Assembly (NCBI GenBank): GCA_963930775.1
Contig: OZ005703.1
Coordinates: 8,122,001-8,186,000 of the forward strand
Length of the DNA: 64,000 nucleotides
Source of the DNA: Cliona cf. orientalis
Lineage: Eukaryota > Porifera > Demospongiae > Clionaida > Clionaidae
Reading direction: 5' to 3'
Within the stretch, counting starts at the first letter, position 1, and each line of letters opens with the position of its first letter. The notes below the pieces were generated by a model that had not been told where the DNA came from, ran no database searches, and saw only the letters and a program-made list of their open reading frames with translations. Of the stretch, positions 1-64,000 are shown one piece after another. Position numbers and translations under genes: made by a program.

Positions 1-3000
1 TGGTGACGTCTATAGTGACTGCCCTATGGAACCAATCATAATGTAAGATAGTTTATACAACAAATATAAATAGAAATTCAAGTTTGTGCTAGGTCTGGGT
101 GCAGAGAACACTTTTTCGTGTGTCACCAGAACCCCCAGTACAACTAAGGAGCATTTCTATTATTTCTCTGAAATTCACAAATTATAGCCATACAACAAAA
201 GTAAATCTATAAATTGTGCAATGTATGTGCTCTACAGAGCTCTAGTTTATTTAGTGATCTTTACCCAATTTAACGAAATTTTAAAATTCCCACCGCACAG
301 TACTTCCTCACCATTCAGCACTGTAGTCTCCTGAGTCGTACCCCTGACATTGCTGACCTCACAGGTAAAGTTTCCCACAAAGCTAGCAACATCATCATCG
401 AAAAGAACGTTCTCATAAGTAGCCCTTTCAGCATCCACCAGCCTCTGGCTTTGCTCATAGAGAGTTTCGTTGATTAGCTGACCATCTTTTCTCCAAGTGA
501 CAGTGGCAGGAGGACCACCAGTGGAGGTACAGGTAAGGGTCGTTGAGTTTCTGTCAAATAGCAGAGATGTGATGGATGGAGAACCTGTGACAATAGGAAT
601 TCATTTTTGAATCAAAATGCACTTGTCTATCTCACCAGCTCCCTGAGGGTATATTCCAACATAGATGTTCTGGCTGGTTCCACTAGCATCAGGTATCTCG
701 CAGCGATACACTCCATTTGGAGCTGTGTTGAAACTGAATCGATTACGGTATAAGTTCACAGCACTGGACACTCCATTTTTGATGAATGGTGAATTATCAG
801 ATGCAACTGGTCTGCCATCAGGTAGGTACCACTCCCTGGTCACACTGGCTGCATTAGGTGTCTCACTGTCACTACAACACTCCAAGCTGGGAGTCAGGCA
901 GTAGATACCCAGTCCAATGCTACCACCAATATCGGTTACAGTCACAACACTGTTGTTATGGTAGAACTGACCATCCAGGAGAAAACCAAGGTCTAGAGAA
1001 GAAACAATGTAAATTACTTGTGCATGTGTGCATTTTACCCAGGCTACCCTTACCCTGGGGGGCAGTGGTGCTTTCTGTGTAAAAAGCTGGAGGGCCACTC
1101 ACATCAAGGTTAGGATTTACAGCTTGCACCTCAAATGTGTAGTTGGTCCGAGGTGGCCGGCCAGTGATGCTGAACATTCTGTCATTGCCTTCAGTGCCAA
1201 CGACTCTTTGAGCAACTCGGTCATTTGGGCTCAAGGTTGGATAAGAGACAACACGGTAGCTATCGGTATGTCCATTCCGATCTCGGCAGTTGACACGGTC
1301 CCACTGGATCGTGATGTTTGTAACACTCACTGAGACTGTTTGGAGTTCTTCAGGTATCCCAGGAGCTTGAGACAACATTCAATACAGGGATAACACATCA
1401 CAGTTGACAAATCAATGACTGTTTACAAGACTTACAAGCTATACACATGTAGCATGTGAAATACAATACCATACCTGCTTCAGGAGTTGTGACCAAAACC
1501 CTGGCTGATGAACTTCTCCCCGCGCTATTAATAGCGACGAGAGAAATTGAGTAGTCGCTATCTTCCTCCACTGGAGTGCTGGGGCCATTCTCAATAGTGT
1601 AATTGTTTTGAGAACTACTGAGTGTCATAGTAACTGGTGGATCTCCTATATTGTTGCCGCATTCATTAATAAAGTAGCGGTAGGCAAGTTCGTAGCTGTC
1701 CAATAGTCCTCCTGGATGCTCCCAGGTCACAGTGATAGAGGTCGCGGTAGTAGCAGTCACCATCAAGTTCATGGGAGGTGAAGGAGGAGTTTCTGCTCAA
1801 ACATGATGAGGAATTGATGGGGAAATTTGAATAGTAAATACCATTAATTTTTGAACATTTGATAATCTACTCTGGTACTCCCAATGGAATCAGCAATAAT
1901 GGAATTAATCAGATTCCCAACGAAACCTGAGGAACACATTTACATGTAGTAGAGTAATCCATGCACCACAATGCCCATATAAGGAGCATGCTTTGAAAGC
2001 GATAAAATTATGTGATAAAATAATGACAATCCCCTACTACTTTCAGTGATAGATAGCACACAGTTTCACGCTACATGTACCATGCTCCATGCTAGAGGTA
2101 TCCATGTACCATGCTGGAGGGTGCGAGCTTTTTAAATGTTGTGCACAGACATACTACGCTTTTCTAAGCTTTTCTTGGGTGGTCTATCCTAGAAAGGTCA
2201 AGCAAGTAAAATCTCCCTCCAGGAAGCATTGCATTGATTAGTGAACTAAGCAGGAACCCAATAGAGCAGGATACTGCCATGTCAACAATACATGTACTAT
2301 TATGTTGGTCATTTGCAAGGCTTCTATGGTGAAACCCTATAATCTGACCACCTGTGCATTGTATGGTCAGCAGTTTGGTTGAAATGAAAACTGCAAAATT
2401 TGCACAACCTTGACCACAATACTACCAAACATCAGAGATACAGGTAACTTTACTACTGTAACAGGTCATGAATCTGTTCTCCTAGTATAGTAAATCATGC
2501 AAGAGTAGAGGCACACACAGGAGATGAATGATGGCAAACACTGAGTTTGCGTGATCATGTAGGTCTCCACTCTATAAGCACAGCTGCATTTTAGAGTACT
2601 ATACTATCTACAGGCACAGATCAACAAGATTGCGCAATCATTGACTTATCATAACAGTACAATGCATCAGGAGTCCTAGGACAATCCCCTGCCAGCATAA
2701 TAGCACTAAAATAATATTATTGTATCTATATATAGCCATATTATTTATAATCCCTTGACTTAACTGAGACGCCAAACTCTCTGCATGTCTATTTGTGTAT
2801 GAATACAGGGCAGGTAACACAATACAATAGTTTGGACTCCACAGTCAAGCGGCTAAGAAAAGCCATACACTTACTCAAGCCCTTCAATGAATGCATTACA
2901 TGTAGCCTACAGGAATAATACACATACATGAGAAGACTAGGTTACCTTGTCCATTGATACAGTGGAATCCCAGCAACACCACTAGCATCAACACCAGGCC

Positions 3001-3033
3001 CAGGTGGGGCGATACAGGTGACCATTTGCCCAT
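1..3033 (-). CDS. Short-type Ig/FN3 receptor Z, 5' part only
   Basis: This is the first part of a cell-surface receptor running off the left edge. Exons in transcription order are 2946-3033 (signal peptide), 1475-1792 and 1054-1365 (FN3 domains), 636-992 (Cys-Cys/CEIPDA-type domain) and 312-584 (Ig). The start gives 29 residues beginning MGKWSPVSP, followed by a Leu/Val-rich core ending near NGQ, a convincing signal peptide. The signal exon ends in phase 1 and splices in frame to the first FN3. The later exons are 318, 312, 357 and 273 nt, all multiples of three. The FN3 pair contains the SITVTWEHPG and NGHTDSYRVVSYP signatures. It closely matches receptor C (39228-46673), which predicts that the missing part holds more Ig and FN3 domains, a membrane span and a tyrosine-rich tail. 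Ligand and function are unknown; adhesion or recognition is inferred from the domains. Confidence 0.82.
1793..2945 (-). other. First intron of receptor Z
   Basis: This intron lies between the signal-peptide exon and the first FN3 exon. It is closely related to the same intron of receptor C (45388-46585). At about 1840-1937 the minus strand shows a splice-acceptor-like TTCCTCAG followed by a short reading NLINSIIADSIGSTRV, which resembles the end of an FN3 or Ig domain. It may be a dead exon. I see no other coding signal. Confidence 0.5.
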
Positions 3034-4906
3034 GATACTGTTGTCAGGGTAAGCTGTAGCTCTGTGTTGATCTGCAGGTGATGGATAAGAAACGCTACCT
3101 CATGTTCATGTAGATAAGTACACTGTGGAACATTACTGTGGTTAATGCACTTGTACAGTAAAGTACATGAAGTCAGTCATTAGCCTATCCCAAAAATAAC
3201 TACATAATGTACCTAAAATTTAAAGTAGCTATATAGTCTCTCCTGTGAAAGGTGAGATAAGGCCTAGGGTCAAGATACAGTGTGCAACAATGAAATGGTG
3301 GGAAAGGATCAGAGGATAAGGCTCTAACTACTTCTGTGACTGCTTGGTAAAAGTACTTACTCAAGGAAATCTCTCAGCGCACACATAATAATTATGCTAA
3401 TGAATGGAAATCTCGTTTCTTATTTACTCATCAGTACTTCCAGCAACCAATAAAATTTTATATTATTATCAATAACTGTGAAGTAGGAAAGTCAATACAT
3501 TGCTATAGAGAGAAGATTTGGGGATTTACTATGTTTACTATTGTGGTACTGTGTATCCTGATGCTTGGCAGTTAATCATCTAGATATCTTTGCTAATCTT
3601 ATTGTATAATAGGTGGTCACTGTGATATACCCTGTACTTCCAGCTGCGATGGCAATTTTATGGACATTTTGATCCCTGATACTACACATAAGCAGAATAT
3701 GGTTGTATACTAGTCCGTCTACTACAAGAAAACAAGAGATCAAGACACTAGAAAAGATAGATCAAGCGATCAAGCAGGCTTCGATGAACAAATCAAACGA
3801 TCAACCGCTCATACTATTGGCAATCAAATTTCCTTGATCGCCGTCCCGGCTGGAAGTACAGGACACATAGTGGCGACTATCCGTTGCTGTACACGTATAC
3901 CACGAGTACTATAATCAGCTTAATTATGCAAATATTATGATAGTGAGGCCCCAAGACAGGTGCAGGATTAGCACAATTCACACCCAGTACCAACTAATAT
4001 TATTGTAAACAACTGCCGCCCAAGCCTTAAGGCAGGACTACCTCGTCTAGGAAAAATAATTCACAAGAGCAAATCACACACCTCATAATGAAACTAATGT
4101 TACTGTTGTTTTTGCTTTGTGTCTGTTTCACTATAACTATTCATACAGAAAAAAAAAACATGAAAAAAACTATACTATGGTTCTGCTCCAGATCAACTAT
4201 TTTGAAGATTGGAGCCTCATACAACAATTAGACACACTGAAATTATTTACAATTTGATCTTTTACACTATGAATGTGTAAATTTGATTCAACAGCCAATC
4301 AGTGAGGCACTAGATATCTCACACAGCTACCTTGATACTAACATACTGTAGTTAGACTGTCCATACTATGATAGACTAAACCTATGGACTGCCTGATCAC
4401 AGAGTAGGTGAAACTGTGAGTCTGGAGTCTGAGGTATATACACCATGCAGCTACAACTAAAAATTCAGCTAGATCAGACTGAGACCCAAATGATTGCTTA
4501 CCTCAAATGAAAGATTGTGACCAACGAACGCCGACCTCGAGCTTACTTGTTTCGTATGCAGCAGACCTCGATCAGTCTCCTACTGTCAGATTCAACTTGC
4601 GCTACGTATACCACACGTGCTGGTTACCAGTACGTATTACCATAGATAGTATACACTAGTACCTTGACCAAGGTGTATATGGTATTACGTAGTAATCGTG
4701 TGATAGGACTCCATTAAGTGCGCATGCGCAAAGATACGGACTCCGATAGTAGATAAACGTTGACCCTACACTGATGAGATGAAAATTATATGACTAGCAC
4801 TCCAAAGACTATCAAAGGTGTACCTATATCTACAATGATGGACTATCCCCTATTATAATAATACCAGTAATATTGTTACAATGCAGTAATAATGAATCAT
4901 GGACTG
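3034..4906. other. Spacer between receptors A and Z
   Basis: This spacer holds the 3' flank of receptor A and the promoter side of receptor Z. It is nearly the same as 46674-48451, between receptors D and C, so it was copied with the genes. A good acceptor (CACCTGCAG) lies just upstream of the Z start codon, implying a spliced 5' leader. I found no intact protein gene and no recognisable core promoter element. Confidence 0.6.
4502..4640 (-). other. Putative 5'-untranslated first exon of receptor Z
   Basis: On the minus strand this segment ends in a strong donor (TTTGAG then GTAAGCAATC). The same donor is kept at 48130 upstream of receptor C. With the acceptor just before the start codon it would form a leader exon spliced across about 1.4 kb. 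The low coordinate is supported by the donor; the high coordinate is only a guess. Confidence 0.35.
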
Positions 4907-5261
4907 TCATTGATCATCTTGTGCAGCAGTTGGCTGAGTTGAAGGAGTCTCAGCAGGTTTATTAGTGTTGCCATGGATACTGGTGGTTGTCACGGGGACA
5001 TAGGCTGGGCACTGGGTGAACTCATAGTCTCCAGTTGATGCCATTGGCTGCAGCTGCACTGCCTCTGCCTCTGTGGGCTGGGGCTTAGCCGGGGGAGGAA
5101 GTTTAACATCGTCATAAGTAGCTGTAGCCTGATTGTACTTGTCCAGTATCTCATACTCATGATCAGTGGTTTCAATGGTTTCATAAACCTCTCTCTCTTT
5201 GTTAGTGGTGGGGGACAGATCACTTAACATCACACTCCCTGGCGCTTCGTACGGTAAGGGT
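4907..5261 (-). other. Cytoplasmic tail exon of receptor A: ITAM, x6 spacer
   Basis: The last exon encodes about 118 residues and a TGA stop at 4907-4909. It contains VYETIETTDHEYEILDKY: YxxI, six residues, YxxL, with an acidic residue two positions before the first Tyr. This fits the ITAM consensus [DE]x(0-2)Yxx[LI]x(6-8)Yxx[LI]. Further Tyr sites are YDDV, DYEF and YVPV, and there is a PPPAKPQP proline stretch. The preceding exon (5313-5502) encodes about 30 hydrophobic residues and a basic RSRRSQF stop-transfer, so this segment should be cytosolic. None of the Tyr sites fits the strict ITIM pattern. Signalling through tandem-SH2 kinases is an inference from the motif. Confidence 0.8.
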
Positions 5262-8200
5262 CTGTGTAAGAGAATAGCATAGAAATTTATCTGTTGAATG
5301 GATTATTTTTACTTTTGGTTTGGACTGAATTGAGATCTTCGGCTTCTAAGTACCAGAGCAACGATAACGATTATGGCTATGGTTGCTGCAATGATGAGCA
5401 CCACAGCTATCACTCCACCTACCACTCCTCCTATGATGGCCACTGTGTTGTCAGAGCTGGATGGGGTAGCAATGGACATTCGATTTCCAGGACGCACAGG
5501 AGCTGCAAAAATAGAGAGATTGATGCGTGATAAAATTCATACAACAAAGAATTAAAATGGGGAGGCTCAGATAACAAAGTTAGCTGTATACCCTTTCACG
5601 TTCAGCTACCTGACATCCCAGCTGCAGTCGATGTCCTAACAGTGACATCATACTCAGCTCCTGATTGGAGTCCTGAAATAACAGCTTGATTCTGTGTCCA
5701 AGGAACAGTCACAGTTCCTCCTACTTCACTCTGCCTCTTCCTAGAGTCAATGATGATGGTGTACGTGACAATATAGTTAGCCAATCCCTTCAGCTCCACC
5801 AAAGTAAACTTGTTCCAGCTCACTCCTATGGAGGTGGGGTCAAATCTCACAACTACAACATTTTCTGGCAGAGGTGGCTCTGGAAATGAGAAAAGAATAT
5901 TACATGGACCTTAAATTTACACAATAGTCTCTGATTGCTCCACTTTATATACCTCCTTCCTGGGTGAAGCAGTAGGTTTGATTTTCTTCCCCACATCCAG
6001 CCAGGTTGAGGGCCTTCACTGTGATACTGTAGGGTACCTCAGCAGCTGAAAATGTGCAGCAATGATATTATGCATAATCTAATACAGCAATAATATACTG
6101 AGTCCAATGACGGATGCCTCTCTTATATCAACAAATTGCTCATTCACAGCAGACTGGATGACCTCCCTGGTGCCTGGCCTGTGCTCTAGTCTGTTCACTA
6201 TCACTTGATAGCTGACCACTTCACTGCCCAGCCGGGTAGGCAGATCCCAGGAGAAGGAAAGTTCAGATGGCGAAGAACTCACAGCACAAACCAAGTTCCT
6301 AATCTCACCAGGAACTATAATATTATTGACATGAAACTTACGATTTTCATACAACAAAGTGCATTGTAAGAACTCACAGTCAGTGTTAACTTGTATTGTA
6401 TCTGTTCCAAATGTATAATCATTAATTTGAGCCTCTGGGATGTTCACTACAGATCGACAGATGTACTGGCCTCTGTTGTTGGAAGTGATGTCACTGAAAA
6501 TGAGCTCTCTAGTTTGAGGATTCATTCTTGGATTACTAAACACTACAGTAGGCACTTCAGAGCCACCAGGGGCCACCCATACGATGGTGGGTGGAGAGAA
6601 GAGATTCTCCACTTGAGTAGCAGTGCAGTTGAGGGTCATGACCTCTCCACATCCATCCAATTGACGACGAGACACAATGGAAATAGTAGGAGGTCGGGAG
6701 GGAAGAGCTAAAGGTACGTAGAAGGAAACAATAAAGTACTAGTATGTATGCAATACATTAGCTTACGTGCAACTACCAAATTGTAAGTATCTTGGCCACT
6801 GTATTCTATGACGTGTGGAGAATTGTCTGAAGAACGAATAGTGTAAGTCACAGTGTACTCTCCAGAACTATCAGTGGTCACAGGTAGCAATGATAGCATA
6901 ATCGAATATGGAGAAGCTGTGATCACTTGTGGGACAGTATCACCAGTCCACATCCCTGAAAGGGAAGCAGGAGTGTTGACATTTGAGTCAAGGTCAATGC
7001 TGCCAGTAATAATCAAGTTTGTTCCATTGTAGGCAGTGGGGTGAGGGAGGACTGAAAACACAGGACGGGGAACTGCAGAGATTAACAATGACTTAGTTGC
7101 AGCTCAATTTCAAATCTTTCACACTGATAACTTACTTTGAACTCGGATGGTTTGACTGGCAGTCCGACTGAGAGAATTGATTCCTTGTATATCTATAGTA
7201 GCTCTGCATGTGTACACACCTGCTTGGGATGTGCGTATGCGGTTGAAAGTCAGCGTCCTATTTGTAGAACCTCTGACTCCCAACTGGTCACCCATAGTTG
7301 TATCAACAGTACTGCTTCCCTGGGGGAATTCCCACACCAGGGTTGGTCTCTCTACAAGGTACTCATCAAAAAGAGCAGTACAGGTTATGGTATCCTGGCC
7401 ACCAGCTTCAACAGATATTCCTTGGGTAGGGGAGACAGAGACAGTAGGAGCTTGGAGAACTGCAGAATAAAATCAGAGACATTAAAATTTTGAATTAGTT
7501 TACAGTGACACTTACGGCCAATACTGATGGACTCTGAGCCAGAGGTAGAGTCACTAGTAATCACATTTGGCAGTGATGGTGGTGATCTTATGTAGGCCGA
7601 ACAGTTGTATGCACCAGCATCAGCTTCAAGAAGATGACTGAATGTCACGTTAGTCTCAAAAGTGTTTTCTCCAACTAGTAACGGCCGTGGGGAAACACTG
7701 ACTCGACCAGTGTCTGATATTCCATTACCCACGATGCTGCTCTCAACTATAATATCTGTATCCACTCCAGTTGTGTTAGGGGTGATGATACAAGTGAGGG
7801 AGAAGGAGGTACCAGCATTGAGGGTAGTATTGCGACTGCGATGGAAGGTCAAAGGTGAGATGGGAGCAGGCACTACAAGGACAAAGAATTGTTATAGTTG
7901 CTCATGCATTTACATGAACTGAGAGCTCACATTTGACTTGAACTGGGAAGGCAAAGAGTTCAGGATGGTTGGTAACTGTCCCAGGTATGGTCTGAAGAGT
8001 TCTGCAGGTGTAGACTCCAGCTTGAGAGGTGTAGAGGCTATTGAAAACCAGTCTGCTTATGAGACGAATATCAGTGGTAGGACCAACTCCAGAAATGGTG
8101 AAGTTATCTCCACTGCTAATGATATTGCCCCTTGGATCAAGCCACTCCACTGCTAGAGTGGATGTCAGTGGGAGATCTAGCTGTCTCCTGGTATCACAGA

Positions 8201-11200
8201 TCAGTGTATAGCCAGAAAATCCAGCTCCAGGGAATCCTTCAGCAGTTATATCAACAAATTGTGTAGGAAAACCTACAGAATAATATACGAATATCCTATT
8301 ATTATCATAAGCAATAAGCTGTCACCATTGAGACAATCATATCACACGTACCAGAAACATTAAAAGTTCGTGAGTTAGATGTGGTGGCAGTAGAAATAAA
8401 GGTAGTGTCTTGAGGAGTCACAGTCACATCACACTCATATGTTCCAGCATCAGTGACACTCAAGGGATTGAATCTGAGAGTGATGTCATATGGAGGTGAG
8501 CTCATTGGAGGGTTAACAATGGTTATTCTTCCATTTTCATCTCCTGGAATTAGCTCAGTCCCATTCCTATTCCAGATTCCCTGTACTGTGACTGAAGTGT
8601 CCACCACTTCACCAAGAGTGATGCTACAGGTGAAGATGAGGTCCAGGCCTTGGAAGAAACTGGTGTTCCGTGGAGATCCAGAGATGATTGGAGGTGGAGG
8701 CAAAACTGGATATGGCAGGAACAAAATGGGCATCATGCATGTAACTGTAGGTACCATAACAGTACAACTGTTTACATTGAATAGAAACGTTTGTTGTTCT
8801 AACTCCAGGGATATCCACTCCAGCCTCTGGGATGTTGAGGCTGGCAGTGCAGGTGTATCTCCCAGCATGACTGGTCCGCAGAGAGAGGAAGGAGAGGAGA
8901 GGAGGTGCGGAGGTAACATCACTTGATAGACTAGCATCTTCCCTAGTCCAAGTCAGTACAGGGGTGCCTCTGATTCCTTCTTGTATTGATGCTGAGCAGT
9001 TCAGTGTGAGAGGCTGTCCAGCCATCTCCAGGCGATTGAAAGGATTGACACTCACAGTAGGAGGGGAGGGAACTGCAGAGAGTAGATTAATGTGTACTTG
9101 CAACATAATTATTCAATGAATCTGTTTCTCACAATTAACAATGACTGAGGCAGCTCCTTCTCCCATTTCACTTGCAGTGACAAAGGTTGGCACATTAGGA
9201 GGAGGTCTTGCTCTAGCTCGGCAGGTGAAGGTGGTGTTATCAGCTATGCTCAGAGGGTCAAAGGTGAGAGTGCTGATGAATGATGGTCTGGAGCCAGTTA
9301 CTAAAGAAATGGTCACTCTAGAATCATCGTTGGATAAACGTGTGCTTCCTCTCAGCCAAGTGATGTCCATATCAGATATTTCTATATCAGTATCAGTGGC
9401 AGAGTTGATGGAGATGGTACAGGTGAGCGTGAGAGGAGCTATAAGACCAGCAAAAAGAGGACCAGAGGGAACAGTCATGACCACATCAGGAGTGGAGACT
9501 GCATGGGAAATAATTATATCATACTTCTATCTTAATTTGTAAATAATTTTTCATAGAAACTCGTTTTGCACAAAATGACGAAACCTTTTTACACTAAAAT
9601 AGTTTACTTGTACATATACTAACTTATATAGCAAACATCAAACATAATAAGTATAGTGTACATTTGGTATGAACAAAAGTATTGTCACATGAAAATTTCT
9701 AGTGCAAATAAAATTAACGCGAATTATGGCACGCATATATGTACTATAATATTACATATAATATACAATAGAAGCATCCTTACTTTGGATTTCAAGACTT
9801 TCTGTAGTAGAAGGCATCAATGCTGTATCAAGAGCTGGAGAGGTCAAAGTACCACTACACACAAAACTCCCTTCGTGAGATGTCCGTAGTGGGTCAAAGG
9901 TCAGAGTAGAAGTGACTGTTGTATCTCCAGTGGTACCAGATACAGTGATTCCGTTTCCATTGGTGACAGCCACTCCCCCTGTGGTCCATATTGCAGTTGG
10001 AGAATTAGTCAAACCCCCCACTGTCTTGGATACATTACAGGTTAGGCTGTAGACCATCCCAGCTCTGGCAGTGCCTGAACTACTGACAGTGGCAGTGATG
10101 GCAGTAGGTGGAACTGAGAAGAAAGAGAGAAATATGCATAACTTGATAGAGATGATATGAGGGGCAAGGGCTACTGAAAGGTGCATAAATAGGTTTAGTA
10201 TCCTGACAGACACCAACATTATCTTACCATTAACATTCACAGTAAAATTTTGCGCTGCTGTTACTGTCATTCCATTCCCTCCATCTCTAGTCACCCTACA
10301 CACATAGACCTGTGTGTGAATGCTGTCATTGACAGGAGAGAACACTAGATCCAGCTCCTGGACGCCAGTGAAAGCAGCACTCTCCACCACCATCCCATCT
10401 CTCAGCCATTCTATCATTGACGCTCGAGCATCACTCTTGCATGAAGCAGTCGCTGACTCACCAACGCTGAACTGATCTCGAACTATGAACACACCTAAAT
10501 TTAATAATATTATACACACGGAAGATACACATGATGACAATGGCATAACATTATAAACAGCCAACTAACCATTTAGCTCCAAGGTCTCTTGAACTGGAAC
10601 TATGAGTCTAACATTACTGACCTCACAGGTAAAGGCACCCACAAAATTAGTAACATTGTCATTGAAGAGAACACTCAGGTAGGTAGCCTCCACAGCATCC
10701 ACCAGTCTCTGGCTTTGCTCATAGAGAGAGAGATCCACTGGGGCACCATTCTTACTCCAAGTGACAGTGGTAGGAGGACCACCAGTGGAGGTACAGGTAA
10801 GGGTGGTCGAGTTCCTGTCAAACACGAGAGATATGATGGACGGAGAACCTGCAACACCAAGGAATAAATTGCTGGATAAATTGTGTTTCCAAACTATGTA
10901 TCTCACCATCTCCCTGCTGAGGAGAGTACATTCCGACATATATATTCTGGCTGGTTCCACTAGCATCAGGTATCTCACAGCGATACACTCCACTTGGAGC
11001 TGTGGTAGAACTGAATCGATCATTGTGCAAACTCACAGCACTGGACACTTGATTTTTGATGAATGGTGAATTATCAGATGCGACTGGTCTGCCATCAGGT
11101 AGGTACCACTCCCTGGTCACACTGGCTGCATTAGGTGTCTCACTGTCACTACAACACTCCAAGCTGGGAGTCAGGCAGAACAGAGCTGACATGAAAATAC

Positions 11201-14200
11201 TATTGCCAATATCAGTCACAGTCACAACACTGTTGTTACCATAGAGCTGACCATTCAGGAGAAAGCCAAGGTCTGCATGAATAGAGAATTCGAAGTAAAA
11301 TCTCAAAGGCATGTATACTTTTTACCCTGAGGGGCAGTGGTGCTGGCTGTGTAAAAGGCTGGTGGACCACGCATGTCGACGTTGGGATTTGAGGCCTGAA
11401 TTTCAAAGGTATAATTTGTGAGAGGTGGCAGTCCACTAATACTAAATATTCTATCGTCATCTCCAGTCCCTATAATCGTCACAGCATCAGTTCTAACACT
11501 AGGATCAGATGTTGGATAATAGATAAGTCTATAGGAATCAGTGTGTCCATTGCGCTGCTGACAGTCAACACGATCCCATCGGATTGTGATGCCAGTGACA
11601 TTCACAGAACTGGTAGTAAGAGACTGCACTAACCCAGGGGCTGAGGAATAGATGTGGTGTAATTATAGTAAATGTAACATGCATACATGTACCTGCTTCA
11701 GCAGTAGTGGTCACGGTAGGCTGTGATGCTACACTCCTTGTCACACTGTTGACAGTTGTTAGTGTGATTCTGAACAGACTATCCTCCTCCACTGGAGTTG
11801 AGGCACTGTCGTTCAAAGTGTATCTTCTCAGAGTGCCATCGTTCACTGATACGGGGGCTGAGGTGAATGGTGTGCTACCACATTCTTCAATAAAATAATG
11901 ATAGTTGATCTCATATCTGTCCACAGCATCAGCTCCCTCTGGCTGCTCCCAGGTCAAAGTGATGGAGGTAGGTGTGGTAGTAACTGCCCTCAGGTTAGTG
12001 GGAGGAGGGAGGGGGGCTGCAGTGAAAGCATAATAATAATATTATTATTCTAGATACAGTGATGCAATGAGGTACATACCAACAGTTATGTTAGTTGATC
12101 CCGATGTTGTTCCACCAGAAGTGATAGTAGCTTGGCAGGAGTAGCTACCAGTTGTAGCTGCACCAACTGAGACAGTGCTGACATATAATATTACGTATGT
12201 TGTAGTGTTCACCATCACAGTTGGTACTGGGTTAGCTGGCTTAAACATCACATCTGTTGGTCCAGTCCACTCTGTGTTGACAGTCACTGGAACATCCACT
12301 GCTGAACTCAACTCTACAGTACAGGTCAGAGTAACACTGGCTCCTGCAATCAAGCCCAGCGGAACAGTGACAGTCACAGCAGTAGGAGCTGGGACTGAAG
12401 GAAGAGAAAATACCTAAAATTAATAATAATATTATAAAAACAAGATCTTACAATCGACTTCCACCATGTCTCTATTCTCCACCACCACACTGCCCACAGT
12501 GGCTTGACATGTGTAGGTACCAGCATGAGAGGCCAGTAAGGGAGAGAACTGAAGTTGACTGATGTTAGTCAGCTGAGTTCCAATGCTATCAAACCACTGA
12601 TAAGTTGTTGGATCAGTTGTTCCAGTGACAGAGCAGTCCAGGGCGTAGTTCTGGCCAGCAGTTGGGGTGCCAGTGGAGGTGATCATAACTCCGACTGAAA
12701 CTATATTGTACACAGGTAAACTTCAATATCAATAAGAATATTTTGCAGTTACATACCTATGTTACCACAGAGATGCTGTGTATCTCCAGCAGCATCAGGT
12801 ACTTCACAACAGAACAGTCCAGTTGGCGACATGACATTAGTATTGAGGCGGTTCAGGTTGACTGTTCCATCATTTCCTCTGCTTCGGTAAAATGTTGTAG
12901 CCACACCTTGAGCTGGAACACTTGTTCTCCCATTAGGAAAGTACCACTCTCCAAATCTGTTTGGAGCAGTGGCACAACATGGCATCCTGTCAGTGATACA
13001 CTGGAGTCCAGTGTTGGATGTAGTATCAGTCTCTCCAATCTCAGTGATTTGTATGGCACTGTTGTTAGCATAGACCACTCCCCTTAGAGAGAGGTAGACA
13101 CCTGCACACATGCAACACAAATGATTGTTTTAATTCATAATGCATATTATAGAGCATCTTACCAGTACCAACAGTGATCCTATCCATTCCAGTTACTCCA
13201 GTACCACCGATAATGAAAGAGTTTGCTGTCACTAACCTAATATTAGCCAGGCAGGTGTACTCTCCAGAGTGGTTTCTCCCAAATGGGCCAACAGTGGCTG
13301 TACTGGTGTACCTAGTATTGCTCTCCATCACTGAGTTAGCAACAGGAAAAACTGTTATTCCCATAGGTCCTGATATCTGAGCAGTCACATTCACTGGAAT
13401 ATCCACCAATGGACTCAAATCAACAGTGCACGTCAGAGTAACAGTTGATCCAATTGGACAAATGGGGCTAGCTGGAGTATTGGTAATCATCACTGCTGGA
13501 TTTGGTACTGCATGGAGCAGGAAAAAGAGAATGATGCATAAGGAGTACAGATCGGGGTAACCATCTGTCCTTTTGAAACTTATACTCCCCTTCCCATACA
13601 TGTACACCACTGCTGCTATGATCCTTCCATAGCCACCAATCCGTTTTCATAAGCTAAACGTTGAAGACTTATGCGTTAATGAAACATCAATATTATTGGT
13701 GCTATTGGTGAGGGTATTCAACCCTCCACTTAAAACTTCTGCCCCTTACATCCTTCAACAACTACCAATCCAGCATACTAAATCTTCTGAACTAACAATA
13801 TACAGCAACATCGATACTATTGGTGCAATAGAAGCTATAATCCTCTTAAAACTTACAAGTCAGTTGAACACTCTCAGAGTTGGCTGAGGCAGTGATAATG
13901 GGACCACTGAGTAGACTGGAAGTGACAGTGGCTCGACAGGTGTAGCTTCCAGCATCAGAGAAGGTGAGAGGAGAGAAGGAGTGAGTAGCCATTGTCTGAC
14001 CTGATACCACTGCACCATTCTTAAGCCACTGGTAGGTCACCATAGCATCAGTGAGCCTCTCAGCTCCAGTGACAGTACAGGTGAGGGAGTACATTGATCC
14101 CACCACTGGAGTAGGCACACTGGATGCAACTCTGACAGTGATGGTTGGGTCTGGAGATGAGAAGACACAAGAAAATAAAACCTCAAGTTATAATCACTTC

Positions 14201-17200
14201 ACTCACTCTGCACAGTGATGGTTGTGGATGCTGAGTCCATAACACTGCCCAGTGTAGCTCTACATGTGTATGTCCCAGCATCAGAGGCTGACAGTGGGTT
14301 AAATGTCAGTGTGCTCATGCTACCAGTTGTCACTACTCCAGATGTGATCATATTGTCCATAGGACCCATCAGCCAGGTGATGGTTGGCTGATCATTTGAC
14401 CCAGTCACAGTAACAGTACACTCCAGACTGTAGCTCTCCCCAGCAATGGCAGTACCAGTGGAAGTGATGGGGGAGACAGTGATAGAGACAGGAGATGGTG
14501 AGGTGGCTGGGGTAATGGAAACAATTATAATGTTAATTTTCACTGAGATAATCGCCTAGCATTCAAAGTTTATCCATGCAAATTTCTGGCTACAGCAAGG
14601 GGGACATGTCCACCAACATAGTTGCAAGACTTGATAGGGGCCAGTGAATTCAACTGTTTCACTGTATATCTAGGCAACTATTACATGTGTGCACACATGC
14701 ACTCATATACACATACATGTACATAATACAAGACGTACACACTGCAAGAGACCGACTGACCTGGAGTCTGTGTTGTTGGCATTTCAGTGGTCATAGTATC
14801 AGTAGCTGTCGCTTCAGTAGTGGTTTGTATTTCAGTAGTAGCTGTGGTTGCCTCCATAGTTGTAGTCGGAGCGATAGTTGGAGGCTCTGCAATGTCAAGA
14901 AATAAAATTGAACCGACACATTGACATCCAAATCTCAACTATTACTAACTGATAGAAGACTAAGTAGCTAAAACACCATTCAAGGAGGGTAATCATCTTA
15001 CCAATAGTGATCATGATGTCATCGCTCATTGATCCACTAGGCAAGAGGTATGGTGAAGTGGAGATGGTCATAGCCTGACAGGTGTATGTACCATCAGACA
15101 TCACTGCACTCAGCATTAGTGTTTTGGTGTATGTAGGAGGGGAAGTCCCTGACATCACTGGCATACTGCTAGATGACAGCATTCCTGATGATCCAGTCCA
15201 GGTTATGGCCACACTGACTGATGAAACACTGGCTAGATCTGTACTTAACTCCACAGTGCAGGTCAGAGTAACATCATCACCAAAAGTGATGGGACTCTCC
15301 AAGCTACTGCTAATAGTCACCATAGTAGGGTCAGGCACTGCATGTGGGGAATAGATATTCAATCAGACTCTCATCCAAATTATATCAATCATAACAATTA
15401 TATATTCTGAAACCCAGGGAGAGCCACTTTTCGTATTTATCAATCCAGTATGCTGTACAAATACTGAGCACCACATACACACAAATTAAGCATTTCTGAC
15501 GGATTTTATAATTATTTCAGTCATTTTCACAACATAAACCCTCACCAATACTAGTGCTCCTGCTATACAGCACACTATGCCATGACTTACATGAGAGTGT
15601 GACATTAAAAGGATCAGACTCAGCACTGATGGAGCTTGGGAGGATGGTAGATGAGATATCAACTGCACACGAGTACTGTCCAGCATCAGAGTAGGCAAGG
15701 GGAGAGAGTGACCAAGTTAGCTCCACTTGATCTGGCACCACCATTCCATTTCTGGCCCACTGGTAGGTTGTGGTAGGATTAGTGATCATACCAGCTCCAA
15801 CGACATTGCAGGTGAGGGTTAACGCTGCATCTACTATTGGAGCTACATCACTACTAACAGTGACAGCAATCATAGGGTCTGCCAGAAATGTCAAAGATTG
15901 AAATAAAGGTCACACAGCTGAAAGCAGTATAACTAATACTCACTCTGCACAGTGACGTTCATTTCTGCAGATCCTTCTGTACTTCCCAGCATCGCTCTAC
16001 ATGTGTATGTCCCAGCATGAGCTGCCGTCAGTGGGTCAAAGGTGAGTATATGCACATCCCCCAATATACTGACCATCTCAGAGGGAATAGGAGTGCTTGT
16101 TGGATCCAGCCAGGTGACACTTGATCCAGTCACAGCAGAACATATCAGGCTGTAGCCCTCACCAGCAATGCTTTCACCAGAAGCAGTGATAGTGGTAAGC
16201 ATGTCAACTATAGAATAAGAATAATAATTTATATTACAATAATCATTTATCTGTATGCACAAGGAGTGCAGTGTTCAGTATCTTGAGATCAATACCATAG
16301 GCAGTGGAAGCGTGTTGAATGTGAGGGGGCCAAGATGGGATATAATCCGTGTGCAAAATTTTAAGCCATGCCCACTAATTAGTGGTACCGTGTCCGTGAA
16401 ATAAAGAAACAATGATGGATAACCGGGCAAAAAAAGTCGATTTCAAGGAGAGCAGCAATGAAACTAGCATATTTTTGACTCAGAACTGATAGATGGCTAT
16501 TGCAGACAGGTAAAATTGACAAGTTCATTGTTTCTTTGCTTAGTACTTGTCACGTAAGGGTTGTTGGCATCATTGAAAGGAGTGAGGCTCGAATCAGCCA
16601 AAATTTATCATGAACATCATTAAGCACACTGGGATGGCATAATCTACAATACCTGTCCCTGTTATACTATAGAAGAAATGTCACTGGACACAAGGTATAA
16701 TAATAATAATATTATTATGTTCTAGTTAGCTCATGTTCACATAATAATCACAGTATTATGACTGAGCTGAAATACTCACCAATGTTTATGTACAGATTAG
16801 CATTAGGCCCATTAGCTTGAGGAATATTACATCGAAACTGTCCGGTAATAGTACCACTGGATTGACGGTGGAGTCGAATGAGCCGTGAGAGTCTGTCTCT
16901 GTAGTAGCCATTTGTAGCTCCCGACTCATTTGGTACAGTGTCATCAGACACAGGAAAATGGAATTTTCCATCACGAATTTCACCACCAATGCCATTCCTA
17001 CAACAAGTGGTGCTGTCAGTGGTACACTGAAGGGCATCAGCTCCCTCGCCAATGTCAGTCCTCAGCACTGTGGAGCCATTAGGGTAGGATATTCCATTGA
17101 GGTAGAAGCTAAGAGTTCCAGCTGACAGGGATAAGACAATGCCATTAATAATTTCTATAGAGATAATAATTATATTGTTATTGATTTTATTAGTGCATAA

Positions 17201-17810
17201 GATTTCTATATATGCACATTGACTCATCATTTTTAACATTATGATAACCAGTAACTTGTATGCATATTACATGCCCAGTAGCAATTTACTTTTCTGCGGT
17301 TATTAGGTAATGATGATGTAATCTATGAGGTAATTGCCAGAAAATGAAAAATCAGGGCCTCCGTGGGGCCTTTTTGAGACTTGAAAATCCAGGGAATACA
17401 TTACAAGCTGAGTGCTACTTCCTCTGACAAGTACCACCGGCCGAACTTCACACGTTCTCTTGGCTGACGTAATCCCGTGGATAAATAAATCTAGCCTTGT
17501 GCTGTATATAGCACTCACGCTATGTGCCATGCCGCGACCAACCTGATGTTCAGAAACTGTATGGCACTGTCGAGTTCATCTCCTGTGATTGAAAATTGTC
17601 AGTGTCGAGGTCGAGAGTTGGTCTCAGAGTCCATCATCGATGTGGCTTAGACTATGCATGCCGTATATTGATGATCAAACCATTTGCAGCTACTGGGCAT
17701 GTGGTCAAGTTTTTCATTGAGATTATAACCTCACCTTGAGCATTGGTTATGCTGACAGTGATAGTCACCAATATTGCCACCATACACACAATTTGTAGCA
17801 CCTTCCCCAT
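4907..17810 (-). CDS. Long Ig/FN3 receptor A with ITAM-bearing tail
   Basis: Predicted single-pass receptor of about 2986 aa in 31 coding exons. Exons: 17735-17810 signal peptide (25 aa, MGKVLQIVC start); 16780-17121 Cys-Cys/CEIPDA domain; Ig 15944-16207, 15591-15878, 15002-15337; Thr-rich 14761-14886; Ig 14207-14506, 13857-14150, 13163-13507; Cys-Cys domain 12757-13101; Ig 12452-12700, 12080-12394; FN3 11693-12016, 11326-11640; Cys-Cys domain 10907-11272; eleven Ig at 10570-10848, 10228-10494, 9784-10113, 9133-9498, 8776-9072, 8352-8705, 7931-8272, 7516-7872, 7136-7459, 6767-7072, 6378-6707; FN3 split over 6099-6314 and 5953-6045; FN3 5610-5879; membrane span 5313-5502; tail 4907-5261. Every extracellular exon from 16780-17121 down to 5610-5879 is a multiple of three with phase 1 borders, and the summed CDS is in frame. 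Typical Ig signatures (DAGTYTC, HAGRYTC) recur. I see no frame break, so this is the best-preserved long copy. The ligand is unknown. The tail suggests Src/Syk-type kinase signalling (inference). Confidence 0.85.
14761..14886 (-). other. Thr-rich linker exon of receptor A
   Basis: This 126-nt exon encodes 42 residues rich in Thr with Pro, Glu and Ala (TTTMEATTATTEIQTTTEA). It is probably an extended, O-glycosylated stalk between Ig blocks. It is phase 1-1 like the Ig exons. A homologue exists in receptor D (58062-58187) but not in B. Confidence 0.75.
17122..17734 (-). other. First coding intron of receptor A
   Basis: This 613-nt intron separates the signal-peptide exon from the first Cys-Cys domain exon. 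I see no exon and no clear mobile element in it. Short GC-rich stretches near 17400-17550 are unexplained. Confidence 0.5.
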
Positions 17811-18954
17811 CGCTACCTTGAACAAAAGGTTATACCAGAAGTAATCAGACTGTCAGTTATATTTTTTTTATGTTTCATGGCAAGATACATACGTAACAGT
17901 ATCCAAAACTGCACCTTATGGTAAGTATAATTATATACCTATAATTTGTCACATGATGCTGCAATACCATGAGCTAAATACTATTACTATGGAGTTACGA
18001 TAGTGTGACATTGAAGACGTTATGCATTCATTTACAGTTTATGTTATTGCCCAATGAAAACTCATTCAGCTTAGATTCAGTCAGTATAGCAATAATACAA
18101 ACCCTATAATACTGGTACTACGTTTGTACTTACGTCATAAAAATTTATTAATTAAACCGACACACACACAATGTAAGCTTGCTCTCTTCATACGCTGTGA
18201 ATTGGCTGTCACAAACAAAATTATCATGACATGCACCTTGCATAATAATAATAAATTATTATAATTACATCAGTAATCATCAAGTTGAAACTTATAGACT
18301 CTATTTAATCTGAAGGGCACGTTACTCATGGCAACGACCACACTAGCCTCGACATGCCAGATCACGCCAGTATGTGCCAGCTTCAATGAGCTATTAAACC
18401 ATGACCAGCAACAGAATCGTTTTATGGGAAGCTAAAATACCTAGGAATACCAACCGGGCCCGACCCGCTACAGAGTGGAATGACCATAGCATAACCTCTT
18501 GCAATGATAGCCACAAAGACACTCGCTATTGGCTGTCCGACTACCAGCCTGGAGTGGGCACATAATATTATCCCATCAAATACTCACGTGTATATCTTCC
18601 GATGAGCTGTGCGGCTGCAACTTAACCATGCAGTGATCAATAACGCGATTGATCAAGAGTATATATATACCATAATAGAAGGCTAGCTAATAAAAATTAT
18701 TTACGATTTTAAATTTCGCTATAGATTTTCTGGTAAAGGTCGTCACACACTCCATTAAAGATACACTCCTAGATCGCGAATTTTCTTTATCATGCGTTTT
18801 ATTTGATCGATCTTAATTCCGTGCGAGCGCTGCACATTATGACTGATGATACTCTCCTAACAATAATGTACACACCATCATACAAACAAAATGAACAATA
18901 ATACGTCATACACAAAAGTTAATGTAGAGTGTCGAATATTTTTCACTATTCTTT
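17811..18954. other. 5' region of receptor A
   Basis: This spacer lies between the start codon of receptor A and the stop of the RPTP fragment. Much of it resembles 61448-62756 upstream of receptor D, but not the region upstream of receptor B. It holds the putative leader exon at 18588-18629. No protein gene was found. Confidence 0.6.
18588..18629 (-). other. Putative upstream leader exon of receptor A
   Basis: Fourteen codons starting MVKLQPHSS end at a strong donor (CAC then GTGAGTATTT). Joined to the acceptor at 17816 they continue in frame through two codons (V, A) into the signal-peptide ATG, adding 16 residues. The same exon is kept upstream of receptor D at 62449-62490. It could instead be untranslated leader with a chance open frame. 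I did not find it upstream of B. Confidence 0.4.
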
Positions 18955-19065
18955 TCAGCTGACGATTCGTAAATTAGCTGTACCAAGGTCTTTTAAGTTG
19001 GCATATGTATCAAACGTGTCAAGAAAATCTGCCAAAGTGTGGTGACAGTAGATGTAGTATTCCTG

Positions 19066-19219
<154 letters not shown>

Positions 19220-19239
19220 TCCGAACCTGATGAAACATG

Positions 19240-19322
19240 ACCACAGGTTGTTTCTCTCTCACTTATAACCATCGTTTTGTTCACAGGTTGTTTCTCTCTC
19301 GCTTATAACCATCGTTTTGTTT
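19240..19322. repeat. Tandem direct duplication of about 43 bp
   Basis: The unit CCACAGGTTGTTTCTCTC plus CTTATAACCATCGTTTTGTT occurs twice in tandem with minor changes. It lies between two GA tracts inside the last RPTP intron, in a stretch (about 19220-19520) absent from the copies near 36440 and 62940. Confidence 0.8.
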
Positions 19323-19517
19323 ATAGCTATATATCCTCATACTTTTATGTATATTACTATAATGATATCATTCTTTTTAACCATGGTGTACCATGTTGTA
19401 CACACTTACAAGTTTTGTACTAGGAGATATTATGTGCGCCATGAATAGATGTACATGTAGGCACACTCCTTGGTTCTGTACAAACCCTCACTCATTATAA
19501 ATAAAGATGTTGAGGTC

Positions 19518-19522
<5 letters not shown>

Positions 19523-19593
<71 letters not shown>
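19523..19593 (+). repeat. Second (GA)n microsatellite
   Basis: About 70 nt of uninterrupted GA next to the donor side of the last RPTP intron. The two sister copies have only one GA tract, so the original tract was probably split by the insertion at 19220-19520. Confidence 0.95.
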
Positions 19594-19595
<2 letters not shown>

Positions 19596-20193
19596 AACTC
19601 TAATTATAGGACCTAGTGGGTCAGACTCACCAGCTCTGAGACGAGGTTTGGCCGTGAAATTCTTGATGACTTGACAAATTGGAACACATCAATCACTGCT
19701 TCAGTTTTCATCCTCTCTAGTTGAGCATGGATACAGATAAATGTACCAGTGCGACCTATACCATCACTGCAGCGAAATAAAATAACCAAAAAATGATTTT
19801 GGTCACTAAACAAATGTTATTTTTATAATCATAGTATTCTTAACAACAAGGTGGTTTAAGTTGTTGACAGAAAATATGAAATTCAAAACAAGTAGGGTTA
19901 CAGTATGCACAGAAACCTTTATCTTCACACAGGGTACAAGGACATGTACTCTATCACAGCCTGAGGCCGCTACCGCTGGTCTTAGAGTAGCTAGTACATT
20001 GTTCTCCTACTCACTTGCAAATGACAGTGATGGGTTTGTTACCGGTACTCCGCTGGACAGCGTTGACCGATTCTGCCATTTGGAGCACACCCTGAGAGGC
20101 GTCTGGCCGACCAAGCTCTGGCCAACCAAAGAACTGAAACTGTGTCACCATAAAACTAGCAATGTTCTTGTCATTCCCAAACGCAGACTGAGT

Positions 20194-20872
20194 CTATAGC
20201 ATGAGTGAGTGTGTGTATGCATATGAGAATAGGAAGAGAGGTTGCCTAAACGTGACACAGGTTAAATCAATAATGGTTATCAATAAGTACACAAAATTGT
20301 TCTTGCAAAATACCATGGATTTCCATAACTACAGGTACAAGCATCACAATAACATTAACTGTTACTGAGAAAGGACACAGAAAGTAATAATGGAATGCTG
20401 TTATGCACAATAACTTATGCCCATTTGGAATTGATCAACAAGTAGAGAGCACATTCCATGAATTTTAGCAGTGTGTTCCCTTGTCTGACAGTATCAATAC
20501 ACACGATCATTCTTTCTGTAGCACACGTGCAAAGTTATAGTGCAAGTGTATCTCTTCTCAGTGATGGATAGTTAATATTCATTCAGTGTCAGATCATTCC
20601 CAGCTAGAGACCTGGGGACATGCTAGAGTAGGTAGTCCATTCCACCTCAAATGGAGACAAATATGCTATTATAAAGCAGTTCAAACAGAGACAAATTGCT
20701 TGGATAGGGCCATTTGGCCATAAAGCCACAAGGCCAAAGCCCATTAGCCCATCTTATTCCATAACCCTGTTGGTTGCATACATGTATACCTGACGACCTT
20801 TACCACATCGAGCTGAATTAATTTTATTACATGTAACTTAGGCGACCTTTACCATATCAGCTACACAGCTAC
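20194..20872 (-). other. Intron inside RPTP fragment
   Basis: This non-coding stretch lies between two D2 exons. It contains short palindromic GGCC/TTTGGCC repeats near 20707-20755. It matches 37033-38159, which has an extra inserted element. No exon seen. Confidence 0.5.
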
Positions 20873-21302
20873 CTTTCCTTCAGTGATTTCAAATTTCCTG
20901 ATGATGAACTCTGTCCTTATCCTCCTTCTTCTCTGACTTGAGTGTAAGTAGCAGCTTGCCATAGTGATCGGGGGAGAAAGAGGGAAGGAGAGAGGGAGAG
21001 TGTATGCAGCATACCTCAGTCTCCTGCCGTCAGGATTCGACGCAGGTATACCATGGCACCAGTATGTATACATGTATACACTTGCATGCGATAACATTCC
21101 ACTGTGCACATGTGCGAAGTTGTGCAAGTTGGTAATCAGGTTCAACTTTATACTGGCTCAGAGGAGCCTGATAAAAATTATGAGCAGCACTCCAAACACT
21201 ATCAAAGGTGTATCTACATCTACAATGATTGACTATCCACTATTATAATAATACCAGTAATATTGTTACAATGCAGTAATAATGAATCATGGATCCGGAC
21301 TG

Positions 21303-21654
21303 TCATTGATCATCTTGTGCAGCAGTTGGCTGAGTTGAAGGAGTCTCAGCAGGTTTGTTAGTGTTGCCATGGATACTGGTGGTTGCCACGGGGACATAGG
21401 CTGGGCACTGGGTGAACTCATAGTCTCCAGTTAATGTCATTGGCTGCAGCTGCACTGCCTCCGCCTCTGTGGGCTGGGGCTTAGCCGGGGGTGGAATTTT
21501 TACATCCTCATAAGTAGCTGTAGCCTGATTGTACTTGTCCAGTATCTCATACTCATGATCAGCGTCGATCGTTTCATAAACCTCTCTCTCTTTGTTAGTG
21601 GAGGGGGACAGATCACTTAACATCACACTCCCAGGCGCTTCGTATGGCAAGGGT
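21303..21654 (-). other. Cytoplasmic tail exon of receptor B: ITAM-like, x5 spacer
   Basis: This exon is homologous to the tail of A but one codon shorter between the paired tyrosines: VYETIDADHEYEIL, that is YxxI, five residues, YxxL. Five falls just outside the usual 6-8 spacer, so ITAM function is less certain here. YEDV, DYEF and YVPV sites and the proline-rich stretch are kept. The exon ends in AAQDDQ and a TGA stop. Confidence 0.75.
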
Positions 21655-24600
21655 CTGTTTAAGAGAGTAGCATTAAAAATATTATTATTAGAAATTTTAT
21701 CTGTTGAATGGATTAATTTTACTTTTGGTTTGGACTAAACTGAGATCTTCGGCTTCTCAGCACCAGGGCAACCGTAATAACGATTACAGCTATCGTTGCT
21801 GCAATGATGAGCACCACAGCTACAACCACTCCTCCTATGATGGCTACTGTGTTGTCAGTGCTGGATGGGGTAGCAATGGACATTCGATTTCCAGGACGCA
21901 CAGGAGCTGTAAAAAATAGAGAGATTGATGCATGATAGGGAAGCTCAGATAACAAGGTTTGCTGAATACTCTTTCATGTTCAGCTACCTGACATCCCAGC
22001 TGCAGTAGATGTCCTAACAGTGACATCATACTCAGCTCCTGACTGGAGTCCTGAAATAACAGCCTGATTCTGCGTCCAAGGAACAGTCACAGTTCCTCCT
22101 AATTCACTCTGCCTCTTCCTAGAGTCAATGATGATGGTGTATGTGACAATATAGTTAGCCAATCCCTTCAGCTCCACCAATTTGAAAGTGAATTTGTTCC
22201 AGCTCACTCCTATAGAAGTGGGGTTAAACCTCACAAATACAACATTCTCTGGTGGAGGGGGCACTGGAAATAAGAAAGAATATTACGGGAACCTTTACGT
22301 AATTTACGGCCTCTAATTGATGAGCTGCTCCACTTTACCTCCTTCTTGGGTGAAGCAGTAGGTTTGATTTTCTTCCCCACATCCAGCCAGGTTGATGGCC
22401 TTCACTGTGATACTGTAGGGTACTTCAGCAGCTGAAAATGTGCAGTAATAATAATAATAATATTATATAATCTAATACAGCAATAATAATACCAAGTCCA
22501 ACAATGGATGCCTCTCTTCTATAAACAAACTGCTCATCCACAGCAGACTGGATGACCTCCCTGGTGCCTGGCCTGTGCTCTAGTCTGTACACTATCACTT
22601 GATAGCTGACCACTTCACTGGCCAGCCGGGTAGGCAGGTCCCAGGAGAAGGACAGCTCAGATGCTGAAGAACTCACAGAACAAACCAAGTTCCCAACCTC
22701 ACCAGGTACTATAATTAATGACAAAATTTTATGAATTTTCGTTCTACAAGGTACATAGGAACTCACAGTCAGTGTTAACTTGCACTGTATCTGTACCAAA
22801 TGTATAATCGTCAATTTGAGCCTGTGGGATGTTCACGACAGATCGACAAGTGTACTGGCCTCTGTTGTTGGAAGTGATATCACTGAAAATGAGCTCTCTA
22901 GTTTGAGGATTCATTTGTGGATTACTGAACACTACAGTAGGCACTTCAGAGCCACCTGGAGCCACCCATACGATGGTGGGTGGAGAGAAGAGATTCTCCA
23001 CTTGAGTAGCAGTGCAGTTGAGGGTCATGACCTCTCCACATCCATCCAATTGATGACGAGACACAATGGAAATAGTAGGAGATCGGGAGGGAAGGGCTGA
23101 AGGTAGAAGAAAACGATAAAGTACTAGTGTGCATAACAGTACTACATTAGCTTACGTGCAACTACCAAATTGTAAGTGTCTTGGCCACTGTATTCTATAA
23201 TGTGTGGAGAATTGTCGGCTGAGGAACGAATAGTGTAAGTCACAGTATACTCTCCTGAACTATCAGTGGCCACAGGCAGCAATGATAGCATAATCTGATA
23301 TGGAGAAGCTGTGATCACTTGTGGGACAGTACCACCAGTCCACATCCCTGAAACGGTGACAGGAGTGTTGATATTTGAGTCAAGGTCAATGCTGCCAGTA
23401 ATAGTCAAGTTTGTTCCATTGTAGGCAGTGGGGTGGGGGAGGACTGAAAATACAGGATGGGGAACTGCAGAGATTAGTATTGTTGTCTTAGTTGCAGCTC
23501 AATTTCAAATTTTTCACACTGACAACTTACTTTGAACTCGGATGGTTTGACTGGCGGTCTGACTGAGGGAATTGATTCCTTGTATGTCTATAGTAGCTCT
23601 GCATGTGTACACACCTGCTTGGGATGTGCATATGCGGTTGAAAGTCAGCGTCCTATTTGTAGTGCCTCTGACTCCCAACTGGTCACCCATAGTTGTATCA
23701 ACAGTACTGCTTCCCTGGGGGAATTCCCACTCCAAGGTTGGTCTTTCTACAAGATACTCATCAAAAAGAGCAATGCAGGTTATGGTATCCTGGCCACCAG
23801 CTTCAATAGATATTCCTTGGGTAGGGGAGACAGAGACAGTAGGACCTCGGAGAGCTGCAGAATAAAATTATAGACATCAAAATTAGTTTATAGAATCAGT
23901 GACACTTACGGCCAATACTGATAGACTCCAAGCCAGAGGTAGAGTCACTAGTAATCACATCCGATAGTGATGGTGGTGATCTTACGTGGGCTGAACAGTT
24001 GTATGCACCAGCATCACCTTCAAGAAGATGAGTGAAGGTCACAGTAGTCTCAAAATTGTTTTCTCCAACTGACACTGGTCGTAGAGAAATACCGACTCGA
24101 TCAGAGTCTGATATTCCATTACCCACAATGCTGCTCTCCACCATGATGTCTGTATCCACTCCAGTTGTGTTAGGGGTGATGATACAAGTGAGGGAGAAGG
24201 AGGTACCAGCATTGAGGGTAGTGTTGCGACTGCGACGGAAGGTCAAAGGTGAGATGGGAGCAGGCACTGATACCGTACAGATACAAAACAATATTATTAC
24301 CATTCACACATTTAAATAGAGTGCTCACATTTAACTCGAACAGGGAAGTTCAAAAGTTCAGGATGGTTCGTAACTGTCCCAGGTATGGTCTGAAGAGTTC
24401 TACAGGTGTAGTCTCCAGCTTGAGAGGTGTAGAGGCTATTGAAGACCAGTCTGCTTATGAGACGAATATCAGTGGTAGGACCAACTCCAGAAATGGTGAA
24501 GTTTTCTCCACTGCTAATGACATTGCCCCTTGGATCAAGCCACTCCACTGCTAGAGTGGTTGTAGGTGGGAGGTCAGGCTCCCTGCTTGTATTGCATACA

Positions 24601-27600
24601 AGTGTATAGCCAGAGAATCCAGCTGTGGAGATACCTTCAGCAGTGACATCAACAAATTGAGTTGGAAAACCTGTAGAGAGAATAGTACAGCATTATTATC
24701 ATAGATATCAGAAAAAATAACAAAATAAATTTAATTTGTGAGTCACTGTTGAGATAATATCATATATACCAGAAACTCTAATAGCTCGTGAGTTAGATGT
24801 GGTAGCAGTAGAAATAAAGGTAGTGTCTTGAGGAGTTACAGTCACATCACACTCGTATGTTCCTGCATCAGTGACATTCAAGGGATTGAATCTGAGAGTG
24901 ATGATATATGGAGGTGAGCTCATTAGAGGGTTAACGATAATAAATCTTCTGGGAGGGTTAATGGTAATTCTTCCATTTTCATCTCCGTTCATCAGTTCAG
25001 TCCCATTCCTATTCCAGATTCCCTGTACTGTGACTGGAGTGTCCACCACATGATCCAGAGTGATGCTACAGGTGAAGATGAGGTCCAGGCCTTGGAAGAA
25101 ACTGGTGTTCCGTGGAGATCCAGAGATGATGGGAGGTGGAGGCATAACTGTATGAGACAAACAGAATGAACTCATAATATGCTATACTTACCATGACAGT
25201 ACAACTATATACATTGAATAGAAACATCTGTTGTTCTATCTCCAGAGATGTCCACTCCAGCCTCTGGGATGGAGAGTCTGGTAGTGCAGTTGTATCTCCC
25301 AGCATGACTGGTCCGCAGAGAGGGGAAGGAGAGGAGAGGAGGTGTTGAGGTAACATCACTTGATAGACTAGCATCTTCCCTAGTCCAAGTCAGCACAGGG
25401 GTGCCTCTGATTCCTTCTTGTATTGATGCTGAGCAGTTCAGTGTGAGAGGCTCTCCAGCTGTCTCCGAGCGATTGAAAGGATTGATACTCACAGTGGGAG
25501 GGGAGGGAACTGCAAAGAGAAGATTAATGTACATGCGTACTTGCAACGCAATTATTCAGTGAATCAGTTCATTACAACACTCACGATTAACAATGACTGA
25601 TGCAGTTCCTTCTCCCATTTCACTTGCAGTGACTAAGCTTGCCACACCAGCAGGAGGTGTTGCTCTGGCTCGGCAGGTGAAGGTAGTGTTATCAGCTGTG
25701 CTCAAAGGGTCTAAGGTGGTGCTGGTGAATGATGGTCTGGAACCAGTCACTGAAGAGATGGTCACTCTAGAATCATCATTGGACAAATGTGTGCTTCCTC
25801 TCAGCCAAGTGATGTCCATATCAGATATTTCTATATCAGTATCAGTGGCAGAGTTGATGGAGATGGTACAGGTGAGAGTGAGAGGAGCTATACGACCAGC
25901 AAAAAGAGGACCAGGGGGAACAGTCATGACCACATCAGGAGTGGAGACTGCATGGGAAAAGTATCATACTACTACTCAGATGATAGAGACATCCTTACTT
26001 TGGATTTCAAGATCTTCCATAGTAGAAGGCATCAATGCTGTATCAAGAGCTGGAGAGATCAAAGTACCACTACACACAAAACTCCCTTCGTGAGATGTCC
26101 GTAGTGGGTCAAAGGTCAGAGTAGAAGTGACTGTTGTATCTCCAGTGGTACCAGATACAGTGATTCCGTTTCCATTGGTGACAGCCACTCCCCCTGTGGT
26201 CCATATTGCAGTGGGAGAACCAGTCAAACCACCCACTGTCTTGGATACATTACAGGTGAGGCTGTAGACCATCCCAGCTGTGGCAGTGCCTGAACTACTG
26301 ACAGTGGCAGTGATGGCATTAGGAGGAACTGAGAGGAAAGAGATCAAATCAATGGGATGTGATATAATTTTATAGACCATCAAGTTACCATTAACATTCA
26401 CAGTAAAATTCTGCAATGCTGTTACTATCATTCCATTCCCTCCATCTCTAGTGACCCTACACACATAGACCTGGGTATGAATGCTGTCGTTGACTGGAGA
26501 GAACACTAGATCCAGCTCCTGGATGCTAGTGAAAGCAGCACTCTCCACCACCACCCCATCTCTCAGCCATTCTATCATCGACGCTGGAGCATCACTCTTG
26601 CATGAAGCAGTCGCTGACTCACCAACACTGAACTCATCTCGAATTATAAATACACCTATATAATATTATTGTAGTATCACAGAAACAAAATAAACAGGGA
26701 ATTATTATGCATTGTAGATATTTCATGAACAATGCAGGGAATTATGGTGATGATAAACAGCCAACTAACCATTTAGCTCCACAGTCTCTTGAACTGGAAC
26801 TGTGACTCTAACATTACTGACCTCACAGGTGAAGGCACCCACAAAGATAGTAATATTATCATTAAAAAGAACACTCTGGTAGGAAGCTTCCACAGCATCC
26901 ACCAGTTTCTGGCTTTGCTCATAGAGAGAGACGTCCACTGGGACACCATTCTTCCTCCAAGTGACAGTGGTAGGAGGCCCTCCAGTGGAGGTACAGGTAA
27001 GGGTCGTCGAGTTTCTGTCAAATAGCAGAGATGTGATGGACGGAGAACCTGTGATAATATGAATTCATTTTTGAATCAAAATGTACCTGACTATCTCACC
27101 ATCTCCCTGAGGGTATATTCCAATATAGATGTTCTGGCTGGTTCCACTAGCATCAGGTATCTCACAGCGATACATTCCACTCGGAGCTATATAAAAACTG
27201 AATCGATCATTGTGCAAGCTCACAGCACTGGACACCCGACTTTTGATGAATGGTGAATTATCAGATATGACTGGTCTGCCATCAGGTAGGTACCACTCCC
27301 TGGTCACACTGGCTGCATTAGGTGTCTCACTGTCACTACAACACTCCAAGCTGGGAGTCAGGCAGAACAGAGCTGACATGAAGAAACTACTGCCAATATA
27401 AGTCACAGTCGCAACACTGTTGTTACGATAGAGCTGACCATTCAGGAGGAAACCAAGATCTGAATAGAGAAACAAAATCAATTAAAATGACAGTGCCTAA
27501 GTGCATGCACTTGCTTAATTTTTACCTTGGGGGGCAGTGGTGTTGGCTGTGTAAAAAGCTGGTGGACCATGTAAGCCAACATTAGGATTTGAGGCTTGAA

Positions 27601-30600
27601 CTTCAAAAGTATAATTTGTGCAAGGTGGAAGTCCACTAATACTAAATATTCTATTGTCATCTCCAGTCCCTAAAATTGTCAGAGCATCAGCTCTAACGCT
27701 AGGATCAGATACTGGATAGGAGACAACTCTGTAGGAATCAGTGTGTCCATTGCGCTCCTGACAGTCAATACGATCCCAGCGGATGGTGATACTAGTGACA
27801 TTCATAGAACTAGCAGTGAGAGACTGCACTAATCCACCAGGGGCTGAGGAATAGAGACAGTGTTAAAAATAATTACAAGTATAAAAAACAATTAAATAAA
27901 ATTGAAGGATGAAGTAGGGATGGCAGTGCCAAAAAGTACACAAACAAGGTTTGTAGGGATAACGTATCACATTCACTATACATCCCTACGCTTGCTTTTC
28001 TCGATAATTAACGTCATACACTCCCGATTCAGTATGTAAAGTGTCGCTATAATATAATTTTGATATTAATCCATGTATTGATTTTCCATTCCTGCATGCA
28101 TGTGCCCCATATATAATACGTGTGTGTATGGCTACTCAAAAAGCAAGCGTAGGGATGTATAGTGAATGTGATACGTTATCCCTACAAACCTTGTTTGTGT
28201 ACTTTTTGGCACTGCCATCCCTACTTCATCCTTCAATTTTATTTAATTGTTTTTTATACTTGTTGCTGTTCTTTTTTTAGTGCCCCCAGGGTATTTCATG
28301 CATGATAGTCATTAATTTTCATCAATGCCACCTAGCTAACTAATCTCGTGGAGACAGAGGCTAAGTCTCGTGCCCAGCCTCTTTATCGCACGTGGAAAAA
28401 GAGTCTGGTGAAACGCGTATTCAATTTTGGTTCCGCGCGGTGAGATTGGCCGCGTCCAATCAGATTGCAGAACGGTGCCACGTCATCAACAAAAGATTGC
28501 GATGCTTCACCGTGTACTTTGCACTTTACTTGTAGGAGATGGCTACATGTGGTTGTTGGACAGCGAAACTGACATTCATCAAGCGATCATCGAAACTACC
28601 TCACGTTTGAATCATGCTAGTGTCTGTGAAGTTTAGGCGAAAGTGGTAAGCTACATTTTGGCCAGCAAGAATGTGTTTATCTCTCTTAGTCTACCAGGAG
28701 AAATTTTTTCCTGTTTTTGAAAGCTTACCGCTGTCCTTGTGGGTACAAATCAGGCAACGGATCCCGCTGGCGCCATAGCCTACGGTAGGTGCTTTTCAAA
28801 CACTTTGCGCGAATAATAATATTAAACAGTGATTGCGCCATCGCTTATAATGAAATTCATTGTGCCCGTGTCAGAATACGTCACGTACGTATGGAACCAA
28901 AATTGAATACGCGTTTCACCAGACTCTTTTTCCGCGTGCGATAAAGAGGCTGGGCACGAGACTAACAGAGGCTGGGCATGAGACTCACCATGGTGACCAG
29001 ATATTATGGTTTGCCTATTCATCATTATAAAATGCAGCTTCTGGACCTAGTTATATCCAACTGTGCTCTAACAATAATATATTATTACAATATTATAGGG
29101 AATTTAGCAGGTACATCACTGATTCAGCATATCTGTGCGATCCTAGCCTTTGAGTCAGGTAGCTATGCCACGGTACCCCAAACACACCGTGAATTCAAGC
29201 TTGAATACTCCTATAAGTTCAAATCCCAGGCCGTCTTTTGATAGCTAGCTAGGACGTCTTCTTTTGCATTACACACTATTGAACACGCATCAGTGGGGTT
29301 CTCGAGACAACTCGGGTAACCAGTGACCTGCGATTGAAGCCACGCCCCTCGTTATCTCGATCCTTTAGTTGGCTAGATCGGCAAACTTAAAGATTAGAAG
29401 CCCGTTTAGAACCAAGTAGTGACGAAAATCTTCCGTTTCGGGAGCGTATTTTATAGGCCAGTAAGTGTACGTATAGGTAATAGTGAGGTTGTATGTTGAA
29501 TTTGGGTAAAATAGCACTCTGAAATAGGTATTTGGTTCAAAAATTGTACGAGCGATAGCGAGTACAATTTGATGAACCAAATGCCTATTTCGGAGTGCTA
29601 TTTATCCAAATTCAACATACAACCTCACTATCACAGGCTAATAGTATACATGCATACATAAAGTCAGATAGGTATTTCAACTCAGAAGGGTATTTCAAAC
29701 TCAGGTGCCTATTTCACTTGTAATACTTGTAATTGGTATACAAGATTTGTACACATCAAAGTACAAGTATACTATTATGTTGGTAATAGCCACCATAATC
29801 GACAGTTCACTGTGATCAGCTGAGCGCTTGAGCAATGGATCAATCGTGGATGCGCCAGCGCATGCGCGCCACTGACATCGGTCACATGACTTCACCATTG
29901 CAACATCTTATGAGCATGCGCATAATATGACAAAATGGCTAATCGGACACACCCACTCGCAAAGTGCCCTGTACACGCCCACAATTAAATCGCTGTCCTG
30001 ATACTAGTAACACAAAACGAGCATACCACAGATGTGCGCGCTCCAAAATGGAGTGGATTTTCACTCGAACTATAAAGGTGAGCGGTCATGGTAGTCTTGA
30101 GTTAGCCCAAGAAAACAGAAAGAAAGAAAGAAAGAAAGAAAGAAGAAAGAATGAGAAAAGGCTATTTTTTTGAACATCTGGTTCTGGCATATACAATTGA
30201 GTTGATGAATGGTCTTGGTCTTGTTAGATCGATAATTTGCTGTAGATTCTGATTTTGATACTTAGAAATCTCACAGAGTTACCTGTTTTGAGATATTTGG
30301 ATGTTTGTAATGTATTATATATATGGAGTATCCGTGCCATCCCTACTTATAGAGTCTACCGACTCTATGATAAAATGACCAGATAATTACAGCATGTACC
30401 AGTTTCAGCAGTAATGGTCATGGCAGGCTGTGATGGTGCACTCATTGTCACACTGTTGATAGCTGTTAGTGTGATTCGGAACAGACTATCCTCCTCCACT
30501 GGAGCTGAGGCACTGTTGTTCAAAGTGTATCTCCTCAGAGTGCCATCATTCACTGATACAGAGACTGAGGGGAACGCTCCACCATCCTCAAGATCACATT

Positions 30601-33600
30601 CTTCAATAAGATAGCGGTAGTTGATCTCATATCTGTCGACAGCATCAGCTCCCTCTGGTTGCTCCCAGGTCAAAGTGATGGAGGTAGGTGTGGTAGTAAC
30701 TGCCCTCAGGTTAGTGGGAGGAGGGAGGGGGGCTGTAGTGAAAGCATTATTAAGTGTTTAGATACAGGGATGCAATGAGGTACATACCAACAGTGATATC
30801 AGTTGATCCAGATGTTGTTCCACCAGAAGCGATGTTAGCTTGGCAGATGTAGCTACCAGTTCTAGTTGCACCAACTGAGACAGTGCTGATGTATGTTGTA
30901 ATGTTCACCATCAGAGCAGCTACTGGGTTAGCTGACATAAATATCACATCTGCTGGTCCAGTCCACTCTGTGTTGACAGTCACTGGAACATCTACTGCTG
31001 GACTCAACTCCACAGCACAGGTCAGAGTAACACTGGCTCCTGCAATCACACCCGGCGGAGCAGTGACAGTCACAGCACTAGGAGCTGGGACTGAAGGAAG
31101 AGAAATTTGATCCGAGTATATGTAAATTAAAAATACAAATCTTACAATCGATTTGCACTGTGTTACTATTCTCCACCACCACACTGCCCACAGTGGCTCG
31201 ACATGTGTAGGTACCAGCATCAGAGGCCAGTAAGGGAGAGAACTGAAGTTGATTGGTATTAGTGAGCTGAGTTCCATTGCTATGAAACCACTGATAAGTT
31301 ACTGGATCAATTGTTCCAGTGACAGAGCAGTCCAGGGAGTAGTTCTGCCCAGCAGTCGGGGTACCAGTGGAGGTGATCATAACACCAATTGAAACTAGAA
31401 TATTTGTACACAGGTAAACAATATTTTTGCAGCTATGTACACAGGTAAATTTTTAAATGGTAAGGAATACATTCAAGTTCATAGTTATGCACCTATGTTA
31501 GCACAGAGAGGCTGTGTATCTCCAGAAGTGTCAGGTACTTCACAACAGAACAGTCCAGTTGGCATCATGACATTAGTATTGAGGCGGTTCAGGTTGACTG
31601 TTCCATCATCTCCTCTGGTTCGATAAAATGTTGTAGCCACACCTTGAGTTGGAACAGTTGTCCCATTAGGGAAGTTCCATTCTCCAGCTCTGGCTCCAGC
31701 TGCTGCACAACATGGCATCCTGTCAGTGATGCACTGGAGTCCAGTGTTGGATATAGTGTTAGTCTCCCCAATCTCAGTGATCTGGATGGCACTGTTGTTA
31801 GCATAGACCATTCCCTTTAGAGAGAGGTAGATACCTGCACACAAGAATAAATTCGTATGCATAATGCATGTAGAACAAACTATTGTGGATTCAAATTTAC
31901 CTGTGCCAATAGTGATCATATCCATTCCAGTTACTCCAGTGCCACTGATAATTAAAGGGTTTGCTGTCGCTAATCCAACATTAGCCATGCAGGTGTACTC
32001 TCCAGATTGCTCTCTCCCAAATGGGCCGACTCTGGATGTACTGGTGTATCTGGTAGCATTCTCCATCACTGAGTTAGTAACAGGAGTGATTGCTACTCCC
32101 ATAGGTGCTGATATCTGAGCAGTCACAGTTACTGGAACATCCACCAATGGACTCAAATCAACAGTGCAGGTTAGAGTAACAGTTGATCCAATTGGATGAA
32201 TGGGGCTAACTGGAGTACTTGTAATTATTACTGTTGGAGTTGGTACTGCAGATAAAGAGAACGGAAGAAAATCAATGCATAAGGAGTGGGGTGTGACAGA
32301 GGTAATCATCTCGAAACTTATGCCCCCCCCCCCTCCCCATACATGTATACCACTACTGCTATGATCCTTCCACAGCAACCAATCTATATTCATAAGCTAA
32401 ACGTTGAAGACTTACGACTTAAAGTAACAACAATATCATTGGTGCTATTGGTGGTGATGGGATCACTGAGTAGACTGGAGGTGACAGTGGCTTGACAGGT
32501 GTAGCTTCCAGCATCAGAGAAGGTGAGAGGAGAGAAGGAGAGAGTAGCCATTGTCTGATCTGATACCACTGCTCCATTCTTAAGCCACTGGTAGGTCACT
32601 ATAGCACCAGCATCAGCATCAGTGAGCCTCTCAGCTCCAGTGACAGTACAGGTGAGGGAGTACATTGATCCTACCATTGGAGTAGCTACACTGGATGTAA
32701 CTCTGACAGTGATGGTTGGGTCTAGAGATGAGAAGACACAAGAACATCAATAAAAAGTTATAATCACTTCACTCACTCTGCACATTGATGTTCCTGGATG
32801 CTGAGTCCACAGCACTGCCCAGTGTAGCTCTACATGTGTATGTCCCAGCATGAGAGGCCGACAGTGGGTTAAATGTCAGTGTACTGGAGTAACTACCACC
32901 AGAGCCACTGGTATCAGACACAGTTCTAGTAGGATCAGAGGAAGGTATTTCCACACCTTCATCCAGCCAGGTTATCACTGGCTGATCATCTGACCTAGTC
33001 ACAGTAACAGTACACTCCAGACTGTAGCTCTCCCCAGCAGTGCCAGTACCAGAAGAAGTGATGGTGACAAGTACGTCAACTGTAGATTAAGAATAACTTC
33101 GTCACGTAAATTATATTATCCTAATAGCTTTGTACTCACCAATGTTTATGAACAGGTCTACCTGTGGCCCATTGGCTTGAGGAATAGTGCATCGAAACCG
33201 TCCAGTAATAGTACCAGTGGGCTGACGATGGAGTCGAATGTGCTGTGACCTTCTATCTCTGTAGTAGCCATTCATAGCTTCTCCTATAGGTGGTACATAG
33301 GCATCAGATACAGGAAAATGGAATTCTCCAGCACGCATTTCAGGAAGATTGTTGGTACAACAAGTGGTGCTGTCAGTGGTACACTGAAGGGCATTATCTC
33401 CCTCTCCAATGTCAGTCCTCAGCACTGTGGAGCCATCAGGGTAGGCTACTCCATTGAGGTAGAAGCCAAGAGTTCCAGCTGAGAGGGATGTTAATGACAG
33501 AAAGAGTATTATTATACACAGGGTGAGATAATGCATGCATCATGTAGTCACATGATAGCTATACAAAACATGTGACTAAACTTGCTGACTCTCGATAACT

Positions 33601-33744
33601 TAAATTTTATTATTGGTTACACTGATAGACTGTATACAGGTACACTACAATTGAGATAACCTCACCTTGTCCATTAGTCATGTTGATGGCGACGGTGACC
33701 AATATCGTCACTATAATATATGCGGTTTGCAATACCTTCCCCAT
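21303..33744 (-). CDS. Long Ig/FN3 receptor B with Tyr-rich tail
   Basis: Predicted single-pass receptor of about 2657 aa in 27 coding exons. Exons: 33666-33744 signal peptide (26 aa, MGKVLQTAY start); 33140-33478 Cys-Cys/CEIPDA domain; Ig 32777-33079, 32416-32721, 31901-32245; Cys-Cys domain 31493-31834; Ig 31146-31394, 30788-31090; FN3 30400-30732, 27526-27843; Cys-Cys domain 27100-27459; eleven Ig at 26770-27048, 26389-26655, 25999-26328, 25585-25947, 25213-25509, 24770-25147, 24329-24670, 23910-24266, 23531-23854, 23156-23464, 22767-23096; split FN3 22493-22708 plus 22339-22431; FN3 21988-22263; membrane span 21723-21906; tail 21303-21654. All extracellular exons are multiples of three and the full CDS is in frame. 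Compared with A it lacks three Ig exons and the Thr-rich exon, replaced by one hybrid Ig exon (32777-33079). Its FN3-FN3 intron has grown from 52 nt in A to 2.6 kb. The gene appears intact. Confidence 0.84.
27875..28262. mobile_element. Foldback element with about 125-bp arms
   Basis: The left arm 27875-27999 is almost exactly the reverse complement of 28139-28262, with a loop of about 139 nt. No coding capacity. It is a foldback or MITE-like insertion; the superfamily is not identified. Confidence 0.88.
28364..28963. mobile_element. MITE-like element with about 71-bp terminal inverted repeats
   Basis: The arms 28364-28434 and 28893-28963 are near-perfect reverse complements, starting AGTCTCGTGCCCAGCCTC. 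The interior has a 69-codon open frame on the plus strand (28427-28636) that I do not recognise and would not call a gene. A short repeat of the end (AGAGGCTGGGCATGAGACT) follows the right arm. Confidence 0.82.
29480..29631. mobile_element. Foldback palindrome, about 70-bp arms
   Basis: The arm 29480-29549 pairs with about 29562-29631 with a few mismatches; the spacer is about 12 nt. Ends read ATAGTGAGGTTGTATGTTG. It is non-coding. Confidence 0.8.
30117..30150 (+). repeat. (GAAA)n short repeat
   Basis: Simple tetranucleotide repeat at the right side of the expanded intron of receptor B. Confidence 0.9.
32323..32337 (+). repeat. C-tract in receptor B intron
   Basis: A run of C with one T between Ig exons of receptor B. 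The matching intron of A (13508-13856) has ordinary sequence here. Confidence 0.85.
32777..33079 (-). other. Hybrid Ig exon of receptor B
   Basis: The start of this exon and its upstream splice region resemble the second extracellular exon of A (15944-16207: VDMLTTITASG, here VDVLVTITSSG). The rest matches A's exon 14207-14506 (AGESYSLECTVTVT, SASDAGTYTCRATLGS). A deletion joining those two Ig exons would make this exon and remove everything between them. It is 303 nt and stays in frame. Confidence 0.65.
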
Positions 33745-34277
33745 CGCCCTGCATGAAATACCAGACTCTGACGTGAAATATTATCTTACTTCATTGAAAT
33801 CGTTAGCCTTACTTTTTTAATTTAAGGGTAAGGTACATATTATAGCTGTGAGAATTATTGTTGTGTACATTTAGAAACAATAATGATAAATCCATTGATT
33901 CATGTGGCATGTGATAAGATAGTATTATTCAGTCTCAAATTTAAATAATAAATAATTATAAACTGCAACTTACATGTAGTAACATAAACCTACTGTTACT
34001 ATGGAGCAAGATGTTATGTATTCATTTAAAGTTTATGCTGTCGCCCAATAATAACTCATTCAGTTTAGATTCAGTTATAATTTGTGTTCCCAGACTGAAT
34101 ATAATATTATACAATAAACTGGTAATGCAATTATTGCTATTCAAGTTTAGTTATGTCAGGATAACATAGCTATAGCTATTATTGACAATCACGTACTATA
34201 ATACCCTTGTCTGCATGGAAAGCTCCAATGATCATGAATAATGAATTATGATCACAACTCCGATACTATACTATATA

Positions 34278-34451
34278 GGCTGGATGCATGGGCCAGGCAT
34301 TTATATTTTAAATTCTTGCTGTACCCCAAAATTGATGTTTGTTTGATAATACATTTCTGCAGACATCAACAGAAATGTATTATCAAACAAACATCAATTT
34401 TGGGGTACAGCAAGAATTTAAAATATAAATGCCTGGCCCATGCATCCAGCC
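34278..34451. mobile_element. Perfect 82-bp palindrome with 10-nt loop
   Basis: 34278-34359 is the exact reverse complement of 34370-34451, and the loop is CAGACATCAA. The arms start GGCTGGATGCATGGGCC. No coding capacity. It may be a recent foldback insertion, or a source of hairpin RNA if transcribed. Confidence 0.93.
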
Positions 34452-34560
34452 TGGTGCACTTATTTCATGGCTGCCAGTGTCCACTATACAAAATAGCTAT
34501 AAAAGGTGTATGGCCGTGTACCAGCTTTGGAATAATGTCATTAAATATCATTGAGTTTAA

Positions 34561-34985
34561 TTGAAGGGGTCAGTGGAAAAAGGGGATAAGTCATGTTTTT
34601 GATAAAATGGAGTTTTGCATGCTGCTACTAAGGTCAACTCATCTATTATTCGCACGCAATGTTTTAAGCACGCACACGCAATCTTTTTGGGTGATCCGCA
34701 ATAATTATTTGAACGCAAACTTTTCAAATCGCGTAATTTTTACCCGCAGTGCGTTTATGCAAGAGACGACCATTTCCAAATATTCGAAAACTGATTGAAA
34801 ATCCTATTACTTACAACACTAGAATACTGTGTGTGCAATGCTCTGTGTCTAAAACAGTTTTTAAAAAGTTTTATCGCTCCAAAACAGAGATACAGGCAAC
34901 AATGTATGTCCATACTTAAATGCCTGTTTTCTCAAAAGTACTAAAATATGACTTATCCCCTTTTTCCACTGCATGACCCCTTCAA
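34561..34985. mobile_element. MITE-like element, about 35-bp terminal inverted repeats
   Basis: The left end 34561-34594 (TTGAAGGGGTCAGTGGAAAA...) is the reverse complement of the right end 34949-34985, except for a 4-nt indel. The interior is AT-rich and non-coding. The family is not identified. Confidence 0.85.
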
Positions 34986-35579
34986 TTTGCAGTGGGGTAG
35001 GGACATGCACAATTATGCTTTAAAGTTCCTATTTATATGTTATGCTCTCGATTCCTCTCAGTTTTTAATAATACTTTTCATATGACTCTGTGATAATTTG
35101 TTCGGAAACTTGTACCATATAGCTTTAATTTATTTCATAGCTATGGCCATACTCACTGAAAGTTACAAAAGTACGGTCGACTCCCTTATCATTTATTACC
35201 CTATTATGCCAGCATAACAAAACCACCATAATTGTGCTTGTCTCTAGGCACTCATCTGAACTCACGTGTAATTTTCTGCGCTGTAGCAACTTGAATCTCT
35301 ACGCGAATCCAGAACCACTGAAAAGACACTTGGATACCTAGCGCTAGCTATGATACCACTTCACTCTGGTCATAAATTTTCGTGTAAAAATATTTCCGTA
35401 GGAACGACCCCTTACCGCATTAGCGCATACTAATTTTCGTAGCCGCCACCGACTATGTACGAAATATTTTTACAACGAAGATCTACGGTAGATGATATGC
35501 TCCGGTCCATGGTATACGCGTACGACATCGCACTATATTGACGACCTTTTACCACATACACCATTTCTACAATACTGTA

Positions 35580-36116
35580 CAGTCGAGCCTCTGATAACGG
35601 ACCCTCCGAGAAGCGGACAACCTCTCTACAGCGGACAAGTGCCGTGTTACCGATTGAATTTAGCATAATTATAGTACATTAGCAACCTCCGAGAAGCGGA
35701 CGCTTCTCGATTCCGGACAGCGGACAAGATCCAAGCTCCCAACGTGACTTTTCAATGCAAAACTGCCTCTAAATAACGGACATCCGGAAACCACGCCCTT
35801 AAATTAACGATGCCACGCCCACCTTTGCCGCAATCTATGCGGTCGCGATATTATGCCACATGCGCGATAATAATTAGCCTTGAATCCAGATAACGATTTG
35901 GAGAAGCCAGTACTTCAGAAACAAAAAAATTCAGCCTGTGCTATGTTGATACTGAAAACAGAACATACCAACCACTTGATTATCATCTCTACTGCTCTTA
36001 TCATGCATTTCAATCAAAATGGGTTGAAAAATCATGAACCTCCGAGATAGGGACAACCTCCGAGCAAAGGATAAGAGGCCCGTTCCCAAAGTGTCCTTTG
36101 TTCGGAGGCTCGACTG
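35580..36116. mobile_element. Tc1/mariner or pogo-like MITE
   Basis: It starts CAGTCGAGCCTC and ends GAGGCTCGACTG, flanked on both sides by TA (35578-35579 and 36117-36118), the target duplication typical of Tc1/mariner and pogo elements. The repeated GAGAAGCGGACA and TAACGGAC motifs inside resemble Tigger/pogo ends. It is 537 bp with no transposase frame. Confidence 0.85.
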
Positions 36117-36311
36117 TATACACACATCATCATACAAATAAAGAACAATAATGCATCATAATACACAAAATGTAGAGTGTCGAATATTTTTCACTATTCT
36201 CTGTTTTAGCTCATAAATTAGCTGTACCAAGGTCTTTAAAGTTGGCATATGTATCAAATGTGTCAAGAAAATCTGCCAGAGTGTGGTGACAGTAGATGTA
36301 GTATTCCTGCA

Positions 36312-36440
<129 letters not shown>

Positions 36441-37296
36441 TCTAATCACAGGGGCTAGTGGGTCAGGCTCACCAGCTCAGAGACGAGATTTGGTCGTGAA
36501 ATTCTTGATGACTTGACAAATTGGAACACATCGATCACTCCTTCAGTTTTAATCCTCTCTAGTTGAGCGTGGATGCAGACAAATGTACCAGTGCGACCTA
36601 TACCATCACTGCAGCGAACGAAATAACCAAAAAATGATTTACGTAACTAAATTAATGTTATTTTTACATAGTATTCTTAACAACAAGGTGGTTTAAGTTG
36701 TTGACAGCAAATGTGAACCACAAAAACAAGTATAGGGCTGCAGTATGCACAGAAACATTTATCTCCATACACAGTAGCTACAAGGACACTACTGTTTCAC
36801 AGCCTGAGGCCACTACCGCTGGTCTTAGAGTAGCACATTGTTCTTCTACTCACTTGCAAATGACAGTGATGGGTTTGTTACCGGTACTTCGCTGAACTGC
36901 ATTGACAGATTCTGCCATTTGGAGCACACCTTGAGAGGCGTCTGGCCGACCAAGCTCTGGCCAACCAATGAACTGAAACTGTGTCACCATAAAACTAGCA
37001 ATGTTCTTGTCGTTCCCAAATGCCGACTGAGTCTATAGCATGAGTCAGTGAGTGAGTGAGTGTGTGTATGCATATGAGAGTAGGAAGAGAGGTTGCATTA
37101 ACATGACACCAGGTTAAATCAATAATGGCTGTCAATAAGTATACAAAATTGTTTTTGCAAAATACCATGGATTTCCACAACTATAGGTACAAGCATCATA
37201 ATAACATTAGCTTTTACTGAGAAAGGACACAGAAATAATGATGGAATATTATTATGCACAATAACTTGATGCCCACTTGGAATAGATCAACAAATG

Positions 37297-37463
37297 CAGT
37301 GTTCTCCCTAGCATACCTAAGGCATGTCGGCCCAACAAGCCTTCAGTACAGAGTTTCCTTTGATGTGGGAATAGGGATAATCCATGTGCTTTGATGTGGC
37401 CACAGGCTCCACCCAAACTATGCCCTCCCGTCATGCCTTGAATTTAGCTTGGGGAGAACACTG
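37297..37463. mobile_element. hAT-like MITE, 167 bp
   Basis: The ends CAGTGTTCTCCC and GGGAGAACACTG are inverted repeats of the hAT style, with AAATG on both flanks as part of a possible target duplication. The same intron near 20400 and 63780 lacks it, so it inserted after the copies separated. Confidence 0.78.
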
Positions 37464-38311
37464 AAATGTGACCTGCTATATATGAGAAAAGGGACCATTT
37501 GGAGTATAGACGTACATGTAGTATGAATCAAAATCAGTATTTATCATGACAATGACCAACTTGCTTTCTACAAAGTAGTAGTGAGTATAGATACAAATGC
37601 ACATGTACTTGTGCCAGTGTATAGACACAAACACAGAGCGGATTACAAGTACAGTACATTACTCCATACCTACAATAAGCCATATACTACGTATACAAAT
37701 GTTCTCTTTTCTCACAGCTGGTCACAAATAGAGAGCAACTTTATTTTAGTAGTGTGTTCCCTTGTCTGACAGCATTAGTACACACAATCATTCTTTCTGT
37801 GGCGCACATGTAAAGTTACTTGGCATTATAGTGCAAGTGTATCTCTTTTCAGCGATGGAGTTAACATTCATTCAGTGTCAGATCCTTCCCAGCTAGAGAC
37901 CTGGGGACATGCTAGAGTAGGTAGTCCATTCCACCTCAAACGGAGATAAATATGCTATTATAAAGTAGTTCAAACAGAGATAAATTGCTTGGATAGGGCC
38001 ATTTGGCCATAAAGCCACAAGGCCAAAGTCCATTAGGCCGTCTTATTCCATAACCCTGTTAGCGGCATACAAGTATATCTCACGACCTTTACCACATCGC
38101 GCTCAATTACTTTTATTACATGGAACTTAGGCGACCTTTACCATATCGGTTACGTGTACCTTTTCTTCAGTGATTTCGAATTTCCTGATGATGAACTCTT
38201 GGTTGTCATCTTCTTTCTCTGACTTGAGTGTGACCAGTAGCTTGCCATAGTGATCAGTGGACTCAATGGAAGTGGGCCAGTGGGGATGACACGTCTCCTG
38301 CGGTGGGGGAG

Positions 38312-38315
38312 AGAA

Positions 38316-38347
<32 letters not shown>

Positions 38348-38452
38348 GGAAGGAGAAAGGGAGAGAGAAAAGGGAGGATGACATTGCATGAGTAAGTGTG
38401 TGTAGACAAATTAGATGAGCCATGATGCTTTTGGGGGGGGGGGGGGGGGGGG
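38312..38452 (+). repeat. GA-rich stretch and 20-nt G run
   Basis: 38312-38347 is mostly GA and 38433-38452 is an uninterrupted run of G. Both lie where the missing first-half D2 exons should be, between the linker exon and exon 38160-38297. Confidence 0.9.
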
Positions 38453-39227
38453 AAGAGTTTTGGTGTCACTTGTGGAGAGGAACAGAGATAGAGAGACCAG
38501 GAACTAGAGTGGAAGTATGTATAGCTAGTGCTGATGTTACTTACCTCAAACTGATTCTGAAATCCAGTGATAGTCTTCCTGGGACAATTCTACCAAGACT
38601 TCCAATGTTCGTGTGAAGATTGTGGGATAAAATGGCCGTGTCACCACAAGTGATCAGCTCCTCCAGAGCATCATGGATGAACACGTACTGAGCCTGTGAG
38701 TGTGTGTGAGGGGGAGGGGGAGAGAGAGGGAGGGGGAGTGAGTGAGAGAAGAGTATGGCAAACTCCAAAGAAACAACTGTGAATACACACAATGTGAACT
38801 TACACACAATGTCATACATTAAATTTTGATGCCAAACAAGGTTAAAAATATAACACTTCTCCTTGCATATAATTATACACACACAGTGCCACGCCCACTC
38901 ACCTGTGTCTTTATTCGTTTTCGTCTCATATTAGTCAAGAACTCGTAGATATTGACAGTTTTTTCTTTCTCCATCCTCTCCAGCATGCTGTCGATGATGA
39001 TGAACGTCCCCATAGTGAGGTGATAATTCAAGCATTAATGACAGGGCCCTCTACTGAATCTCTAGATATATAGAATCACCCACATCTTAGCTAGGACAGT
39101 ATCCAATAAGGTAGAGCATTAATTAACAGAGGTAGCGTGGCTATACCACATCACTCTTGGTCAACAAGTAAACACAACTTAAAATATATCAGTTTGAATC
39201 CAGTGAACAAATGAAGTACAGCTAAAT

Positions 39228-39549
39228 TCACTGATTCTCTTGTGCTGGGGAAGCCGGTGTCTCCGGCACAGTCTCCCGTTTATCATCACTGGTGGTGGCG
39301 GTAGTGGTCACGGTTGCCATGGGGACATAGGCTGGGCACTGAGTGAACTGATAGTCTCCAGATGGTTGCAGCTGCACCTCTGGTTTTGGTTCAGCCGGGG
39401 GTGGAACTTTTACATCATCATACTGAGGCTGACTGTACTCATCCAGTATCTCATACTCATGATCAGCTTCAATGGTTTCATAAACTTTGTTAGTGGTGGG
39501 AGACAGATCGCTTAACATCACACTGCCTGGCACTTTGTATGGCAAGGAT
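39228..39549 (-). other. Cytoplasmic tail exon of receptor C: ITAM-like x5, plus YVPM
   Basis: The paired tyrosines read VYETIEADHEYEIL (spacer of five). The later site is YVPM, where A and B have YVPV and D has YVSV. YxxM is the classical binding site for PI3-kinase p85 SH2 domains. The C-terminal third differs from the other tails and ends PASPAQENQ before the stop. Confidence 0.75.
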
Positions 39550-42500
39550 CTGTAGAAGAGAATCGCATTAAATGCAGGAGATCATGGAACTGTTGAATAG
39601 ATTTACTTTTGGTTTGGACTGAATTGAGATCTTCGGTTTCTAAGTATCAGGGCAACCGTAATAACTATTATGGCTGTTGTTGCTGCAATGATGAGCACAA
39701 TCATAACAGCTACCACTCCTCCTATGATGGCCGAAGTGTTGTCAGAGCTCGATGCAGAGCTAGCTGTATCCGAAGGAGCTGCTGTTTGTGGTGATGGGGT
39801 AGCAATATTTCCAGGACGCACAGGAGCTGTAAAAAATAGTGAGATTGATGTGTGATAAAATTCATGCAACAAAGAAAATAACAAGGTCAGCTGTACACCC
39901 TTTCATGTTCAGTTACCTGACATCCCAGCTGCAGTCGATGTTCTAACAGTGACATCATACTCAGCTCCTGATTGGAGTCCTGTAACAATCACTCGATTCT
40001 GTGTCCAAGGAACAGTCACAGTTCCTCCTAATTCACTCTGCCTCTTCCTAGAGTCAATGATGATGGTGTACGTGACAATATAGTTAGCCAATCCCTTCAG
40101 CTCCACCAAAGTGAACTTGTTCCAGCTCACTCCTATGGAGGTGGGGTTAAATCTCACAAATACAACATTCTCTGGTGGAGGCGGCACTGGAATGAAAAAG
40201 CATATTATATTATGTGAACCTTTTAAATTACATTAATTTTATGCTCTCTGATTGATGAGTTGCTCCACTTTACCTCCTTCTCGTGTGAAGCAGTAGGTCT
40301 CGCTTTCTTCCCCACATCCAGCCAGGTTGATGGCCTTCACTGTGACACTGTAGGGTACCTCAGCAGCTGAAAATGTGCAGCAATGATACTATGTGCATAT
40401 CAATACAGCAATATATCTTTACCGAGTCCAACGATGGATGCTTCTCTTCTATAAACAAACTGCTCATCCGCAGCAGACTGGGTGACCTCCCTGGTGCCTG
40501 GCCTGTGCTCTAGTCTGTTCACTGTCACTTGATAGCTGACCACTTCACTGCCCAGGAGGGTAGGCAGGTTCCAGGAGAAGGAAAACTCAGTTGCTGAAGA
40601 ACTCACAGCACAAACCAAGTTCCCAACCTCACCAGGTACTATATCAACATATTATATACATGAAATATTTTACCTTACCTTCCCAGAATAAGGTAAGAGT
40701 AACCTCTTGCTATCTTTCTTCCTTTTGGAATCATGCACAATATTATAATGCTATGACTACCATTTATTATCTCATCATCTTGTGCATGGCAAACCCCTCA
40801 CTTACAGGTAGTGCCAGCAATAACAGCAGTGACAGCTTCGATATCATTTCCTATACTGACACGACACTTGTATGTCCCACTGTTCACAGCAATGATATCA
40901 CTGAATATAAGTTGATTGCTCTCAGTATTAATTCGAGGATTACCATCAGTAGACACTGCGCTATCATCAGGACCAATCCACACAATTGTAGGCGAAAGAC
41001 CAAAGCCCTCTCCCAGACTAGTAGTACAGTTCAGGATCCTTGCTTCACCACATCCATCAGCGGGAGACTGTCGTGATTCTACATCAACATCAGGAGCTGG
41101 AAGGTCTGCAGATTACAGAAGGAAGGTTAATACCGTACAGCCAAAAAGCTATCACTGGACAAAAATTCTACCTTGAACAGTGATTGGACGTTGGTTCTCT
41201 GCTGATGATCGCGGTACTATAACAAAATTATCAGACAATGTAACTATAGCTGAGCAGCTGTATGTCCCAGCATCACCAAAACTCATTGAACTGATCCTAA
41301 TAGTGATCTGAAACATATTTGAAGAGGTTGATGCAAAATTATTATTAACAGAGATTCGGACATCGTCGCCATCTTGTAGTTGAGTTCCATTTCTCTCCCA
41401 GTATCCCCGTACCATCACTGGGGTATCCACAGCAGGGTAGATTTCAACAATGCAGGTGAATGTCGGGCTGAGGCCAATAAAGAAGGTCATATTATCCCCC
41501 GGAGAGCTGGAAATGGTCACCAATGGCAATGGAACTGAAGGTAAAACACATAAACCTCATTTGCTGCCATAATACTATCACTGGTTGTACATACTTTCCA
41601 CCAAGACAGTTGTTGTTCTATCTCCAGAGATGTCCACTCCAGCCTCTGGGATGTTGAGTCTGGCAGTGCAGGTGTATCTCCCAGCATGACTGGTCCGCAG
41701 AGAGTGGAAGGAGAGGAGAGGAGGTGCTGAGGTAACATCACTTGATAGACTAGCATCTTCCCTAGTCCAAGTCAGCACAGGGGTGCCTCTGATTCCTTCT
41801 TGTATTGATGCTGAGCAGTTCAGTGTGAGAGGCTGTCCAGCCATCTCCAAGCGATTGAAAGGATCAATACTCACAGTGGGAGGGGAGGGAACTGCAATAA
41901 TTGTGTGATATACATGTACATGTATAATATAGGTACCCTAAAGCATAACAATGTGTCACTCACTATTAACTACAATAAGCTCTGTATCTTCTCCCGTTTC
42001 ACTTGCAGTGATAAAGCTTGCCACACCAGTAGGAGGTCTTGCTCTGGCTTGGCAGGTGAAGGTAGTGTTATCAGCGGTGCTCAAAGGGTCTAAGGTGAGG
42101 GTGCTGGTGAATGATGGTCTGGAACCAGTCACTGAAGAGATAGTTACTCTAGAATCATCATTGGACAAACGTGTGCTTCCTCTCAGCCAAGTGATGTCCA
42201 TATCAGATATTTCTATATCAGTATCAGTGGCAGAGTTGATGGAGATGGTACAGGTGAGAGTGAGAGGAGCTATACGACCAGCAAAAAGAGGACCAGAGGG
42301 AACAGTCATGACCACATCAGGAGTCGAGACTGCATGGGAAAGTATCAGACTACTATTCAGATCATAGAGGCATCCTTACTTTGGATTTCAAGATCTTCCG
42401 TAATAGAAGGCATCAATGCTGTATCAAGAGCTGGAGAGGTCAAAGTACCACTACACACAAAACTGCCATCGTGAGATGTCCGCAGTGGGTCAAAGGTCAG

Positions 42501-45500
42501 AGTAGAAGTGACTGTCGTATCTCCAGTGGTATCAGTTACAGTGATTCCGTTTCTATTGGTGACAGCCTCTCCCCCTGTGGTCCACATTGCAGTAGGAGTA
42601 TTGGTCAAACCACCCACTGTCTTGGATACATTACAGGTCAGGCTGTAGACCATCCCAGCTGTGGCTGTGCCTGACCTACTGACAGTGGCAGTGATGGCAT
42701 TAGGTGGAACTGTAGAAAGAATTGCATACATTTTGCACATTCAAGTGTCAAAAATTCTATGTTAGTTACCATCGACTATTGCCGTGAAGTCCTGCTCTGC
42801 TTGTGCCCCCCCTTGCCTAGTGACCCTGCAGATGTAGACCTGGTTATCAATGCTGTCACTGACTGGAGAGAACTCAAGGTCGAGTTGCTGGGTAGATGTA
42901 TCACTCGCTATAACAACTCCATTTTGGAGCCACTCCATTCTAGTAGCTGGGACATCACTGAAACAAGTGGCTGTAGCACTGGCACCAATATTCAACTGAT
43001 CACGAATAATTGATACACCTACAAAAATATTGTATGCAGAGTATAATAATATACAGTTAATAATCATGCAGGCAGCTACATACGTAGGCCTATATAATAG
43101 TTAGATACCGAGTCCGAGGGATCTACGCGATTTAGAGACCCGAAGGCCCGAGGCTGTAGCGTCCCGAGCGCAGCGAGGGCGCTACTAAGGGCCTGAGGGT
43201 CTCTAAAGAGCGTAGATCCCGTTGGACGAGGTATCTAACTTATTTAGAATATAGCAACTGTAACCATGACGGCATGAAAATTCAAAAGGAGAGTTAAAAA
43301 GGCTACTAGAACAAGAACTGTGAGTTAGCAACAGACCCTAGCGCCTGAGCAGCTCCCAAGTCACCAACACTAACGCTGGGTTCTTCGATGCATCATGGGT
43401 GTGGTCAAACGTGGCTACCTCAGCTCGAGTCCAGTAACGAGCATGCGTGCAAGCGCTATGGACTAATTATTGTGAGTGTGGTTTCCTGGTTGAGAGTACT
43501 CAGTACAGCTAGTACAGCGCTGATTTGAACCCAGTAATGCGCAATTATTGCGCGTAGCAACAGCCTTGTTGCTATGCTAGACCAACCAGGTATACTAAGT
43601 AGGTTTACTAAGTGCCTGTAGCACTTAGTAAACCTACTTAGTGAACCTACAGGTTTCTAAGTTGGTTAGAAGCATTGGTTTGACCAATCAGATTGCAGTA
43701 TTTGTTGCAGCTATATTCTAAAGTATTATAGCAGATAACCTTCGTGAGTACTGAATTTGGCAAAATGGCTCTTGCGTGATAAATTTAAAGTTGGTGATCT
43801 GAATGCTTATAGCGTCAGAGGCACAGTCTTGGAATTTGATCTTTATCCAATTTACTAATTAAAAATTCCCACCATACAGATTTCCTCACCATTCAGCACC
43901 GTAGTCTCCCGAGTCATATCCCTGACATTGCTGACCTCACAGGTAAAACTTCCCACAAAGCTAGCAACATCATCATCAAAAAGAATGTTCTCATAAATAG
44001 CCCTTTCAGCATCCACCAGCCTCTGGCTCTGCTCATAGAGTGTTTGATTGATTACCTGACCATCTTTTCTCCAAGTGACAGTGGTAGGAGGACCACCAGT
44101 GGAGGTACAGGTAAGGGTCGTAGAATTTCTGTCAAACAGAAGGGATGTGATGGAGGGAGAACCTGTAACAATATAAATTCATTTTTGAATAAATAATATA
44201 CTTATCTATCTCACCATCTCCCTGAGGGTATATTCCGACATAGATGTTCTGGCTGGTTCCACTAGCATCAGGTATCTCACAGCGATACACTCCACTTGGA
44301 GCTGTGTTAAAACTGAATTGATTATTGTGCAAACTCACAGCACTGGACACTTGATTTATGACGAATGGTGAATTATCAGATGCGACTGGTGTGCCATCAG
44401 GTAGGTACCACTCCCTGGTCACACTGGCTGCATTAGGTGTCTCACTGTCACTACAACACTCCAAGCTGGGAGTCAGGCAGTAGATACCCAGTCCAATGCT
44501 ACCACCAATATCAGTCACCGTCACAACACTGTTGTTACGATAAAGCTGACCATCCAGGAGAAAAAAAAGGTCTGGAGAAGAAACAATGTAAGTTGCTTGT
44601 GTATGTGTGCATTTTACCCAGAAATCATATTGCTGCACTCACCCTGGGGGGCAGTGGTGCTTTCTGTGCGAACAGCTGCTGAACCACTCACATCAAGGTT
44701 AGGATTTGTTGCTTGCACCTCAAATGTGTAGTTGGTCCGAGGTGGTAGGCCAGTGATACTGAACATTCTGTCATTGTCGTCAGTGCCAACGACTGTTCGA
44801 GCAATTCGATCACTTGGGCTAGCGCTCAAGGTTGGATAGGAGACAACACGGTAACTATCGGTATGCCCATTCCGATCTCGGCAGTTGACACGGTCCCACC
44901 GGATCGTGATGTTTGTAACACTCACTGAGACTGTTTGGAGTTCTTCAGGTATCCCAGGAACTTGAGACAACATTCAATGCAGGGATAACACATCACAGTT
45001 GACAAATCCATGACTGTTTACATGACTTACTAGCTATACACATGTAGCATGTGAAATAAAATATCATACCTGCTTCAGGAGTTGTGACAAAATCCCCGGC
45101 TGATGAACTTCTCCCCACGCTATTTATAGCAAAGAGAGAAATTGAGTACCTGCTATCCTCCTCCAATGGAGTGTTGGGACCATTCTCAATAGTGTAGTTG
45201 TTTTGAGAACTACTGAGTGCCACAGTAACTGGTGGATCTCTCATGTTGCTGTCGCATTCGTTAATAATGTAGAGGTAGGTAAGTTCGAAGCCGTTCAATA
45301 ATTCTCCTGGGTGCTCCCAGGTCACAGTGATGGAGGTCGCGGTAGTAGCAGTTACCCTCAAGTTAATGGGAGGTGAAGGAACAGTTTCTGCTCAAACATA
45401 CATAATCATTGATGGGGAATTTGAACTGTAAATAAGACTGATCTTCGAGCTATCGATGACAATATTAACGTGATAAGGGGTGCTTGCATTTGAAAATTCA

Positions 45501-46673
45501 GACTCTACTCTGGTACTCCCAATGGAATTAGCAATAATGGCATTAATCAGATTCCCAACGAAACCTGAGGAACACATTTACATGTAGTAGAGTAATCCAT
45601 GCACCACAATGCCCATATAAGGAGCATGCTTTGAAAGCGACAAATTTGTGATAAAATAATGACAATCCCCTACTACTTTCAGTGATAGATAGCACACAGT
45701 TTCACGCTACATGTACCATGCTCCATGCTAGCGGTATCCTTGTACCATACTGAGCTTTTTAAATGTTGTGCACGGACATACTACACTTTTCTAAGCTTTT
45801 CTTGGGTGGTCTATCCTAGAAAGGTCAAGCAAGTAAAATCTCCCTCCAGGAAGCATTGCATTGATTAGTGAACTAAGCAGGAACCCAATAGAACAGGATA
45901 CTACCATGTCAACAATACATGTACTATTATGTTGGTCAGTAGTAAGGCTTCTGTGGTGAAACCCTATAATCTGACCACCTGCATGTTAGTGTACTGTATG
46001 GTCAGCAGTTTGGTTGAAATGAAAACTGCAAAATTTGCACAACCTTGACCACAATACTACCCAACATCAGAGGTACAGGTAAGTTTACTACTGTAACAGG
46101 TCATGGATCTGTTCTCCTAGTATAGTAAATCATGCAAGAGTAGAGGCACACACAGGAGATGAATGATGGCAAACACTGAGTTTGCATGATCATGTAGGTC
46201 TCCACTCTATAAGCACAGCTGCATTTTAGAGTACTATACTCACATGCCTAGATCAACAAGATTGCGCAATCATCAACTTATCATAACAGTACAATGCAAC
46301 ATGTACAATCAGGAGTCCTAGGACAATCCCCTGCCAGCACAATAGCACTAAAATAATATTATTGTATCTATATATAGCCATATTATCTAATCCCTTGACT
46401 TAACTGAGACGCCAAACTCTCTACATGTCTGTTCGTGTATGCACACAGGGCAGGTAACACAATACAATAGTTTGGACTTCACAGTCAAGCGGCTAAGAAA
46501 AGCCATACACTTACTCAAGCCCTTCAATGAATGCATTACATGTAGCCTACAGGAATAATACACGTACATGAGAAGACTAGGTTACCTTGTCCATTGACAT
46601 AGTGGAATCCCAGCAGCACCACTAGCATCAACACCAGGCCCAGGTGGGGCGATACAGGTGACCATTTGCCCAT
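39228..46673 (-). CDS. Short-type Ig/FN3 receptor C with Tyr-rich tail
   Basis: Predicted single-pass receptor of about 1459 aa in 16 coding exons. Exons: 46586-46673 signal peptide (29 aa, MGKWSPVSP start); FN3 45070-45387 and 44643-44960; Cys-Cys/CEIPDA domain 44215-44571; Ig 43890-44162, 42770-43018, 42380-42709, 41964-42329, 41595-41891, 41172-41534, 40806-41105; split FN3 40423-40638 plus 40274-40366; FN3 39917-40186; membrane span 39607-39826; tail 39228-39549. The extracellular exons are multiples of three and the whole CDS is in frame. Compared with A it lacks everything before the first FN3 pair and the four Ig exons matching 6767-8272. Its signal peptide is unrelated to that of the long genes, so the two types have separate promoters. 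It is the most diverged member in the Ig and tail exons. Ligand unknown. Confidence 0.85.
43019..43889 (-). mobile_element. Receptor C intron with nested palindromic elements
   Basis: This 871-nt intron contains: an imperfect inverted repeat, about 43099-43150 with 43193-43240 (GTTAGATACC ends, GC-rich core); a larger element about 43232-43735 whose ends share TTTAGAATATAGC in inverted orientation; and a perfect 22-bp hairpin, 43594-43615 with 43621-43642. An internal CCAATCAGATT recurs in the intron at 60555. No coding sequence was found. Confidence 0.7.
45388..46585 (-). other. First intron of receptor C
   Basis: It is closely similar to 1793-2945. At 45480-45570 the minus strand has an acceptor-like TTCCTCAG followed by NLINAIIANSIGSTRVES, resembling the last strands of an FN3 or Ig domain. 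No donor is evident, so it is probably an exon relic. No other features seen. Confidence 0.5.
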
Positions 46674-48451
46674 GATACTGTTGAGGCTGTAGCTCTGTGT
46701 TGATCTGCAGGTGATGGATAAGAAACGCTACCACATGTTCGTGTACATAAGTACACTGTGGAACATTACTGTGGTTAATGCACTTGTACAGCAAAGTACA
46801 TGAAGTCAGTCATTAGCCTATCCCAATAGAAATACATAATTTTACCTATAATTTATAGTAGCTAGTCTCTCCTGTGAAAGGTAAGATAGGGCCTAGGGTC
46901 AAGATACAGCGTGCAACAATGAAATGGTGGGAAAGGATCAGAGGATAAGGCTCTAACTACTTCTGTGACTGCTTGGTAAAAGTATTTACTCAAGGAAATC
47001 TCTCAGCGCACACATAATAATTATGCTAATGAATGGAAATCTTGTTTCTTATCTACTCATCAGTACTTCCAGCAACCAATAAATTTATATTATTATCAAT
47101 AACTGTGAAGTAGGAAAGTCAATTCACTGCCATAGAGAGAAGATTTGGGGATTTACTATGTTTACTGTTGTGGTACTGTGTATCCCGATGCTTGGCAGTT
47201 AATCATCTAGATATCTTTGCTAATCTTATTGTACAATAGGTGGTCACTGCGATATGCCCTATACTTCCATCTGCAATGGCGATTTTATGGACATTTTGAT
47301 CCCTGACACTACACATTAACAGAATGTAATAATAATAATATGGTTGTATACTAGTCCGTTTACTATGAGAAAACAAGAGATCAAGACACTAGAAAAGATA
47401 GATCAAGCGATCAAGCAAGCTTCAAGGAACGAATCAAACAATCAATCACTCATATTATTGGCGATCACATTCTTGATCTCCGTACGTCCGTCCCAGCTGG
47501 AAGTACAGGACACATAGTGGCGACTATCTGTTGCCGTACACGTATACCACGAGTACTATAATCAGCTTAATTATGCAAATATTATGATAGTGAGGCCCCA
47601 AGACAGGTGCAGGATTAGCACAATTCACACCCAGTACCAACTGATCTAAATAATATTACTGTAAACAACTGCCGCCCAAGCCTTAAGGCAGGACTACCTC
47701 ATCTAGGAAAAATAATTCACAAGAGCAAATCACACACCTCATATTAATGAAACTAATGTCACTGTTGTTTTGCTTTGTGTCTGTTTCACTATAACTATTC
47801 ATACAGAAAAAAAAAACATGAGAAAAAATTATACTATGCTTCTGCTCCAGATCAACTATTTTGAAGATTGGAGCCTCATACAACAATTAGACACACTGAG
47901 TTAGATATTTTACACCATAAATTGATTCAACAGCCTAGTCAGTGAGGCACTAGATATCTCACACAGCTACCTTCATACTAACATATTGTAGTTAGACTGT
48001 CCATACTATGATACTGAGACTAAATCTATGGACTGCCTGATCACAGACAGGTAGAACTGTGAGTCTGAGATAAACATCATGGAGCTACAACTACAAGCTC
48101 AGCTAGATCAGACCCACATGATTGCTTACCTCAAAATTATGAAAGATTGTGACCAACGAACGCCGAGCTCGAGCTTATTACTTGTTACGTTTGCAGTAGA
48201 CCTCAGTCTCCTTACCGTCCGAGTTCAGTTGCAGCGGCAGTCTTTAGTATCACATGCATCAGCACGTGTGGTATTATACGTATACTAGCGCAAGTACGCA
48301 TGCGCGAAGGTAATATACCAAAATTACAAGTATAGCACTCAAAGACTATCAAATTAAAGGTGTACCTATATCTACAATGATTAACTATGCCCTAGCTATC
48401 ATAGTAACATAGGGCCTATGTTACAATGCAGTAATAATGAATTATGGACTG
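46674..48451. other. Spacer between receptors D and C
   Basis: Counterpart of 3034-4906. It carries the receptor C promoter side and the receptor D 3' flank. It has an acceptor (CACCTGCAG) just before the start codon of C. No intact gene is seen. Confidence 0.6.
48130..48300 (-). other. Putative 5'-untranslated first exon of receptor C
   Basis: It ends in the same strong donor (GTAAGCAATC) as the segment at 4502. The exon start is not determined. Confidence 0.33.
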
Positions 48452-48806
48452 TCATTGATCATCTTGTGCAGCAGTTGACTGAGTTGAAGGAGTGTCAGCA
48501 GGTTTATTAGTGTTGCCATGGATACTGGTGGTTGTCACGGAGACATAGGCTGGGCACTGGGTGAACTCATAGTCTCCAGTTGATGCCATTGGCTGCAGCT
48601 GCACTGCCTCCGCCTCTGTGGGATGGGGCTTAGCCGGGGCTGGAATTTTAACATCCTCATAAGTAGCTGTAGCCTGATTGTACTTGTCCAGTATCTCATA
48701 CTCATGATCAGTGGTTTCAATGGTTTCATAAACCTCTCTCTCTTTGTTAGTGGTGGGAGACAGATCACTTAACATCACACTCCCTGGCGCTTCGTATGGC
48801 AAGGGT
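48452..48806 (-). other. Tail exon of receptor D: ITAM, x6 spacer
   Basis: It is almost identical to the tail of A, with VYETIETTDHEYEIL intact in frame. The later site reads YVSV instead of YVPV. Its conservation despite frameshifts upstream suggests the upstream damage is recent or is bypassed by splicing. Confidence 0.75.
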
Positions 48807-51800
48807 CTGTTTATTAGAGAATAGCATAAATATTAGAAATTTTCTATTGAATGGATTATTTTTACTTTTGGTTTGGACTAAATTGAGATCTTCGGCTTTT
48901 AAGTACCAGGGCAACCGTAATAACAATTACGGCAATCGTTGCTGCAATAATGAGCACCACAGCTACCACCACCCCTCCTATGATGGCCACTGTGTTGTCA
49001 GAGCTGGATGGGGTAGCAATGGACATTCGATTTCCAGGACGCACAGGAGCTGTAAAAAATAGAAGAGATTGATACATGATAGGGAGGCTCAGATAACAAG
49101 GTTTGTTGAATACTCTTTCACGTTCAGCTACCTGACATCCCAGCTCCTGTCGATGTTCTAACAGTAACATCATACTCAGCTCCTGATTGGAGTCCTGAAA
49201 TAACAGCTTGATTCTGTGTCCAAGGAACAGTCACAGTTCCTCCTAATTCACTCTGCCTCTTCCTAGAGTCAATGATGATGGTGTACGTGACAATATAGTT
49301 AGCCAATCCCTTCAGCTCCACCAAAGTGAACTTGTTCCAGCTCACTCCTATGGAGGTGGGGTTGAATCTCACAAATACAACATTCTCTGGTGGAGGTGGC
49401 TCTGGAAATTAGAATATTACGTGAACCTAGCTTAATTTACATACTATGATGGTCTCTGATTGATGAGCTTCTCCACTTTACCTCCTTCCTGGGTGAAGCA
49501 ATAGGTTTGATTTTCTTCCCCACATCCAGCCAGGTTGATGGCCTTCACTGTGATACTGTAGGGTACTTCAGCAGCTGAAAATGTGCAGCAATAATAATAA
49601 TAATATTATATAATCTAATACAGCAATAATAATACCAAGTCCAATGATGGATGCCTCTCTTCTATAAACAAACTGTTCATTCACAGCCTGAGACTGGGTG
49701 ACCTCCCTGGTGCCTGGCCTGTGCTCTAGTCTGTTCACTATCACTTGATAGCTGACCACTTCACTGCCCAGCCGGGTAGGCAGATCCCAGGAGAAGGAAA
49801 GCTCAGATGGTGAAGAGCTCACAGAACAAACCAAGTTCCTAATCTCACCAGGTACTACATTGACACAAAATTTATGATTTTCATACTACAAAGTGCATTA
49901 TAAGAACTCACAGTCAGTGTTAACTTGCACTGTATCTGTTCCAAATGTATAATCGTCAATTTGAGCCTGTGGGATGTTCACTACAGATCGACAGGTGTAC
50001 TGGCCTCTGTTGTTAGGAGTAATGTCACTGAAAATGAGCTCTCTAGTTTGAGGATTCATTCGTGGATTTCTGGACTCTCCAATAGGCACGTCAGAGCCTC
50101 CAGGGGCCACCCATACGATGGTGGGTGGAGAAAAGAGATTCTCCACTTGAGTAGCAGTGCAGTTGAGGGTCATGACCTCTCCACATCTATCCAATTGACG
50201 ACGAGATACAATGGAAATAGTAGGAGGTCGAGAGGGAAGAGCTGAAGGTAGAAAGAGTACTAGTGTGCATAACAGCTACATTTGTATGTACTACATTAGC
50301 TTACGTGCAACTACCAAATTGTAACTATCTGTGCCATTGTATTCTATAATGTGCGGAGAATTGTCTGAGGAACGAATAGTGTAAGTCACAGTGTACTCTC
50401 CTGAACTATCAGTGGCCACAGGTAGCAATGACAGCATAATCTGATATGGAGAAACTGTGATCACTTGTGGGACAGTATCACCAGTCCACATTCCTGAAAC
50501 AGTGACAGGAGTATTGACAGTTGAGTCAAGATCAATGCAGCCAGTAGTAGTCAAGTTTGTTCCATTGTAGGCAGTGGGGTGAGGGAGGACTGAAAACACA
50601 GGACGGGGAACTGCAGAGATTAATATTGTCTCAATTGCAGCTCAATTTCAAATCTTTCACACTGACAACTTACTTTGAACTCGGATGGTTTGACTGGCGG
50701 TCCGACTGAGGGAATCAATTCCTTGTATGTCTATAGTAGCTCTGCATGTGTACACACCTGCTTGGGATGTGCGTATGCGGTTGAAAGTCAGCATCCTATT
50801 TGTAGTGCCTCTGACTCCCAACTGGTCACCCATAATTGTATCAACAGTGCTACTTCCTTGGGGGAATCCCCACACCAGGGTTGGTCTCTCTACAAGGTAC
50901 TCATCAAAAAGAGCAGTGCAGGTTATGGTATCCTGGCCACCAGCTTCAATAGATATTCCTTGGATAGGGGAGACAGAGACAGTAGGAGCTTGGAGAGCTG
51001 CAGAATAAAATCAGAGACATCAAAATTTTGAATTAGTTTACAGTGACACTTACGGCCAATACTGATAGACTCCAAGCCAGAAGTAGAGTCACTAGTGATC
51101 ACATTTGGCAGTGATGATGGTGATCTTATGAAGGCCGAACAGTTGTATGCACCAGCATCAGCTTCAAGAAGATGACTGAATGTCATATTAGCCTCAAAAA
51201 TATTTTGTCCAACTGATATCGGCCGTGGGGAAACACTGACTCGATCAGTGTCTGATAATCCATTACCCACGACGCTGCTCACCACCATAATTTCTGTATC
51301 CACTCCAGTTGTGTTAGGGGTGATGATACAAGTGAGGGAGAAGGAGGTACCAGCATTGAGGGTAGTATTGCGACTGCGACGGAAGGTCAAAGGTGAGATG
51401 GGAGCAGGCACTACAAGGACAAAGAACTGTTATAATTGCTCATACATTTACATGAACTGTGAGCTCACATTTGACTTGAACTGGGAAGGCAAAGAGTTCA
51501 GGATGGTTGATAACCGATCCAGGAATGGTCTGAAGAGTTCTACAGGTGTAATCGCCAGCTTGAGAGGTGTAGTGGCTATTGAAGACCAGTCTGCTTATGA
51601 GACGAATATCAGTGGTAGGACCAACTCCAGAAATGGTAAAATTATCTCCACTGCTAATGACATTGCCCCTTGGATCAAGCCACTCTACTGCTAGAGTGGA
51701 TGTAGGTGGGAGGTCAGGCTCCCTGTTGGTGTTGCATATCAGTATAGCCAGAGAATCCAGCTGTAGGAATACCTTCAGCAGTGATATTAGCAAGTTGAGT

Positions 51801-54800
51801 TGGAAAACCTGTAGAGAGAATAATACTATATGAGTATTACATTATAATTATCATAGATATATATCAGAAATAGCAGTAATTTGTGAGTCATTGTTGAGAC
51901 AATAATATACATACCAGAAACACTAATAGACCGTGAGTTGGATGTTGTAGCAGTAGAAATAAAGGCAGTATCTTGAGGAGTCACAGTCACATCACACTCG
52001 TATGTTCCAGTATCAGTGATACTCAAGGGGTTGAATCTGAGAGTGATGTCATATGGAGGTGAGCTCATTGGAGGGTTAACGATGGTTATTCTTCCATTTT
52101 CATCTCCATTCATCAGCTGTGCGCGATTCCTATTCCAGATTCCCCGTACTGTGACTGGAGTGTCCACCACATCACCCAGAGTGATGCTACAGGTGAAGGT
52201 GAGGTCCAGGCCTTGGAAGAAACTGGTGTTCCGTGGAGATCCAGAGATGATGGGAGGTGGAGGCATAACTGGATATGGCAAAAATAAAGTCAATGCCGGT
52301 ATCATGCCAGCACAATTATATACATTGAATAGAAACATTTGTTGTTCTATCTCCAGATATGTCCACTCCAGCCTCTGGGATGTTGAGCCTGGCAGTGCAG
52401 GTGTATCTCCCAGCATGACTGGTCCGCAGAGAGGGGAAGGAGAGGAGAGGAGGTGCTGAGGTAACATCACTTGATAGACTAGCATCTTCCCTAGTCCAAG
52501 TCAGCACAGGAGTGCCTCTGATTCCTTCTTGTATTGATACTGAGCAGGTCAGTGTGAGAGGCTGTCCAGCCGTCTCCAAGCGATTGAAAGGATCAATACT
52601 CACAGTAGGAGGGGAGGGAACTGCAGAGGGAAGATTATTACACATGTACACTTGTAACACCTTTATGTTCTTGAATGGTTTATTACAACACTCACAGTTA
52701 ACAATGACTGAGGCAGTTCCTTCTCCCATTTCACTTGTAGTGACTAAGCTTGACACACCAGTAGGAGGTCTTGCTCTGGCTCGGCAGGTGAAGGTAGTGT
52801 TATCAGCTGTACTCAGAGGGTCTAAGGTGAGGGTGCTGGTGAATGATGGTCTGGAACCAGTCACTGAAGAGATGGTCACTCTAGCATCATCACTGGACAA
52901 AGGCATGCTTCCTCTCAGCCAAGTGATGTCCATATCAGATATTTCTATATCAGTATCAGTGGCAGAGTTGATGGAGATGGTACAGGTGAGAGTGAGAGGA
53001 GCTATACGACCAGCAAAAAGAGGACCAGGAGGAACAGTCGTGACCACATCAGGAGTGGAGACTGCATGGGAAAGTATCATACCACTACTCAGACGATAGA
53101 GACATCCTTACTTCGGATTTCAAGATCTTCTTGAGTAGAAGGCATCAATGCTGCATCGAGAGCTGGAGAGGTAAAAGTACCACTACACACAAAACTCCCT
53201 TCGTGAGATGTCCGCAGTGAATCAAAGGTCAGAGTAGAAGTGACTGTCGTATCTCCAGTGGTACCAGATACAGTGATTCCGTTTCCATTGGTGACAGCCA
53301 CTCCCCCTGTGGTCCATATTGCAGTGGGAGAATTGATCAAACCACCCACTGTCTTGGATACATTACAGGTCAGGCTGTAGACCATCCCAGCTGTGGCAGT
53401 GCCTGAACTACTGATAGTGGCAGTGATGGCATCAGGTGGGACTAAGAAGAAAAAGAAATGTGTAATCACATTAAGAGAAAGGGGACTGAAAGGTGCACAA
53501 AAGATATTTATTATTAATTTTTGACAGACACCATCATCACCTTACCATCAACATTCACAGTAAAATTCTGCGCTGCTGTTACTGTCATTTCATTCCCTCC
53601 ATCTCTAGTCACCCTACACACATAGACCTGGGTATGAATACTGTCATTGACTGGAGAGAACACTAGATCCAGCTCCTGGATGCCAGTGAAAGCAGCACTG
53701 TCCACCACAATCCCATCTCTCAGCCATTCTATCATCGATGCTGGAACATCACTCTTGCATGAAGCAGTCGCTGACTCGATCACCAACACTGAACTGATCT
53801 CGAACTATAAATACACCTAAATTGTATTCACATCATAGTCACACGAACATATTACATGAAATGATATTAATCACATTACATAATAAACGGCCAACTAACC
53901 ATTGAGGTCCACAGTCTCTTGAACGGGAACTGTGACTCTAACATTACTGACCTCACAGGTGAAGGTACCCACAAAGTTAGTAACATTGTCATTGAAGAGA
54001 ATACTCTGGTAGGTAGCATCCACAGCATCCACCAGCCTCTGGCTTTGCTCATAGAGAGAGAGATCCACTGGGACACCATTCTTCCTCCAAGTGACAGTGG
54101 TAGGAGGACCACCAGTGGAGGTACAGGTAAGGGTCGTCGAGTTTCTGTCAAACAGCAGAGATGTGATGGAGGGAGAACCTAAAAATATGTCATTAAATTC
54201 ATTGAATCAAAATGTACTTGTCTATCTCACCATCTCTCTGAGGGTATATTCCAACATAGATGTTCTTGCTGGTTCCACTAGCATCAGGTATCTCACAGCG
54301 ATACACTCCACTTGGAGCTGTGTTAAAACTGAATCGATCACGGTGCAAGCTCACAGCACTAGACACTCGATTTTTGATGAATAGTGAATTATCAGATGTG
54401 ACTGGTGTGTCATTAGGTAGGTACCACTCCCTGGTCACACTGGCTGCATTAGGTGTCTCACTGTCACTACAACACTCCAAGCTGGGAGTCAGGCAGAACA
54501 GAGCTGACATGAAGAAACTACTGCCAATGTCAGTCACAGTCACAACACTGTTGTTACCATAGAGCTGACCATCCAGGAGAAAACCAAGGTCTAGAGAAAA
54601 AACAATGTAAGCAGCATTCTATTTCATATAGTTACACTCACCCTGAGGAGCAGTGGTGCTGGCTATGTAAAAAGCTGGTGGGCCGCGCACGTCAATGTCC
54701 GGATTTGCAGCTTGCACCTCAAATGTGTAGTTGGTCCGAGGTGGCAGGCCAGTGATACTGAGCATTCTGTCATTGTCTTCAGTACCAGAAAGTGTTTTAG

Positions 54801-57800
54801 CAACTCGATCACTTGGATCAGAACTCAAGGTGGGAAAGTTGACAATTCTATAGCCATCAGTATGTCCATTGCGCACCTGACAGTCAACCCGATCCCATCG
54901 GATGGTGATGTTAGTGACACTCACAGCACTGGCAGTAAGGGACTGCACTAACCCAGGGGCTAAGGAGTAGAGACAGTGTGATTAAATAATATGCAAAATT
55001 TTAATATGTACCTGCTGAAGCAGTAGTGGCCATGGCAGGCTGTGATAGTACACTCCTTGTCACATTATTGACAGCTGTTAGTGCGATTCTGAACAGACTA
55101 TCCTCCTCCACCAGAGTTGAGACACTGTTGTTCAAAGAGTATCTTCTCAGTGTGCCATCATTCACTGATACAGTGACTGGAGGGATTGGTGGTCTACCAA
55201 CCTCAGATTCACACTCTTCAATGAAATACCGGTAGTTGATCTCAAATCTGTCCACAGCATTAGCTCCCTCTGGGTGCTCCCAGGTCAAAGTGATGGAGGT
55301 AGGTGTGGTAGCAAATGCCCTCAGGTTAGTGGGAGGAGGGAGGGGGGCTGTAGTGAAAGCATATTATTTATTCTTGATAATATTAAATATTAATGTAAAA
55401 TACAGGCATACAATGAGGTATGTACCAACAGTTATGTCAGTTGATCCAGATGTTGTTCCACCAGAAATGATGGTAGCTTGGCAGGTGTAGCTACCAGTTC
55501 TAGCTGCACCAACTGAGACAGTGCTGACGTATGTTGTAGTGTTCACCATCACAGCTGGTACTGGGTTAGCTGACTTAAACATCACATCTGCTGGTCCAGT
55601 CCACTCTGTGTTGACAGTCACTGGAACATCCACTGCTGGACTCAACTCCACAGCACAGGTCAGAGTAACACTGGCTCCTGCAATCACACCTGGTGGAGCA
55701 GTGACAGTCACATCAGTAGGAGCTGGGACTGAAGGAAGAAAAAATTACAACAAAGATGCTAATAAACAATAATATACAAATCCTATGGTGCAAATCTTAC
55801 AATTAATATCCACGATGTCGCTATTCTCCACCACCACACTGCCCACAGTGGCTCGACATGTGTAGGTACCAGCATGAGAGGCCAGTAAGGGAGAGAACTG
55901 AAGTTGACTGGTACTAGTGAGCTGAGTTCCAATGCTATTAAACCACTGATAAGTTGCTGGATCAGTTGTTCCAGTGACAGAGCAGTCCAGGGAGTAGTTC
56001 TGGCCAGCAGTCAGAGTACCAGTGGAGGTGATCACAACACCAATTGAACCTACAATAATTTTGTAAACAGGTGAATTTTTGATAATACTGTATAGCCGGA
56101 AAATTTGGCAGGGAATTAAAATTTGGCGGTTTGGCGGTCTATATTACAACCGCCAAATTAAAATCTGCCAAAAATTTCCTACTCACATATATATGTATGG
56201 CAATCCCGTACCGAACCGCCAAATTTAAAACTGCCAATATTTCCGGCTATACAGTAATAATTTTAGTGACAATTTTTTTACCTATGTTAGCACAGACTCT
56301 GAGAGGCCGGGTATCTCCAGCAGCATCAGGTACTTCACAACAGAACAGTCCAGTTGGCATCATGATATTAGTATTGAGGCGGTTCAGATTGACTGTTCCA
56401 TCATCTCCTCTGTTTCGGTAAAATGTTGTAGCCACACCTTGAACAGAAACAGCTGTTCCATTAGGAAAGTTCCAGTCTCCAGCTCTGACTGCTGCACAAC
56501 ATGGCATCCTGTCAGTGATGCACTGGAGTCCATTGTTTGAATTTGGAGGTGGTGGCATAGTAACAGTATCAGTCTCCCCGATCTCAGTGATTTGGATGGC
56601 ACTGTTGTTAGCATAGACCACTCCCCTTAGAGAGAGGTAGACACCTGTTATGTGTAAGGACTGCTATTGTTGTTTCACGGGCCCAACCAACCCTCTAATT
56701 TGCAGATTTGAAAAGAAAATGTAAATGTTTAAGTTTGCATGCGCAAACAACACGTGGTCAACTGAAATCAGTATAGCAATGGCGTCGATGAATGCTTGGC
56801 CCTGTGTGTCTATCAAACGAGGTGGATCAACAGTCGTTTCTCGTAAGATTGTTGAGTGCGAGTAGACAGATACACTCGTAGAGAGGGTGGACCCGAGTTT
56901 GAGCCACAGAAAATCAGCAACTCTAATTGCTTTTTTTCAAACCGACCTACCGACCCTGAACTTTTGTCTGGCATGCCCATGAAACAACTATTGCAGTTGA
57001 AGTGGCCTAACAAGTAATTTGTGTGCATAATGCATGTTGAGCAACAATATTACGGAATATTATGGATTTAAATTTTAACACATCTTACCTGTACCAATAG
57101 TGATCTTATCCATTCCAGTTACTCCAGTACCACCAATAATTAAAGGGTTCGCTGTCACTAATTCAACATTAGCCATGCAAGTGTACTCTCCAGATTGGAT
57201 TCTCTCAAATGGGCTGACTGTGGCTGTACTGGTGTATCTAGTAGTGCTCTCCATCACTGAGTTAGTAACAGGAGTGATTGTTACTCCCATAGGTGCTGAT
57301 ATCTGAGCAGTCACAGTCACTGGAACATCCACCAATGGACTCAAATCAACAGTGCAGATCAGAGTAACAGTTGATCCAATTGGACGAACGGGGCCAATAG
57401 GAGTACTGGTTATCATCACTGCTGGATTTGGTACTGGTCAAGGAGAGGGGTATATATGACAGAGGCAATCATCAAGAACATCAATAAAATTTTAAGTTAT
57501 AATGACTTCACTCACTCTGCATAGTGACAGTTGTGGATACCGAGTCCATAACACTGCCCAGTATAGCTCTACATGTGTATGTCCCAGCATCAGAGGCTGC
57601 CAGTGGGTTAAGTGTCAGTGTGCTCATGCCTCCATTCGTCACCACTCCAGATGTGATCATGTTGTTCATAGGACCCATCAGCCAGGTGATGGTTGGCTGA
57701 TCATTTGATCCAGTCACAGTAACAGTACATCTCAGACTGTAGCTCTCCCCAGCAGTGGCAGTACCAGAAGAAGTGATGGGGGAGACAGTGACAGAGACAG

Positions 57801-60800
57801 GAGATGGTGAGGTGGCTGGGAAAATTACAGAATGGAAATACATACTGCTGAATCGGAATTTCATCGAGGCCATTTCCTAGCAACCAAATTTATCGGCTAT
57901 CAGCTAGAGGATCACAGCATTGTAAAGGGATTATATCTACCAAAATAGTTGCCTTAATAGGGGCTGGTGCATTCAACTGGTTAATCATGTATCTAGGCAA
58001 CTATTACATGTGTGCACACATGCATAACACAAGACGTACACACTGCAAGAGACCAACTGACCTGGAGTCTGTGTTGTTGGCATTTCAGTGGTGATAGCAT
58101 CAGTAGTTGTTGCTTCAGTAGTAGTTTGCATTTCACTGGTAGTAGTAGTTGCCTCCATAGTGTTAGTTGGAGCGATAGTTGGAGCATCTGCATAATAATA
58201 ATAATTATATCAAACTAAACTGATGTATTGACATCCAAATCTCAACTATTACTAACTGACAGAAGTGAAACCCATTCAAGGAGGGTGATCATCTTACCAA
58301 CAGTAAAATCCAGTGGGGGGGAGGGGGGGGGGGGCTAGGGCCACTACGCTATTCGGGAATTGTTAACATTTTAATCATTATTTTAGGCATACATAAACAA
58401 TAATCCTCTAAGAATTTTAATATCCACCGTGAGTACCAATTCTCCTGCTATACAGCACATTATGCCATGTCTTACATGAGAGTGTGATATTAAAAGGATT
58501 AGACACAGCACTGATGGTGCTTGGGAGGATGGTGGATGAGATATCAACTGCACATGAGTACTGTCCAGTGTCAGAGTAAGCAAGGGAAGAGAATGACCAG
58601 GTTTGCAGTATTTGATCTGGCACCACCAGTCCATTCCTGGACCACTGGTAGGTTGTGGCAGGATTAGTGATCATATCAGCTCCAATGATATTGCAGGCAA
58701 GGGTTAGTGCTGCATCTACCATTGGAGCTACATCACTACTAACAGTGACAGTAATCATAGGGTCTGCCGGAAAGGTCAAAGGTTGAAATACTGAAAGCAG
58801 TAACTAATACTCACTCTGCACAGTGACTGTTATTTCTGCAGATCCTACCCTACTTTCCAGCACTGCTCTACATGTGTATGTTCCAGCATGAGCAGCCGTC
58901 AGTGGGTTAAAGGTCAGTACATACACATCACCCATTGTGCTGACCGTCTCAGAGGAAACCGGAGTGCCTGTTGGATCCAGCCAGGTGACACTTGATCCAG
59001 TCACAATAGAGCAGGTCAGGCTATAGACATCACCAGCGATGTTCTTACCAGAAGCAGTGATGGTCGCAAGCATGTCAACTGTAGAGAATGAGAAAAATAT
59101 AATATTATTACAAGTATGTTTGATATCACAATCATGGAATAATGGCCAATATGCATGAGTTATTCACAGTATTAAAGCTCACAGAAAATCTCATCTTCCT
59201 AGCTGTACGCATGTCAATCGTTAGTACAGTGCGCATGCCAGCTGCAGCAGCACGAACTTTGAACCTATTAGAATTATTTCATAGACCACACCCCTCAATG
59301 CAGGTGTCGAATCTACCACCAGGCTATGACGAAAGAACAGACCTCGTCTCTTGTTTCGCTCGAGGCTTGGCATGCGATGGCCTGCTGAGCAGGCCTCTCG
59401 AAATGCGCGGCACTTTGCGCCGTTCGTTCGAGAATGCATCTCTATGGCCACCCTTGTTTGTGCACACGGCACTGCAATTCTGACCAATCGTGGGCCTTCT
59501 GAACTTGTAGAAGAGCGCATCTTTTATGCCCTCCAGGTTAGGATACGGACTATATAAGAAAAATGATCATCTGAAAAATGTTTTTCGTTGTAGCTATATA
59601 GTATAATAATCATTATCTATCTGTATGCACAAAGCCTAGGAGTAGCTACATACAGTATTCAGTATCTTGAGATCTATACATACGTATTTCTACGCGTATG
59701 TTTCGGCATACTGGGGGGAAGGCATATTATGTCAAAGCTACACAATAGATCTCAAGAGGGGCTATCAGCAAAAAGGGGGTGATTACCCTCCCCCTATTAA
59801 AATGCGACTTCATCTGCACATGCTTGACACGTAAACGGTTGTTGATATAGTATTTCTCACATTCAGCACCATTGAAATGAGTGAGGCTTCAGCCAAAATA
59901 ATTAATAATAAGCACACTGGGATGGCATAATCTACAATACCTGTACCTATTATTATAGAAGAAAAGTCACTGGACACAAGGTATATTATTATGTTCTAGT
60001 TAGCTCTTGTTCACTTAATACAAATCATCATAATACTATGAGCTGAAATACTCACCAATGTTTATATACAGATCAACCGGTGACCCATTGGCTTGAGGAA
60101 TATTACATCGAAACTGTCCAGTAATGGTGCCAGTAGATCTGCGGTTCAGTAGGATATGCCGAGACCCCCTGCTTCTGTAGTAGCCGTTTGTAGTAGTGCC
60201 ACTCAAAAGTACCATGCCACCATCAGGCATATAAAACTCTCCAGCACGCGTTTCACCACCAGTATTCCTACAACAAGTGGTGCTGTCGGTGGTACACTGA
60301 AGGGCATCAGCTCCCTCTCCAATGTCAGTCCTCAGCACTGTGGAGCCATCAGGGTAGGCTACTCCATTGAGGTAGAAGCCAAGAGTTCCAGCTGAGATGG
60401 ATAAAACGATACCATTAATGTTTTTACAGACACTATGATTATCTCTATAGGGATAATAATGATTATTATGATTCATTTTTATCAGTGCATAAAATAATAA
60501 TTATGCACATTTACATGTATAATAATATTTTGTACCATGGTTGTAACATTCTGACCAATCAGATTAATTTATAGGAGGTGTCTAAATAAAATAGACACCT
60601 ACCTCTGAGACTATGAAATTTTACATGATCATGCCCGCTAGGGTAGTTACAGCATCTTTTGTTAGTGAAAGAGATAAAGTACAGAGCTCTAGTGCTATGC
60701 AGAGTACTGTATGCAGATCATTAGTGGGCAGGTCTTACTGCGTTAACTGAATGGATGGAGCGAATGATTGCTAGGCCGTAGATACATTGTTAGGACCACG

Positions 60801-61447
60801 TGCATGTAGCCCATGGTACAAGTCGGTTACATCACTTGGTTCGGTCTCTACGCGATTTACACAGCCTCGGGCCTCCAGCCCTCGGTGTGTAAATCCCGTA
60901 GAGACCTTCACGTGTATAGAGTGAATATGCATTACTCCATTGCTATACCAATATCCAAACTTAATATTATTGATACGTAGCCAGATATTATGGCAGAGCG
61001 TGGTTCAGTCTCTTGCCATACCAATCTTTTTAGATAAGCTTGTAACTTCTTTTGAGTTTGTGTGAACATGCAGTACTAAATATCAGCTCCTAAATCTTAA
61101 TTGGCTGTATACAAAATCAAGCATCAACCCCCACTTCAGCCACACCAATGTTCATGGGCTACCTACGCCCCTAGCTGTTATCCGAGAGAAGTGAATGTGC
61201 GCATGCATTCCATGGGGAATTGGTTATCAAAAGTAATGAGAGAAGGAACAGTAAAATAGGATGGAATCATGTACACATGTACGCAGCCATGTATGCATTG
61301 CCACTATAAAGAAGTAATTTTAACATTATGACTACCGGTAACTTGTATGCACATTGAAATAACCTCACCTTGTCCATTGGTCATATTGATAGTGACAGTC
61401 ACCAACATTATTGCCATCATGCACACAATGTGCAGTACCTTCCCCAT
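48452..61447 (-). CDS. Long Ig/FN3 receptor D, two frameshifted exons (probable pseudogene)
   Basis: Same family as A, in 29 exons: 61369-61447 signal peptide (MGKVLHIVC start); 60056-60391 Cys-Cys domain; Ig 58815-59078, 58476-58763; Thr-rich 58062-58187; Ig 57516-57815, 57089-57433; Cys-Cys domain 56282-56644; Ig 55801-56049, 55426-55728; FN3 55012-55347, 54642-54959; Cys-Cys domain 54231-54590; eleven Ig at 53900-54178, 53546-53816, 53112-53441, 52696-53061, 52324-52620, 51915-52268, 51469-51808, 51054-51410, 50674-50997, 50305-50610, 49912-50241; split FN3 49636-49854 plus 49482-49574; FN3 49132-49401; membrane span 48866-49049; tail 48452-48806. Two exons break frame: 53546-53816 (+4 nt) and 51469-51808 (-2 nt). 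Counterparts of A's exons 15002-15337 and 13857-14150 are gone. Since the broken exons are phase 1-1, skipping both would restore a frame of about 2576 aa; otherwise this is a pseudogene. Confidence 0.78.
51469..51808 (-). other. Receptor D Ig exon with 2-nt deletion
   Basis: The exon is 340 nt; the matching exons of A (7931-8272) and B (24329-24670) are 342 nt. Between GGCTATAC and GGGAGCC on the coding strand, D is two bases shorter than B, so the first half (to SGYT) and second half (REPDLPPTSTLAVEW) lie in different frames. Splice sites are kept. Confidence 0.85.
53546..53816 (-). other. Receptor D Ig exon with 4-nt insertion
   Basis: The exon is 271 nt against 267 nt in A (10228-10494) and B (26389-26655). 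The plus strand reads GACTCGATCACCAAC where A and B read GACTCACCAAC, so GATC is extra at about 53777-53780. The frame is lost within the first 20 codons of the exon. Splice sites are kept. Confidence 0.88.
56086..56256. mobile_element. MITE with TACTGTATAGCCGGAAA ends
   Basis: Inverted ends TACTGTATAGCCGGAAA and TTTCCGGCTATACAGTA, with AATTTGGCGG repeats inside. The outer TA pairs fit a TA target duplication. It sits in an intron of receptor D, 25 nt from the donor of exon 56282-56644. It is absent from the same intron of A and B. Confidence 0.85.
56661..56996. mobile_element. MITE-like insertion in receptor D intron
   Basis: The ends CTGCTATTGTTGTTTCACGG and the reverse complement of 56975-56996 match at about 18 of 22 positions. 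The interior (336 bp in all) is non-coding. The same intron in A (13102-13162) is only 61 nt, so this is an insertion. Confidence 0.75.
58188..58475 (-). other. Site of a lost Ig exon in receptor D, with G-tract
   Basis: Receptor A has an Ig exon (15002-15337) at this position. D keeps the downstream splice-donor neighbourhood (GGAGGGTGATCATCTTACCAACAGT at 58278-58302) but then passes into a G-rich run (about 58315-58334) and unrelated AT-rich DNA. The Ig exon has been deleted. Confidence 0.7.
59079..60055 (-). other. Enlarged intron of receptor D
   Basis: It is 977 nt against 572 nt in A (16208-16779). Its right part (about 59570-60055) matches A. About 59200-59550 is a GC-richer stretch with no match elsewhere in the window, probably an insertion. 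I found no clear terminal repeats or gene in it. Confidence 0.5.
60392..61368 (-). other. First coding intron of receptor D with palindromes
   Basis: It contains a hairpin at 60576-60600 (AGGTGTCTA and its complement) and an imperfect palindrome at 60843-60906 (GGTCTCTACGCGATTTACAC ... GTGTGTAAATCCCGTAGAGACC). The latter resembles the repeat at 43120-43220 in receptor C. No exon was found. Confidence 0.65.
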
Positions 61448-62756
61448 TGCTACCTTGAATAAAAGGTTATACCAGAAGTAATCAGACTGTCAGTTTTATG
61501 CTTCATGGCAAGATACATTATCACATTATGTGTGATAAGATAATAATTATTTAATTTATTCAGTCTCAAAACTGTACCTTAGTGGTATGTATGTAATGTG
61601 TCAATGTTGCAATACCATGAACTAAATACCATTACTATGGAGTTATGATAGTATAACATTGAAGAGGATGTTAACAGTTTATATTATTGCCCAATGAGAG
61701 CTCATTCAGTTTAGATTCAGTCAGCAATAATATAAACCCCCGTAGCTATAGTACTATGTTTGCATACTTAGTCATAATTAATTAAACCGACGCACACACA
61801 AAAAACAAAAAACACAAGAATGCTTAGGAAATTCTCTTTCACTTAAGCCTCGAAACAAGCGAATCGATAGAGTGCACGCCTTACAGATTTATGCTTTAGC
61901 TCTATGGAAAAATGTATGGAAAAACAATATCGCCGCGTAAATCGGGCACACTTCAACCTTTCAACAAAAAACACATATCTCTGAATAGGCCTCACTGAGT
62001 GGAAGCTATCGATACCTTAACCACATAAATTGCTATTGCCACCAGTTTGCACCATCGAGCAGAAAACTTAGGTGTCCGGAATCGCTAATTGTACAGTTGA
62101 TTTGAAACTTATAGACCCTATTTAATTATTACTAGTGGTAGACTGAAGGGCAAGTTACTCATGGTAACGACCACACTAGCCTCAGATCACTCCAGTACGT
62201 CATAATATTGTGTAGGCTGCCTGCTTCAATGAGCTAACCATGACCAGCAACAGAATCTTTTATGGGAACCTACTAGCAATGCCAACGGCCCGGCCCACTA
62301 CAGTGAAAGACCATAGCATATTAAACCCCTTGCCATGATACATAGCCACCGCCTATATTATGTGGCATAAAAGATACTCGCTATTGACTGACTGTCTGTC
62401 TACCAGTCTTGGCACATAATTATCACTGAACTTCCCATCAATACTCACGTGTATGTCTTCTAATGAGCTGTGCGGCTGCAACTCGACCATGCAGTGAGAC
62501 GTACGTCAATATAAATGCGATCGATGGATCGATCTTGAACACTATCTATGACGTCTCGTAATTAATATTAAAATAAAATATTAATTCCGTGCGCGCGCAG
62601 CACATTATGACTAACAGTGATGCATCGATGCTGTTCTCCTAGAATAATACTGTACACACCATCATACAAACAAAATGAACAATAATACGTCATACACAAA
62701 AGTTAATGTAGAGTGTCGAATATTTTTCACTATAATATTCTCTTTCAGCTGACAAC
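61448..62756. other. 5' region of receptor D
   Basis: It resembles 17811-18954 upstream of receptor A, with differences around 61800-62080. It holds the putative leader exon at 62449-62490. No other gene was seen. Confidence 0.6.
62449..62490 (-). other. Putative upstream leader exon of receptor D
   Basis: Fourteen codons starting MVELQPHSSLEDIH and a strong donor (GTGAGTATT). Joined to the acceptor at 61453 it reads in frame through V and A into the signal-peptide ATG, as for receptor A. Confidence 0.4.
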
Positions 62757-62853
62757 TCATAAATTAGCTGTACCAAGGTCTTTAAAGTTGGTATATGTAT
62801 CAAATGTGTCAAGAAAATCTGCCAAAGTGTGGTGACAGTAGATGTAGTATTCC

Positions 62854-62942
<89 letters not shown>

Positions 62943-64000
62943 AACACTAATCACAGGACCTAGTGGGTCAGACTCACCAGCTCTGAGACGAGGTTTGGTC
63001 GTGAAATTCTAGATGACTTGACAAATTGGAACACATCGATCACTGCTTCAGTTTTCACCCTCTCTAGTTGAGCATGGATACAGATAAATGTACCAGTGCG
63101 ACCTATACCATCACTGCAGTGAAACAAAATAACCAAAAAAATGATTTACGTAACAAAACAAATGTTATTTTTACATAGTATTCTTAACAACAAGGTGGTT
63201 TAAGTTGTTGACAGCAAATGTGAAGCACAAAACAAGTTGGGCTATATACAGTATGCATAGAAACATTTATCTTCACACAGGGTACAAGGACATGTACTCT
63301 TTCACAGCCTGAGGCCACTACCGCTGGTCTTAGAGTAGTGCATTGTTCTCCTACTCACTTGCAAATGACAGTGATGGGTTTGTTACCGGTACTTCGCTGA
63401 ACAGCGTTGACCGATTCTGCCATTTGGAGCACGCCCTGAGAGGCGTCTGGCCTACCAAGCTCTGGCCAACCAATGAACTGAAACTGCGTCACCATAAAAC
63501 TAGCAATGTTCTTGTCATTCCCAAATGCAGACTGAGTCTATTATATAGCATGAGTGAGTGTGTGTGTATGCATATGACAGTAGGAAGAGAGGTTACTTAA
63601 ACACTACACAGGTTAAGTCAATAATGGTTATCAATAAGTACACAAAATTGTTTTTGCAAAATACCATGGATTTCCATAACTACAGGTACAAGCATCACAA
63701 TAACATTAACTATTACTGAGAAATGACACAGAAATAATGATGGAATGCTGTTATGCACAATAACTTGATGCCCATTTGGAATTGATCAACAAGTAGAGAG
63801 CACATTCCATGAATTTTAGTAGTGGGTTCCCTCGTCTGACAGTATCAATACACACGATCATTCTTTCTGTAGCACACGTGCAAAGTTATAGTGCAAATGT
63901 ATCTCTTTTCAGTGATGGATAGTTAATATTCATTCAGTGTCAGATCATTCCCAGCTAGAGACCTGGGGACATGCTAGAGTAGGTAGTCCATTCCACCTCA
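62757..64000 (-). CDS. RPTP D2-domain 3' exons, cut by window edge
   Basis: Three exons of a D2 phosphatase domain: 63359-63537 (WPE loop region, ending at VIC), 62978-63113 (DGIGRTGTF P-loop, ERM helix, ISRPNLVSEL) and 62757-62852 (EYYIYCHHTLADFL ... TANL, stop). Exon lengths (179, 136, 96 nt) equal those of the copy at 36211-37032 and all are in phase. The next upstream exon would lie beyond 64000. The two sister fragments in this window are broken further upstream, so this one is probably also a remnant, but nothing visible is damaged. WPE and ICNDGIGRTG suggest a non-catalytic D2. Confidence 0.6.
62856..62940 (+). repeat. (GA)n microsatellite
   Basis: About 84 nt of GA. On the transcribed strand it is a (CT)n tract ending CTCCAG at the acceptor of the last RPTP exon, the third instance of this arrangement. 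Confidence 0.95.

Follow-up and report, generated by a model that had tools for sequence, protein, structure and literature searches.

Are the related receptor genes clustered at this locus a self-contained recognition complex with a single, activating kind of output, or do they belong to something larger with more than one way of signalling? The DNA analysed here, the window, is a stretch of 64,000 nucleotides (C15:8122001-8186000) in an assembly of 216.8 Mb and 149 contigs. It looks, from its gene and exon structure, like part of a set of paired recognition receptors.

Organization of the receptor array

The initial annotation described five related receptor genes on one strand, and this was borne out: A, B, C, D and Z all lie on the minus strand (Table 1). 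In the splice models their exons are phase 1-1 with GT-AG borders, the exception being the junction between the transmembrane (TM) and tail exons, and A to D each carry an Ig plus FN3 ectodomain and a single TM. Gene A has three cysteine-rich Ig domains (CC), 19 Ig and four FN3 domains, and the shorter gene C is ordered FN3-FN3-CC-7 Ig-FN3-FN3-TM-ITAM-like tail, that is, one CC, seven Ig and four FN3 domains. No break interrupts the reading of A, B or C between the signal peptide and the stop codon. IgV is missing from both B and D. B is also without Ig2, Thr, most of Ig1 and the beginning of Ig3; D is also without IgS and has frameshifts in Ig8 and Ig13. The CC domain has an Ig fold whose nearest relative among solved chains is NCAM Ig1, a likeness that says nothing decisive on homology to Alr.

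Table 1. Features of the window, with positions counted within it
Feature	Position	Strand	Remarks
Gene D	48452..61447	-	Long receptor; 29 exons in the model, which runs from the signal peptide through the ITAM-like tail; this assembly's copy is probably broken
Gene C	39228..46673	-	Short receptor, 16 exons, 1459 aa; splice model and Pfam
Gene B	21303..33744	-	Long receptor, 27 exons, 2657 aa
Gene A	4907..17810	-	Long receptor, 31 exons, 2982 aa
Gene Z, 5' part	1..3033	-	Signal peptide, FN3, FN3, CC3, Ig7; gene cut by the low window end
Tail exon of D	48452..48806	-	ITAM-like, YETI-x6-YEIL
Tail exon of C	39228..39549	-	ITAM-like, YETI-x5-YEIL
Tail exon of B	21303..21654	-	ITAM-like, YETI-x5-YEIL
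Tail exon of A	4907..5261	-	ITAM-like, YETI-x6-YEIL
TM exon of D	48866..49049	-	
TM exon of C	39607..39826	-	
TM exon of B	21723..21906	-	
TM exon of A	5313..5502	-	
Hybrid exon of B	32777..33079	-	Ig1 at start, Ig3 at end
CC1 of D	60056..60391	-	N-terminal CC domain, cysteine-rich Ig fold
CC1 of A	16780..17121	-	
CC1 of B	33140..33478	-	
PTP leftovers 3' of E	62775..63510	-	D2 exons (D2b, D2c, D2d) behind the neighbouring ITAM gene; PF00102
PTP leftovers 3' of C	36229..39013	-	Second part of D1 and D2 pieces
PTP leftovers 3' of B	18985..20963	-	D2 exons, break in D2a

The window covers the middle part of a row of giant single-pass receptors, all encoded on one strand and related to receptor tyrosine phosphatases (RPTPs). 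Running the labelled exons against C15:8082001-8296000 showed that the array extends past both window edges and comprises 12 receptor genes, all on the minus strand, within C15:8.09-8.27 Mb: six with an ITAM-like tail, five RPTPs and one with a tail devoid of tyrosines. Read along that strand, the row consists of four RPTPs (about 8266-8220 kb, their borders set by domain order), the ITAM genes F, E, D, C, B and A, the motif-free Z, and the fifth RPTP, Y (8113844-8090317), past which more CC/Ig exons follow. The models of five genes (A, B, C, E and F) can be read without a stop over 1459-3019 aa. The tail of E is outside the window, while its phosphatase leftovers lie inside the high end. Of 446 CC candidates 150 were scored, and the region C15:7.2-8.29 Mb accounts for 48 of these CC1 matches (counted by eye); it also has many PTP matches, the PTP and kinase candidates having been scored in part. 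The receptor array sits near the end of its contig, C15 being 8,350,398 bases long.

These data support the earlier view of a recombining Ig-superfamily cluster with ITAM-like tails, as seen in the mosaic exons, the hybrid exon of B and the frameshifts of D. The cluster of five is real, but it is part of a larger RPTP/ITAM complex, and the phosphatase leftovers within it had been overlooked. Activating-type tails had been proposed for all five genes; they are present in A, B, C and D, with a six-residue gap in A and D and only a five-residue one in B and C, but Z, read beyond the window, has a TM and a tail without ITAM.

Phosphatase exons and the probable exchange of signalling ends

Broken phosphatase exons follow the tails of B, C and E, and the exon scan (E <= 0.001) found none 3' of D or A. 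The D2 pieces behind B and C come after the tail stop codon. The D2 motif CSDGIGRTG persists in the leftovers, and the D1 catalytic motif HCxxGxxR is absent behind A to D; at C15:5.85 Mb, a tail exon is followed by D1 pieces. LAR-type RPTPs resemble the genes of this array in their Ig plus FN3 ectodomain and TM, which D1 and D2 follow in Y and the four neighbours, but the window genes stop at the ITAM-like tail and have phosphatase exons only as broken pieces; as modelled, the tails of A to D contain no cytoplasmic PTP. All five RPTPs retain WPD and HCSAGVGRTG, and Pfam confirmed D1 in the three tested; D1 and D2 were assigned to their ectodomains, that of Y included, by order and strand rather than from transcripts.

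Y has an ectodomain of the A/B/D/E type and yet leads, by the same order and strand, to phosphatase exons, and C and Z have a common ectodomain and different tails. Both C/Z and A-B-D-E/Y thus show the arrangement of paired receptors, in which clustered genes have ectodomains that are alike and signalling ends that differ. The exons shared by A, B and D encode proteins 69-100% identical (56-72% for the signal peptide). The Y and C/Z arrangements suggest that signalling ends have been swapped as exon blocks, and such exchange, for which the phase 1-1 of the ectodomain exons would be suited, may mix ectodomain lineages with what appear to be three ends: the ITAM-like tail, the D1+D2 tandem phosphatase and the tyrosine-free tail. 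Since phosphatase leftovers lie behind ITAM tails, the ITAM genes look like former RPTPs that acquired a stop-bearing tail exon upstream of the phosphatase exons; we infer this direction, which would suggest how ITAM receptors can originate from a receptor phosphatase.

Constraint on the tail and divergence of the ectodomain

An ITAM is a pair of YxxI/L motifs that stand in a cytoplasmic tail and are separated by 6-8 residues. When tails A, B and C were shuffled, the two-YxxI/L pattern with a gap of 5-8 was present in 0.5-0.9% of the shuffles. Genome-wide, 22 sites match the tail exon, and 16 of them were aligned (left out were two pieces each on C5 and C3, a piece on C13 and the match at C15:4897759). 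Six aligned tails have the x6 gap, eight x5, one x7 (with YETV), and one is without the first tyrosine, which is thus kept in 15/16; EYEIL is found in all 16. Over the aligned tails, dN/dS was 0.13 for the motif, 0.37 for the whole tail and 0.53 for the part after the motif, and the eight lowest of 105 dN/dS windows all fall on the motif. The ITAM is the most constrained portion of the tail. On the other hand, the five-residue gap in half of the aligned tails, one short of the textbook six, counts against a model of paired receptors, as do the tail that has lost its first tyrosine, the one with YETV, and the lack of phosphatase leftovers 3' of D and A in the exon scan. Four of the 16 tails have an in-frame stop, which together with the frameshifts of D suggests that part of the family is decaying.

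In the ectodomain, divergence among A, B, D, E and Y tilts towards the N-terminus, though not strictly, the dN peaks being Ig1 (0.26), signal peptide (0.21), CC1 (0.18), FN2 (0.17) and Ig3 (0.17). CC1 and Ig1 had mean dN/dS values of 0.49-0.63, and the TM exon one of 0.14. No exon exceeded a mean of 1 among the long paralogues (IgS was about 1), paralogues being a poor stand-in for population polymorphism. In 94 of 510 overlapping windows dN was higher than dS (uncorrected), and the pattern is not a demonstration of diversifying selection. These counts kept D despite its frameshifts, which distorts the Ig8 and Ig13 values; the hybrid exon of B was left out, and in E and Y the second Thr exon was put in a separate set.

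Candidate readers of the motif

Searches for SH2 and kinase domains, plus a reading of the region, disclosed an SH2-ankyrin-SH2-kinase gene at C18:99-107.5 kb. The protein pieced together from it shows 47-49% identity to HTK16-like sequences from Actinia and Rhopilema, and 42% to a Schistocerca Shark; the genome encodes a Shark/HTK16 (Syk-family) kinase. At C8:9936138-9938107 there are SH2, SH2 and PTP matches, in that order, as in an SHP-like protein. In Drosophila, Src42A, the Draper ITAM and Shark are described as forming a chain that is damped by an ITIM-form Draper via Corkscrew (PMC4503800).

Proposed mechanism and alternatives

We somewhat favour, on the basis of the gene models, recognition receptors that work in pairs, with an ITAM as the output of one and an RPTP as that of the other, and whose ends are exchanged as exon blocks. 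The N-terminal CC/Ig domains would bind a ligand on another cell or microbe, a Src-family kinase would phosphorylate the ITAM, and the Shark/HTK16 kinase would dock through its two SH2 domains and deliver an activating signal. An RPTP paralogue with the same ectodomain would meet the same ligand and strip the phosphate in the same contact, and the copy without tyrosines would act as a competing decoy, so that the balance of outputs would set the response. The logic would be that of paired receptors, except that the phosphatase is part of the receptor itself and needs no ITIM to recruit it. Opposition of ITAM signalling by the RPTP is an assumption, and CD45-type phosphatases can also activate Src kinases. 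The receptors are most likely contact or particle receptors acting in pairs, the shared ligand, signal direction and cell context being our reconstruction.

Two readings overlap with this pairing model. In one, the ectodomains bind microbes, including symbionts, or damaged cells, and the ITAM triggers uptake or migration, as in Draper or CgIgIT2. The Shark-type kinase of this genome fits such a role, the Draper-Src-Shark pathway operates in fly macrophages (PMC4503800), and oyster CgIgIT2, described as five Ig domains, TM and ITAM, recognises bacteria (PMC11999971). However, no microbe-binding domain type was seen in these receptors, and long Ig/FN3 ectodomains would be at least equally suited to cell-cell contact; we regard this reading as possible but somewhat less likely than not.

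The other is a sponge allorecognition complex, in which partners on touching tissue are bound and the ITAM/RPTP balance decides between fusion and rejection. It is suggested by the clustering, close to the end of a contig, of Ig-superfamily genes that bear ITAM-like tails, by their broken copies and mosaic exons, and by a CC domain that folds like Ig1 of NCAM, an adhesion domain. In Hydractinia, the Alr genes form clusters that include many pseudogenes (PMC11067881), and motifs of the ITAM/ITIM type occur both in Alr and in the FcoR genes of Botryllus (PMC12065747). Against it, mean dN/dS among paralogues never rises above 1. Allorecognition by the array is plausible but, in our view, somewhat less likely than not.

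Also somewhat unlikely, in our opinion, is a lineage expansion of ordinary adhesion or developmental RPTPs, the ITAM-like tail being a generic phosphotyrosine dock. Ig, FN3 and D1D2 make up the standard RPTP plan, which is found here, two of the six protein matches of gene C are arthropod RPTPs, and purifying selection predominates; nevertheless, array growth, mosaic exchange and swapped ends would be unexpected for conserved developmental receptors. That the ITAM genes are functionless, decaying RPTP fragments is very improbable: D is frameshifted, the phosphatase leftovers are broken and some tails have stops, but A, B, C, E and F remain open throughout and the ITAM itself is under strong constraint.

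Comparison with known systems and putative sponge origin

Vertebrate paired receptors use ITIMs and, often, adaptor-borne ITAMs, whereas the receptors described here would combine an ITAM in cis with a built-in phosphatase in the paired gene. The likeness to vertebrate FcR-like, KIR and LILR receptors lies in clustered genes whose ectodomains resemble one another and whose signalling ends differ. With Hydractinia Alr, likened here by description and not by sequence, the array shares big Ig-superfamily clusters, V-set/I-set type domains, many pseudogenes and ITAM/ITIM-type motifs (PMC11067881, PMC11999971, PMC12065747); it differs in having up to 22 Ig-type and four FN3 domains, phosphatase leftovers and RPTP neighbours. 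The FcoR receptors of Botryllus likewise form a family that varies in its signalling motif, ITIM or hemITAM, and does so through alternative splicing as well (PMC12065747). In the present array, by contrast, the other end is a tandem phosphatase carried by the gene next to it. The Draper/Shark (HTK16) pathway is similar in that the ITAM is in the receptor's own tail and a Shark-type kinase is found in this genome, but the Draper ectodomain is of another kind. Moreover, inhibitory Draper depends on an ITIM that recruits Corkscrew (PMC4503800). The array would work like Alr, FcoR and vertebrate paired receptors and yet be assigned to none of them, its built-in phosphatase setting it apart. We found no description in the literature of a paired receptor with the ITAM in one gene and an intrinsic tandem phosphatase in the next.

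A recent review describes invertebrate allorecognition as relying on unrelated receptors with shared ITAM/ITIM-type signalling, from cnidarians to mammals (PMC12065747), and sponge ITAM receptors with RPTP partners on common ectodomains would carry that logic to the sponge branch. We advance only tentatively that a sponge has a large recombining recognition complex in which the same ectodomain is set on an ITAM or a tandem phosphatase, activation and inhibition being interchangeable exon blocks. If this were true and the complex governed self/non-self, an NK-type balance of ITAM and phosphatase would be at work, and perhaps have begun, near the animal base. The locus supplies concrete genes, exons and a kinase as test targets.

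The initial annotation had also guessed a sponge source, which the kinase tree fits, short of proof. This tree places the Shark-type kinase together with a sequence bearing the label 'scpid', which we take to be Sycon, and five others (94/95), and the cnidarian sequences stand apart (97/99).

Receptor genes and phosphatase exon blocks in the window

Among the paralogous Ig/FN3 receptor genes (window 4907-61447), exons were often 90-95% identical, whereas the short introns between them often showed only 50-80% identity, and synonymous divergence was about 0.1 in many exons despite the low intron identity. This contrast could be due to conversion limited to the exons or to noise in the intron alignments. 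Long CT/GA microsatellites lay inside the broken phosphatase exon blocks (table below), and were also present in neighbouring receptor tyrosine phosphatase genes.

Related domains elsewhere in the genome

On C13, an 887-aa open frame contained matches resembling both the transmembrane and the ITAM-like tail exons, and is perhaps an intronless relative of an ITAM receptor. The C7 region, with 13 SH2 and 12 tyrosine-kinase matches among those listed, mostly within common open frames of about 400 aa, is a predicted array of SH2-kinase genes. A single 2925-aa frame on C17 carried ten tyrosine-kinase matches (among those listed) and one SH2 match, and is predicted to encode a giant multi-kinase protein. 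At two sites on C4 an SH2 match immediately adjoined a PTP match; these are possibly SH2-phosphatase genes. Adjoining the receptor complex on C15, a putative kinase array, either intron-rich or decaying, held many tyrosine-kinase matches, the majority of those listed with internal stops.

Location of the microsatellites and of the related domain matches
Feature	Location	Strand
CT/GA microsatellites	window 18958-19603, 36159-36476, 62693-63008	
Transmembrane-like and tail-like matches	C13:5849404-5849817	
SH2-kinase matches	C7:1892335-2144565	+
Tyrosine-kinase and SH2 matches in one frame	C17:2316562-2325288	
SH2-PTP matches	C4:7450163-7451017, C4:7510920-7511769	
Kinase matches	C15:6722933-7060834
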